A stretch of 46,631 nt of DNA, taken from positions 3,803 through 50,433 of the forward strand of contig JAGOAA010000012.1 in NCBI GenBank assembly GCA_017984215.1, read 5' to 3'. This document shows, one piece after another, positions 1-46,631 of this stretch (its first letter is position 1; each line of letters starts with the position of its first letter). The notes beneath the pieces are model-generated. The model had not been told where the DNA came from. It was given only the letters and a program-made list of their open reading frames with translations, and did not search any database. Made by a program: the position numbers and the translations under genes. This DNA is from Cytophagaceae bacterium. Lineage in GTDB: Bacteria; Bacteroidota; Bacteroidia; Cytophagales; Spirosomataceae.

Positions 1-254
1 GGTATTTGGCTGAGCGTTCGTTTCATACCTTATCAACCGGCGAGCAGAAAATGATTTTGATCGCCCGGGCATTTGTCAAGAATCCGCCCTTGTTGATTTT
101 GGATGAGCCCTGTCAAGGCTTAGATCAGGAGCAGGTACAGGTGTTGAAAGATGTGATTAATGCAATCGCAGCTCATGCTGATATGACATTGATTTTTGTG
201 TCACACTATGCGGAAGATGTTCCGAGCTGCGTAAATAATGAAATGCTATTGTAG
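1..254 (+). CDS. ABC transporter ATP-binding protein, ModF/PhrA-like, C-terminal part (5' end cut by window)
   Basis: The open frame runs in from the window edge (codons in phase from base 3). The first ATG-like codon is an internal TTG, so no start is visible. The remnant has an ABC signature (LSTGEQK), a Walker B with catalytic Glu (LLILDEP), a D-loop (GLD) and the switch His (FVSH), so it is the end of a nucleotide-binding domain. The tail VSHYAEDVPSC closely resembles the end of the second ATPase domain of ModF-type double-ATPase proteins as I recall them. The protein stops at TAG 252-254, which is also the first part of the GTAGAGACGC edge of a repeat element, and it seems to end somewhat earlier than remembered ModF homologues. 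The ABC ATPase call is firm; the ModF subfamily is inferred. Confidence 0.85.
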   Translation, partial: YLAERSFHTLSTGEQKMILIARAFVKNPPLLILDEPCQGLDQEQVQVLKDVINAIAAHADMTLIFVSHYAEDVPSCVNNEMLL

Positions 255-358
255 AGACGCAATACCTTGCGTCTAGTCCTCAAGTTAAAACCTGGGGTTA
301 AAATATATAACCCCAGACTTCAGTCTGGGGCTTAAGACGCGAGGTATCGCGTCTCTAC
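251..358. repeat. Composite intergenic repeat A-B-A filling the gap between two convergent genes
   Basis: Two outward-facing A hairpins (AGACGCAA/TTGCGTCT at 255-274 and AGACGCGA/TCGCGTCT at 335-354) enclose a perfect B hairpin CCCCAGACTTCAGTCTGGGG (311-330). A partial partner CTGGGGTT also occurs at about 292-299. The two ends are inverted GTAGAGACGC / GCGTCTCTAC. The left TAG (252-254) is the stop of the ABC ATPase, and the right CTA (355-357) read on the minus strand is the stop of the DinB gene, so no unique spacer remains. Related copies lie near 25.3, 39.1, 43.1 and 45.1 kb. The hairpins could also act as bidirectional terminators, although no strong U-tract follows them here. Confidence 0.9.
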
Positions 359-807
359 GATCCGTATTTCTGAATCATGGCTACCTGCCCCGCATGGTAA
401 GCGGTATGTGAAATAATCCGACCAAAGGCTTCAGCTTTTGTCTTTGTCCCAAATTCCTTAGTAGTGATTTGCGTCGACCAATCTTCTTCAGCAACGGAAG
501 CCATGATACTTGCAATCGTTTGGCCCGATTCAGCTAATAGGTTTTGAATAGCTGTTAAATCTCTCCAAACACCCGTATCCTTTTGGTCAATCACGGTATG
601 TGCGACAACCTTTACTTCCGTATGGCCAAAGACATTCTTGCAAAAAAGTAATTCTACCTCCGCAATGTGCTGTAAGAGAAACCCGATGGAATTCGGCGCG
701 GTTCCTAATTTCTTCGATAGATCTGTGGGGGTAAGAGTCTCAGTTACTTTACTTAGTCGGGTGCGCGCTTCGATGTAGGCGGCTTGGAGGTGTTGGGAGG
801 TGGGCAT
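355..807 (-). CDS. DinB family protein (putative metal-dependent thiol transferase/hydrolase)
   Basis: A 150-residue four-helix-bundle protein of the DinB/YfiT superfamily. The three-histidine metal site of the family is visible: H47 in LLQHIAE, and H134 and H138 in HTAYHAGQ. Family members bind Ni/Zn and several act with low-molecular-weight thiols. A link to the bacillithiol pathway (bshB1 at 12.8 kb) is only a thought. The substrate cannot be read from the sequence. The ATG at 807 is preceded within 6 nt by a heptamer array (814-841), so its translation start lies against repeat DNA. Its TAG stop is formed by the edge of the 251-358 repeat. Confidence 0.85.
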   Translation of the reverse strand: MPTSQHLQAAYIEARTRLSKVTETLTPTDLSKKLGTAPNSIGFLLQHIAEVELLFCKNVFGHTEVKVVAHTVIDQKDTGVWRDLTAIQNLLAESGQTIASIMASVAEEDWSTQITTKEFGTKTKAEAFGRIISHTAYHAGQVAMIQKYGS

Positions 808-813
808 GAGTTT

Positions 814-841
814 TAGACTTTAGACGTTGGACTTTAGACTG
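814..841 (-). repeat. Heptamer array (module C), 4 units, immediately upstream of the DinB start
   Basis: Read on the minus strand the units are CAGTCTA, AAGTCCA, ACGTCTA and AAGTCTA, ending 6 nt before the DinB ATG. The first unit is preceded by CTA, giving the CTACAGTCTA junction also seen at other loci. Upstream bases about 842-865 look like a decayed A hairpin (GAGGTATTCCATCGC). A 16-nt segment (823-838) is an exact inverted copy of 921-936. Confidence 0.85.
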
Positions 842-881
842 TAGCGATGGAATACCTCGAAACTATTTTTCAGCCTTTAAT

Positions 882-912
882 CAAATCTACCTTATTTCTA
901 GCCTAATGTCAA
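882..912 (-). promoter_or_regulatory. Bacteroidota-type promoter for the DinB gene
   Basis: On the minus strand TTGA (909-912) is followed after 19 nt by TAGATTTG (882-889), a full match to the TAnnTTTG -7 element. Transcription would start near 875, placing the heptamer array in the 5' leader of dinB. Pattern match only. Confidence 0.45.
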
Positions 913-917
913 TGCTA

Positions 918-938
918 GCTTCTAAAGTCCAACGTCCA
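918..938 (-). repeat. Heptamer array (module C), 3 units, directly after the M24 peptidase stop
   Basis: Read on the minus strand right after TAA (939-941): TGGACGT, TGGACTT, TAGAAGC. There is no spacer between stop and array. It faces the array at 814-841, so the pair makes a 16-nt inverted repeat around an 82-nt spacer that holds the DinB promoter. Confidence 0.8.
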
Positions 939-2159
939 TTAAAATGCCTGCATAATCGAAGGACTCGGTTGGCTAAACCATTTAGGGCCATGTTCGGTCA
1001 TGTAAACACAATCTTCCAACCGAACACCGAATTCCCCTGGAATTGCGATGGTTGGTTCTATGCTGAAACACATGCCCACTTGAAGCGGTAATTTATTTCC
1101 TTTGACCATATTGCCCCATTCGTGCCCATCCATGCCGATTCCATGGCCGGTTCGATGGGGAAGGCCTGGTAATTTATACTCCGGGCCAAAACCTGCTTTA
1201 ACTAATAATCCGCGAGCCGCTAGATCCACATTTTCACATGGGGCGCCGAGCACCGCCGCTTCAAATCCGGCTTGTTGGGCCCGCTTCTCTAAATTCCAAA
1301 TATCAATCTGCTTCTGTGTCGGTTCCCCAAAAACAACTGTCCGTGTAATATCTGATTCATAGCCATCCACTTGGCATCCGCAGTCCAACATGACCATATC
1401 GCCTTTTTGAAGGATTTGCTTGCGTGAACTGCCATGCGGAAAGGAAGTTGCTACGCCAAAAGTTACCGAAGCAAAACCATGTTGGGCTCCTAATTCGCTG
1501 TGTTTTTGTGCAATTTTTTGGCTGATTTGACGCGGGGTACAGCCTTCCGTTAGGGCGGCGATACCCGCCTGAATGGCTAGTGTTGTAATGTCATTCGCTT
1601 TAAGCATCAATGCAATTTCAGCAGGCGATTTGATGAGTCGGCAAGTAACCGAAACCGGATCGCCACTGACCAATTGAAATTGTTGGCCAGCTTTTTGAAG
1701 TCCATTTGAGATAAAGAAACGCGTTTGTTCCTCGATGCCAATTTGGCCTGAGGCAAAACCGAAGTCTTTGATGGTTTTGATGCAAAGTTCAAAGGGGTTT
1801 TCGTCCTCGTGCCAGGTACGGACTTGTTTGCCTATTTTGATTAATTCGAGCAGGCGATCTTCTTCGAAATAAGGACATATGTAGGTCAGTTCGCCTTTGG
1901 CAGGAATAATCACCAACATGGATCTTTCACTGGGATACCAGGAAAGTCCGGTGAAGTATTGCATCGTGGTGCCCGCATCCAAAATCAATGCGACCATGTT
2001 ATTTTTTTGAAGGAGTTCTTGGGCTTTGCCGATGCGTTGAATCCGTTCTTCATTGCTGATTGGAGAGGTCTCGCTTGGCGCTTGCGTATATAGGTTTGCG
2101 TTACCCATCAGCGTAGAGATGCCGATGGAGCTTTTGATGAAGTCGCGACGTTGAATCAT
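939..2159 (-). CDS. Tat-exported M24 family metallopeptidase (Xaa-Pro aminopeptidase-like)
   Basis: A 406-residue protein from the ATG at 2159; an upstream TTG at 2180 would add 7 residues and is less likely. The N-terminus has a twin-arginine motif (QRRDFIK) followed by a short hydrophobic stretch, so folded export by Tat is expected. A creatinase-like N-domain (about 35-165) precedes a pita-bread catalytic domain. The five metal ligands are recognisable: Asp in MLDCGC, Asp in ESDITRT, His in TGHGIGMDGHE, Glu in FSIEPT and Glu in RLEDCV. It probably trims N-terminal residues from proline-containing peptides in the periplasm; the exact specificity is not readable. It ends in TAA immediately followed by heptamer repeats. 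Confidence 0.9.
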   Translation of the reverse strand: MIQRRDFIKSSIGISTLMGNANLYTQAPSETSPISNEERIQRIGKAQELLQKNNMVALILDAGTTMQYFTGLSWYPSERSMLVIIPAKGELTYICPYFEEDRLLELIKIGKQVRTWHEDENPFELCIKTIKDFGFASGQIGIEEQTRFFISNGLQKAGQQFQLVSGDPVSVTCRLIKSPAEIALMLKANDITTLAIQAGIAALTEGCTPRQISQKIAQKHSELGAQHGFASVTFGVATSFPHGSSRKQILQKGDMVMLDCGCQVDGYESDITRTVVFGEPTQKQIDIWNLEKRAQQAGFEAAVLGAPCENVDLAARGLLVKAGFGPEYKLPGLPHRTGHGIGMDGHEWGNMVKGNKLPLQVGMCFSIEPTIAIPGEFGVRLEDCVYMTEHGPKWFSQPSPSIMQAF

Positions 2160-2236
2160 AATCCGGTTTGTTTGAAGCAATTTACAGAATATTCGCCGAC
2201 TAGGAAAGTGGAATTTTGCTGCATAGAAAAAGGCCG

Positions 2237-2399
2237 AATGTCAAAATTTTGACATTATAAATTTTATTTTGTCAACTGAAAATAGTTGTCTAGTGAGCTG
2301 AATATGTTTATTTAAGGGTATTTTGAGTATGTATTGCTCCTGATTTTGTCAATTTGTTCTTAAATTATATGGGGTTTGAATTTAATATCACTGACAAAA
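2237..2399. promoter_or_regulatory. Palindrome and TTTTGTCA half-site cluster between M24 peptidase and WYL regulator (candidate operators)
   Basis: A perfect 20-nt palindrome AATGTCAAAATTTTGACATT lies at 2237-2256. The half-site TTTTGTCA recurs at 2267-2274 and 2344-2351, and its complement TGACAAAA at 2392-2399. All lie in the AT-rich divergent gap (2160-2438) between a minus-strand and a plus-strand gene. The obvious candidate ligand is the neighbouring WYL-type regulator acting on itself and on the M24 gene; this is inferred from position. I did not find a clean TAnnTTTG element for either gene here. Confidence 0.45.
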
Positions 2400-2438
2400 A
2401 TGAGTAATTTGAATTTCTCATTTTAATATCCTAGTCCA

Positions 2439-3461
2439 TTGAATAAGTCGAAGAAATCTCCCGTTAAAGAATTGAAATCCAAAGTAATAAAGAGCTCCTC
2501 GACACAAGAGCGTGTCATGAACCTGTTGTTATATTTGCTGGAGGCAGAAAAGCCTGTTCCCATGCGCAAGTTGGAGGCCCTATATGGCGGAGGGGAGGAT
2601 TCTGGGGAAGATAAGCGTCGGACGATATTTCGCCATTTGGATATTTTATCAGGCTATGGCTTGGAAATTATTCGAGGGGACAAGTATGGGATTAAAAAGA
2701 AGTCGGAGTATTCGCGTACAGAGTTTAATTTACACGAAAGCCAGGCGTTGTATTTTGCAGCACAGGAGTCCATTTCGGATGTTGATATGCGTCGGTCTAT
2801 CCAGCAAAAACTATTACAGATTTTTCACTCGAACAAAAAGCGACAAAATCTTTTGTCAAAACGGACGATTGATTTGGTCGAGTTTTGTGATAAACAGATC
2901 AATCAGAGCAAGCGGAAATACCAAATGCGTTTATTGAATTACTCGAGTGCGAATCAAGGCACGAAAAGGGACCGACTGGTTGTTCCGGTGAGTTTTAGTC
3001 TGGAAAACTTGGAGATTTATGCCATTGATTTGGAGGATTTAGCTCGTGTCACGCGCCCCAAAGTATTCAAGTTGGACCGCTGTGAGGGTATCCTAAAATT
3101 AAAGGATTTGGCACCGAAAGAATTACAGATTCACGCACATAAATTGATGCGGGATCCGTTTGGCTATTTGATCTATGATGAGGCTTTGCTGCACGTGGAG
3201 GCGTATTTCAATTTAAAAGCCATGACAATTTTCTTGTTGCATTTTCCTTATCTGACAGACCAATTTCAATATTTGGATGCCGAGGTTGACAAGCCTTTTC
3301 GATTGACATTGGACATCGTTCGCGTGGAACCAATCATCGGGGTGTTTAGTGTCTTGTTAAATCACATTCGATTTGAAAATTCGGATGCTTTTTTAGCGGC
3401 ATGGAAAGTATTTCATCAAGCAAATGTGGAGGAAGGATTGGCAAAATTGTTCACCGATTAA
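2439..3461 (+). CDS. WYL-domain-like transcriptional regulator
   Basis: A 340-residue protein. The basic N-terminus (about 1-22) is followed by a region resembling a winged helix-turn-helix (about 23-95, with RTIFRHLDILSGYG as likely recognition segment). A WYL-like beta domain follows (about 160-235): RLLNYSS, VVPVSFS, YAIDLED, KVFKLDRCEGI match the pattern of that family, whose members sense ligands, sometimes nucleic acids. The C-terminal third fits the usual WYL C-terminal extension. The start is the TTG at 2439; an in-frame ATG at 2400 is cut off by TAA 2424-2426, and the next ATG would remove 26 residues. No effector gene for a defence or stress system is adjacent, so its targets are unknown. 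Confidence 0.7.
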   Translation: MNKSKKSPVKELKSKVIKSSSTQERVMNLLLYLLEAEKPVPMRKLEALYGGGEDSGEDKRRTIFRHLDILSGYGLEIIRGDKYGIKKKSEYSRTEFNLHESQALYFAAQESISDVDMRRSIQQKLLQIFHSNKKRQNLLSKRTIDLVEFCDKQINQSKRKYQMRLLNYSSANQGTKRDRLVVPVSFSLENLEIYAIDLEDLARVTRPKVFKLDRCEGILKLKDLAPKELQIHAHKLMRDPFGYLIYDEALLHVEAYFNLKAMTIFLLHFPYLTDQFQYLDAEVDKPFRLTLDIVRVEPIIGVFSVLLNHIRFENSDAFLAAWKVFHQANVEEGLAKLFTD

Positions 3462-3512
3462 TTCAAGAGTGGAACTTGGACTGCTAATCGCTTGACTTTT
3501 GGCAATGCCTCT

Positions 3513-3520
3513 TAGATTTG
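3513..3520 (+). promoter_or_regulatory. TAnnTTTG element for glf
   Basis: TAGATTTG 30 nt before the glf ATG, with CTTGAC at 3491-3496 at about the -33 distance. It fits the Bacteroidota promoter consensus and implies a leader of about 23 nt. Confidence 0.45.
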
Positions 3521-3550
3521 TTAATTTTAATTTTTAGTTCTTAAAATTAC

Positions 3551-4570
3551 ATGTTGAATAAGATATTGGTTGTTGGCGCTGGGTTTAGCGGAGCTGTTAT
3601 TGCACGAATGCTAGGTGAAAAAGGGTTTCATGTCGAGGTAATCGACAAGCGAAACCATATCGCTGGGAATGCATTTGATTTTCATAACGGGCACAACATT
3701 TTGGTTCATCAATATGGTCCGCACTTATTTCATACAAATAATCAATCCGTTTTTGCGTTTTTAAGTCGGTTTACGGAGTGGGTGGATTATCAGCACCGGG
3801 TCAAAGCAATCTTATCGGATGGTCGTTTAGTGACTTTGCCGGTCAATTTAGATACCAAAGATCAAGTAGGCGAGGATAAGGTAGTCGACACGTTTATTCG
3901 GCCATATTCTGAAAAAATGTGGGGATTGAAGTTGGAGGAAATTAGTCCCGACATCATCAATCGGGTTCCTATTCGGAATGATCACAATGATTTGTATTTT
4001 CCAGATGATCAATTTCAAGCCATGCCGAAAGCGGGCTACACGAAAATGTTTGAAAATCTATTGGATCATCCCAATATACAAGTAAGGTTGGAGACGGCAT
4101 TTGAGAAAAGCATGGAAGCGGATTACATGCATGTCTTCAATTCGATGCCCATCGATGAATATTACGATTATTCGCTGGGGCCTTTGCCGTATCGGTCGCT
4201 TAAGTTTCATCATGTCGATTTACCTATTCCACGTATTTTTCCCGTGTGCCAGGTAAATTTTACGAATGATGGTCCCTATACGCGGGTTGTGGAATGGAAA
4301 AATATCCCGAATTCCCCTCAAAACGAACAGTTTACGAGTATTACCTATGAGGAACCTTGTTCGTATACGGAAAATAATAATGAACGATTTTATCCTGTGA
4401 AGGACGCCAGCGGCAAAAACCGGGCGCTTTTCCTGCAGTACAAACAAATTGAAAACCCGAAAACTACGTTTATTGGTCGCTTAGGCCAATATGTATACTT
4501 GGATATGCACCAAGTTGTCAGTAGTTCCATGGCAATCGCTGAAAAATTTATTAAAGAAAACACCTTTTAA
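3551..4570 (+). CDS. glf: UDP-galactopyranose mutase
   Basis: A 339-residue flavoenzyme interconverting UDP-galactopyranose and UDP-galactofuranose in the cytoplasm, the only known route to Galf for glycans. The Rossmann FAD motif is GAGFSG (9-14). Family motifs follow: HIAGNAFD, YGPHLFHTNN, FIRPYSEKMWG, SMPIDEYYDY, RVVEWKN and FIGRLGQYVYLDMHQ. Length is slightly below the usual 360-390. It is followed with no spacer by a glycosyltransferase gene (stop TAA 4568-4570, ATG at 4571), so the two are very likely co-transcribed and may add Galf to a surface glycan. No larger polysaccharide cluster surrounds them. Confidence 0.95.
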   Translation: MLNKILVVGAGFSGAVIARMLGEKGFHVEVIDKRNHIAGNAFDFHNGHNILVHQYGPHLFHTNNQSVFAFLSRFTEWVDYQHRVKAILSDGRLVTLPVNLDTKDQVGEDKVVDTFIRPYSEKMWGLKLEEISPDIINRVPIRNDHNDLYFPDDQFQAMPKAGYTKMFENLLDHPNIQVRLETAFEKSMEADYMHVFNSMPIDEYYDYSLGPLPYRSLKFHHVDLPIPRIFPVCQVNFTNDGPYTRVVEWKNIPNSPQNEQFTSITYEEPCSYTENNNERFYPVKDASGKNRALFLQYKQIENPKTTFIGRLGQYVYLDMHQVVSSSMAIAEKFIKENTF

Positions 4571-5461
4571 ATGCAAAATTCAAAGCAAGTAGACGTAGGC
4601 ATTATGATCTATGGGAAACCCTATCAAACAGCCGTTTCACTACATACTCTTTACAAATACTCAAAGCAACACATCAATAAAATCTATGTGACTTTCGAAA
4701 AGGTTCAGCCTTTTGGATTTGATATGGATGAGTTAAAAGCCTTATTGGAAGGACTTCCCGTTGTTTATAATGTGTCAGAACGGTTTTTTGGATTTCAAAA
4801 TTTGAGTTCAAACTCGATCAAGCAAAAATTGAAATTCTTAATTCCTTCGTATCGGAAATCAGTGCGTTACCAGTATGCCTGGGAGGAAGCTAAGATGCCT
4901 TATTTGTTTTTGATGCACAATGATATGCTCTTCTCGGGTGATTTAATCGGGAAATATTTGGATGTAATCGGTACGGATATTGCCGCAGGGTCGATCGGTC
5001 AATGCTGGAACTGTCCTGCGTTTAACAAGGGCTGTGTGGATCAGCAGTATTATGACTACCGACCAAGCAGCCAAGAGTTGTTGGAATTATATAAAGATTG
5101 GCCACATGACCGTGCGAGTTCAATGGGCTTATTGGGCGAGGGAAAAGTTAGTTGGCCCCTTCCCGAATGTCGCCTCAATGAATTCGTTGCATTATTTAAT
5201 ATTCCTGCTGCGCGTAAACTAGTCTTTCCACGTGGCAAGGCTCGTTTATTTGGGTTGAAAAATTCGATTGACTTTGGTATACCTTGGTTTCAGGATATTT
5301 CGCACATGGGCATTAAACTGCGCCATACTTCCTACGATACACATGCGGAACATGGCTGGTGTAGTAACCATGCAGGAGGGACGCAATCCTTGACCAATGA
5401 GAATTTGTATGTACGCGAGGAAGAAATTGCCAAGACGTATTTCGAGGAAAATTGTAAATAA
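4571..5461 (+). CDS. Putative glycosyltransferase, partner of glf
   Basis: A 296-residue protein, not assigned to a named family. The N-terminus (VDVGIMIYGKPYQTAVSLHTL, then a second strand KIYVTFEKV) looks like a GT-A fold. YLFLMHNDMLFSGD (111-124) has a HND triad (116-118) where GT-A enzymes have their metal-binding DXD, flanked by hydrophobic strands. A Cys/Trp-rich segment QCWNCPAFNKGC and a late HAEHGWCSNHAGG may hold further active-site residues. There are no membrane segments. Its position directly behind glf suggests a galactofuranosyltransferase; that is inference from context. A hairpin terminator follows. Confidence 0.6.
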   Translation: MQNSKQVDVGIMIYGKPYQTAVSLHTLYKYSKQHINKIYVTFEKVQPFGFDMDELKALLEGLPVVYNVSERFFGFQNLSSNSIKQKLKFLIPSYRKSVRYQYAWEEAKMPYLFLMHNDMLFSGDLIGKYLDVIGTDIAAGSIGQCWNCPAFNKGCVDQQYYDYRPSSQELLELYKDWPHDRASSMGLLGEGKVSWPLPECRLNEFVALFNIPAARKLVFPRGKARLFGLKNSIDFGIPWFQDISHMGIKLRHTSYDTHAEHGWCSNHAGGTQSLTNENLYVREEEIAKTYFEENCK

Positions 5462-5480
5462 GTCTTTCGAAAAGGATAAG

Positions 5481-5513
5481 CCGGTTAGCAGGAAATGGTT
5501 AACCGGTTTTTTT
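5481..5513 (+). terminator. Rho-independent terminator after glf-glycosyltransferase
   Basis: Stem CCGGTTA (5481-5487) pairs with TAACCGG (5500-5506), followed by seven T (5507-5513). Confidence 0.85.
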
Positions 5514-5532
5514 ATGTTCAATAGCGGGCAAC

Positions 5533-5559
5533 AAAAAAGCCCAACATTTCTGTTGAGCT
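5533..5559 (-). terminator. Rho-independent terminator of tRNA-Thr
   Basis: On the minus strand AGCTCAACA (5559-5551), a GAAA tetraloop and TGTTGGGCT (5546-5538) form a 9-bp stem with one T-G wobble, followed by six T (down to 5533). It lies just downstream of the tRNA 3' end. Confidence 0.85.
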
Positions 5560-5565
5560 TATCAG

Positions 5566-5638
5566 AGCCTCCTGTCGGGATCGAACCAACGACCTACTGA
5601 TTACAAATCAGTTGCTCTACCAGCTGAGCTAAGGAGGC
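5566..5638 (-). tRNA. tRNA-Thr, anticodon TGT
   Basis: 73 nt. Acceptor arms GCCTCCT / AGGAGGC pair perfectly, with discriminator T at 5566. The D-arm reads TAGCTCAGCTGGTAGAGCA, the anticodon stem ACTGA/TCAGT encloses loop TTTGTAA (anticodon TGT, reading ACA and probably other ACN codons), and the T-loop is GTTCGATCC. No CCA is encoded, so CCA is added after transcription. It has its own promoter and terminator and is thus a single-gene unit. Confidence 0.97.
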
Positions 5639-5651
5639 GCATTTCGGTTTA

Positions 5652-5682
5652 CAAAAGTAGTATTATTCTCCTAAATCGCAAA
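5652..5682 (-). promoter_or_regulatory. Canonical Bacteroidota promoter of tRNA-Thr
   Basis: On the minus strand TTTG (5682-5679), 19 nt, then TACTTTTG (5659-5652): a full match to TTTG-N19-TAnnTTTG. The predicted start is a few bases before the tRNA 5' end at 5638. This is the best promoter match in the window and supports the phylum assignment. Confidence 0.8.
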
Positions 5683-5700
5683 ACCGAACCTTAAAAAAAA

Positions 5701-7581
5701 TTAACTTTTTTTCAATTTTTCCAATTCTTTTTCTGCCGCCGCAATTTTCTTTTCTACCTCCGCACGCAGTTTTTCGCTGTTTTTCGACTTCGCAAAGAAC
5801 TCTAAGTTGTTGGTTAACACCGCAATATCATTTTCCAATGCTTGGATTTTTTTACGGGAATCTGCCGATGGTGCGGATGATTCCGGCGCGGCCGACTCCG
5901 TCTTCAACGACTTCAATTCAAAGCCCCAAGCCGCTAATTGCTCCTTCGGTTGTGTTCTCGCCAAATCAATTAATGCATTCCATGTCTTGCGGAAAGCCTC
6001 TTGTAAGTCCTTCACATTCTTCTTAGGAACGAATCCGATCGCATCCCAGGCTGCTTTTACTTCGCCCAAACGCGCTAATAAACTCGCATCCTTCAACATC
6101 GCTTCCATGTCGGCTAATATCGCTTGCTTCGCAGCTAAATTTGCATCCATTTCAGCATCTTTGGCACCTTTCGAAGCCGAACGCTTTAAATTGAAATAGT
6201 TGTCGCAAGCAGCTTTAAACTTCGCATAGATGCTATCTTTCTGCTTCTCAGGAACATGGCCGATTTCCTTCCATTTCTTCTGTAGCTCAATCACCGTTTG
6301 CGTAATCTCCTGTGTTTCGGTTCCTACCGCTACGATGCCTTCTACCTGTTCGATCAATTGCTGTTTCGCTGCTAAATTAGCCTTGCGCTCCGCATCAATC
6401 TTACCAAAGAAATCACTCTTAAGTTTGAAGAAGGTTTTTAAATCCGCCCAAAATTGGTGACTGACTTCTTTGCCTCCCTCGCGTGGTAAACCACCCTTTA
6501 ATTTTCCCCATTGCTCTTGCAAGGCTAACACGGCCTTAGAAGCTTGGTTCCATTCGGATATCGATGTAGACGTGAACGACGCATAGCCATGCATCAATCC
6601 CGCCAATTCTTTTTTAATCTTTAAGTTCTCCTCAAATACCGCTTTGTTGGCATCCTGAATCTGACGCTTTTGCTCAAACAAGACATCTAGCGATTTCTTG
6701 ACGCGTTGCCACATCGCCTCGTTATCCTCACGGTGAGCAGGACCGATGTGCTTGTATTCGTTGAATAATTCTTCAGCCTCTTTCAATAACACAGGTAAAT
6801 TAGTTGCTTGTGCTACGGCTGCAGCCAATTTTTCTAATTTCGCGGCAATGATTTCTTTGGCCTGTAAATTCTTCTTGCGATCAAGTTCTAAAAGTTCAAA
6901 GAAGATGGAACGGTTCGAATAGAAACGATCAACCAATGCATGATAGGATTGCCATAAGGTTTGGTTCATTTGACCTTGAACGGCGCCTAAGCCTTTCCAT
7001 TCCTCCTGAATTTTCTTGAATGCCTTGAAACTCGCATTCACATGGGCAGGATCCCCATTATCATCTTTATCTACTAAATCACGTAATTCATTGATTAATC
7101 GTGTTTTGCCTTCCAAAGCTTTTTCGCGCGCCTTTTCTAAACCTTGAAAAAATGCTTGCTTCTCGGTACGAATGTGATTGATCAATTGGTCAACCGCATG
7201 AACGGCTTCATCTTTGAAGTCAAATCCTTCGTCAGACCCTTCATTGGCAGCTTTAAATGCTTCCGCAGCCGCCTGCTTTTCCGCATATTTCAATTGGCTC
7301 CACGCTTCCTTCACCTCTTTGGTGATTTCATCCACCTTTTTATAGGTTCCTGGATGGGCATGTTCCGACACGATGTCTTTGATTGTTCCAAAATACGTCA
7401 GGAAATTATCTTTCGTAGCGACTGCAAAGTCGAATAGGGGATAGCTCACTTCCTTTTCTGTCGTGGGTGCTTCTACCTCTTTGGCAAGCATTTCGCTTGT
7501 CTCTGCTGCTACGGGTGTTGTTTCCTCAACTTTCACAGGTTCGATTGCTTCGTTTTCTGCTGGATTTTGATCAGTTGTCAT
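5701..7581 (-). CDS. DUF349 repeat protein
   Basis: A 626-residue, highly charged, almost entirely helical protein. At least five copies of the DUF349 repeat are visible, each with a W-x3/4-G core: W195 (EEWKGLG), Y276 (NEYKHIG), W358 (EQWGKLK), W437 (KKWKEIG) and W512 (AAWDAIG), each followed by a WQxY/F...F helix. The N-terminus (1-45) is acidic and low-complexity; the C-terminus (about 575-626) is a coiled coil rich in Lys and Glu. There is no signal peptide, so it is cytoplasmic. The function of the family is poorly defined. It starts 19 nt downstream of the glyS stop and is probably co-transcribed with it, a pairing that hints at a translation or ribosome link. Confidence 0.9.
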   Translation of the reverse strand: MTTDQNPAENEAIEPVKVEETTPVAAETSEMLAKEVEAPTTEKEVSYPLFDFAVATKDNFLTYFGTIKDIVSEHAHPGTYKKVDEITKEVKEAWSQLKYAEKQAAAEAFKAANEGSDEGFDFKDEAVHAVDQLINHIRTEKQAFFQGLEKAREKALEGKTRLINELRDLVDKDDNGDPAHVNASFKAFKKIQEEWKGLGAVQGQMNQTLWQSYHALVDRFYSNRSIFFELLELDRKKNLQAKEIIAAKLEKLAAAVAQATNLPVLLKEAEELFNEYKHIGPAHREDNEAMWQRVKKSLDVLFEQKRQIQDANKAVFEENLKIKKELAGLMHGYASFTSTSISEWNQASKAVLALQEQWGKLKGGLPREGGKEVSHQFWADLKTFFKLKSDFFGKIDAERKANLAAKQQLIEQVEGIVAVGTETQEITQTVIELQKKWKEIGHVPEKQKDSIYAKFKAACDNYFNLKRSASKGAKDAEMDANLAAKQAILADMEAMLKDASLLARLGEVKAAWDAIGFVPKKNVKDLQEAFRKTWNALIDLARTQPKEQLAAWGFELKSLKTESAAPESSAPSADSRKKIQALENDIAVLTNNLEFFAKSKNSEKLRAEVEKKIAAAEKELEKLKKS

Positions 7582-7600
7582 GTCGTCGTTGTTTGCGTTT

Positions 7601-9079
7601 TTAAACTAATTTTTCAAAAATACGCTCCATCGATACCGCATGGCCTAATTTTTCTTTTAGGTCAGCGATAGAAATGCGCTCTTGGCTCATCGTATTGCGA
7701 TCACGGACCGTAACGGTCTGGTCTTCCATGGTTTGATAATCAACCACGACGCAATATGGCGTTCCAATTAAATCTTGACGTGTATAGCGCTTACCGATCG
7801 CTCCTCCATCGTCATACGTTGTATTGAAGGCAAATTTTAATTGATTCGTAATTTCTTGTGCTTTTTCTGCCAATCCATCTTTCTTCACCAAAGGCAATAC
7901 CGCCACTTTCGTAGGTGCTAAGGCCGGATGAATATTCAAGTAAACGCGTTGTTTCAAGCTTTCGCCTTCTCCTGTCGTTTCTTCCGTGTAGGCATTGCAC
8001 AAAATAGCTAAGAACAAGCGATCTGCTCCCACGGATGTCTCTACCACATATGGAATGTAGTTTTGATTGATCTCGGGGTCAAAATATTGTTGCTTTTTCT
8101 TCGATAAATCTTGGTGCGCCTTTAAGTCAAAGTCGGTCCGTGAATGTATCCCTTCCATTTCCTTAAAGCCAAATGGGAACTTATACTCAATGTCCACCGC
8201 AGCGTTTGCATAGTGGGCTAATTTATCATGATCATGGAATTTCAAGGAATCTGCCGGTAAGCCGATTGCCTGGTGAAACTTCATACGCGTTTCTTTCCAT
8301 TTGTTGTACCATTCCATTTCCGTGCCAGGACGTACAAAAAATTGCATTTCCATTTGTTCGAATTCGCGCATACGGAAGATGAAATTTCGTGCCACGATCT
8401 CATTGCGGAAGGCTTTTCCAATTTGCGCAATACCAAACGGCACTTTCATGCGGCCTGTTTTTTGCACATTTAAGAAATTGACAAATATTCCTTGAGCTGT
8501 CTCTGGACGTAAATAAATAAGGGATGCATCTTCAGAAACCGCACCCACTTGCGTCGAGAACATCAAGTTGAATTGACGTACTTCAGTCCAATTGGCCGTT
8601 CCGGAAACCGGGCATTTAATGTTTTGGTCAATGATTAATTGGCGAACCGCTTCTAAATCTCCGGCATCCAATCCTTTCGCCATCGCTTGCATGAGGGCTT
8701 TCGCCTCATCTGCTTTCCCTTCATCCTCTAAGGCTGCCGCACGCTCTTCTAATAAGGTATCAGCCCGGTAACGCTTCTTGGAATCCTTGTTATCAATCAT
8801 GGGATCATTGAATGAATCCACGTGGCCTGAGGCCTTCCAAGTCAACGGATGCATGAAAATTGACGCATCTAAGCCTACCACGTTGTCGTTCAACATGGTC
8901 ATCGCTTTATACCAAACGTTCTTTAAATTATTCTTTAGTTCTACGCCATTTTGACCATAGTCATAAACGGCCTGTAAGCCATCGTAAATTTCAGAGGATG
9001 GAAATACGAAGCCATATTCTTTGGCGTGTGAAATTATATCCTTAAGTGCTGAGGCGGTATCTTGTTTTTTCTGCTCCAT
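7601..9079 (-). CDS. glyS: Glycyl-tRNA synthetase, eukaryote/archaeal-like alpha2 type
   Basis: A 492-residue class II synthetase that charges tRNA-Gly. The N-terminus (HAKEYGFVFPSSEIYDGL, then AVYDYGQNGVELKNN) is diagnostic of the single-chain dimeric GlyRS, not the alpha2beta2 form. Motif 2 is at FRNEIVARNFIFRMREFEQMEM and motif 3 around SVGADRLFLAIL. The C-terminal anticodon-binding domain begins near LAPTKVAVLPLV. The start was chosen at ATG 9079; a TTG at 9091 would add MNDY. It is the first gene of a likely operon with the DUF349 gene and is divergent from the GT9 gene across about 85 nt. Confidence 0.95.
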   Translation of the reverse strand: MEQKKQDTASALKDIISHAKEYGFVFPSSEIYDGLQAVYDYGQNGVELKNNLKNVWYKAMTMLNDNVVGLDASIFMHPLTWKASGHVDSFNDPMIDNKDSKKRYRADTLLEERAAALEDEGKADEAKALMQAMAKGLDAGDLEAVRQLIIDQNIKCPVSGTANWTEVRQFNLMFSTQVGAVSEDASLIYLRPETAQGIFVNFLNVQKTGRMKVPFGIAQIGKAFRNEIVARNFIFRMREFEQMEMQFFVRPGTEMEWYNKWKETRMKFHQAIGLPADSLKFHDHDKLAHYANAAVDIEYKFPFGFKEMEGIHSRTDFDLKAHQDLSKKKQQYFDPEINQNYIPYVVETSVGADRLFLAILCNAYTEETTGEGESLKQRVYLNIHPALAPTKVAVLPLVKKDGLAEKAQEITNQLKFAFNTTYDDGGAIGKRYTRQDLIGTPYCVVVDYQTMEDQTVTVRDRNTMSQERISIADLKEKLGHAVSMERIFEKLV

Positions 9080-9139
9080 GTAATCATTCAATTAAGCATG
9101 CAATTTACCGAAAAGAATGAAAGAGAATAGATTTTTCTT

Positions 9140-9147
9140 AATTTTGC
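9140..9147 (+). promoter_or_regulatory. TAnnTTTG element for the GT9 gene
   Basis: TAATTTTG, 16 nt before the ATG at 9164, implying a leader of about 10 nt. No TTTG is present at the -33 position, so only half the consensus is met. Confidence 0.35.
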
Positions 9148-9163
9148 GAGGTATTTTTTTTCT

Positions 9164-10120
9164 ATGCAAAAAATCCTTTGTATTCGTTTTTCGTCCATCG
9201 GGGACATTATCTTGACCACACCCATTGTGCGTGTGCTCAAAGCGCAATTCCCGCATGCCGAAATCCATGTGGCCACGAAGGCTTCGTTCGCACACCTTTG
9301 GGAGGGAAATCCCCATGTGCACCACGTACATGGCTTCGATGGAAATATCTGGAAATTTGCCAAAGAGCTTCGTCAAGAGGGTTTTGATGTGGTTTACGAT
9401 TTACATAAAAATTTGCGTTCCCATGTTTTGTGTTTGCTGCTAGGCAAAATTCCCAAGCAGATTAATAAGTACACAAGCGCGCGAAATACCTTCATTAAAA
9501 TGAAAATCAACAAGCTGCCCGGACATCTCGTGGATCGAAATTTAGCCTCACTTGGGCTAAGTTCCGATGGGCAAGGCTTGGATTATTTTATACCGGCAAC
9601 ATCGCATGTTAATCTCACGGATTACGGCATCAAAAAACCTTTTGTGCTTTTCGCCATCGGGGCGGCACATCAAACGAAGGTACTTTCGTATCCTAAAATG
9701 ATCGAATTAATCGATTCAATCCCACAGCAAGTCGTTCTCGTTGGCGATGATTGGGATGAAAAAATAGGGTACCGATTAGCAACGCTCTTCCCCGAGAAAG
9801 TCTTGAACTTATGTTCGCAAACCAGTATTTCCCAAAGTGCTTCTTTGGCGCAGCAAGCCGACATGGTTATCGCGCATGATTCTTCGATGATGCATATTTC
9901 TGCCGCATTGAAGCATCCTAATTTGTTTACACTTTGGGGAAGTACGCATGTGGGGCTCGGTTTTACCCCTTACAAAACGTCATTCACCGTGATTGAAAAT
10001 ACGAATCTTACTTGTCGGCCTTGCTCGACACAAGGTTCAAATGTGTGTCCATTAGGACATTTTAATTGTATGAATTCATTGGATCTTTCAGCGATAAAGG
10101 ACGCTGCGCAAGCATTATGA
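9164..10120 (+). CDS. Glycosyltransferase family 9 (heptosyltransferase-like)
   Basis: A 318-residue GT-B enzyme. The N-terminal domain begins with MQKILCIRFSSIGDIILTTP, the GT9 hallmark. The C-terminal nucleotide-sugar domain has GAAHQTKVLSYP, then DMVIAHDSSMMHISAALKHP and LWGSTHVGLGF. The tail has a Cys-rich motif (CRPCSTQGSNVCPLGHFNCM) common in Bacteroidota GT9 proteins. It probably adds a heptose or related sugar to the LPS core at the inner face of the inner membrane. Its stop TGA (10118-10120) overlaps the ATG of the next gene (ATGA), so it heads a tightly coupled three-gene unit. Confidence 0.9.
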   Translation: MQKILCIRFSSIGDIILTTPIVRVLKAQFPHAEIHVATKASFAHLWEGNPHVHHVHGFDGNIWKFAKELRQEGFDVVYDLHKNLRSHVLCLLLGKIPKQINKYTSARNTFIKMKINKLPGHLVDRNLASLGLSSDGQGLDYFIPATSHVNLTDYGIKKPFVLFAIGAAHQTKVLSYPKMIELIDSIPQQVVLVGDDWDEKIGYRLATLFPEKVLNLCSQTSISQSASLAQQADMVIAHDSSMMHISAALKHPNLFTLWGSTHVGLGFTPYKTSFTVIENTNLTCRPCSTQGSNVCPLGHFNCMNSLDLSAIKDAAQAL

Positions 10121-10983
10121 AAAATATCAAATTTGCCTTATTGCAATTAAGCTGCTCGGAGGACGTGCAAGTGAACCAACAAAAAACGGAGGCAAAAATC
10201 CGTGAAGCAGCTTCCCAAGGTGCGCAGGTAATTTGTCTACAGGAATTATACCGTTCCGTGTATTTCTGCCACAAGCAAGATGCCGCTTATTTCGATTTAG
10301 CCGAAGTGATTCCCGGGCCAGGAACGGATACCTTGCTCGCACTCGCGCAGGAATTGAAAGTTGTTATTATCGCTTCTTTATTTGAGAAACGAAGCAAAGG
10401 TGTTTATCACAATACCTGTGCGGTACTCGATCATGCCAAAGGTTACCTAGGTAAATACCGTAAAATGCACATCCCTCAGGATGCTGGATATGAGGAAAAG
10501 TACTATTTCACACCGGGTGATTTGGGTTACCAAGTATTCGATTCGAGTTACGGTAAATTAGGCATCTTGATTTGTTGGGACCAATGGTACCCCGAAGCGG
10601 CTCGCTTAACGGCTTTAAAGGGTGCTGAGGTATTAATCTACCCCACGGCAATTGGTTGGGATAATCAGGAAACCAATAGCGAAATCAATCGGGAGCAATA
10701 TCAAGCTTGGCAAACGGTCCAACGGGGTCATGCGGTTGCGAATGAAGTTCCAGTCATTGCGGTGAATCGGGTAGGGGAGGAAAATGGCCAAACTTTTTGG
10801 GGGGGCTCATTTGTATCGAATGCCTTTGGTCGCGTGATTTACCAAGCTCCACATAACACTGAAGAAGTAGCCGTGGTGGAAATTGATTTAGACGCACAGG
10901 AACAATACCGTCGGATTTGGCCTTTCATGCGGGATCGTCGCATCGACTCTTTTCAAGACCTTACCAAACGTTTCATTGATTGA
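10117..10983 (+). CDS. aguB: N-carbamoylputrescine amidase (nitrilase superfamily)
   Basis: 288 residues from the ATG at 10117, which overlaps the preceding stop as ATGA; longer frames upstream are inside the GT9 gene. The nitrilase Glu-Lys-Cys triad is E43 (LQELYR), K116 (GKYRKMHIP) and C153 (LICWDQWYPEAARL). The motifs QDAGYEEKYYFTPGD and WDQWYPEAAR match AguB, which hydrolyses N-carbamoylputrescine to putrescine, CO2 and ammonia. The partner enzyme agmatine deiminase is encoded at 33604, 23 kb away. Its setting between a GT9 and an LtaS-like gene is not explained by polyamine synthesis. Confidence 0.9.
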   Translation: MKNIKFALLQLSCSEDVQVNQQKTEAKIREAASQGAQVICLQELYRSVYFCHKQDAAYFDLAEVIPGPGTDTLLALAQELKVVIIASLFEKRSKGVYHNTCAVLDHAKGYLGKYRKMHIPQDAGYEEKYYFTPGDLGYQVFDSSYGKLGILICWDQWYPEAARLTALKGAEVLIYPTAIGWDNQETNSEINREQYQAWQTVQRGHAVANEVPVIAVNRVGEENGQTFWGGSFVSNAFGRVIYQAPHNTEEVAVVEIDLDAQEQYRRIWPFMRDRRIDSFQDLTKRFID

Positions 10984-12818
10984 GCTACCTCATTAATCTT
11001 ATTCGATTATATGCTTTTTGGCTAATTTTCTTTTTAGTCGAAAGGTTGATTTTTGTCCTTCAATTTTGGAAAACACTGGCCGATGCTGCTTGGTCGGAAA
11101 TATTAACGATTTTCATGGCTGCGCTCCGACTCGATGCTTCGATGGCGGGTTATGTACTCGTGTTCCCCGTGATTTGTTGGACGATTGAAATCTTGCTCGG
11201 AAAGCAGTTTGTTTCCGCGCGCTTTTTATTGCTCTATCATCGATTTTTTATTGGGTTATTTTCCCTCATCAGTGCCATCAATTTGAATATTTACCGCGAA
11301 TGGGGGGCAAAGGTGAACTTGAAAGTTTTTAAAATCTTTTTCAATTACCCCTACGAATCCACGATTTCGAGTTTAGAAACAGGTATCGGGTTGACCGTTG
11401 GGATTTTAGTGGTGCAGGTTTTATGCTTCAGTTGGCTGATACGATTCTTCATTCGGACGAGCAATCCGCACTATCCTTGGTTAACGCGCATCGCTCTTTC
11501 TTTATCCGTGATAGGGATGACCGTATTAAGTGTGCGGGGTGGTTGGCAATTAGCCCCCATCAGTCAAAGTATGTCGTATTTTTCGGCAAAACCCCTATTA
11601 AACCATGCGTCGGTCAATACCGAATGGAATTTAGCCAAAGATGTCGTGACCAATTTGGCCGGAAATGCGGATGATTTTCAGTTTATGAAAAGCAGCCAAC
11701 TGGATTCGATCTTGAAGCCTTACCAGTTAGATACCTTAAAATCTCCCCAAATATTACAGGTTAAACGGCCGAATGTCGTGTTTATCATCCTGGAAAGCTT
11801 TACGGCAGATGTGGTTAGCTCTTTGGGAGGAGAAAAAGGAATTAGTCCTGAATTGGAAAATTTGATGCGTCAAGGAATATCCTTTTCAAATGTATATGCC
11901 TCAGGAGATCGTACGGACAAGGGACTGATTGCCGTATTGAGTGCATTTCCAGCTCAAGCGACCAAGAGCATTATTTCGGAAACAGCAAAGCAAGAGCATC
12001 TTCCATCGATTGCGCAAGTTTTCAAAGAACAGGGATATCATACCTCCTTCCTATATGGCGGGGAAAGTGAGTTTTTTGGGTTTAAACCCTATGTATTAAG
12101 TCATGGATTTGATCGACTGACGGATAAACATGCTTTTGTGGCAAAGGATCAAAACTCCAAATGGGGGGCGCATGATGGTGTCGTGTTTAACCGTTTTCGG
12201 AATGAAATAGGCCAATTGAAGCAGCCATTTTTTGCGACGATGTTGACCTTGTCTAACCATGAGCCTTTTGAGATTCCTGAGTCGCCGCGTTTTCCAGGTT
12301 CCGATTTACCAAATCGCTTTCGTAGTACCGCCTTTTATACGGATAAATCCTTGGGTGCATTCATTCGTTCCGCTCAAAAAGAGGCCTGGTTTAAAAATAC
12401 CTTATTTGTCATCGTGGCTGATCATGGCCATCGATTGCCTAAAGAAAAGTATGCGATTTCAGAGTCGAAACGATTTCATATACCGCTCTTGTTTTTTGGA
12501 GATGTGATCAAACCGGAATTTCGGGGAAAACAGTTAGCGGTCTTCGGTAGCCAAACCGATATCGCCAAATCGTTGTTAGGCCAAGTTGGCTTCGATGCAA
12601 GTCGATTTGCGTTTAGTCAGGATTTGTTCGCCACACATCCGGATCAGGGATATGCATTTTTTGACTGGGATAATGGCTTTGGCGTGATTCGAAAAGGTAG
12701 TTTTGCTAGCTTCGATAATGCAGGCAAGCGAATCATTAAGCAGGAGGGCAGTCAAAATTTATTAACGTTTGGTCAGGCCTACATGCAAAAGGTTTTCACT
12801 ACCTACGAGGCTTATTAA
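10980..12818 (+). CDS. LtaS-like membrane sulfatase-fold enzyme (phosphoglycerol/phosphoethanolamine transferase type)
   Basis: A 612-residue protein. Its TTG start overlaps the aguB stop (TTGA at 10980-10983). About five membrane helices (roughly 7-28, 52-72, 84-102, 135-158, 168-186) are followed by an extracytoplasmic alkaline-phosphatase/sulfatase domain beginning PNVVFIILESF (264-274). E272 and T312 (ASGDRTDKGL) match the metal-binding Glu and nucleophilic Thr of LtaS/OpgB enzymes. VADHGHRLP near 480 supplies the late Asp/His ligands. In a Gram-negative it may decorate LPS or periplasmic glycans with a phospho-group; with a GT9 gene upstream, LPS core modification is plausible but unproven. 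Its TAA shares TTAA with the convergent bshB1 stop. Confidence 0.85.
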   Translation: MSYLINLIRLYAFWLIFFLVERLIFVLQFWKTLADAAWSEILTIFMAALRLDASMAGYVLVFPVICWTIEILLGKQFVSARFLLLYHRFFIGLFSLISAINLNIYREWGAKVNLKVFKIFFNYPYESTISSLETGIGLTVGILVVQVLCFSWLIRFFIRTSNPHYPWLTRIALSLSVIGMTVLSVRGGWQLAPISQSMSYFSAKPLLNHASVNTEWNLAKDVVTNLAGNADDFQFMKSSQLDSILKPYQLDTLKSPQILQVKRPNVVFIILESFTADVVSSLGGEKGISPELENLMRQGISFSNVYASGDRTDKGLIAVLSAFPAQATKSIISETAKQEHLPSIAQVFKEQGYHTSFLYGGESEFFGFKPYVLSHGFDRLTDKHAFVAKDQNSKWGAHDGVVFNRFRNEIGQLKQPFFATMLTLSNHEPFEIPESPRFPGSDLPNRFRSTAFYTDKSLGAFIRSAQKEAWFKNTLFVIVADHGHRLPKEKYAISESKRFHIPLLFFGDVIKPEFRGKQLAVFGSQTDIAKSLLGQVGFDASRFAFSQDLFATHPDQGYAFFDWDNGFGVIRKGSFASFDNAGKRIIKQEGSQNLLTFGQAYMQKVFTTYEAY

Positions 12819-13531
12819 ACGAGTGAGGTTAAATCGTGGATCGCGATGGTCTTCTGTGTTTGGAAACCTTCTCCGTATTGAACGCCAATCTTATGGCCCA
12901 TTTCGCGGGCGCGTGCCTCGATGAAATTCAGGAATTCTGGGCTCGAAATGTAGGATGCAGGTTCTGTGGAATTGGGGTCAAAGAACTGACTACGGAATGC
13001 GCGGATCGATGCTTCTTTGGTTGCCCAATGCTTTGAAATATCAATAACGAAATCCGGTGTGAGGTAACGATCTTGAATGTAATGAAAGAGCTGTTTGGGA
13101 CGCCATTCCGTTTGTTTTTCGCCTTCGCGTGTTGTTTCAATCTTGCGTAATCCACTTAAAAAACAAGCATCTATCGCTAATTGTGCACCCTTTCCATGGT
13201 CAGGATGGCGATCTTCTAATGCATTGGCTAATACGATTTCGGGTTGAAACGCACGTATTACTTCAATCAATTTTAGTTGGCTTTCTTGGTCATTTTGAAA
13301 GAAACCATCCGCTAATTCCAAATTTAAACGGGCATGAATCCCTAAAATCTGACTTGCTTCCGCTGATTCGGCTAAGCGAATTTCAGGCGTACCACGCGTT
13401 CCTAATTCGCCCCGCGTGAAATCAACGATCCCTACTTTCTTGCCTTGCGCGATTGCAGCGGCAATAGTTCCCGAAACGGCCAATTCAGCATCGTCTGGGT
13501 GGGCAGCCATGACAAGTATATCTAATTTCAT
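12815..13531 (-). CDS. bshB1: N-acetyl-glucosaminyl-malate deacetylase of bacillithiol synthesis
   Basis: A 238-residue PIG-L/LmbE-type zinc deacetylase. The metal motif AHPDD is at 10-14, with the third ligand in DRHPDHGKG (about 109-117). TRGELGTRGTPEIRLAES is characteristic of BshB1, which removes acetate from GlcNAc-malate, the second step of bacillithiol synthesis. It starts 3 nt after the M23-LysM stop and is the last gene of a trxB-M23-bshB1 run. Having trxB in the same unit makes a thiol-redox theme. bshA and bshC are not in the window. Confidence 0.93.
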   Translation of the reverse strand: MKLDILVMAAHPDDAELAVSGTIAAAIAQGKKVGIVDFTRGELGTRGTPEIRLAESAEASQILGIHARLNLELADGFFQNDQESQLKLIEVIRAFQPEIVLANALEDRHPDHGKGAQLAIDACFLSGLRKIETTREGEKQTEWRPKQLFHYIQDRYLTPDFVIDISKHWATKEASIRAFRSQFFDPNSTEPASYISSPEFLNFIEARAREMGHKIGVQYGEGFQTQKTIAIHDLTSLV

Positions 13532-13534
13532 AGG

Positions 13535-14647
13535 TTAGTGAATGCGCAAGCGTCTTCCCGCACGGATAGTTGATGACATCTTTAATCCATTCAAGCGTGC
13601 TAATTTACTAGCAGATATTCCCGCACGCTGTGCAATGGAATATAAGGAATCTCCTGAACGTACTTTGGTCCAAACTTTTCGTCGGCTACGGATTTTTTCT
13701 CCCGCACTTCCGTATTCGTTGCGAAGCGATAAAGCGCGAATATTGAAGGTTTGTGCGGTGATTAATAAATGATCCGACAGCGGTTCACCGGTTCCAAAGT
13801 TATAAACTTGATTGGGATTAAAGGGATTGCCTTCAAAACGTGTTTCAAAATGGAGGTGAGAACCTGTACTTCTACCGGTATTTCCACCGAGGCCAATTTC
13901 ATCACCGGCTTTCACAAAGGTTCCGGGTTCCAATCCTTGTTTGGACATGTGGCCAAATAAGGTCTCTAAGCCATTGTAATGGCGTAATACCATGTATTTT
14001 CCATAGCCACCTCCATCATAATTCACCACGCGAACAATGCCATCAAAGGGGGCATATATTGGATTTCCTGTTTCTAAATCTAAATCGACGCCTGCATGCA
14101 AACGTCCCCATCTCGGACCGAAGGGACTCGTTTGTTTTACAACGGCTAAGGGTTGTGCCCAATTGCGCCCTGCTGGTAAATTGTATAATTCTAAATCAAC
14201 CGGTTCGTCAAATTCCTTGGCATTGATGTCGTAGGGGTCAATGCTTTTGGTATCCCAAATCGAATAATAAGAAGCCACGGATACGAAATCTTCGGATCCT
14301 ACCGGGGCATTTTCTTCTTCAATTTCCACGACCAAAGCTTCCCCTTCGTCAATGGAGGTTGTGTCGAAATTACTGATCGTCGGATTGATGATTTTTAAGG
14401 GTTCATATTTACGCTCCTGCATTTCAGATCCTTGAATAGCAGTTGCCGTACTTTCGCTTTCTGTACGAAAGGTCAGCGGAGGTAAATCGTCCAAATCATC
14501 CTTTTTTGCCGACTTATCTTGGTACAAGGATGAGCTCGGCTTGGACTCAATTTTGGTATTTTTCTTGAAAAGCTTTTTTTCTTGGGCATAGGTTGACAGG
14601 GTCGCAAAGACCAAGCAAATGCCAAGAATGATTTTGCTAAAATGCAT
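13535..14647 (-). CDS. Exported M23 metallopeptidase with C-terminal LysM domain
   Basis: A 370-residue protein with a signal peptide (about 1-21, ending STYAQ) and a variable, acidic linker (about 22-160). The M23 (LytM) domain has its first zinc ligands in GRLHAGVDLD and the HxH motif in GSHLHFETRF. A LysM domain (about 325-370; VRSGDSLYSIAQRAGISASKLARLNGL) gives peptidoglycan binding. The catalytic residues are intact, so it is likely an active DD-endopeptidase, although some family members only activate amidases. It lies 9 nt downstream of trxB and 3 nt upstream of bshB1. Confidence 0.92.
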   Translation of the reverse strand: MHFSKIILGICLVFATLSTYAQEKKLFKKNTKIESKPSSSLYQDKSAKKDDLDDLPPLTFRTESESTATAIQGSEMQERKYEPLKIINPTISNFDTTSIDEGEALVVEIEEENAPVGSEDFVSVASYYSIWDTKSIDPYDINAKEFDEPVDLELYNLPAGRNWAQPLAVVKQTSPFGPRWGRLHAGVDLDLETGNPIYAPFDGIVRVVNYDGGGYGKYMVLRHYNGLETLFGHMSKQGLEPGTFVKAGDEIGLGGNTGRSTGSHLHFETRFEGNPFNPNQVYNFGTGEPLSDHLLITAQTFNIRALSLRNEYGSAGEKIRSRRKVWTKVRSGDSLYSIAQRAGISASKLARLNGLKMSSTIRAGRRLRIH

Positions 14648-14656
14648 ACGTGTTTT

Positions 14657-15595
14657 TTAGTGTAAATTGCTGGCCGCCAACCATCTTTCGGCGTCCAAAG
14701 CTGCCATACAGCCACTTCCTGCTGCCGTAACGGCTTGTCGGTACGTTGTGTCCTGCACATCCCCACAAGCAAAAACACCTGGGATATTGGTACGTGAACT
14801 TCCTTTTTCTGTGATTAGGTATTCTTGCGCATCCATGTCCAATTGGCCTTTGAAAATGCTTGTATTCGGTTGGTGACCAATCGCCACAAAGAATCCTGTC
14901 AAGGCAATTTCTTCGGTAGCATTCGTCACATTATTTTTAATGCGGATTCCCGTTACGCCATTCGCATCTCCTAGAATTTCTTCGGTTTCTGAATTCCAAT
15001 GGATCGTAATCTTGGGGTTATTTTTTACGCGTTCCTGCATGATTAGTGAGGCGCGCATTTGGTCTCTACGGACAATGAGGTGTACCTGCGTACATAAATT
15101 CGCTAAATAACTTGCTTCTTCAGCGGCTGTATCGCCGGCACCTACGACAGCAACGGTCTGGTTGCGGTAGAAGAATCCATCACACACAGCGCAAGCCGAA
15201 ACGCCTAAGCCATTGAATGTTGTTTCCCCTTCTAAACCTAACCATTTGGCAGATGCTCCTGTTGCGATAATGACAGAATCAGCCAAGATTTCGGTCGTAT
15301 CATCGATCCAAACTTTCTTGGGTTGGCTTGTGAAATCTACCTTGGTTGCCATACCATAACGTACATCCGTTCCGAAACGCTTTGCTTGATTCTCTAAATC
15401 AACCATCATGGCCGGGCCGTCAATTCCATTCGGGTATCCTGGGAAATTATCCACCTCGGTAGTTGTGGTTAATTGGCCACCTGGTTGGCTCCCTTGATAC
15501 ATGATAGGCTGTAAACCTGCACGTGACGCATAAATTGCAGCGGTGTAACCCGCTGGACCCGAACCTATAATTAGGCACTTGATGGAATTCGACAT
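14657..15595 (-). CDS. trxB: Thioredoxin reductase
   Basis: A 312-residue low-molecular-weight thioredoxin-disulfide reductase. The FAD motif GSGPAG (11-16), redox-active C135-A-V-C138 in SACAVCDGF, the NADPH motif GAGDTA (152-157) and the C-terminal FAD motif FACGDVQD are all intact. It reduces oxidised thioredoxin with NADPH in the cytoplasm. It is first gene of a minus-strand unit with the M23-LysM and bshB1 genes, and divergent from dctA across 115 nt. No minus-strand TAnnTTTG match was found in that gap. Confidence 0.95.
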   Translation of the reverse strand: MSNSIKCLIIGSGPAGYTAAIYASRAGLQPIMYQGSQPGGQLTTTTEVDNFPGYPNGIDGPAMMVDLENQAKRFGTDVRYGMATKVDFTSQPKKVWIDDTTEILADSVIIATGASAKWLGLEGETTFNGLGVSACAVCDGFFYRNQTVAVVGAGDTAAEEASYLANLCTQVHLIVRRDQMRASLIMQERVKNNPKITIHWNSETEEILGDANGVTGIRIKNNVTNATEEIALTGFFVAIGHQPNTSIFKGQLDMDAQEYLITEKGSSRTNIPGVFACGDVQDTTYRQAVTAAGSGCMAALDAERWLAASNLH

Positions 15596-15680
15596 AGGTA
15601 AAAATTGGAATAAAATGAGTCTGTAAATTTCGGTAAATAAGCTTACAATCGCAAACCTCGAATTTCTCCTTTTTGTTCCT

Positions 15681-15688
15681 TACATTTG
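15681..15688 (+). promoter_or_regulatory. TAnnTTTG element for dctA-maeB
   Basis: TACATTTG, 22 nt before the dctA ATG. The -33 TTTG is not at the expected distance. Confidence 0.4.
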
Positions 15689-15710
15689 TTAGATAACCTC
15701 ACTTTAACGT

Positions 15711-16967
15711 ATGATTAGTAAAAATATTACACGCAATCTGACATTTTGGGTACTATTATCTATTATTATAGGTGTCTTTGTTGGCCACTTTTTCCCTTCA
15801 TTAGCCTTACATCCGGTTTTGGATGAGAAAATCAGTTATAATTTTCTGGGAACTGAAATTTCGATTGGAAAGACCTTAAGCGAATTTCTTTCGGGTGTTT
15901 TTATTAGCCTCGTTAAATTGTTTATTCATCCCATTATTTTCTTGACGATCAGTTTAGGGATTGTCAATATGGGGAATTTAAAAAAAGTGGGTCGTGTGGG
16001 CGGAAAAGCATTGTTGTATTTTGAAGTCGTAACGACATTAGCCTTAATTATCGGACTGGGTATCTCATACCTTTTGACTCCAGGCGAGGGTGTGATTCGT
16101 ACGGACGTGGCCGGCGGGGATATTTCTAAGTTTACTCAAAAAGCCGCAGCGTTTAGTTGGCTCATCTTTTTAAAAGAAAATTTCACCATTCAGGTATTAG
16201 GTTTTTCCTTGTTTTTTGGTACTTTTTTAAATTTTGTACGAGGAAAAGCGCGCATGATTGCCGGCATGCATCAGGCGGAGCATTGGGTTTTTTGGGGCTT
16301 GAAAAAGGTGATGTATTTAGCTCCGTTAGGTGCTTTGGGTGGCATGGCCTATACCATTGGTAAGTTTGGGATTCATTCCTTATTGCCTCTTGCCAAACTA
16401 ATGGTCTCCGTGTATGCAACGATGGGAATATTTATTTTTGTTGTTTTGGCCGTTATTATGCGTAGTTGCGGTGAACGAATTACCACATTCTTGAATTACA
16501 TCAAAGAAGAATTGTTGATCGTTTTGGGGACTTCTTCCTCGGAAGCGGCATTGCCTTCCTTGATGAAAAAATTAGAACGCATGGGCTGTTCTAAATCGGT
16601 CGTCGGACTCGTTGTTCCGGCGGGTTATTCATTCAATCTCGATGGTACGAGTATTTATTTGTCCATGGCCACCTTGTTTTTAGCACAGGTCTATGGAATA
16701 CAATTGAATTTTGAACAATTATTGACGATCATTGGCGTTTTGATGGTGACATCCAAAGGCGCTGCCGGTGTAACGGGCAGTGGTTTTGTCGTATTAGCAT
16801 CGACGCTCAGTGCCTTGCAAGTGATTCCCTTGGAGGGACTTGCCTTATTATTGGGCGTCGACCGATTTATGTCGGAAGCGCGCGCCATCACCAATTTTAT
16901 TGGAAACGGGGTAGCCACCATTTGGTTAGCCAAACACGAAGGAGAATTTCATCAACCAGAAGCCTAA
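15711..16967 (+). CDS. dctA: C4-dicarboxylate:cation symporter (DAACS family)
   Basis: A 418-residue inner-membrane transporter with about eight membrane helices and two re-entrant loops. The serine-rich motif TSSSEAALP, the unwound helix motif GYSFNLDGTSIY, and GVTGSGFVVLASTLSA / DRFMSEARAITNFIGNGVAT closely match DctA rather than glutamate-specific paralogues. It should import malate, succinate or fumarate with Na+ or H+. It is followed after 13 nt by maeB, whose product consumes malate, which supports a dicarboxylate role. Confidence 0.88.
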   Translation: MISKNITRNLTFWVLLSIIIGVFVGHFFPSLALHPVLDEKISYNFLGTEISIGKTLSEFLSGVFISLVKLFIHPIIFLTISLGIVNMGNLKKVGRVGGKALLYFEVVTTLALIIGLGISYLLTPGEGVIRTDVAGGDISKFTQKAAAFSWLIFLKENFTIQVLGFSLFFGTFLNFVRGKARMIAGMHQAEHWVFWGLKKVMYLAPLGALGGMAYTIGKFGIHSLLPLAKLMVSVYATMGIFIFVVLAVIMRSCGERITTFLNYIKEELLIVLGTSSSEAALPSLMKKLERMGCSKSVVGLVVPAGYSFNLDGTSIYLSMATLFLAQVYGIQLNFEQLLTIIGVLMVTSKGAAGVTGSGFVVLASTLSALQVIPLEGLALLLGVDRFMSEARAITNFIGNGVATIWLAKHEGEFHQPEA

Positions 16968-16980
16968 TTTATAAACATTT

Positions 16981-19257
16981 ATGCCCACTTCATCCATTTT
17001 AAAACAAGACGCTCTCGAATACCACGCTGGTGGGAAACCGGGAAAAATCGAAGTCAAGCCCACTAAATCAACAGCCACCCAACGGGATTTATCCCTAGCC
17101 TATTCGCCTGGTGTGGCGGAACCTTGTTTAGAGATTGCAGCCAACATTGAAAAGGTGTACGATTATACCGCCAAAGGCAATTTGGTTGGTGTAATTTCCA
17201 ACGGTACCGCCGTGCTCGGCCTAGGTAACATCGGCCCCGAAGCTAGCAAACCGGTCATGGAAGGGAAGGGGGTACTTTTTAAAGTATTCTCCGACATCGA
17301 TGTGTTTGATTTGGAGCTTGCTTGTACCGACCCCGATCAGTTTGTGGAGACGGTAGTCAATTTAGAACCAACGTTCGGAGGAATCAATTTAGAGGATATC
17401 AAGAGTCCCGAGTGTTTTGAGATCGAGGATAAATTGAAAAAGCGTCTGAAGATTCCCATCATGCATGATGATCAACATGGCACCGCGATTATTTCTTCGG
17501 CTGCTTTAATTAATGCCTTGGAGATTGTAGGGAAAAACATCGAAGAAGCTCGCTTTGTCATATCAGGCGCAGGTGCTGCTGCGATTTCATGTGTGAAGCT
17601 CTATTTGAAATTAGGCGCTCGCATTGAGAATTTCTACATTTTTGATAAAGATGGTTTAGTTTCCAAAGACCGCACCGATTTGAACCCTTACCTGGCACCG
17701 CTGGCAGGACCTGCTGGTCATGCGGTTACTTTAGCCGAAGCCATGCAAGGGGCTGATGTGTTTTTAGGTTTGTCGGTAGGAAATATTTTAAAGCCTGACA
17801 TGGTAGCCACTATGGCTGCTCAGCCAATCGTTTTTGCCATGGCGAATCCAACGCCTGAAATCGGTTATGAAGAAGCGAAAGCCGTGCGTGATGATCTCAT
17901 CATGGCAACGGGTCGTTCGGATTTTCCGAATCAAGTGAACAATGTCTTAGGATTTCCATTCATTTTTCGAGGTGCATTGGATGTGCGTGCTACGGAAATC
18001 AACGATGAAATGAAATTGGCCGCTGCGAAAGCATTAGCTTGTCTGGCGAAAAAACCCGTTCCGGATATCGTGAATTTGGCCTATAATGAAAAGAGCTTGA
18101 GTTTTGGGCCTGATTACATCATTCCCAAACCCGTGGATCCACGTTTAATTACGACTGTTTCGATGGCCGTTGCCAAAGCCGCCATGGAATCAGGTGTCGC
18201 TACCAAGCCGATTAGCAACTGGGAAGCCTATGAATTGCAATTAGCCAAACGTTTAGGTTTGGATAATCAAGTCATGAAGTTTATCCTGAAACGTGCGAAG
18301 AGTAAACCGAAACGTATCTTATTCGCGGATGCGGAGAATTTGAAGGTATTGAAAGCGGTCCGTGAAGTGCTTGACGAAGGGATTGCTAAACCGATCTTAT
18401 TAGGTTCTCGTGTGAAGATTCAAGCGATTTGTGAGGAAAACCATTTGGATTTAGGGGATACCGAAATCATGGATTTTAAACATGCGGATAATGCGGATCT
18501 TGTCGCTGAATTTGCCGAGTTGTTCTACGAAAAACGCAAGCGTAGAGGCGTGACGCGCTGGGAGGCCAACAAGCAAGTGCGTAAGAGTAATTATTTTGCT
18601 GCCATGATGCTGGAGACCAATCGGGCAGATGGTGTCATTTCAGGTTTAACGAAAAACTATCCAGAATCTATCCGACCAGCCTTGCAGATTATTGGCAAGC
18701 AAAAAGGCGTCAAGAAAGTATCGGGGATGTACTTGTTATTATCTCAAAAAGGTCCACTTTTCTTCTCGGACACGACGGTTAATTTTGATCCTACTGTAGA
18801 GGATATCGTGGAAATTACCGAGTTGACCGCGAAAGCTGTGAAGCGCTTTAATATCATTCCACGGATCGCTTTGTTGAGTTACTCCAACTTTGGTTCTGCC
18901 GATGGCGCGGATGCCATCAAAATGCGTCAAGCAACACAAATTTTACAGGAGAAACATCCGGATTGGATTATCGAAGGGGAGATGCAGGCACACTTAGCGT
19001 TTGATAAGGAGTTGCGCCAACAAAATTATCCGTTCGCTGCTTTAGGCAACGATACGGCGAATACCTTGATTTTCCCGAATCTATCCGCGGCCAATATTGC
19101 TTATAATCTATTGAAAGAAGCGGCTGATATTGAGTATGTCGGTCCAATTCTGTTGGGACTTGGGAAACCAACCCATATATTGCAATTAGGCGCTAGCGTC
19201 CGCGAAATTGTCAACATGGTCGCCATTGCGGTCGTCGAAGCTCAATCACCTCAATAA
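16981..19257 (+). CDS. maeB: NADP-dependent malic enzyme with C-terminal phosphotransacetylase-like domain
   Basis: A 758-residue protein of the MaeB type. The malic enzyme part (about 1-425) has PGVAEPC, the YTAKGNLVGVISNGTAVLGLGNIG segment, the divalent-metal site in MHDDQHGTA, and NAD(P)-binding GAGAAA. The second part (about 430-758) matches phosphate acetyl/butyryltransferases (ILFADAEN, MLLSQKGPLFFSDTTVN, IGP-like VGPILLGL) and in MaeB proteins mainly regulates activity in response to acetyl-CoA. It decarboxylates malate to pyruvate, making NADPH. It is co-transcribed with dctA and ends in a clear terminator. Confidence 0.94.
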   Translation: MPTSSILKQDALEYHAGGKPGKIEVKPTKSTATQRDLSLAYSPGVAEPCLEIAANIEKVYDYTAKGNLVGVISNGTAVLGLGNIGPEASKPVMEGKGVLFKVFSDIDVFDLELACTDPDQFVETVVNLEPTFGGINLEDIKSPECFEIEDKLKKRLKIPIMHDDQHGTAIISSAALINALEIVGKNIEEARFVISGAGAAAISCVKLYLKLGARIENFYIFDKDGLVSKDRTDLNPYLAPLAGPAGHAVTLAEAMQGADVFLGLSVGNILKPDMVATMAAQPIVFAMANPTPEIGYEEAKAVRDDLIMATGRSDFPNQVNNVLGFPFIFRGALDVRATEINDEMKLAAAKALACLAKKPVPDIVNLAYNEKSLSFGPDYIIPKPVDPRLITTVSMAVAKAAMESGVATKPISNWEAYELQLAKRLGLDNQVMKFILKRAKSKPKRILFADAENLKVLKAVREVLDEGIAKPILLGSRVKIQAICEENHLDLGDTEIMDFKHADNADLVAEFAELFYEKRKRRGVTRWEANKQVRKSNYFAAMMLETNRADGVISGLTKNYPESIRPALQIIGKQKGVKKVSGMYLLLSQKGPLFFSDTTVNFDPTVEDIVEITELTAKAVKRFNIIPRIALLSYSNFGSADGADAIKMRQATQILQEKHPDWIIEGEMQAHLAFDKELRQQNYPFAALGNDTANTLIFPNLSAANIAYNLLKEAADIEYVGPILLGLGKPTHILQLGASVREIVNMVAIAVVEAQSPQ

Positions 19258-19264
19258 CCACAAG

Positions 19265-19294
19265 AATCCTCGGCGTAATCGCTGGGGATTTTTT
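19265..19294 (+). terminator. Rho-independent terminator after maeB
   Basis: Stem AATCCTCGGCG (19265-19275), loop TAAT, CGCTGGGGATT (19280-19290), with two wobble pairs, leading into T19289-19294. The T-run overlaps the TAA stop of the convergent M61 gene. Confidence 0.8.
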
Positions 19295-21134
19295 ATTGCA
19301 TCCAATTACTTAGAAGCTCCAATTGCGCTTTGCTAGGATTTTTTATAGAACGAATGGCTTGTCGGCTAGCTTGTTGAATTACAAAATAAGGTGCTTTCAA
19401 GTGCACGGTTTGATAAGTTCCATCTTCTCCTTTTCGAGCCACATCCCAAGCCAGCGTGTCACCGGTTTGAATGATTTGAAGGATTTTCTGGGTGTTCTTG
19501 ACAAAATTTTCAATGTCTGTAGGCAAACCATTGATGGCGATAAGCTCATCCTTTGCCTGCATGCCCATCATTTTCCCTAAAGAATTAATCGCAGAATTTG
19601 TTTGGATAATGGCCCGTTTGGTCTCAGAATTGATGGATAATCCCTGTGGGTCAAAACCTAAGGTTTTTGTATCTTCTAGTTGGTTTGCATCCCAAGTATA
19701 GCCCAAGGATTGTAACCATGTTTCCATGGGTAATGCTTTTGTTCCTGCAACATAAGAATCGAAAAAATCTTTTAAAGCCGGCAGTTTCGTGATTTGGACG
19801 ATTTTATCAAAAAGTTGATCATCCTTAAAGGATTTAGTTGGTCCGTATTCTTTCGATAAGGCTTGTAACAACAGTTGATTATTCCATTTGCCTTGGCTCA
19901 GTTGGCGTAAAGTCAAATCCAATCCAAAACCAATCAAGGCTCCTTTTTGATATACGTTTGCATATTGATCCTTGTATTTACCTAGGACTTGCTTGCTCAT
20001 GTTCGTGAAAGAAACATCTTGTTTGAATTGCATGTCCATCGTTTCTTTCTTTTCCTGGATGGTGCGGAGGAAGGCATCGCTATCAATCAATTTGCCTTGT
20101 AATTGCATGTGCTGTGCCGCATATTCGGTTAGGCCTTCGTATAACCAAAGGTGTTCCGACATTTTGGGATTGATGAAATCAAAATTTCCGATTTCCTCTG
20201 AATGGACAGAAAGTGGGGTAATGATGTGGAAAAACTCATGGGCACATACATCTCGAATGGTTTGGCCTAATCGATCGATCGTCCCTTCTGGTAAATAGTA
20301 AAAAGAGGATTGACTATGTTCTAAGGCGCCATAACTCCCGCCTTTTAAATTATCGGAAAGAACGATGATGAATGCATAACGTTTTACGGGAAATTTACCG
20401 CCTAAGTAATTGCGTTGTGCGATCAATAGAGGCTTGATGTTGTCGGCGATTTGTTTCGAGTTGATGGTCTGGTTAGGCGAGTAAACCGATACTAAAATTT
20501 GCGTATCTCCAAATTGCATACTTGTCGTATCCGCTTCACTGTACAAAATGGGGGAGTCAACAAGGCTTTGGTAGTTTGTGCTCGTAAACACATCGCGTGT
20601 GCCTTTACCCGTATTCATTAACGAAGTGGATCCATATAAGTGATTCGGCCGATCAATCGAAACCTGCACGGGTAATGCCGACTGACCTTCTAAATAGCCT
20701 AAAAAACCATGTACATTAAATGCAATCAGAGAATCCGCTTGGATGTTGGTTCCTGCCGGTTCAAAGATGTATTCGCCTTTAATTTCCGGGCTGTCCCAGG
20801 TATCGTTCACCTGATATTCCAAATGGCTAATTAAGCTTGCTTGTTCAATCTGATATTGATTGATGTTTTTTTGTTTGACAGGGAGACTTTTTCCATCCTT
20901 ACTGATGGCTTTGAAGTCTTGAATATATCTACCAAAATCGTAATTCGAATAGGTTCCTGGTACCTGTTTTGGAAACGAAAAAACGATGCTATTACTTTTT
21001 TGCGCAGGTAGGAATACTTGCACGGAGACACGATCATTTTGAATGTGTTTTAAATCCACTTGGTAGCGAATTCCTTGACCCCAGCTCGCTGTGTATGCGA
21101 GGCACAAAAGGCTAATTTTTATAATTAATCGCAT
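19293..21134 (-). CDS. Exported M61 family metallopeptidase with PDZ domain
   Basis: 613 residues with a signal peptide (about 1-19, ending ASWGQ). The N-terminal beta domain is followed by a thermolysin-like domain with zinc motif HEFFH (299-303) and the third ligand Glu in LWLYEGLTEY (about 333). A C-terminal PDZ-like region includes GMQAKDELIAINGLP. M61 enzymes are glycyl-type aminopeptidases, periplasmic or surface-exposed. The gene start overlaps the end of the LolC/E-like permease gene by 23 nt, so they are co-transcribed. Confidence 0.93.
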   Translation of the reverse strand: MRLIIKISLLCLAYTASWGQGIRYQVDLKHIQNDRVSVQVFLPAQKSNSIVFSFPKQVPGTYSNYDFGRYIQDFKAISKDGKSLPVKQKNINQYQIEQASLISHLEYQVNDTWDSPEIKGEYIFEPAGTNIQADSLIAFNVHGFLGYLEGQSALPVQVSIDRPNHLYGSTSLMNTGKGTRDVFTSTNYQSLVDSPILYSEADTTSMQFGDTQILVSVYSPNQTINSKQIADNIKPLLIAQRNYLGGKFPVKRYAFIIVLSDNLKGGSYGALEHSQSSFYYLPEGTIDRLGQTIRDVCAHEFFHIITPLSVHSEEIGNFDFINPKMSEHLWLYEGLTEYAAQHMQLQGKLIDSDAFLRTIQEKKETMDMQFKQDVSFTNMSKQVLGKYKDQYANVYQKGALIGFGLDLTLRQLSQGKWNNQLLLQALSKEYGPTKSFKDDQLFDKIVQITKLPALKDFFDSYVAGTKALPMETWLQSLGYTWDANQLEDTKTLGFDPQGLSINSETKRAIIQTNSAINSLGKMMGMQAKDELIAINGLPTDIENFVKNTQKILQIIQTGDTLAWDVARKGEDGTYQTVHLKAPYFVIQQASRQAIRSIKNPSKAQLELLSNWMQ

Positions 21135-22347
21135 CTTTTAATTCTAGTTTTTTAATTAATTGAGTTGGGATGTAAATCATCAAACTCACCAATAACATGG
21201 TACCTACGTTAACTGAAATCCACGTGAAGGCATCCCATTCGATGGGTACTGCCGACATGTAATAATTTTCTGGGTCTAAGGGGATGAGTTGGTACGTCGC
21301 TTGAACATAACAAAAGCCCGCAGCGAATACATTCGCAAACGCTAAGCCGCGAAGTAAAATGAAGAATCCATTCCACCAGAAAATGCTTCGAATTTGCTTG
21401 TGATTAGCGCCCAATGCGCTAAAAAGTCCAATCATCGGTACTCGTTCCATGATGAGAACCCACAGTGTCGCAATGAGATTAAAGCAAGCGACAAGCATTA
21501 ATAAACTGATAAAAATGATGATGTTGCGGTCGAGCATTTTCATCCAATCGTACAGCGCAGGATACAATTCTTCACTTGTTTCTAATTTCCACTCATGTGG
21601 CAATGTAGTTAAGATCGTTTGTGTTGAAACAGGTTTAGCCAGATGGATTTCATACGTTCCAATGGAATCGGCCGTCCATTGATTCATTTTTTGAACCCAG
21701 TTCCGGTCGGCGAGGACCATCAATTTATCCATTTCCTCGAGCCCTGTTTCATAGATTCCGCTCACACGTACTTTACGGGGTCTTTCCGGTTGGCTTAAAA
21801 AATAGAGTACCAAAGATTCGTCAAGTTTGACCTTCAATTGTTTCGCTAAACTTTTACTGAGGATAATGTCTTGTGGCTTATTTATTTGGGCACTGCCCTC
21901 CCGCATATTTGCTTGAATTTGGGTTTGCGGCATATCGGATCCGATGCCTTTGATGACGACGCCCGACATATTTTCTTTGCCCACAATAATTCCGGGCTTT
22001 TGAACATGTGCTTGCAGGTGGTCGACGCCGACGATTGAATTAATTCTTTTTTCCCAGGCGAGATTGCGCGTCATCGGTGATTCCGAAAGCGAATGATTGG
22101 CTGATATTTGACTGATGCGGATGTCGCCAGAAAAGCTAATCATCTTATTGAGGATGGCTTTTTTGAATCCAAATAGAATCGAAAAAGCGATTAGAATGAT
22201 TCCCGCACCCAAGGCAATTGTCCCGATGCCCACATAGGTTACCGTCTTGGAAAAAGAGGTGTCTTGCGTGCTTCGAATTCGCCTAGCTATAAATAATGGG
22301 AAATTCACCGGTTTCTTATTTCTAAATTTTATCGGATATTTGGTCAA
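21112..22347 (-). CDS. LolC/LolE-like ABC transporter permease (FtsX superfamily)
   Basis: 411 residues. One N-terminal membrane helix (about 38-60, with the FPLFIARR-type lead-in), a periplasmic MacB-type domain (about 65-265), and three C-terminal helices (about 275-295, 315-345, 370-395) give the FtsX topology. It resembles LolC/LolE, which lift lipoproteins from the inner membrane to LolA; the matching ATPase (LolD) is not adjacent. The only sensible start is a TTG at 22347, because upstream codons in frame contain no ATG before a stop. It is divergent from namZ with a 22-nt gap. Confidence 0.88.
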   Translation of the reverse strand: MTKYPIKFRNKKPVNFPLFIARRIRSTQDTSFSKTVTYVGIGTIALGAGIILIAFSILFGFKKAILNKMISFSGDIRISQISANHSLSESPMTRNLAWEKRINSIVGVDHLQAHVQKPGIIVGKENMSGVVIKGIGSDMPQTQIQANMREGSAQINKPQDIILSKSLAKQLKVKLDESLVLYFLSQPERPRKVRVSGIYETGLEEMDKLMVLADRNWVQKMNQWTADSIGTYEIHLAKPVSTQTILTTLPHEWKLETSEELYPALYDWMKMLDRNIIIFISLLMLVACFNLIATLWVLIMERVPMIGLFSALGANHKQIRSIFWWNGFFILLRGLAFANVFAAGFCYVQATYQLIPLDPENYYMSAVPIEWDAFTWISVNVGTMLLVSLMIYIPTQLIKKLELKDAINYKN

Positions 22348-22369
22348 TCTAAACCAACGCGCAAAGAAA

Positions 22370-23536
22370 ATGGGATTGCTTCGAAACTACAAACTTATCC
22401 TCGTATTGTTTTTGGGTATTAGCCAAATCGCTCATAGTCAAATTATTCCTGGCGCTTATCACACGGAGCAATACCTTCACCTGTTGAAAGGCAAGCAAGT
22501 TGCTTTGGTCGTAAATCACACATCTGTAATTGGGAAAACACATTTGGCAGATAGTTTATTGGCCCTAGGAGTTCAGGTGAAACGCATTTTTGCCCCCGAA
22601 CATGGTTTTCGAGGTACTGCGGACGCAGGCGCACACATTGACAATGATGTGGATGCTAAAACGGGATTGGCTTTAGTTTCCTTATATGGAAAGCATAAGA
22701 AACCGACTCCAGAGGATTTAAAGGGAATCGATGTCGTTATTTTTGATATTCAAGATGTGGGTACACGATTTTATACCTACAGCTCGACGCTTTCATATGT
22801 GCAGGAGGCTTGCGCGGAAAACAAGGTTAACTTATTGGTCTTGGATCGCCCGAATCCCAATGGGCATTATGTGGATGGGCCGGTGCTAGACCCAAGCCGA
22901 TTCGCCTCTTTTGTTGGCCTAACGGCCATTCCCATTGTTCATGGCTTAACGATGGGCGAGTATGCCCAAATGCTGAACGGCGAAGGCTGGCTAGCTAATA
23001 AAGTAAGATGTGATCTAAAGGTAATTCCTGTTTCATCGTATACACACAAAAGTGTCGTGCATGTTGCCATTGCACCTTCACCGAATTTGCCGAATGATCA
23101 GTCGATCGCCTTGTATCCATCCTTGTGTTTGTTCGAGCCGACGCTTGTGAGTGTGGGCAGAGGAACAAATACCCAATTTCAGGTAATTGGTACGCCAAAT
23201 TCCGCGGCAGGGGAGTATACCTTTACTCCAACACCTCTGCCTGGTGCGATGGATCCACCCTTGAAGGGTCAATTATGCTATGGAAAGGATTTACGCGATG
23301 TAGCTACCCGGGATATGGGATTTAGTTTGAGCTATTTGATGGAGATGTTTGATAAGACCGGTCGGAAAGAAAGCTTTTTTACTTCTCCTTCCTTTTTCGA
23401 TAAATTGGCCGGAACGGATGCTATTCGTTTAGGTTTACTTGCAGGTAAAACCGAGAAAGAAATTCGAGCGACGTGGGAGCCGGCTTTGAAGGCTTACAAA
23501 GAAATGCGGAAGCGTTACTTAATTTATCAAGATTAG
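22370..23536 (+). CDS. namZ: Exo-beta-N-acetylmuramidase NamZ-like protein (DUF1343)
   Basis: 388 residues from the ATG at 22370, chosen because a signal peptide follows at once (about 1-25, ending IAHSQ); the frame is open further upstream but overlaps the divergent permease gene. DUF1343 motifs include NHTSVIG, RIFAPEHGFRG, VIFDIQDVGTRFYTY, VLDRPNPNG, GLTMGEYA and APSPNLPNDQSI. NamZ-type enzymes release N-acetylmuramic acid from the non-reducing ends of muropeptides or glycan chains, so this is a peptidoglycan recycling/scavenging enzyme of the periplasm or cell surface. No MurNAc uptake genes are nearby. Confidence 0.9.
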   Translation: MGLLRNYKLILVLFLGISQIAHSQIIPGAYHTEQYLHLLKGKQVALVVNHTSVIGKTHLADSLLALGVQVKRIFAPEHGFRGTADAGAHIDNDVDAKTGLALVSLYGKHKKPTPEDLKGIDVVIFDIQDVGTRFYTYSSTLSYVQEACAENKVNLLVLDRPNPNGHYVDGPVLDPSRFASFVGLTAIPIVHGLTMGEYAQMLNGEGWLANKVRCDLKVIPVSSYTHKSVVHVAIAPSPNLPNDQSIALYPSLCLFEPTLVSVGRGTNTQFQVIGTPNSAAGEYTFTPTPLPGAMDPPLKGQLCYGKDLRDVATRDMGFSLSYLMEMFDKTGRKESFFTSPSFFDKLAGTDAIRLGLLAGKTEKEIRATWEPALKAYKEMRKRYLIYQD

Positions 23537-23595
23537 TTTTCGGAATTTGCTTAGAAATTGCGACCTTTGCCGTTTATTTTTAAGCAAAAGGCTTT

Positions 23596-25119
23596 ATGGC
23601 GGAAAAAATTATTATCCTCGACTTTGGTTCTCAAGTGACGCAATTAATTGCGCGTCGTATTCGTGAGGCACAAGTATATTGTGAAATTCATCCTTTTAAT
23701 CACATTCCTGAAATCGATGATTCGGTGAAAGGGATTATTTTATCAGGAAGTCCATGTTCCGTTCGTGAAGAAGATTCTCCACGGGTTGATTTGAGTTTGT
23801 TTGGCAGCTTACCTATTTTAGGTATTTGCTATGGTGCTCAATTATTGGCTCATCAAGGAGGAGGCTCCGTTCAAAATTCAGGACACCGTGAATACGGTCG
23901 GGCGCACATGACGAGTGTGAAGGAAAGTCCTTTGTTGAAGGGATTATCTGCTACAGGCCAGGTTTGGATGTCGCATGGTGATACCATCATGGAATTGCCA
24001 GCTGAATATGAGTTAATTGGTTCGACAGAAACTGTTCGTGTGGCAGCATTTGCACACGTTTCAAAGCCGATCTACGGGATTCAATTTCACCCGGAAGTTA
24101 CGCACTCCACAGAGGGTAGTATTTTAATTCAAAACTTCGTGTTGGGTATTTGTGGATGTGCACCTACGTGGACGTCTGATTCATTTGTGGATCGTACGGT
24201 GGCTGAATTGAAGGCCAAAATCGGATCAGATAAAGTGGTATTAGGTTTGTCAGGAGGCGTTGATAGTTCCGTTGCGGCGGTATTATTGCACCACGCGATA
24301 GGCAAGAATTTATACTGTATTTTCGTTGATAATGGGCTTTTGCGCAAAGATGAATTTGAGCAAGTGTTGGAATCTTATCATACTCTAGGCTTGAATGTCA
24401 AAGGTGTAAATTCGAAACAACGTTTCTATGATGCGTTGAAAGGATTATCGGATCCGGAGTTGAAGCGTAAGGCAATCGGAAAGACCTTTATTGAGGTGTT
24501 TGATGAGGAGGCGCATTTGATTGAGGGTGTTTCTTGGTTAGGACAAGGAACGATTTATCCAGATAAAATTGAGTCGGTTTCCTTGAAGGGGCCAAGTGCG
24601 ACCATCAAGTCACATCACAATGTGGGTGGTTTGCCGGACTTTATGAAGTTGAAGATTGTTGAGCCTTTAGAAGCTTTATTTAAGGATGAAGTTCGTTTGG
24701 TAGGTAAAACGTTAGGGATTCCACAAGAAATATTAGGGCGTCACCCATTCCCAGGTCCGGGATTAGGTATTCGTATTTTGGGTGATATCACACCAGAGAA
24801 GGTTGATATATTACAAAAAGTAGATGCTATTTTCATCAATGGATTAAAGTCGGAAGGCCTATACGACCAAGTGTGGCAGGCCGGTGCTATTTTATTGCCG
24901 GTGCAATCCGTGGGTGTAATGGGCGATGAGCGTACGTATGAGCAGGTAGTTGCCTTGCGTGCGGTAACGAGTGTGGATGGTATGACGGCCGACTGGTGTC
25001 ATTTGCCTTATCCGTTCTTGGGTCGTATATCGAATGAAATTATTAATCAGGTCAAAGGCGTTAATCGCGTGGTGTATGACATTTCGTCGAAACCACCGGC
25101 AACGATTGAGTGGGAATAA
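23596..25119 (+). CDS. guaA: GMP synthase (glutamine-hydrolysing)
   Basis: 507 residues. The class I glutamine amidotransferase domain (about 1-190) has nucleophile C78 in LGICYGAQ and the His/Glu pair in QFHPEVTHS. The ATP-pyrophosphatase domain (from about 200) has P-loop LSGGVDSS. The C-terminal dimerisation domain ends [12 protein letters not shown], the conserved GuaA end. It converts XMP to GMP. No consensus promoter is clear upstream; GACCTTTG in the 59-nt gap is a one-mismatch match. A strong terminator follows. Confidence 0.97.
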
Positions 25120-25125
25120 GAGTTG

Positions 25126-25151
25126 AAAGGCGCGATTTTCGCGCCTTTTTT
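25126..25151 (+). terminator. Rho-independent terminator after guaA
   Basis: Stem AAAGGCGCG (25126-25134), loop ATTTT, CGCGCCTTT (25140-25148), then more T and, after one G, another T-run. Confidence 0.88.
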
Positions 25152-25159
25152 GTTTTTTA

Positions 25160-25387
25160 TTTGGCAAACCTTTCTGGATTGCCAAAGTTTGAGGCGTTTT
25201 TTACGCCGATTCCCCAGGCTGAAGCCTGGGGTTATAAAAAGTGTAACCTCAGACTTTAGTCTAGGGACAAACGACAAGCGTCTAATCGCCGCATTTCATG
25301 CGTCTCAAACTTTGGCAATCCTTGAAGGTTTGCCAAAGAAAATAGACGCGAAGTATCGCGTCTCTACAGTCCAACGTCCAACGTCTA
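25160..25387. repeat. Composite repeat: inverted D arms around B hairpins, then A hairpin and C heptamers abutting pepT
   Basis: Left D arm (25160-25209) and right D arm (25285-25338) are about 50-nt imperfect inverted copies, each with its own TTTGGCAA...TTGCCAAA hairpin. Inside lie B hairpins CCCCAGGCTGAAGCCTGGGG (25212-25231) and an imperfect CCTCAGACTTTAGTCTAGGG (25247-25266). After the right arm come hairpin A (AGACGCGA/TCGCGTCT, 25344-25363), junction CTACAGTCCA, and three heptamers CAGTCCA, ACGTCCA, ACGTCTA (25367-25387). The final CTA is the pepT stop on the minus strand. Confidence 0.9.
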
Positions 25388-26653
25388 ATATCCATTTTCA
25401 GCCACCAACCCCGCTAAATAAATCACCGTCTCGGTAGCCTTGTTCATGTCCTGGACAGAAACCCACTCTCGCTTGCTGTGGAATGCATGCTCGCCTGCAA
25501 AGATGTTCGGGCAGGGTAGACCCATAAATGTCAAACGAGATCCGTCCGTACCACCTCGGATGGAGCGGGTCTCTGGATGTAAACCGGCCAAACGCATGGC
25601 TTCCATGGCGAAATCCATGCAATGGGGATGATGCTGAAGCACCTCATACATGTTTCTGTATTGCTCTTTTTGTTCAAAACGCACAGAAGAACGGGGATAA
25701 TTTTTCAAAACCGAATGCGTGATTTCTTTTAATTGCTCCCCATATTCGACAAGTTTGCTCGTGTCAAAATCTCGAAGTATAAAATCGATTTGAGCTTCTT
25801 CGACACTGCCTGAAATATCCGTCGGGTGAATAAATCCCTCCTTTTCCTCCGTTGTTTCTGGACTACAGGTTTCTTGCGGTAAGTTTAAAACAATCTCAGC
25901 TGCAATTTTTAAAGCACTTTCCATGCGACCTTTCGCAAATCCCGGATGCTGGGATACCCCTTGAATGTAGATGTGAAAACTATCTGCTGAAAAGGTCTCA
26001 TTTTCGAGGTGGCCACGTTTTTCGCCGTCAAGCGTATACCCAAACTGGGCGTTAATCTTCGCAAGATTAATGTGGTCGGCACCTCGGCCAACTTCCTCAT
26101 CGGGTGTAAATACGATCGTAATGGGTCCATGGGGAACTTCGGGATGTTGGGCCCAAAATGCCACCGCATCCATGATTTCGGCAAGCCCTGCTTTATTATC
26201 AGCCCCTAATAGCGTGGAACCACTTGCCGTAATGATGTCATTCCCCATTTGTTCGGATAAATCAGGGTGCTCTGTCAATCGGATGATGACATTAGGGTCA
26301 TCGGGTAAGATCAGGTCTTGGCCTTGGTAATTAGCGTGAACAATTGGTTTTACATTTTCCCCGGAACAATCTGGTGAGGTATCCATGTGAGAACAGAAGA
26401 ATATGCCGGGTACTTCCTGAGGTACATTGCCAGGTAGAAATGCGTATACATAACCTAGTTCGTCTAATTCGGCATTTGAAATACCCAGATCAATTAACTC
26501 TTGCACCAAAACCTTTCCCAGATTTTTTTGTTTGGAAGTGGTAGGGCAACTCGAGGATGTCGGATCGGATTGGGTATCAATTTGTACGTATTGAAGAAAC
26601 CGCTCTTGTGCGCTAAAAGAGTAGCTTTTGAATAATTCAGAGATGAGAGCCAT
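25385..26653 (-). CDS. pepT: Peptidase T (tripeptide aminopeptidase, M20B)
   Basis: 422 residues from the ATG at 26653; a longer frame adds 27 residues of AT-rich, non-conserved leader. The N-terminus (ELFKSYSFSAQERFLQYVQIDTQSDP) and metal-site motifs match PepT: SHMDTSPDCSGENVKP (His and Asp), LGADNKAG (bridging Asp) and FTPDEEVGRGADH (catalytic Glu and Glu ligand). It releases N-terminal residues from tripeptides in the cytoplasm. Its TAG stop (25385-25387) is the last three bases of the last heptamer of the adjoining repeat. The gap to divergent gltA (179 nt) holds short inverted repeats at 26724-26740 and an AACAG...CTGTT hairpin but no consensus promoter that I can defend. Confidence 0.93.
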   Translation of the reverse strand: MALISELFKSYSFSAQERFLQYVQIDTQSDPTSSSCPTTSKQKNLGKVLVQELIDLGISNAELDELGYVYAFLPGNVPQEVPGIFFCSHMDTSPDCSGENVKPIVHANYQGQDLILPDDPNVIIRLTEHPDLSEQMGNDIITASGSTLLGADNKAGLAEIMDAVAFWAQHPEVPHGPITIVFTPDEEVGRGADHINLAKINAQFGYTLDGEKRGHLENETFSADSFHIYIQGVSQHPGFAKGRMESALKIAAEIVLNLPQETCSPETTEEKEGFIHPTDISGSVEEAQIDFILRDFDTSKLVEYGEQLKEITHSVLKNYPRSSVRFEQKEQYRNMYEVLQHHPHCMDFAMEAMRLAGLHPETRSIRGGTDGSRLTFMGLPCPNIFAGEHAFHSKREWVSVQDMNKATETVIYLAGLVAENGY

Positions 26654-26832
26654 AAAATCAATATTTTTTGAAATATGCAAAGAAAAAATTGTGTTAATTA
26701 AATTTATTTTAATTGGATTAATAAAGGTAATCAACCTTTCAAAATATCGTATTATCTTAGAGGCTTGAATTTAAAGAACAGTACTAGGCTGTTTTAAATT
26801 GCTAGACCTTATACATTATATTTATTAAGATT

Positions 26833-28095
26833 ATGTCTCAAAATGCAGTGATCAATGTGGATGGTAAGAGTTTCGAATTACCTACGTTAGCAGGTACAGA
26901 ACACGAAAAAGCCATCGATATCGCCAAATTACGTGATTTGACAGGTTATATTACCTACGATCCGGGTTATAAAAATACAGGCGCGACGAAAAGTGCCATT
27001 ACGTTTTTAGATGGTGAAGAAGGAATCTTAAGACATTGCGGGTATAGCATTGAAGAACTTGCCGACAAAGCTAGTTTCTTAGAGGTTGCCTATTTGTTAT
27101 TGCATGGTGAATTACCTACGCAAGCGCAATTGGACGCTTTTGAAGCTGCTGTTCAAAAATATACCGTTGCTAATCAAGCTTTATTGAACATTGCTCAAGT
27201 TATTCCTACGTCAACGCACCCGATGAGTGAATTGTCTGCTTTGGTAGGTTTAATGGAAGGTCAATATTCAACTGAAGAGAAAGAAGATAATATTTTACGT
27301 TTATTAGCAGCATTGCCAATTTTCGCTGCTTGGAATTACAAGAAGAGTATTGGTGAAGGCATCGTTGCTCCAGATCAATCCTTGGATTATTGCTCAAACT
27401 TCTTGAAAATGATGTTTGCGAAACCAGGTGAAGCATATGAAGTTAATTCGATTGTTTCCAAAGCGATGAATAAGTTATTGATCTTACACGCAGACCATGA
27501 GCAAAACTGCTCTACATCGACGGTTCGTCTGATTGGTTCATCTCATGCAAGTTTGTTTTCGAGTATTTCGGGTGGAATTATGGCCTTGTTTGGTCCGTTA
27601 CACGGCGGTGCTAATCAAGCGGTTATTGAGATGTTGGAAGAGATTAAACAGGCAGGTGGCGACACAGCGAAGTTCATTGAAATGGCGAAGGATAAGAATT
27701 CGGGTTTCCGTTTGATGGGTTTTGGTCACCGTGTCTACAAGAATTTTGATCCTCGTGCGCGTATCATTAAGAAAGCGGCTGACGATGTGTTAAGTGCCCT
27801 TGGAGTACAAGATCCGATTTTAAAAATTGCTCAAGAATTAGAAGCAGCTGCGTTAAGCGATGAGTATTTCGTAGCACGTAAGTTGTATCCAAACGTGGAT
27901 TTCTATTCAGGAATTATTTACCGTGCGTTAGGAATCCCAACAAACATGTTTACGATTCTTTTCGCGATTGGTCGTCTTCCAGGTTGGATTGCACAGCATC
28001 AAGAAATGATGACGAATAAGGAGCCAATCGGCCGTCCTCGTCAAATTTATGTAGGGGCGACGCCACGTGCATTTGTCGATATCAACAAGCGTTAA
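26833..28095 (+). CDS. gltA: Citrate synthase
   Basis: 420 residues, type II-like length. The active-site His motifs are HADHEQNCSTSTVRLIGSS and GPLHGGANQAV, with the CoA-binding/oxaloacetate motif FGHRVYKNFDPRA. The N-terminal beta domain ELPTLAGTEHEKAIDIAKLRDLTG is typical of Gram-negative hexameric enzymes. It condenses oxaloacetate with acetyl-CoA to start the TCA cycle. It is a single gene with its own terminator. Confidence 0.97.
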   Translation: MSQNAVINVDGKSFELPTLAGTEHEKAIDIAKLRDLTGYITYDPGYKNTGATKSAITFLDGEEGILRHCGYSIEELADKASFLEVAYLLLHGELPTQAQLDAFEAAVQKYTVANQALLNIAQVIPTSTHPMSELSALVGLMEGQYSTEEKEDNILRLLAALPIFAAWNYKKSIGEGIVAPDQSLDYCSNFLKMMFAKPGEAYEVNSIVSKAMNKLLILHADHEQNCSTSTVRLIGSSHASLFSSISGGIMALFGPLHGGANQAVIEMLEEIKQAGGDTAKFIEMAKDKNSGFRLMGFGHRVYKNFDPRARIIKKAADDVLSALGVQDPILKIAQELEAAALSDEYFVARKLYPNVDFYSGIIYRALGIPTNMFTILFAIGRLPGWIAQHQEMMTNKEPIGRPRQIYVGATPRAFVDINKR

Positions 28096-28113
28096 TTCGC
28101 TTTAAGATTTGTT

Positions 28114-28143
28114 AAAAAGGCCCTCCATCGTGAGGGCCTTTTT
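28114..28143 (+). terminator. Rho-independent terminator after gltA
   Basis: Stem AAAAAGGCCCTC (28114-28125) pairs with GAGGGCCTTTTT (28132-28143) around loop CATCGT. The T-tail runs into the -33 box of the next promoter. Confidence 0.9.
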
Positions 28144-28172
28144 GTTTTATCAACATTAAGGGGCTAATTTTG
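28141..28172 (+). promoter_or_regulatory. Bacteroidota promoter of the RlpA-like gene, giving a nearly leaderless mRNA
   Basis: TTTG (28141-28144), 20 nt, TAATTTTG (28165-28172). The ATG follows 6 nt after the -7 element, so transcription would begin at or just before the start codon. The -33 TTTG overlaps the tail of the gltA terminator. Confidence 0.6.
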
Positions 28173-28178
28173 CCAGCT

Positions 28179-28673
28179 ATGAAGCAAATAAAACATGTCT
28201 TCCTGCTAGGCTTGTTGGCCTTCACGAGCCTTCACGCGCAAACACAGCAAGGTCTCGGAACGTTTTACCACGTGCGCCATTGGGGGCACAAAACGACTTC
28301 GGGAGAACCTTATCATCCTTTTGTTTTTTCAGCGGCACACCGTACGCTTCCATTCGGAACCTGGGTCGAAGTAGAATTTCCCAAAACGGGGAAAAAGACT
28401 ATAGTTCGCGTGAATGACCGCGGACCATTCTTGCGTGGTGGGGTAATCGATGTCTCGAAAGTGGCTGCACAAGAATTAGGATTGGTATCTTATGGTATAT
28501 CGAAAGTAAAGGTTCGTCCACTGAGTCAAGTGGAATTAACCGATTCGTTGCAAACCTTTCTATTGAAGCGAGATTCCCTTGCTAAAGCAGAGCATCCTAC
28601 ACCAATACGCAAAAAGTCGAGCAAAAAGAAGAAAGCCAAAAAGCGCAAGGCCAAAAAACGCAAGAAGCGTTAA
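28179..28673 (+). CDS. RlpA-like exported protein with polybasic C-terminal tail
   Basis: 164 residues from ATG 28179 (a TTG three codons earlier lies inside the promoter). A signal peptide (about 1-20, ending SLHAQ) precedes a double-psi beta-barrel (about 25-115: LGTFYHVRHWG, KTTSGEPYHP, AAHRTLPFGTWVEV, VRVNDRGPFLRGGVIDVS), matching RlpA/expansin-like domains that bind or cleave denuded peptidoglycan. The catalytic Asp region VNDRGPF is intact. The last 20 or so residues are almost all Lys and Arg, which is unusual and may bind anionic wall or LPS. Its TAA shares TTAA with the convergent PD40-OmpA gene. Confidence 0.88.
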   Translation: MKQIKHVFLLGLLAFTSLHAQTQQGLGTFYHVRHWGHKTTSGEPYHPFVFSAAHRTLPFGTWVEVEFPKTGKKTIVRVNDRGPFLRGGVIDVSKVAAQELGLVSYGISKVKVRPLSQVELTDSLQTFLLKRDSLAKAEHPTPIRKKSSKKKKAKKRKAKKRKKR

Positions 28674-29869
28674 TGCACGATAATTTCAATCCGACGGTTT
28701 TGTTTTCGTTCCAAAGCTGTCGGATTTTTAATTTTAGGCATCGTGTTCCCAAATCCGATTGTTTTGATTCGATCCGCCTGAATTTGATTTTGCATTAAAT
28801 ACATTTTGATGCTTAGGGCTCTTTTCTCAGAAAGCGTTTGGTTCTTTTCCGCGCCGCCAACTTCATCGGTGTGTCCTTGAATCTCGACTTGCTTAGCTGG
28901 ATTTTGCTTTAAATAGATCGCTAGTTGACGCAAACTCTCGGGAATGGAATCCAGTTGCCAAACATTGGTCTCGAATTCGATGTCATCAAATTTGATTTGC
29001 TCGAATACAATGCTATGTTTGGGTTCCTCAAAGGTGGAATCAGGGATATATACGCGAACGATGCCTAAATCTTGTTGAGGTTTATTTAACCTACGTGAAA
29101 TGTAATAAAATTCAGTCTTTTCACTCGGTGTTATCCCTGCATCGTGGTAATCCGAATTGATTTTTGTAATGGCTTTGGCCTTATTCTGCGCAATGGGGTA
29201 GGTGATTTGATAAAAGTCCAAGCCTCCTAAACCGCCTTTTTTGTTACTGGAGAAGATGAAGCGTTGTTTACTGCCCAATAAAAATGGCCCTTGTTCGTCC
29301 TCAGGACTGTTGATACTTGCGCCTAAGTTGACCGGGAATTTCCATTGCCCCATGTCATCTTTCTCGGATAGCCAAAGGTCTCTTTTTCCCAAACCTCCAG
29401 GTCTGTCTGATGCGAAAAACAGTTGGGTGCCATCATGGCTTAAATGCGGTTGGCCTTCCCAGTCGTGGCTATTCACGCGGAATCCTAGGTTTTTCGGCTT
29501 CGTCCAGGAGCCTTCAATCCATTTTGTTTCATATAAATCACAGCCTCCAAAGGAATTCGGATATTCGCAGCCTGAAAAGATCATATACAAGCCATCCGCT
29601 GAAAAGGTGGGCGTTCCTTCGTTGTTTTCTTGATTTAATTCCGTGATGGGTAGGGGAGTCTCAAAATGACCTTCCTTCCAGTTGGCATAATAGATTTCCT
29701 CATCCGAATTCATTTCCTTTCGAACCGTGAAGTACATTTTTTGTTGGTTCGGTAAAAATTGCGGAAAGTATTGCGTCCGATAGGCATTGATCACCGGGTC
29801 AGCGCTTACCAAGCTTGTCGAATCGTTAGGCTCAAATAAAGTCAAGAAAGGAATGAGCCAGACCAACAT
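28670..29869 (-). CDS. PD40 beta-propeller and OmpA-like peptidoglycan-binding protein
   Basis: 399 residues. After a short hydrophobic N-terminus, several PD40/TolB-like repeats are visible (GTPTFSADGLYMIFSG, GQPHLSHDGTQLFFASDRPGGLGKRDLW, GPFLLGSKQRFIFSSNKKGGLGGLDFYQ; about 80-240). The C-terminus (about 300-399) is an OmpA domain with IQGHTDEVG and LSEKRALSIKMYL, the Asp and Arg that contact diaminopimelate. Related PD40-OmpA proteins, with added TPRs, tether the type IX secretion machinery (PorE); here TPRs are absent, so that role is only possible. It starts 3 nt after the queE stop (minus-strand unit). Confidence 0.88.
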   Translation of the reverse strand: MLVWLIPFLTLFEPNDSTSLVSADPVINAYRTQYFPQFLPNQQKMYFTVRKEMNSDEEIYYANWKEGHFETPLPITELNQENNEGTPTFSADGLYMIFSGCEYPNSFGGCDLYETKWIEGSWTKPKNLGFRVNSHDWEGQPHLSHDGTQLFFASDRPGGLGKRDLWLSEKDDMGQWKFPVNLGASINSPEDEQGPFLLGSKQRFIFSSNKKGGLGGLDFYQITYPIAQNKAKAITKINSDYHDAGITPSEKTEFYYISRRLNKPQQDLGIVRVYIPDSTFEEPKHSIVFEQIKFDDIEFETNVWQLDSIPESLRQLAIYLKQNPAKQVEIQGHTDEVGGAEKNQTLSEKRALSIKMYLMQNQIQADRIKTIGFGNTMPKIKNPTALERKQNRRIEIIVH

Positions 29870-29872
29870 GCC

Positions 29873-30520
29873 TTAAGGGATTTGTAGAAACTTATGTGTT
29901 TGAACCGAAATTTGCCAAATTGGATTGGCTTTTACAAATTCTACAATCAATGGATTCATGCTAGCTTGCTTCGACCATTCCGGTTGCATGTATAAATGTG
30001 CGTTCGAATTAATTTTACTTGCCCATTCTTGCGCCCAAGCCACATCGGAAGGATGAAAGATAACTACCTTTAATTCGTGCACAAATGGAAGGATTGCGGG
30101 ATTGGGTTCTTTGAATTTCTTAGGTGAAAAACAAATCCAGTCCCATGTGCCCGTGAAGGTCTCGCAAACGCCAGAAGTTTCTATGTGCGTGCGAAAGCCA
30201 GCCGCTTGAAAAGCTGCGGTCAATGGACCTAAATCGTGCATCAAAGGTTCTCCTCCTGTAATGACAACTAATCTGCCGGGAAAGGCTAATGCTTCATTTA
30301 ATAAGGTGTCAACCGACTTACTGGGATGGGTGTCCACAGGCCAAGATTCTTTGACATCACACCAGTGACAACCCACATCGCAACCGCCTAATCGGATGAA
30401 ATAGGCAGCATGGCCTTGATATTTCCCTTCGCCCTGAATCGTGTAAAAAGATTCCATGACGGGGTATTCAAAATCACCTCTTTTTAAAACCGATTTTATA
30501 TCTTTGGTGTTTAATTCCAT
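29873..30520 (-). CDS. queE: 7-carboxy-7-deazaguanine synthase (radical SAM)
   Basis: 215 residues. The radical-SAM cluster motif is C-x3-C-x2-C in GGCDVGCHWCDVKESWP. TIQGEGKYQGHAAYFIRLGGCD and VVITGGEPLMH match QueE, which converts 6-carboxytetrahydropterin to 7-carboxy-7-deazaguanine for queuosine synthesis. Other que genes are not in view. It heads a minus-strand pair with the PD40-OmpA gene and is divergent from the small lipoprotein gene across 94 nt. Confidence 0.94.
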   Translation of the reverse strand: MELNTKDIKSVLKRGDFEYPVMESFYTIQGEGKYQGHAAYFIRLGGCDVGCHWCDVKESWPVDTHPSKSVDTLLNEALAFPGRLVVITGGEPLMHDLGPLTAAFQAAGFRTHIETSGVCETFTGTWDWICFSPKKFKEPNPAILPFVHELKVVIFHPSDVAWAQEWASKINSNAHLYMQPEWSKQASMNPLIVEFVKANPIWQISVQTHKFLQIP

Positions 30521-30614
30521 ATTGGCCTAAATTCGATGTAAAAATACGGGTTGATTTGTAATTTAACTAATTAGGATTCGTTCTAATTGATGAATGAATT
30601 CTTTTTGATGTTAC

Positions 30615-30920
30615 ATGGTACATAGAGATTTTTCCAGAACCTTTTTATTACTAGGCTTAGGCTGTGTTTTTTGCCTAAGTTTGGCGGGATGCTGGTCGGC
30701 GCGATGCCCTCGTGCTACCTGTCATGTACGTGTGGAACATCGCCATGGAGAAAATTATTACCGACCGCACGAAGCTTTATCTTGGATGTGGACACCGCGA
30801 TATAAGCACGTTCGCTCGGTCTCTTATTCCGAATTAGCGAAAAAGGAATCCAAGCCCAAGCAATTATTGAATCGAATTTTTAAGCCTAGTCCTAAAGTTT
30901 CAGCCCAAAAGCCTAGATAA
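30615..30920 (+). CDS. Small Cys/His-rich lipoprotein of unknown function
   Basis: 101 residues. A signal peptide ends in the lipobox SLAGC, so it should be lipid-anchored at Cys26. The mature part begins CWSARCPRATCHVRVEHRHG, with three Cys and several His close together, suggesting metal binding or disulfides. The C-terminus is basic (Lys/Pro-rich). I recall short lipoproteins of similar pattern in other Bacteroidota but know no function. The nadE ATG follows after 1 nt, so it is in the same transcript as nadE-coaX-aguA. Confidence 0.75.
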   Translation: MVHRDFSRTFLLLGLGCVFCLSLAGCWSARCPRATCHVRVEHRHGENYYRPHEALSWMWTPRYKHVRSVSYSELAKKESKPKQLLNRIFKPSPKVSAQKPR

Positions 30921-30921
30921 T

Positions 30922-32838
30922 ATGCCGAAAATTCATGTGGCCGCCGGAGTATTAAATCAAACCCCTTTGGATTGGGAAGGGAATTTTCAGCGCATACTTG
31001 GGGCGATTCAAGTGGCTGCGGATGCTGGCGCGAATTTAGTGTGTTTCCCAGAAATGTGTTTGACGGGTTACGGTTGTGAAGATCAATTCTTTTCGCCGTT
31101 TACGCAGGAAAAAGCACAAGAATATGTGCATAAATTGCTCGATTATTCGAAGGATACCGTTTTGTTGGTGGGTCTTCCACTTTCCTTTGAAGCCAACTTA
31201 TACAATGTCGTTGCCGTTCTCTATCAGGGAAAAATACAGGCGTACATTCCCAAACAATTTTTGGCAAACGAAGGACTACATTATGAAGCCCGCTGGTTTA
31301 GCGCTTGGCCCGCAGGAATTCGGACGGCTATTCAAGGTATCCCGTTAGGTGACTACCGACTTGGATTAGGGGATATTTGTTTTGGTGTCGAGATTTGTCA
31401 AGATGCTTGGGAGGGGGAGAAGCGGCCGGCACATGCTTTAGCGAAACGCGGCGTATCATTTATTTGCAACCCGACCGCCTCGCATTTTTCATTTGGGAAA
31501 TCGAAGGTGCGCCAACAACTTGCTTTGGAGGGCGCTTCGATTATTCAGGGGGCGTATGTATTTGCCAACTTACTCGGCAACGAATCGGGGCGAACGATCT
31601 TTGATGGAGATGCGTATATTGCTCAGGATGGGAAGATTTTAGCACAAACAAAGCGCTTTTCGTTTCAGGATTCGCAAGTAATCTGCGCTACGATTGAAGT
31701 CAATGGCTTTACATCGCATGCAGATGATTTGATCCAAATGGGTGCATTGACGAGCCAAACAGCGAAGCCGATTGTTCCTGAAATTTCGACTTGGGAATCA
31801 ACTAAATACATTAAAGAGGAAGAATTTGCACGTTCCATTGCCTTGGGCTTGTGGGATTATTTACGGAAATCGTACTCGTATGGATATGTTATTTCCCTTT
31901 CTGGGGGAGCAGATTCCTCCGCGATAGCTTCCTTATGTGCAACTGCTGTTCATTTGGCTGTGGAAGAATTGGGTTGGTTCGGTGTTCAAAAGCGTTTGGC
32001 ATTTATTCCTTGGATGAATACGTGTGCGCATGAAGCAGATTTATTGCGTCAACTGATGACCACGATATACCAAGGAACGGTTAATTCATCAGCGGATACG
32101 CGGATTTCAGCTGCTACATTGGCTGCTGGCATTGGAACCCAACATCATGAAATTGAAATAGATGCCTTGGTTCAAGGTTATCGTAGTCTTATTGAATCAA
32201 CAATCCAACGTCCTTTGACTTGGGAGCAGGATGATATTACCTTGCAAAATGTGCAGGCACGTGTCCGTGCCCCGAGCGCGTGGATGTTGGCCAATATCAA
32301 AAATGCCTTATTGTTAGCGACCTCTAATCGCTCGGAAGCCAGTGTGGGCTATGCCACGATGGATGGCGATACGTCGGGTTCGATTTCCCCCATTGCCGGT
32401 ATTGACAAAGCCTATTTACGTACGTGGTTGCGTTGGATGGAGAAGGAAGGATTGGGCGGTCAATGGCGCGTGGCAGGTTTGGCAAATGTCAACCATTTAG
32501 AGCCGAGCGCAGAATTACGTCCTTTGGATAGCAAGCAGGTGGATGAGGAAGATTTGATGCCTTATCCAATTTTAAATGCCTTAGAGCGTTGGTCGTTTTA
32601 TGAATATCAGAGTCCTGCGGCTTGTTTCGAATCGCTGAAACGAGTTTACGGTGCGCAATTTAGTAGCGAACAATTGAATGGATTTATCCATCGATTCTTT
32701 CGTCTATGGGCTCGAAATCAATGGAAAAGAGAGCGTTATGCGCCAGGTTTCCATGTGGATGATTACAGTTTAGATCCCAAATCGTGGTTGCGATTCCCGA
32801 TCTTATCGGCTGGTTTAGAGAAAGATTTACCACAATAA
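30922..32838 (+). CDS. nadE: Glutamine-dependent NAD+ synthetase
   Basis: 638 residues. The N-terminal nitrilase-type glutaminase domain (about 1-270) has E44 (CFPEMCLTGYG), a Lys near IPKQFLAN and the nucleophile Cys in GVEICQDAW. The C-terminal ammonia-dependent synthetase domain (from about 295) has P-loop SLSGGADSSA and the NaAD/ATP motif LLATSNRSEASVGYATMDGD. It amidates nicotinic acid adenine dinucleotide to NAD+. It is followed after 5 nt by coaX, giving a small cofactor operon. Confidence 0.96.
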   Translation: MPKIHVAAGVLNQTPLDWEGNFQRILGAIQVAADAGANLVCFPEMCLTGYGCEDQFFSPFTQEKAQEYVHKLLDYSKDTVLLVGLPLSFEANLYNVVAVLYQGKIQAYIPKQFLANEGLHYEARWFSAWPAGIRTAIQGIPLGDYRLGLGDICFGVEICQDAWEGEKRPAHALAKRGVSFICNPTASHFSFGKSKVRQQLALEGASIIQGAYVFANLLGNESGRTIFDGDAYIAQDGKILAQTKRFSFQDSQVICATIEVNGFTSHADDLIQMGALTSQTAKPIVPEISTWESTKYIKEEEFARSIALGLWDYLRKSYSYGYVISLSGGADSSAIASLCATAVHLAVEELGWFGVQKRLAFIPWMNTCAHEADLLRQLMTTIYQGTVNSSADTRISAATLAAGIGTQHHEIEIDALVQGYRSLIESTIQRPLTWEQDDITLQNVQARVRAPSAWMLANIKNALLLATSNRSEASVGYATMDGDTSGSISPIAGIDKAYLRTWLRWMEKEGLGGQWRVAGLANVNHLEPSAELRPLDSKQVDEEDLMPYPILNALERWSFYEYQSPAACFESLKRVYGAQFSSEQLNGFIHRFFRLWARNQWKRERYAPGFHVDDYSLDPKSWLRFPILSAGLEKDLPQ

Positions 32839-32843
32839 ATTAT

Positions 32844-33602
32844 ATGCATTTAGTCGTTGACATTGGTAACACGGACATTGTCTGTGGATTTTACACTTCG
32901 GAGGGCTGGCAAGTTCTTCTTCGCACTCCTACACATCAGCCATGGACGGCGATTCGTTTGGAACATTGGATTCAAAAAGAATTAGCGGAAAAGGGATTTG
33001 AAGCGGTGACAGTTGAATCTGTATTAATTAGTTCCGTCGTTCCGCCTGTATTGATTCAAATTCAAAAAGGCTTAGAGCATTGGGTCGGTTTTCCTGTCAA
33101 AATCATGGGGCCCGACTTGTATAAATCCTTGCCTGTAGAAGTGGTGAGTCCGGACGAAATTGGTGCCGATTTGGTTGCGAATTCCGTTTATGCTCATCAT
33201 CATTATGATACAGATGTTTTGATTGTAGATTTTGGTACGGCCTTAACGTTTACCTTGGTCGATCAATCAGGAAAGATGCAAGGTGTATCGATTGCCCCAG
33301 GGTTAAAGACAGCCGTGAAATCTCTTTTTTCTCAAACGGCCCAATTACCCGAAGTACCTTTGGAGATGCCGGTTTCCGCATTAGGATTTGATACGGTTTC
33401 GGCTATTCAATCAGGGATATTGTGGGGTTACGTAGGGATGGTAAAGGAAATGATTGCTCGCGTGAAGGCGGAGCGAAAAGTAGAGGTTAAAGTGATCGCA
33501 ACTGGAGGCCTTTCGTCTATTTTGACGCCATTGGAGCAGTATTTTGATGAAGTGAACAAATTGATTACGTTAGAAGGCTTGCGGATTATTGCGCAATTAT
33601 AA
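32844..33602 (+). CDS. coaX: Type III pantothenate kinase
   Basis: 252 residues from the ATG at 32844; a longer frame overlaps nadE. It has the ASKHA fold with phosphate loop VVDIGNTDIVCGFY at the N-terminus, pantothenate-site region PDEIGADLVAN and VDFGTALTFTLVD, and the second loop GVSIAPGLKTAVKSLF. It phosphorylates pantothenate, the first step of CoA synthesis. aguA starts 1 nt after its stop. Confidence 0.95.
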   Translation: MHLVVDIGNTDIVCGFYTSEGWQVLLRTPTHQPWTAIRLEHWIQKELAEKGFEAVTVESVLISSVVPPVLIQIQKGLEHWVGFPVKIMGPDLYKSLPVEVVSPDEIGADLVANSVYAHHHYDTDVLIVDFGTALTFTLVDQSGKMQGVSIAPGLKTAVKSLFSQTAQLPEVPLEMPVSALGFDTVSAIQSGILWGYVGMVKEMIARVKAERKVEVKVIATGGLSSILTPLEQYFDEVNKLITLEGLRIIAQL

Positions 33603-33603
33603 G

Positions 33604-34653
33604 ATGAAAACACCGAAAGAATTAGGCTTTTATTTTCCTGCGGAATGGGATGCGCACGAGTCCACTTGGATTACGTTTCCGCACAATGATCATTCTTGGC
33701 AAGGCGATAAATTAGCAGATATGTATCCCGAATATTTTGCCTTGATTAAGGCTATCTCGGTTGGGGAAATTGTTAATATTCAAGTGAATGATGATCAGTT
33801 AGCTGCTTTTATTAAATCGCAATTAGCTGTTTATGGAATTGAAGAGTCGCAAATTCGTTTGCACATTCAGCCTACGAACGATGCTTGGTGTCGGGATCAT
33901 GGACCTGCAATTTTGGTTAATCAATCCGGCGATGAACGTCTACTTGTTGATTGGGGTTATAATGCTTGGGGAGGAAAATATCCGCCATTTGACTCGGATA
34001 ATGAATCTCCAACGCGCATTGCCTCGATTTTAGGCCTTAACAAAGTGATTCCAGGAATTATCATGGAAGGCGGTTCTGTTGATTTTAATGGGGCAGGGAC
34101 GGTTTTGACGAGTCGCTCATGTCTGTTAAATCCGAACCGAAACCCACATCTAAGCCAAGCGCAAATCGAACAATATTTATGTGATTATTACGGCGTTGAG
34201 CAGGTTCTTTGGGTATCTGATGGGATTGTGGGGGATGATACCGATGGGCATATCGATGATACGGTTCGCTTTGTGAATGAAGATACGGTTATCGCCATGG
34301 TGGAGCCGAATGAGCAAGATGAAAATCATTCGGTACTAGCCCAAAATCTACGCGAGCTGCAAGCGATGCGCTTACCAAACGGTAAACCACTGAATATTGT
34401 CGAAATCCCGATGCCTGCTGCGGTTGTCATTGAGGAATTCCGCGCTCCTGGTTCCTATGCAAACTTTTATATCTGCAATGCGGGCGTATTGGTGCCAACT
34501 TTTGATTGTGCACAAGATGCTTTTGCCTTGGAAACGCTCGCACAATTTTTCACTGATCGTCCCGTTATAGGTCTTTCGGCGAAGAAAATTATTTGGGGAC
34601 AGGGGAGTTTTCACTGCTTGACCCAACAAGAGCCAGCTGCTAAACATGCGTAA
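33604..34653 (+). CDS. aguA: Agmatine deiminase
   Basis: 349 residues from ATG 33604. Motifs of the peptidyl-arginine-deiminase-type family are FYFPAEWDAHESTWITFP, NDAWCRDHGPA, MEGGSVDFNG, DDTDGHIDDTVRF and the nucleophile C338 in GQGSFHCLTQQEP. It converts agmatine to N-carbamoylputrescine, which AguB (10117-10983) then hydrolyses to putrescine. The two genes are thus separate in the window. It overlaps the next lipoprotein gene by 8 nt. Confidence 0.94.
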   Translation: MKTPKELGFYFPAEWDAHESTWITFPHNDHSWQGDKLADMYPEYFALIKAISVGEIVNIQVNDDQLAAFIKSQLAVYGIEESQIRLHIQPTNDAWCRDHGPAILVNQSGDERLLVDWGYNAWGGKYPPFDSDNESPTRIASILGLNKVIPGIIMEGGSVDFNGAGTVLTSRSCLLNPNRNPHLSQAQIEQYLCDYYGVEQVLWVSDGIVGDDTDGHIDDTVRFVNEDTVIAMVEPNEQDENHSVLAQNLRELQAMRLPNGKPLNIVEIPMPAAVVIEEFRAPGSYANFYICNAGVLVPTFDCAQDAFALETLAQFFTDRPVIGLSAKKIIWGQGSFHCLTQQEPAAKHA

Positions 34654-35344
34654 ATTCGTTTATTTTCTTGCTTTTCTATCGATGATTGCTTGTCGGCGAA
34701 CAAGTATTCCACCTGTTTTGTTTACGACGCCTTTAGCAGTAAAACCTGCGGAAAGTCCTCGACAAGTTAATTTGCAGTTGGCCTCCATAACCGCCTATGA
34801 TATTCAAGAGAATGTGAATCTGAAAGATGAGCTTTGGGTAGAATACAATGTTGTGGTCATCAAAAACGGCAAAATCCTGCGTATGGAATCTGCTTCGAGA
34901 TTTTTAGGAGGTATTCGCCAAGGTCAAAAAATAGCCTTGGATTCGATTCCTGCTTTGCGGATTCAGTTAAATCCGGGCGAGCAATTGGGCGTTCAAGTGT
35001 CTTTGTGGGAGTTGGATGATTATTCGAAAGACCAACATTTGTTGAAACAAGTTAACCAATGGGGTGGCATGTTGCAGATTCCCATGATGTTAGTCGAGTG
35101 GAGTTCCGTCAGTAATCCTGTTTCTTGGTTTTTGTGGGGTGCTCGATTAGGTAGTATTGGTTTGGATTATTGGTCGAAGCAGGACGGTCGGGATTTAATC
35201 GGTGTTTCTGAATTGCAATGGGATTGGTCTGAAATAAAGAAAGGGAAATTAACTCGATTTAAACGCGGGAATTGGAAAGGCGGACGGGCAGGATTGAATG
35301 CCTATCAGTACGCTTACGCCTATCGAATCCATGTAAATGAATAA
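34646..35344 (+). CDS. Putative lipoprotein of unknown function
   Basis: 232 residues. A short signal peptide ends in MIAC, a plausible lipobox with Cys16. The rest is soluble and rich in beta strands (YNVVVIKNGKILRM, IALDSIPALRIQLNPGEQLGVQVSLWEL), followed by an amphipathic stretch with several Trp and Gly (about 140-180) and a basic C-terminus. I do not recognise the family. It overlaps aguA by 8 nt and is thus probably the last gene of the lipoprotein-nadE-coaX-aguA run. Confidence 0.7.
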   Translation: MRKFVYFLAFLSMIACRRTSIPPVLFTTPLAVKPAESPRQVNLQLASITAYDIQENVNLKDELWVEYNVVVIKNGKILRMESASRFLGGIRQGQKIALDSIPALRIQLNPGEQLGVQVSLWELDDYSKDQHLLKQVNQWGGMLQIPMMLVEWSSVSNPVSWFLWGARLGSIGLDYWSKQDGRDLIGVSELQWDWSEIKKGKLTRFKRGNWKGGRAGLNAYQYAYAYRIHVNE

Positions 35345-35376
35345 AGAATTAGGCCGGTTAATTGCAGGTTTTTGTG

Positions 35377-35384
35377 TAATTTTG
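35377..35384 (+). promoter_or_regulatory. TAnnTTTG element for the foldase pair
   Basis: TAATTTTG, 27 nt before the ATG at 35412; no clear TTTG at -33. Confidence 0.35.
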
Positions 35385-35411
35385 TCGACTTGTGTGTAAT
35401 CACGTTAGAAA

Positions 35412-37673
35412 ATGAATTTTAGGTTTCCCTTTAAATGCTTGCTTGGTTTATGTTGTCTGTTACCACTATCCTTGTGGGCACAGCAAGATGCGCCCATTCA
35501 ACTGGGAAGCAAAAAGATTTCTGCCGCGTTATTCGAGAAAGATTACCGTCGTTTATTGGAAAGTGATAGCATTAAGTCAGACAATAAGCAGAAGTTTTTA
35601 TCAGATTACATCGATTATCAATTGAAGATTTTAGCGGCTGAAGATGCTAAAATTCCTCAATCACCAGCATTTCAAGATGAATATCAAAGCTTCCGAAAAG
35701 AGCTTGCTAGTCCATATTTGATTGATGGGGAGAAGTCGGAGGCATTGGTTAAGGAAGCTTATCAGCGGTTGAAATTCGAGAAACAGGTGGGTCATATTTT
35801 GGTCAAATTGCCTCAAAATCCAAGCATTGCCGATACGCTGATTGCTTATCAGAAAATTGATAATATTCGCAAACGTGTTTTGGCAGGTGAAATTTTTGAG
35901 GACTTAGCCAAGAAGTTTTCAGAGGATGATTTATCGGCTTTGAAAGGCGGAAATATTGGTTTTGTGACGAGTTTGCAAACGCAATATGCTTTTGAAAATG
36001 CCGTGTATGCGCTTGAAAAAGGAGGGATCTCTGGAATCGTTCGAACGTCAGCCGGCTATCATTTGATTAAGATTTTAGATGTCCGTCCCAATCAAGGTAA
36101 GATTCGATTGGCGCATATTTTGGTTTCTGTTCCCGTGAATGCGGCTACAAATCTACAAGTGGACGCGAAAAATCGAATTGATCAAGTACAGAAATACCTC
36201 GAAAAAGGGGATGAGTCCTTTGAATTGATTTGTAAGAATTATTCCGAAGATCCTTATTCGAAAGGTCGCGGTGGAGAATTGCGCCGGTGGTATTATTCTT
36301 CGGATTTGTCGGAGGAATTGCAAAGTAAACTGTTCACCATTCAGCGCTTGGGGGATTACACGGAGCCTATTCGAACAAATCTCGGTTGGCAGATATTTAA
36401 ATTATTGGATAAAAAACCTTTATTGAGTTACGATGAAATGGCCGAATATTTGCGCCAAAAAGTTGTAACAGACCCAGAGCGTAGTGCCTTGATTCGTACT
36501 TCATTTATGAAGCGCGTGAAGTCTGAAAATAAAGTTGTGGTTCTAGAAGCAGCGGAGAAGCTCGCATTGGAGCGTTTTGCACAGGACCGGATTGGGGATG
36601 AGTATTATTTGAAAATGCCTTTGTTGCAGGTGTCAGAAAAGACTTGGACGATTCAAGATTTTTATCAGTTTATTGTGGCCCAACAAAAGAAGAAATTAAA
36701 GGCCTTAGGTTATTTGCCTAGTATTACGGAGCGTACTTGGTTGGACGAATTCATCGATATTCATACGTTAGAAGAAGAAGAGAAGAATCTGGAAACAAAG
36801 TATCCTGCCTTTAAAGAGCAGATGCAGGAGTTTTTTGAGGGGAATTTATACAGCAAAATAATTGATCAGGAGATCTTTGAGAAGTCATTGGACAGCTTGC
36901 GCCAACTAGCTTATTTTCAGTCGCATGCAGCTCAATTTACGATGCCTGCTCGCATAAAGGCTAAAATTATTGACGCTGATACACCCAAGACCTTAGCAGA
37001 TGGTTTGGAACTTTTGGGGAAATCACCCTATCCGATGAATAAGCGATTGCCAGATATTGGTTTTGCTTTAGGACAAGTTGAAATGGTCGATGGAGCCAAT
37101 AAGATTGCGCAAGAATTGTTTATTCTGATGGCTAAAAATCGCGATTATGTGATTGAACTTGCCGGTTATCAGGATGCCAGTGAAGCAGACACCTTGTCTG
37201 AGGCACGTGTCAATTATTTGGTCAAGTATTTAGTCAAAAAAGGAATTAGTGCTGCACGAATCATCGAACGCGTGGAAGGGACTTTGAAACCAGTTTCAAA
37301 GACTGATAAGGCAAAAAATGCGCGCGTCGCCATCAAGTTTTATTCACAATCCATGGAAGATGTGGTTAAGCGCTTTAATGCGATAAAGCCACAGAGTTTA
37401 ATCGCTGAAGAAGGATACTTCATTAAGGGGCAAAATCCGCTTTTGGATGGTATTTCTTGGGAAGTAGGGAAACAAACGAAGGAATTGGAAGGCCGACATA
37501 TTTATTTAGAAATAAGTCAAATGGAGCCTGAGCGTTTAAAGCGTTTTGATGAGTCGCGGAGTTCGATTATTCGCGAATTACAAGCACAATTAGAAAAGGA
37601 TTGGTTAACGAATTTGAAGCAACGCTTTCCCGTGGTTTTACAAACGGAAGAGTTGAATCGCATCATGCAATAG
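35412..37673 (+). CDS. Exported parvulin foldase with two PpiC domains and an OmpA-like insert
   Basis: 753 residues with a signal peptide (about 1-24). The SurA-like N-region is followed by two parvulin domains: about 125-225 (VGHILVKLP ... GGNIGFVTSLQ ... AGYHLIKILDVRP) and about 232-343 (LAHILVSVP ... GGELRRWYYSS ... GWQIFKLLDKKP). A helical region follows, then an OmpA-like segment (about 565-640: VIELAGYQDASEADTLSEARVNYLVKYLV...NARVAIKFYS) keeping the Asp and Arg used for peptidoglycan binding. It ends in a SurA-like helix. It is likely a periplasmic chaperone/PPIase for outer-membrane proteins that also holds the wall. The second foldase gene starts 4 nt later. Confidence 0.88.
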   Translation: MNFRFPFKCLLGLCCLLPLSLWAQQDAPIQLGSKKISAALFEKDYRRLLESDSIKSDNKQKFLSDYIDYQLKILAAEDAKIPQSPAFQDEYQSFRKELASPYLIDGEKSEALVKEAYQRLKFEKQVGHILVKLPQNPSIADTLIAYQKIDNIRKRVLAGEIFEDLAKKFSEDDLSALKGGNIGFVTSLQTQYAFENAVYALEKGGISGIVRTSAGYHLIKILDVRPNQGKIRLAHILVSVPVNAATNLQVDAKNRIDQVQKYLEKGDESFELICKNYSEDPYSKGRGGELRRWYYSSDLSEELQSKLFTIQRLGDYTEPIRTNLGWQIFKLLDKKPLLSYDEMAEYLRQKVVTDPERSALIRTSFMKRVKSENKVVVLEAAEKLALERFAQDRIGDEYYLKMPLLQVSEKTWTIQDFYQFIVAQQKKKLKALGYLPSITERTWLDEFIDIHTLEEEEKNLETKYPAFKEQMQEFFEGNLYSKIIDQEIFEKSLDSLRQLAYFQSHAAQFTMPARIKAKIIDADTPKTLADGLELLGKSPYPMNKRLPDIGFALGQVEMVDGANKIAQELFILMAKNRDYVIELAGYQDASEADTLSEARVNYLVKYLVKKGISAARIIERVEGTLKPVSKTDKAKNARVAIKFYSQSMEDVVKRFNAIKPQSLIAEEGYFIKGQNPLLDGISWEVGKQTKELEGRHIYLEISQMEPERLKRFDESRSSIIRELQAQLEKDWLTNLKQRFPVVLQTEELNRIMQ

Positions 37674-37677
37674 AAAA

Positions 37678-39045
37678 ATGAAATATATGAAATTGAAAGG
37701 GTATTTGTTGGGATTTGTCATGCTTTGTGCAGGAGCAAATGCACAGGCGCAAGAGGCGGAAAAGGGGACATTGATTGATAAAATCATTGCCAAAGTGGAT
37801 AATCATTTTATTCTTAAGTCGGAGGTTGAACAACAATACAGCCAATATTTGACAAGTGGTCAAGCAAATACACCGAATCGTTGTCAGATTTTGGAAGGAT
37901 TGGTTGTCAATAAATTGATGCTAGCCAAGGCTGAAATAGATTCAGTTATTGTAGATGAAAAGCGTATCGATAGTGAATTGAATTCACGTATGGATCAGAT
38001 GGAGGCGCAATATGGTTCTGCCAAAAACATTGTAGAGGCATATGGGCAGTCGATTGTAAATCTTAAAGAAGATTTGCGTTTGTCTTTGAAAGAGCAATTG
38101 ACAGGCCGTAAAATGCAGGAAAAAATCACGAGTGATGTAAAAATTACACCCAAAGAGGTTTCTGCGTTTTTTGCGCGTATCCCGACGGATTCCTTGCCTT
38201 ATTTGCCTTCCGAGGTGGAAGTAGGTCATATCGTACGTTTGGCTCAGCCAAACAAGACGCAAAAAGCGGAGTTGGTGGGTCGATTGATGGATTATCGCCG
38301 TCGCATCGAAAAAGGTGAATCTTTTGAGGACTTAGCGAAATTATATTCGGAAGATTTAGGGAGTGGAAAGCGTGGAGGAGATTTAGGTTTTTCAAAGCGT
38401 GGTCAAATGGTAGCACCTTTTGAGGCGGCTGCGTTAAAACTGAAACCGAATCAATTATCTGATGTAGTAGAATCGGAATTTGGGTATCACTTGATTCAAT
38501 TATTGGCCGTTCGTGGTCAGGAATATCATGCACGTCATATTTTGATTCGTCCGGATTATCAAAAGTTGGATTTGACTGAGCCGACTCACTTTTTGGATAG
38601 TTTGCGTATTGTCATTCAACGTGACTCGTTGACTTTTGATAAAGCGGCACGTGCACATTCAGAAGATAAGTTGACGCAAGATGCGGGAGGATTAATGTTG
38701 GATATGGCATCACGCTCTACGCGTTTGCCATTTGATGGTACGATGGAACCGGGTTTATATTTTTCATTGGATTCCATGAAAGTAGGTACCATCTCGACAC
38801 CAATTCCATATCGAACAGATGATGGGCGTTCTGCCGTTCGTATTTTGTATTACAAGGCGAAATATGCGCCCCATTATGCGAACTTGAAGGATGACTACCA
38901 AAAGATTGCCAACATCGCCTTAACGCGTAAGAAAAACGATGCGATTGAGGAGTGGTTTTTGAAAGCCAAAGAGGATGTGTTCATCTTTATTGATGATGAG
39001 TATTTGGATTGTAAGGTTTTGAGTGGTGGGGTGATTGATAATTAG
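37678..39045 (+). CDS. SurA-like peptidyl-prolyl isomerase
   Basis: 455 residues (ATG 37678; a second ATG at 37687 is possible). A signal peptide (ending NAQAQ) is followed by a SurA N-domain (IDKIIAKVDNHFILKSEVEQQY ... ILEGLVVNKLMLAKAE, about 30-160). The first parvulin domain (about 180-285: VEVGHIVRLAQ, GGDLGFSKRGQMVAPFEAA, FGYHLIQLL) is well formed; a second (about 290-395: YHARHILIRP ... DAGGLMLDMASRS) is weaker. This is the standard periplasmic chaperone for outer-membrane beta-barrels in tandem with the larger paralogue upstream. The TAG stop (39043-39045) is the first triplet of a heptamer array. Confidence 0.92.
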   Translation: MKYMKLKGYLLGFVMLCAGANAQAQEAEKGTLIDKIIAKVDNHFILKSEVEQQYSQYLTSGQANTPNRCQILEGLVVNKLMLAKAEIDSVIVDEKRIDSELNSRMDQMEAQYGSAKNIVEAYGQSIVNLKEDLRLSLKEQLTGRKMQEKITSDVKITPKEVSAFFARIPTDSLPYLPSEVEVGHIVRLAQPNKTQKAELVGRLMDYRRRIEKGESFEDLAKLYSEDLGSGKRGGDLGFSKRGQMVAPFEAAALKLKPNQLSDVVESEFGYHLIQLLAVRGQEYHARHILIRPDYQKLDLTEPTHFLDSLRIVIQRDSLTFDKAARAHSEDKLTQDAGGLMLDMASRSTRLPFDGTMEPGLYFSLDSMKVGTISTPIPYRTDDGRSAVRILYYKAKYAPHYANLKDDYQKIANIALTRKKNDAIEEWFLKAKEDVFIFIDDEYLDCKVLSGGVIDN

Positions 39046-39070
39046 ACTTTGGACTTTAGACTTTAGAGTT
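39043..39070 (+). repeat. Heptamer array (module C), 4 units, starting on the foldase stop codon
   Basis: TAGACTT, TGGACTT, TAGACTT, TAGAGTT in a row with no spacer; the first TAG is the stop of the SurA-like gene. Confidence 0.9.
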
Positions 39071-39083
39071 TTACCTAAATTAG

Positions 39084-39110
39084 AGACGCGAAATATCGCG
39101 TCTTTTTTTT
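39084..39110 (+). terminator. Terminator formed from an A hairpin
   Basis: AGACGCGA (39084-39091), AATA, TCGCGTCT (39096-39103), followed by T to 39110. It is the A module of the repeat family with a U-tract added, placed to end the foldase transcript. A weaker mirror copy (39134-39158, T-run on the minus strand) faces thyA. Confidence 0.8.
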
Positions 39111-39133
39111 GATTATCATTTTGAACGCTTGAA

Positions 39134-39158
39134 ATAAAAAAGACGCTAATATCGTGTC
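39134..39158 (-). terminator. Weak terminator from a decayed A hairpin, facing thyA
   Basis: On the minus strand AGACACGA, TATT, AGCGTCT with mismatches, then six T. It resembles the plus-strand copy at 39084-39110. Confidence 0.5.
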
Positions 39159-39162
39159 TCCA

Positions 39163-39267
39163 CAGTCTAGCGTCTAAAGTCCAAAGTCTAAAGTCTAATG
39201 TCCAAAGTCAAATGTCCAATGTCCAACGTCTAATTTCCAAAGTCTAATGTCCAAAGTCTAACGTCTA
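39163..39267 (-). repeat. Heptamer array (module C), 15 tandem units, ending on the thyA stop codon
   Basis: Exactly fifteen 7-nt units from CAGTCTA (39163-39169) to ACGTCTA (39261-39267), consensus AaGTCYA in plus reading, preceded by the A-to-C junction CCACAGTCTA. The last CTA (39265-39267) read on the minus strand is the TAG stop of thyA. This is the longest array in the window and is inverted relative to the array at 39043-39070. Confidence 0.95.
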
Positions 39268-40059
39268 AATAGCCACCGGCGCCTTAATTCCAGGATAAGG
39301 ATCATAGCCTTCCAAGGTGAAGTCTTCGAATTGGAAATCTAAAATGTCTTTTACGTTTGGATTGATTTTCATCGTTGGCAAAGCGCGAGGAGTTCTCGAT
39401 AATTGCAAGTCAACTTGCTCCATGTGGTTGCTATATAAATGCGTATCTCCACCGGTCCAAACAAAATCTCCTAAGCCTAAGTCACATACTTGGGCAATCA
39501 TCATGGTCAATAAGGCATAAGATGCTATGTTGAAGGGAACACCTAAAAACACATCCGCAGAACGTTGGTATAACTGACATGATAGTTTGCCATCTGCCAC
39601 ATAGAACTGAAAGAATGCATGACAAGGCATTAAAGCCATTTTGGGCAGGTCCGCAACGTTCCAGGCACTGACAATGATCCGACGGGAATCTGGATTTGTT
39701 TTCAGTGTGTGAACAGCTTCTTTGATTTGGTCGATGACAACGCCGTTGGCGCCTTCCCAACTTCTCCACTGCTTGCCATACACAGGCCCTAGGTCACCGT
39801 TTGAATCAGCCCATTCGTTCCAAATGCTGACGTTGTTGTCTGTCAGGTATTGAATATTGGTTTCCCCTTTTAAGAACCATAAAAGTTCGTAAATGATGGA
39901 TTTAAGGTGCGTTTTCTTTGTTGTAACCAAAGGAAAGCCTTCTTCGAGGTTGAAGCGCATTTGGTAGCCAAAAACACTGGTTGTGCCCGTTCCGGTACGA
40001 TCGGATTTAAATGTGCCGTTTTCTTTGATATGCGTCAATAAATCTAAATATGCTTGCAT
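39265..40059 (-). CDS. thyA: Thymidylate synthase
   Basis: 264 residues, standard ThyA length. Nucleophile C146 lies in [12 protein letters not shown]; the phosphate-binding arginines ([23 protein letters not shown]) and the folate-site C-terminus ending APVAI are intact. It methylates dUMP to dTMP using methylene-tetrahydrofolate. It is the last gene of a phoD-osmC-thyA minus-strand unit with 1-nt gaps. The protein ends at its natural C-terminus, and the TAG immediately after belongs to the heptamer array. Confidence 0.97.
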
Positions 40060-40060
40060 G

Positions 40061-40498
40061 TTAGGCTTCGAAGGTTTCCCCGTTTAAAAGTAATGAATGT
40101 GTAATGGTCGCGCTAGGTTCTAATTGTGCGGTTGCTGAGCAGTATTTGTCCATCGACATTTGGATCGCTTTTAGCGCTTTGTTCCCGTCGATTTGACCTG
40201 ATAATTCAAATTGGATATTGATTTGTCGGAAAGGAGTCTTCTCGGTTCCTTCAATTTTCTCCCGATCTCCTTGCACGCGGATTTGGAAATCTTCCACCAC
40301 TTGGCGTTGCTTCTTTAAGATCAAAATCACATCGATTGCGGTACAGCCGCCCAAACCCATCAACAATAATTCCATGGGACGTGCACCGGCATTATGTCCA
40401 CCAATTCCCTCAGCGGCATCAATGTGCACGGAGATAGGCGAGGAGCCTTTGGCTTCAAAGTGAAAATCTTGATCTAATCGATTTAATACTACTTCCAT
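40061..40498 (-). CDS. OsmC family protein
   Basis: 145 residues of the OsmC/Ohr fold. The peroxidatic Cys is in [13 protein letters not shown] (about 52) and the second Cys in MDKYCSATA (about 118). The family reduces organic hydroperoxides using dithiols; a YhfA-like subtype is also possible. The thiol donor is unknown, but bacillithiol or lipoylated proteins are candidates. Single-nucleotide gaps to phoD-like and thyA genes imply one transcript. Confidence 0.9.
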
Positions 40499-40499
40499 G

Positions 40500-41804
40500 T
40501 TATTTTAATTCAGTGGATTTAATTGCTTTTGTCCATAATACATCGCCTTTGACATTATATAAAGTAATGTTGATTATGCGATCTTTTAATGGCCCTGAAA
40601 CTTCTATTTTAGAAAAGGCACGTTCGGTAATTAAGGTTCCTTCCACGAGTGTTTCGTTGTAGTCTTGCTTAAAAGCGTCTGATTTCCCAGCTGTCATGGG
40701 AGAAACGGTTAAATCATATAAGGGATATGTCCCTGGCCGATTTAATTTATTTAAATCAGAAATGTGGCGATCACCTGTCAAAAATAATACGCCAGGTATG
40801 TTTCTGTTTTTAAGTTCTTTTAATAAATACGTTCGCTCTGCCTCGTAATTTGCCATGTTTTCAAGAATTTTGGCTGGGCTTACGACTTGACCTCCATTGA
40901 CAATGATTTTGAAGCTAGCTTTTGAACTGCTTAATGCATCGAGTAACCATGTCATTTGTTTTTGACCCCAATAGTCTTTGTTGTGGTCATCAATCTCATT
41001 AGGTGCCCGAAACCAGCGGTCATCCATCAAGAAAAACTCAACATCTGCCCATTGAAATTTGCCCGTGATTCCTTCATTTGGAAAAATGTAATTCGGATTT
41101 CCCCAATACATTTTAAACATTTCCAAGGAGGTATATTTCATTGGGAATGAACGATCAGAATCATTCGGACCAAAGTCATGGTCATCCCAAATGGCATAGT
41201 GGTGGACATTGGCCAAGAGCGGTTGCATGGCTTTTGCACTTCGTGTATGATTGTTGCGGTGAATCATCCCTGTGCGGGTATAATCCGGTTCGCGGTAATA
41301 AAAATTATCGCCTCCCCACAGCATGAAATCTGGCTTTTGGGCATGCATTGCGGCATAGACTTCATCTGCTCCGCCGTACGGTCGGCCTGGTCGGTCGGTT
41401 TCCGTTTCATTTACATAATTACACGTCCCAAAAATGAACGAGAATGCCGGAGGATCTTTTCTCCATTGCCAAAGCTCCTGTGTTTGAAATTCGAGTGGGT
41501 AATCAACGTTTATTTTTTTACCATCGACAAGCACTTCATATACGTATTTTTTGCCCATGCTGACTTCATCAGCGATGATTCGCGCGATGAAGGCTTGTGC
41601 TTTTTCGGTTTTGATGGGATCCGTTTGATGCATCGTTTTATCCCCTTTTTCCCAGTAGCGAATACTTACTTGAGCAGCTTTTTCGGTTTGAACCCAAATG
41701 AGGACTTCCTTCATGTCGGAATAGCCTAACATCGGTCCACTTTTAATTTGTGCCGAGACAAACAGCGGTGCAAGCAGGAATAAGGCAATAATTATGCTTT
41801 TCAT
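40500..41804 (-). CDS. Exported PhoD-like alkaline phosphatase/metallophosphoesterase
   Basis: 434 residues with a signal peptide (about 1-18, ending FVSAQ). The N-terminal Ig-like domain (about 22-110) is typical of PhoD. The metallophosphatase core has FIFGTCNY, MLWGGDNFYY, YAIWDDHDFGPNDSD and LTGDRHISDL, supplying the metal-binding Asp, Asn and His residues. PhoD enzymes are Ca/Fe-dependent phosphodiesterase/monoesterases exposed to the periplasm. It is the first gene of the phoD-osmC-thyA unit and is divergent from lysA. Confidence 0.9.
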   Translation of the reverse strand: MKSIIIALFLLAPLFVSAQIKSGPMLGYSDMKEVLIWVQTEKAAQVSIRYWEKGDKTMHQTDPIKTEKAQAFIARIIADEVSMGKKYVYEVLVDGKKINVDYPLEFQTQELWQWRKDPPAFSFIFGTCNYVNETETDRPGRPYGGADEVYAAMHAQKPDFMLWGGDNFYYREPDYTRTGMIHRNNHTRSAKAMQPLLANVHHYAIWDDHDFGPNDSDRSFPMKYTSLEMFKMYWGNPNYIFPNEGITGKFQWADVEFFLMDDRWFRAPNEIDDHNKDYWGQKQMTWLLDALSSSKASFKIIVNGGQVVSPAKILENMANYEAERTYLLKELKNRNIPGVLFLTGDRHISDLNKLNRPGTYPLYDLTVSPMTAGKSDAFKQDYNETLVEGTLITERAFSKIEVSGPLKDRIINITLYNVKGDVLWTKAIKSTELK

Positions 41805-41818
41805 GTTCGTTTGATTAG

Positions 41819-41826
41819 TATCTTTG
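41819..41826 (+). promoter_or_regulatory. TAnnTTTG element for lysA
   Basis: TATCTTTG, 18 nt before the lysA ATG, with a T-rich -33 region (CTTTTC at 41797-41802) but no exact TTTG. Confidence 0.4.
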
Positions 41827-41844
41827 TGGCTTATAAATTTCCCT

Positions 41845-43080
41845 ATGGCATATTATTCAATTCAGAACATTCCTTTAACAGATTTAGCCAATGAATTTGG
41901 TACTCCACTTTATGTATACGATGCCGACAAAATTAGGGAAAAAATCTCGGTTTTGAGAGCTGCATTTGAAGGAATTGATTTGACTATAAAATATGCGGTA
42001 AAGGCTAATACCAATTTAGCTATTTTGCGCTTGATGCGCGCGAATGGTGTTGATATGGACGTTGTGTCTCCACAGGAATTGGAAATGGGTTTGATTGCGG
42101 GTTATGCGGGTGCAAATATTACGTTTACGCCCTCTGGAGTTCATTTTTCAGAGATTGAATATGCCGTTTCGAAAGGTGCGATTGTCAACTTGGATAATCT
42201 GTCGGTCTTAGAAAAATTTGGCCAAACGTATGGTTCATCGCAACCTTGTTTGATTCGTATTAAGCCACATGTTTTTGGTGGGGGAAATGAGAAGATTATG
42301 ACGGCGCATCCAGAATCAAAGTTTGGGATCTCGATTCACCAAAAGTCGGAGATTTTAGCAATTGTTGAAAAATATAAAATCAATGTCATTGGTTTGCACC
42401 AACATACCGGTTCGGATATCAAGGATGGCAAGACTTTTGAACAGGCTGCCTCGGCGCTGTTTGATTTTGCGTATGATTTTAAGGATTTACAAATCATCGA
42501 CTTAGGTGGTGGCTTTAAAGTACCTTATTCACCAGAAGATCCGGGTGTTAATATGAAGGAAGTAGGCCAAATCATGAGTGATGCCTTTCGTGCTTTCTGT
42601 CAAAAATACGGTCGGGAATTGCGCCTTTGGGTCGAGCCAGGTAAGTTTTTGGTCAGTGAATCTGGTACTTTCCTTGCGGAAACGAATGTTGTGAAGCGGG
42701 ACCCTGTGAAAACCTTCGTGGGCATTAATACAGGTTTAAACCATTTGATTCGCCCCATGATGTACGGTTCATACCACTACATTTTTAATGCGTCAAATCA
42801 AGATACTTCGAAGCAAGAAGACTATCGTGTAACAGGTTATATCTGCGAAACCGATACATTCTCATTTGATTACGCGGGTAAACAAAATGAACGATTATTG
42901 AATGAGGTCAAAGAAGGCGACATCATAGCCTTAGCAAATGCCGGTGCCTATGGGTTCACGATGGCTTCACATTATAATTCACGCTTTTTACCTGCCGAGG
43001 TTTTAGTGGATGGGGGAGTCGCGCGTGTGATTCGTCAACGGGAGACGCTGGATGATTTGTTGAGGAATCAGGAAATATAG
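41845..43080 (+). CDS. lysA: Diaminopimelate decarboxylase
   Basis: 411 residues from ATG 41845 (an upstream frame start at 41824 falls in the promoter). PLP-binding K53 is in KYAVKANTN. Other fold-III motifs are GLHQHTGSDI, DLGGGFKVPY, WVEPGKFLV, the substrate-site Cys in ICETDTFSFD, and NAGAYGFTMASHYNSR. It decarboxylates meso-DAP to lysine, the last step of lysine synthesis. It stands alone; hairpin repeats follow its stop. Confidence 0.95.
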   Translation: MAYYSIQNIPLTDLANEFGTPLYVYDADKIREKISVLRAAFEGIDLTIKYAVKANTNLAILRLMRANGVDMDVVSPQELEMGLIAGYAGANITFTPSGVHFSEIEYAVSKGAIVNLDNLSVLEKFGQTYGSSQPCLIRIKPHVFGGGNEKIMTAHPESKFGISIHQKSEILAIVEKYKINVIGLHQHTGSDIKDGKTFEQAASALFDFAYDFKDLQIIDLGGGFKVPYSPEDPGVNMKEVGQIMSDAFRAFCQKYGRELRLWVEPGKFLVSESGTFLAETNVVKRDPVKTFVGINTGLNHLIRPMMYGSYHYIFNASNQDTSKQEDYRVTGYICETDTFSFDYAGKQNERLLNEVKEGDIIALANAGAYGFTMASHYNSRFLPAEVLVDGGVARVIRQRETLDDLLRNQEI

Positions 43081-43093
43081 TAACCTTTCTTAA

Positions 43094-43180
43094 TCCCTAG
43101 GCTGAAGCTTAGGGATAAAAAATAGCCCCAGACTTCAGTCTGGGGACTCGCGAGGTATCGCGTCTCTACTATCCAACGTA
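43094..43180. repeat. Composite repeat B-B-A with a short heptamer remnant, between lysA and the AraC-type gene
   Basis: Hairpins TCCCTAGGCTGAAGCTTAGGGA (22 nt, 43094-43115, one wobble pair) and CCCCAGACTTCAGTCTGGGG (43126-43145) are followed by a truncated A hairpin (CGCGAGGTATCGCG, 43149-43162) with edge TCTCTAC (43163-43169) and TATCCAACGTACA, a decayed heptamer stretch. Here the element does not touch either flanking stop codon. Confidence 0.85.
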
Positions 43181-43198
43181 CACCGCCTAAGCCCAAAT

Positions 43199-44389
43199 TT
43201 ATATTTCAATCGACTTTATATATGCCGATGGAGTAATTCCCACTTGCTCCTTAAATGCATCAATGAATTTCGATCTTGAAGCAAAGCCTGCTTTTGTAGA
43301 AATAGCTTCGATGGTTATTTTTTTAGATTCTCCGGCGTTCATGAGCTCAATGGCATAATCGATGCGGATTTTTTTACGCCATTGACTAAATGTTATACCC
43401 ATTACTGTGTTGAAATACAATGATAATGCTCTTTCGGAAATTTTTAAGTCAAAAGACATTTGGGCTAATGTGAAATCCTTTTTTGTAAAGGGGGATGTTA
43501 GTAAATAGCTTTGTAATTCTTCTTCAATTTCTAAATCGATTTCAATGTGCTTTCTTTTTTTAGGTATAACTGATTTAAATTCATTTATATAGCTTGAATT
43601 CTCTTTGTTTGAGATGAAAGAAACATTGCCATACAGGATTTTGGGAAATAAAAACAAGAAGAAATTTTGCAAGAAAAAGCCGCCACCTGCTACGGCAAAA
43701 TAATGCTGTTTGGAAGTGAAAATTTGGGTATATGCATCACTCTGAAAGTCAAAATTGATTCCTACAACCGTCAACATATGTAATAAACTGTTGCTTGAAA
43801 TGATGAATTGAATTCCACAAAGTAAATAGATCCATCTTTTGAGGATTTTGTGGTTTGTAGTCAATTGCCCTAAAACGGCCTTCGTTTTTCGGGCATGCCA
43901 ATTGAAATAGATGAGCGAAAATATGCAATATGCAACTAAGTGTAAAGTCCTTGAAACGAGTATAAATTCAAACGATACAAATTGGAAATCTAGACTATAT
44001 TTCTCAGTTACATTGATAATTTCGTGGGCGATTTTGGCTTTTTGATCAAAAGGAAGCGTGGTGTAGGGTAAGCAATTAATGAGAATGAAAACAGCCGGTA
44101 TAAGATGTAATAAGTCTAATTTTTCTAGTCTATGATTGTCTGTTACCATGGTTTTTACATAGTAAAACAACAAGGGGCCTAACAAATAGGATAGAGGTAG
44201 AAAATGCACAAAACAAATTCCCTCCCAAAATGGGTCTTGTGTGTAATGTAAGCCATAATAGATCAATACAACCACATTACAGCATAAGAAGAAGAGGGCT
44301 AAAAATGCATTCGATCTATTTAATGAACTCAAATAATAAATTAGAATAAAGGAAGTGAATATTCCGAATAAGGGGAAAATGATGCCCAT
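43199..44389 (-). CDS. AraC family regulator with N-terminal membrane domain
   Basis: 396 residues. About six or seven hydrophobic helices occupy residues 1-260, followed by a linker rich in Lys/Glu (about 270-290) and an AraC-type double HTH (about 295-396: FTLAQMSFDLKISERALSLYFNTVMGITFSQW and ITIEAISTKAGFASRSKFIDAFKEQVGITPSAY). This architecture is common in Bacteroidota and suggests a membrane sensor that binds DNA directly. By eye the gene is richer in A and T than its neighbours. It is divergent from the NTF2-like gene, its likely target, with inverted repeats between them. Confidence 0.88.
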   Translation of the reverse strand: MGIIFPLFGIFTSFILIYYLSSLNRSNAFLALFFLCCNVVVLIYYGLHYTQDPFWEGICFVHFLPLSYLLGPLLFYYVKTMVTDNHRLEKLDLLHLIPAVFILINCLPYTTLPFDQKAKIAHEIINVTEKYSLDFQFVSFEFILVSRTLHLVAYCIFSLIYFNWHARKTKAVLGQLTTNHKILKRWIYLLCGIQFIISSNSLLHMLTVVGINFDFQSDAYTQIFTSKQHYFAVAGGGFFLQNFFLFLFPKILYGNVSFISNKENSSYINEFKSVIPKKRKHIEIDLEIEEELQSYLLTSPFTKKDFTLAQMSFDLKISERALSLYFNTVMGITFSQWRKKIRIDYAIELMNAGESKKITIEAISTKAGFASRSKFIDAFKEQVGITPSAYIKSIEI

Positions 44390-44445
44390 GATGAATTAGG
44401 TTTTTCGCTTAAAGTTTCAAGATAATTAATATTGATAAAGTATCA

Positions 44446-44522
44446 TGTTCCAACCCCGCAATTTGGAACAAATTAATGTTGCATACATGTGAAATTGTTT
44501 CTTCAGCTGCACAAATTGCAAC
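44446..44522. promoter_or_regulatory. Inverted repeats between the AraC-type gene and the NTF2-like gene (candidate operators)
   Basis: TGTTCCAA (44446-44453) and TTGGAACA (44463-44470) form a perfect 8-bp inverted repeat around 9 nt. A second pair GTTGCA (44478-44483) and TGCAAC (44517-44522) lies closer to the downstream gene. Both fit a binding region for the divergently encoded regulator; this rests on position only. Confidence 0.45.
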
Positions 44523-44549
44523 TTTATTCATCCTTAAATCAAAATTCTA

Positions 44550-45062
44550 ATGAAAAAATTAGTACTCGCATTATTGACTATTTCTACTTTTGTGCATGGT
44601 CAGTCTTCACAAGTTTTCCAAGAGGGAAATGCTGAAACGGGATTCAATTCTGGTTATAATTTGGAAAAATCACCTAATACGAAATGGGTATTAAATTCCA
44701 TCAAAGCGTTAGAATCCATGGACACGCTTAGCTACAAATCTTTTTACTCAGCAGATGTGAAATTTCATGATAATTTAGAAGAAAAGAATTTGAGCCAAAA
44801 TGTGGCATTTATTAGTGCCTTAAAAGCGAACGGTATTTCTGTGAAATTTGAAAAGGTAGCTCCTATTTGGGAATATGTGCACAAAAACAAAAATATGAAA
44901 GAGGCCAACAACTATGTGATTTCATATCAATATGCTACATTAACAAAAGCTGGTAAAACCATTAAAGTAGTCATTAGTGCTGTTGACCTAATTAAAGATG
45001 GTAAAATAGTACAAGAATGGCTTGCTTACGATACTGCGGGTATCATGAGCTTGTTTAAGTAA
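44550..45062 (+). CDS. Exported NTF2/SnoaL-like small protein
   Basis: 170 residues with a signal peptide (about 1-18, ending FVHGQ). The mature part looks like an NTF2-like cone fold: helix WVLNSIKALESMDTLSYKSFYSADVKFHDNL, then strands ending KIVQEWLAYDTAGIMSLF, the QEWxxYD pattern seen in SnoaL-like proteins. No catalytic pair can be assigned. It is divergent from the AraC-type regulator and A/T-rich like it. Weak terminator GGGGC-GAAG-GCCCC-TTTT follows (45073-45090). Confidence 0.7.
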   Translation: MKKLVLALLTISTFVHGQSSQVFQEGNAETGFNSGYNLEKSPNTKWVLNSIKALESMDTLSYKSFYSADVKFHDNLEEKNLSQNVAFISALKANGISVKFEKVAPIWEYVHKNKNMKEANNYVISYQYATLTKAGKTIKVVISAVDLIKDGKIVQEWLAYDTAGIMSLFK

Positions 45063-45072
45063 AGGATCAAGC

Positions 45073-45090
45073 GGGGCGAAGGCCCCTTTT
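45073..45090 (+). terminator. Short terminator after the NTF2-like gene
   Basis: GGGGC, loop GAAG, GCCCC, then four T. A short GC-rich stem with a weak U-tract. Confidence 0.6.
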
Positions 45091-45100
45091 GAAATTGTAT

Positions 45101-45293
45101 AACGCGATACCTCGCGTTTAATCCCCAGACTGAAGTCTGGGGTTAATTTATAATCCTAGGCTTTAGCCTAGGGACTAGACGCGAGGTATCGCGTCACTAC
45201 AGTCTAATGACTAAAGTTCAACGTCTAGGTCATCAGTCCAATCGCCGCAATTCATGCGGCTCAAAATTGGCAATCCTGAAAGGTTTGCCAAAG
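45101..45293. repeat. Composite repeat A-B-B-A-C-D in the 355-nt gap 45063-45417
   Basis: In order: partial A hairpin AACGCGA/TCGCGTT (45101-45118); B hairpin CCCCAGACTGAAGTCTGGGG (45123-45142); second B-type hairpin CCTAGGCTTTAGCCTAGG (45155-45172); full A hairpin with edge GCGTCACTAC (45176-45200); four heptamers CAGTCTA, ATGACTA, AAGTTCA, ACGTCTA (45200-45227); then a D arm (about 45241-45293: CGCCGCAATTCATGCGGCTC and the TTGGCAA...TTTGCCAAAG hairpin). A further half A edge (ATCGCGTCTCTAC) is at 45325-45337. No gene is seen in this gap. Confidence 0.88.
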
Positions 45294-45346
45294 AGTCATT
45301 AGTCCAACTCTAAAAGAAGCCGTTATCGCGTCTCTACAAAACGGAT

Positions 45347-45420
45347 CTCTTACCTTTTAACTCTTAACTCTTCACTCTTACCTCTTATCTCTTCACTCTT
45401 AACTCTTCACTCTTAACTCA
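45347..45420 (-). repeat. Second heptamer family (GAGTKAA), about 10 units, ending on the ATP-grasp stop codon
   Basis: In plus reading the units CTCTTAC, CTTTTAA, CTCTTAA, CTCTTCA, CTCTTAC, CTCTTAT, CTCTTCA, CTCTTAA, CTCTTCA, CTCTTAA run without spacers from 45347 to 45416, then partial CTCA. The TCA at 45418-45420 is the TGA stop of the minus-strand gene, so the array again begins on a stop codon. The unit differs in sequence from the TRGACTT heptamer but keeps the 7-nt period and location. Confidence 0.93.
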
Positions 45421-46631
45421 GTATAGCACCCACGTATCCTTCGAACCACCGCCCTGCGATGAGTTTACCACCAAGGAACCTTTACGTAAGGCAACCCGCG
45501 TTAAGCCGCCTGGCATAACCTTCACGCCATCGCCGTAGAGTATATAGGGCCGTAAATCCACGTGTCTGCCCTCTGCATGGTCATCGATCAAACATGGTAC
45601 ACGAGATAACGAAATCGTCGGTTGGGCAATGTAGTTTCTTGGATTCGCTAATATCAATGCCTTGAATTTTTCTTGTTCTTCTTGGGTTGATTTGGGGCCG
45701 ATCAACATGCCATAACCGCCTGCTTCATTCGCTTCTTTGACAACTAATTTTTCAATATTGGCCAATACGTAGTTACGGTCTTCTTCTTCCGAACAGATGT
45801 AAGTTTTGACATTTTGAATTATCGGATCCTCGTTTAGGTAGTATTTAATGATGCGTGGAACATATGCGTAAATCACTTTGTCGTCAGCAACGCCTGTTCC
45901 AGGAGCATTCGCAATCGCGACTTTCCCATTTTTATATACATCAAAAATACCTGGGATTCCAATCATCGAATCAGGATTGAAGACGGTAGGATCTAGGAAT
46001 GTGTCATCGATCCGACGGTAAATCACGTCCACGATTTGGAAGCCTTTAGTCGTACGCATTTTGACATAGCCCTCATGAACCACCAAATCCCGCGCATCCA
46101 CTAATTCAACTCCCATTTGTTGGGCCAAATACGAATGCTCAAAATAAGCCGAATTATAGATTCCCGGTGTCAAAACCACCACCGTTGGTTCCGGTCTATC
46201 GCTGATGAATCTCAACATCTCCAATAATTTGTGCGGGTAATCTGAGATTGGACGAATTTGCGTTTTGGCAACGACCTCAGGAAAGGTTTGCTTCAATAAT
46301 TCCCGGTTTTCCATCATGTAAGAAACACCGGATGGACAACGGAGATTATCTTCTAAGATCATATATTCCCCATCTGCGCCCCGAATTAAATCCGTTCCCG
46401 TGATGTGGATGTAGATATTTTTTGCGGGTTTAATCCCAATGCAGGGCCTCAAAAAGTCTTTGGATGACTCAATCACCTCAGCTGGAATAATACCGTCTTT
46501 GATAATCTTTTGATCCGAGTAAATATCATTCAGAAATAGATTTAATGCCGTAATTCGTTGAATAAGGCCTTTCTCAATCTTCTCCCACTCTTTAGCTTCA
46601 ACGATCCGCGGGATAATGTCCACGGGCATGA
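45418..46631 (-). CDS. Circularly permuted ATP-grasp protein, partial (N-terminus beyond window)
   Basis: At least 403 residues, reading in from the right window edge; the Met at 46629 is probably internal, since the family has more sequence before the DIIPRI motif. Motifs of the circularly permuted ATP-grasp type 2 family (DUF404/DUF407) are [69 protein letters not shown], and [10 protein letters not shown]. It is expected to form an amide or peptide bond with ATP; the substrate is unknown. Relatives often sit with an alpha-E domain protein and a transglutaminase, which would lie 3' (at lower coordinates) if present, but here the gene is followed only by repeats. Confidence 0.9.

What the first reader, a model, noticed from the sequence alone, without database searches (positions are those of the whole stretch)
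251..45420. A modular intergenic repeat family whose outer edge supplies the stop codons of neighbouring genes
Five genes end on a TAG that is part of a repeat: the ModF-like ATPase (252-254) and DinB (355-357) on the A edge GTAGAGACGC, and pepT (25385-25387), the SurA-like foldase (39043-39045) and thyA (39265-39267) on a heptamer. The ATP-grasp gene ends in a TGA that opens a heptamer array, and the M24 gene ends in TAA immediately before one. Among the other genes I count only four TAG stops in about 34, so the link is not just base composition. No native 3' spacer is left between gene and repeat. This suggests an element that inserts at, or grows from, stop codons, or one selected to form a universal 3' boundary.
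Basis: partly seen in the sequence, partly recalled or inferred. Interest (0 to 1): 0.9.

Follow-up and report, generated by a model that had tools for sequence, protein, structure and literature searches.

The report
Repeats that become gene stop codons
In a freshwater bacterium of the Aquirufa group, two kinds of short repeated DNA sit at the ends of some genes and often form the stop signal itself; one is a known kind of hairpin, the other a seven-letter repeat whose spelling changes from species to species at the same gene ends.

Summary
In detail: five window genes end on a TAG inside a repeat, a sixth on a TGA, and the genome-wide link is real (TAG at 23 of 29 stops beside TTRGACN heptamers, 143 of 686 without a repeat). 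But two unlike things were merged. (1) The "A edge" is a GTAG-headed hairpin, i.e. REP-like; in two relatives a REP-transposase-like gene is flanked by inverted copies, and it is published that GTAG-REPs supply TAG stops. (2) Heptamer arrays are a separate layer, also found in relatives without that hairpin, densest between convergent genes and in sense orientation beside stops (41:0). At one gene, protein length is equal in 30 of 30 genomes while heptamer spelling and stop codon (TAG, TGA, TAA) vary together. Arrays on both sides of a gap resemble each other more than others of the same genome. Conserved protein ends stay intact; the pepT end varies. Sense heptamers at stops are known from Xanthomonas and Nostoc; I found no report of joint turnover of spelling and stop codon. 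The backup-stop idea failed its test. How heptamers spread, and whether the transposase moves the hairpin, is inferred, not shown.

The parts
251..275 (+). GTAG-headed hairpin (REP-like); TAG 252-254 is the stop of the ABC-ATPase fragment
   Evidence: folds as unpaired GTAG + 8-bp stem + 4-nt loop, -10.8 kcal/mol, z -4.6
333..358 (-). GTAG-headed hairpin (REP-like); TAG 355-357 is the stop of the DinB-like gene
   Evidence: the same hairpin at the same stop in relatives G031 and G011
812..844 (+). TTRGACN array 5 nt from the START of the DinB-like gene, antisense to it: an exception to the 3'-end rule
914..938 (-). short TTRGACN array abutting the TAA of the M24 gene
25340..25367 (-). GTAG-headed hairpin behind the pepT heptamers
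25367..25388 (-). TTRGACN heptamers; TAG 25385-25387 is the pepT stop
39042..39069 (+). TTRGACN array starting at the SurA-like gene's TAG (39043-39045)
39082..39113 (+). terminator-like hairpin plus T-run between the two arrays
   Evidence: 1 found, shuffles mean 0.3
39159..39269 (-). 15-unit TTRGACN array starting at the thyA TAG (39265-39267)
43148..43169 (-). diverged GTAG-headed hairpin, not at a stop (29 nt from the TAA at 43199)
   Evidence: 5 pairs, z -2.0
45176..45200 (-). diverged GTAG-type hairpin (GTAGTGACGC)
45323..45337 (-). GTAG edge (GTAGAGACGCGATAA) just beyond the ATP-grasp heptamer array
45347..45420 (-). NTRAGAG array overlapping the ATP-grasp TGA (45418-45420)

Best explanation
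Two independent repeat layers share the 3' ends of some genes in the Aquirufa group. Layer 1 is a REP-like element: an unpaired GTAG head plus an 8-bp hairpin, presumably moved by a REP-associated tyrosine transposase (RAYT). When a copy lies flush with a gene, its GTAG provides the TAG. Layer 2 is a heptamer array, often starting at or a few nt after the stop, read in the sense direction, mirrored by a second array at many convergent neighbours, at some sites with a terminator-like hairpin between. Most arrays contain a stop codon, and 7 is not a multiple of 3, so an array with one stop per unit closes any frame within 21 nt; this lets it take over a stop at little cost. Spellings are then replaced in evolution by exchange between arrays (unequal recombination or template switching) that carries the stop codon along in phase and keeps orientation, so stop identity follows the array. 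SHOWN: positions, orientation, phase excess in G000, unchanged length at conserved proteins, spelling and stop varying together at orthologous ends, similarity of the two arms. INFERRED: RAYT mobility, the copying between arrays, and any function (perhaps transcript 3'-end processing or ribosome run-off; none tested).
For: REP layer: GTAG + stem-loop; the 15-mer GTAGAGACGCGATAC in 18 of 37 genus genomes, 0 of 22 others; RAYT-like gene with inverted copies on both sides in G001 (4844 minus, 5453 plus, around ORF 4867-5370) and G011 (7822 plus, 8438 minus, around 7915-8415); RAYT-like hits in 16 of 18 hairpin-bearing and 9 of 19 hairpin-free genus genomes, p 0.013. Heptamer layer: lag-7 self-similarity after stops of convergent genes in all five genomes sampled, weak or absent at tandem ends; sense:antisense beside stops 29:0 and 12:0, hairpin 14:0; gaps with a repeat 37/85 convergent, 32/336 tandem, 2/132 divergent. 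Stop take-over: ATP-grasp protein of equal length in 30/30 genomes, TGA with NTRAGAG (G000, G011, G035), TAG with TTRGACN (G031, G012, G006, G003, G059); G000 against G031: last 300 coding nt 87% identical, next 60 nt 12% ungapped, TGA against TAG. thyA length equal in 30/30; equal tails in 10/10 orthologue rows (5 genes, 2 genomes) with an array at the stop. Phase: stops at +7,14,21,28,35 = .15 .10 .12 .09 .12 against .054 +/- .021, G000 convergent ends. Arms: unit distance .83 against 1.66 +/- .25 for shuffled partners, 0 of 2000 as low.
Against: Phase-locking is clear in G000 and in the small G033 and G016 samples, weak in G007, absent in G020. Only 13/29 TTRGACN, 7/12 NTRAGAG and 4/14 hairpin matches have their own stop as the gene's stop. 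Conservation of array sites is significant overall (8/15 against 9/59, p 0.004) but not within convergent ends (6/13 against 3/17, p 0.12); rows from two related genomes are not independent. Where the repeat begins beyond +2, tails agree in only 2 of 5 orthologue rows. The pepT length varies (8 of 28 equal to G000, range -8 to +5). RAYT link: the only hits over the NF047646 cut-off (3 of 38 genomes: G033, G016, G024) are in hairpin-free genomes; relatives of the G001 protein are in 11 of 38 genomes, 7 hairpin-bearing and 4 not, and only G011 at 64% or more; none in the window's own genome; the nearest flanking copies point their GTAG heads inward in G001 but outward in G011. One window array lies at a gene start.
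Confidence: 0.62

Rival explanations
1. Fail-safe stops: arrays are kept because most units hold a stop codon and seven is not a multiple of three, so they catch readthrough in all three frames.
For: 59 of 67 arrays lying wholly behind the stop have a stop in at least one sense frame; stops in all frames 35 sense, 18 antisense.
Against: Permuting the seven columns gives the same number (34.0 +/- 3.4 against 33 observed), so composition explains it; CAAAGNN arrays hold no stop; a survey found no selection for extra 3' stops in eubacteria (PMC6764699, abstract seen).
Confidence: 0.08
2. Transcription-linked slippage: C-poor, G-rich sense arrays expand where RNA polymerase pauses or ends (convergent ends), which fixes orientation without selection or a dedicated enzyme.
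For: Sense orientation also at tandem ends; arrays 8% C and 30% G against 18% and 20% in all 60-nt 3' flanks; 3'-end location and rarity in divergent gaps.
Against: Does not explain why many unrelated genes of one genome share a spelling, nor the identical order of variant units in both arms at thyA-SurA in G020.
Confidence: 0.25
3. Functional RNA element: the mRNA stretch between stop and terminator must be unstructured and purine-rich, or bind a protein, and the heptamer is a cheap way to make it; a REP hairpin at the stop stalls ribosomes.
For: Sense bias 41:0; terminator-like hairpin between the arms at thyA-SurA. Published: REPs fewer than 16 nt from a stop reduce translation in E. coli (quoted in PMC12306157, passages seen).
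Against: 686 of 741 ends have no such repeat close to the stop; spellings differ too much for one specific binding protein (inference); no expression data here.
Confidence: 0.3
4. Chance plus selection only: repeats land anywhere in gene-free DNA, convergent gaps are the safest place, and abutting stops are incidental.
For: Only 2 of 132 divergent gaps hold a repeat.
Against: Does not predict sense-only orientation (29:0, 12:0, 14:0), the excess at offset -1 (24 of 55 matches) or TAG at 23 of 29.
Confidence: 0.08

Closest known systems
GTAG-tagged REP elements and RAYT transposases (Di Nocera 2013, PMC3733652: section 15 read, passages of others; Nunvar 2010, PMC2817692: passages)
   Same: GTAG head plus palindrome, many intergenic copies, mostly downstream of genes, between convergent or same-direction genes; transposase gene flanked by inverted copies; PMC3733652 states that GTAG-REP termini often provide the TAG stop of flanking ORFs.
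   Different: PMC3733652 lists GTAG repeats in Proteobacteria, Cyanobacteria, Chloroflexi and the PVC group and CGTC repeats for Bacteroidetes; here a GTAG hairpin is in a Bacteroidota genus, together with heptamer arrays. The RAYT-like protein is below the family cut-off.
GGGAATC / GGGGA(T/C)T heptamers of Xanthomonas and Nostoc (Rehm 2015, PMC4692102: section 13 read, other passages)
   Same: Seven-nt units; behind genes mostly on the coding strand within 50 bp of the stop or overlapping it; before genes on the non-coding strand (compare window 812-844); frequent inverted pairs; rare between divergent genes; the same gene neighbours but varying length and sequence in two related species.
   Different: Those are G-rich and form quadruplexes and are commonest between same-direction genes; here units lack GGG runs, many spellings exist in one genus, and spelling and stop codon vary together.
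TAACTGA heptamers of Beggiatoaceae, Cyanobacteria and some Bacteroidetes (MacGregor 2015, PMC4679880: abstract, sections 10 and 15 read)
   Same: Heptamer arrays; 13 overlap the stop of an upstream gene; the paper notes that forward repeats give stops in all three frames.
   Different: [quoted passage not shown] here no lag-7 signal there.
Cyanobacterial short tandemly repeated repetitive (STRR) heptamers
   Same: Intergenic heptamer arrays.
   Different: Name recalled; Calothrix heptamers are only mentioned second-hand in PMC4692102; not compared here.

Membership tests
GTAG-REP element | unpaired GTAG head followed by a palindrome | tested here: met
   3 of 4 window copies folded give GTAG plus 8-9 pairs and a 4-nt loop, z about -4.6; the fourth, diverged, 5 pairs, z -2.0
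GTAG-REP element | many dispersed, extragenic copies | tested here: met
   126 places with up to 2 mismatches against 32 for the reversed pattern; 1 of 101 clusters of hairpins and heptamers inside a called gene
GTAG-REP element | cognate RAYT gene flanked by inverted copies | tested here: inconclusive
   inverted copies flank a RAYT-like gene in G001 and G011, but with opposite polarity of the nearest heads; no relative in the window's own incomplete genome; other RAYT-like loci not inspected
REP-associated tyrosine transposase (NF047646) | score over the curated cut-off | tested here: not met
   54.7 bits against 80 for the G001 protein; Pfam Y1_Tnp 13 against 23. The three genomes with hits over the cut-off have no hairpin 15-mer
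GTAG-REP element | mobility | not testable with these tools
   no transposition assay
Xanthomonas-type 3' heptamer repeats | coding strand, at or within 50 bp after stops | tested here: met
   29:0 and 12:0 sense within -8..+15 nt
Xanthomonas-type 3' heptamer repeats | G-quadruplex-forming G-rich unit | tested here: not met
   main units TTRGACN, NTRAGAG, TAAAGNN, TAAATGG have no run of three G (read by eye; no structure test)
TAACTGA repeats | position a few nt before start codons | tested here: not met
   no lag-7 signal before divergent genes in five genomes; one window array does lie 5 nt from a start
Fail-safe stop array | more stops in all frames than composition predicts | tested here: not met
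   33 observed, 34.0 +/- 3.4 permuted, 67 arrays
Intrinsic terminator | G+C stem followed by a T-run | tested here: inconclusive
   one site at SurA-thyA; 27 of 65 core hairpins in the G000 stretches have a T-rich flank on one side; no transcript data

The most novel reading that the evidence does not exclude
A general 3'-end repeat process in Bacteroidota: tandem arrays of a set length (7, less often 8 nt) are laid down at stop codons in sense orientation, often carry the stop codon as part of the unit, and sweep through a genome so that each species has its own spellings, replacing stop codons of many genes without changing conserved proteins. This would be a concerted-evolution system for gene ends with its own, unidentified copying enzyme or template-switch route.
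Probability: 0.3. Interest if true: 0.78.

Novelty: new variant of a known kind. Interest (0 to 1): 0.58.

Why it matters
It points to a source of stop-codon change other than point mutation: TGA and TAG differ at one gene between two genomes whose protein is 99% identical, together with the neighbouring repeat. Studies that read stop-codon usage as selection or mutation bias could be misled in such genomes. Sense-only placement beside stops with changing spelling is a sharp, testable puzzle about how short repeats are copied between gene ends, and Aquirufa antheringensis, a genus member with a named genome record, carries the arrays.

Tried and rejected
Tried and rejected: (a) one composite mobile element: heptamers occur in species without the hairpin. 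(b) Backup stops: column permutation. (c) Truncation or extension of proteins as the rule: rejected for thyA and the ATP-grasp gene (30/30 equal length each), kept for pepT, where lengths vary and in G004 the last residues look array-coded by eye. (d) Phase-locking as a universal rule: absent in G020, weak in G007. (e) Strong site conservation: overall p 0.004, convergent ends alone p 0.12. (f) Base composition alone. One search failed on a file name and was rerun; loci on the minus strand were not turned, so its rows are superseded. By eye: 16 of 19 genomes with room behind thyA carry an array there, and in 11 of 30 a convergent gene seems to leave no room; by score one search counts 16 of 30. 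Gene calls are a home-made ORF scorer. Orthologue rows from related genomes are not independent. In one search, 2 of 30 pepT loci ran off the contig; nine weak second dinB hits (L337-L345) were left out. Paper searches behind the statement of what was not found: (listings of an open-access library; not all aimed at this point).
Full report
WHAT WAS CHECKED. The TAG at 252-254 and the TAG at 355-357 (minus strand) lie in GTAGAGACGC; the TAGs at 25385-25387, 39043-39045 and 39265-39267 lie in a TTAGACN heptamer; the TGA at 45418-45420 overlaps an NTRAGAG array; the M24 gene's TAA at 939-941 abuts a short TTRGACN array. One array (812-844) lies 5 nt from the start, not the end, of a gene.

GENOME-WIDE TEST. 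The window lies in a 2.43-Mb, 70-contig assembly, 86.6% complete. I took 60 stretches, 1.14 Mb, partly chosen because they hold repeats, partly long contigs tiled without choice. With a simple ORF scorer, 741 gene ends could be judged; 55 have a repeat within -8..+15 nt of the stop. TAG is the stop at 23 of 29 ends beside TTRGACN, 8 of 14 beside the GTAG hairpin, 2 of 12 beside NTRAGAG (TAA 8, TGA 2) and 143 of 686 without a repeat. Orientation is 29:0, 14:0 and 12:0 in favour of sense. The repeat's own stop is the gene's stop (offset -1) in 13, 4 and 7 of these. Intergenic gaps with a repeat: 37 of 85 convergent, 32 of 336 tandem, 2 of 132 divergent; in the long tiled contigs alone 16 of 54, 14 of 234 and 1 of 88.

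TWO LAYERS. The A edge with its inner palindrome folds as an unpaired GTAG head, an 8-bp stem and a 4-nt loop, the anatomy of a REP element. Its exact 15-mer is in 18 of 37 genomes of the genus and in none of 22 others of the order. In relatives G001 and G011 a gene for a REP-transposase-like protein has copies in inverted orientation on both sides, as described for RAYTs (PMC2817692, passages), though the heads nearest the gene point inward in G001 and outward in G011. The protein matches NF047646 at 54.7 bits, below the curated 80. RAYT-like hits occur in 16 of 18 hairpin-bearing and 9 of 19 hairpin-free genus genomes (p 0.013; genomes share ancestry), but the three genomes with hits over the cut-off are hairpin-free, and relatives of the G001 protein occur in 7 hairpin-bearing and 4 hairpin-free genomes and not in the window's own. 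So REP-like anatomy is shown, the transposase link only suggested. [quoted passage not shown] This half of the finding is therefore an already described kind in a new host group.

The heptamers are another matter. Self-similarity at lag 7 after stops of convergent genes stands out in every genome sampled: G000 .369, G020 .342, G007 .414, G033 .413, G016 .651 (4 ends), against .23-.34 at lags 3-6 and 8-13; lag 14 is raised too; there is no such signal before divergent genes. Arrays at convergent and tandem ends: 45/135 and 19/263 (G000), 16/44 and 4/74 (G020), 15/33 and 5/39 (G007), 8/17 and 3/24 (G033), 4/4 and 0/5 (G016); lags 6 and 8 give at most 2 in any class. G020, G007, G033 and G016 have no copy of the hairpin 15-mer. 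The genus includes Aquirufa: contig C4 of G020 has the length of a contig of Aquirufa antheringensis 30S-ANTBAC (468,754 bases).

SAME PLACE, DIFFERENT SPELLING. Between thyA and the convergent surA-like gene, species carry TTRGACN (G000, G031, G006, G012, G059), NTRAGAG-like (G011, G035, G003), CAAAGNN (G020; surA side of G030) or TAAAGNN/TAGAGNN arrays (G013, G002, G015); G033, G018 and G021 carry TGTAGAA or TTAGTGA-like arrays between thyA and another convergent gene; G007, G030 and G022 have none directly behind thyA. The thyA stop is TAG in all 5 TTRGACN genomes, but also in 9 of the 25 others, so this gene alone proves little. The thyA protein has the same length in 30 of 30. The ATP-grasp protein also has equal length in 30 of 30, yet its stop is TGA with NTRAGAG (G000, G011, G035), TAG with TTRGACN (G031, G012, G006, G003, G059), and TAG or TAA with other spellings or without an array. 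Between G000 and G031 the last 300 coding bases are 87% identical, the next 60 only 12% in ungapped comparison, and the stop is TGA against TAG. Over five gene ends and 137 orthologues, TAG goes with TTRGACN in 17 of 21, NTRAGAG 1 of 10, other arrays 10 of 32, none 15 of 70 (4 of 4 flush hairpins by construction) (related rows). An array is present by score at 16/30 thyA, 10/30 surA, 17/28 pepT, 16/30 ATP-grasp and 1/19 dinB ends. pepT length varies: only 8 of 28 equal G000. In a separate comparison with G007 and G020, protein tails agree within 2 residues in 10 of 10 rows with an array at the stop, 2 of 2 with the hairpin, 2 of 5 with a repeat slightly further off and 118 of 135 without.

HOW IT MIGHT WORK. 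Stops recur at +7, +14, +21, +28 and +35 after the real stop in G000 convergent ends (.15 .10 .12 .09 .12 against .054 +/- .021), similarly in the small G033 and G016 samples, weakly in G007, not in G020. So the stop is often the first unit's own. Arrays on both sides of a convergent gap have closer units than shuffled partners of the same genome (.83 against 1.66 +/- .25; 18 gaps; 24 further gaps have an array on one side only). Sites with arrays in G000 more often have arrays in the orthologue (8/15 against 9/59, p 0.004), but not significantly within convergent ends. I infer that arrays exchange tracts in register with the stop and that the two arms copy each other; neither step is shown. 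The idea that arrays are kept as backup stops fails, in line with a survey of eubacteria (PMC6764699, abstract). Sense arrays are C-poor and G-rich, which leaves room for a transcription-linked origin or an RNA-level role.

BEYOND THE GENUS. In 977 gene ends of 75 loci from other genera, strong repeats within 60 nt after the stop have period 7 in 19 cases and 8 in 9, with at most one for any other period from 4 to 12; ends with A or T runs of nine were dropped. In the 60 nt before starts the counts are 10 and 5. This suggests a wider phenomenon, but it is a small sample around one gene, not all of Bacteroidota.

PLACE IN THE LITERATURE. Rehm and colleagues (PMC4692102, section 13 and passages) found G-rich heptamers in Xanthomonas and Nostoc on the coding strand within 50 bp of stops, overlapping them, in inverted pairs, and mostly between the same genes in two Xanthomonas species with varying length and sequence. 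MacGregor (PMC4679880, sections 10 and 15) found TAACTGA arrays, 13 overlapping upstream stops. What I did not find in seven search listings is joint turnover of spelling and stop codon at orthologous ends. Verdict: observation confirmed; the REP half is a described kind; the heptamer half is a new variant of a known kind.

Noticed in passing
window 25155-25342, 45267-45294, and 302-330, 25238-25266, 43117-43145, 45114-45173: Two more palindromic module families (TTTGGCAA..TTGCCAAA and CCCCAGACT..AGTCTGGGG) accompany the hairpins; neither was typed as REP or terminator.
   Followed up: no
window 45418-46629 (right edge): The ATP-grasp ORF is cut by the contig end: most relatives have frames of about 466-501 aa, and contig C11:18586-18708 carries a stretch identical to the first 41 residues of this ORF.
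   Followed up: partly
window 1-254: The ABC-ATPase ending at 254 is split over two overlapping frames in my gene calls (stops at 54 and 254), so this gene may be frameshifted or misassembled.
   Followed up: no
L187, L189, L198, L210, L220, L249: Period-8 arrays behind stops in Chitinophagaceae, a Saprospiraceae and a Pedobacter record; periods 7 and 8 dominate over all others from 4 to 12.
   Followed up: partly
L229, L240, L256: Records labelled Proteobacteria, Betaproteobacteria or Bordetella also have heptamers containing TGA flush with or close to stops.
   Followed up: no
G000:C32, C2 and C65:255230-255298: A further heptamer family GACTAGC, whose CTAG core reads TAG on both strands.
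   Followed up: no
G021, G005, G033, G018, G024 pepT: The pepT homology runs across an in-frame TAA in these five genomes; not examined.
   Followed up: no
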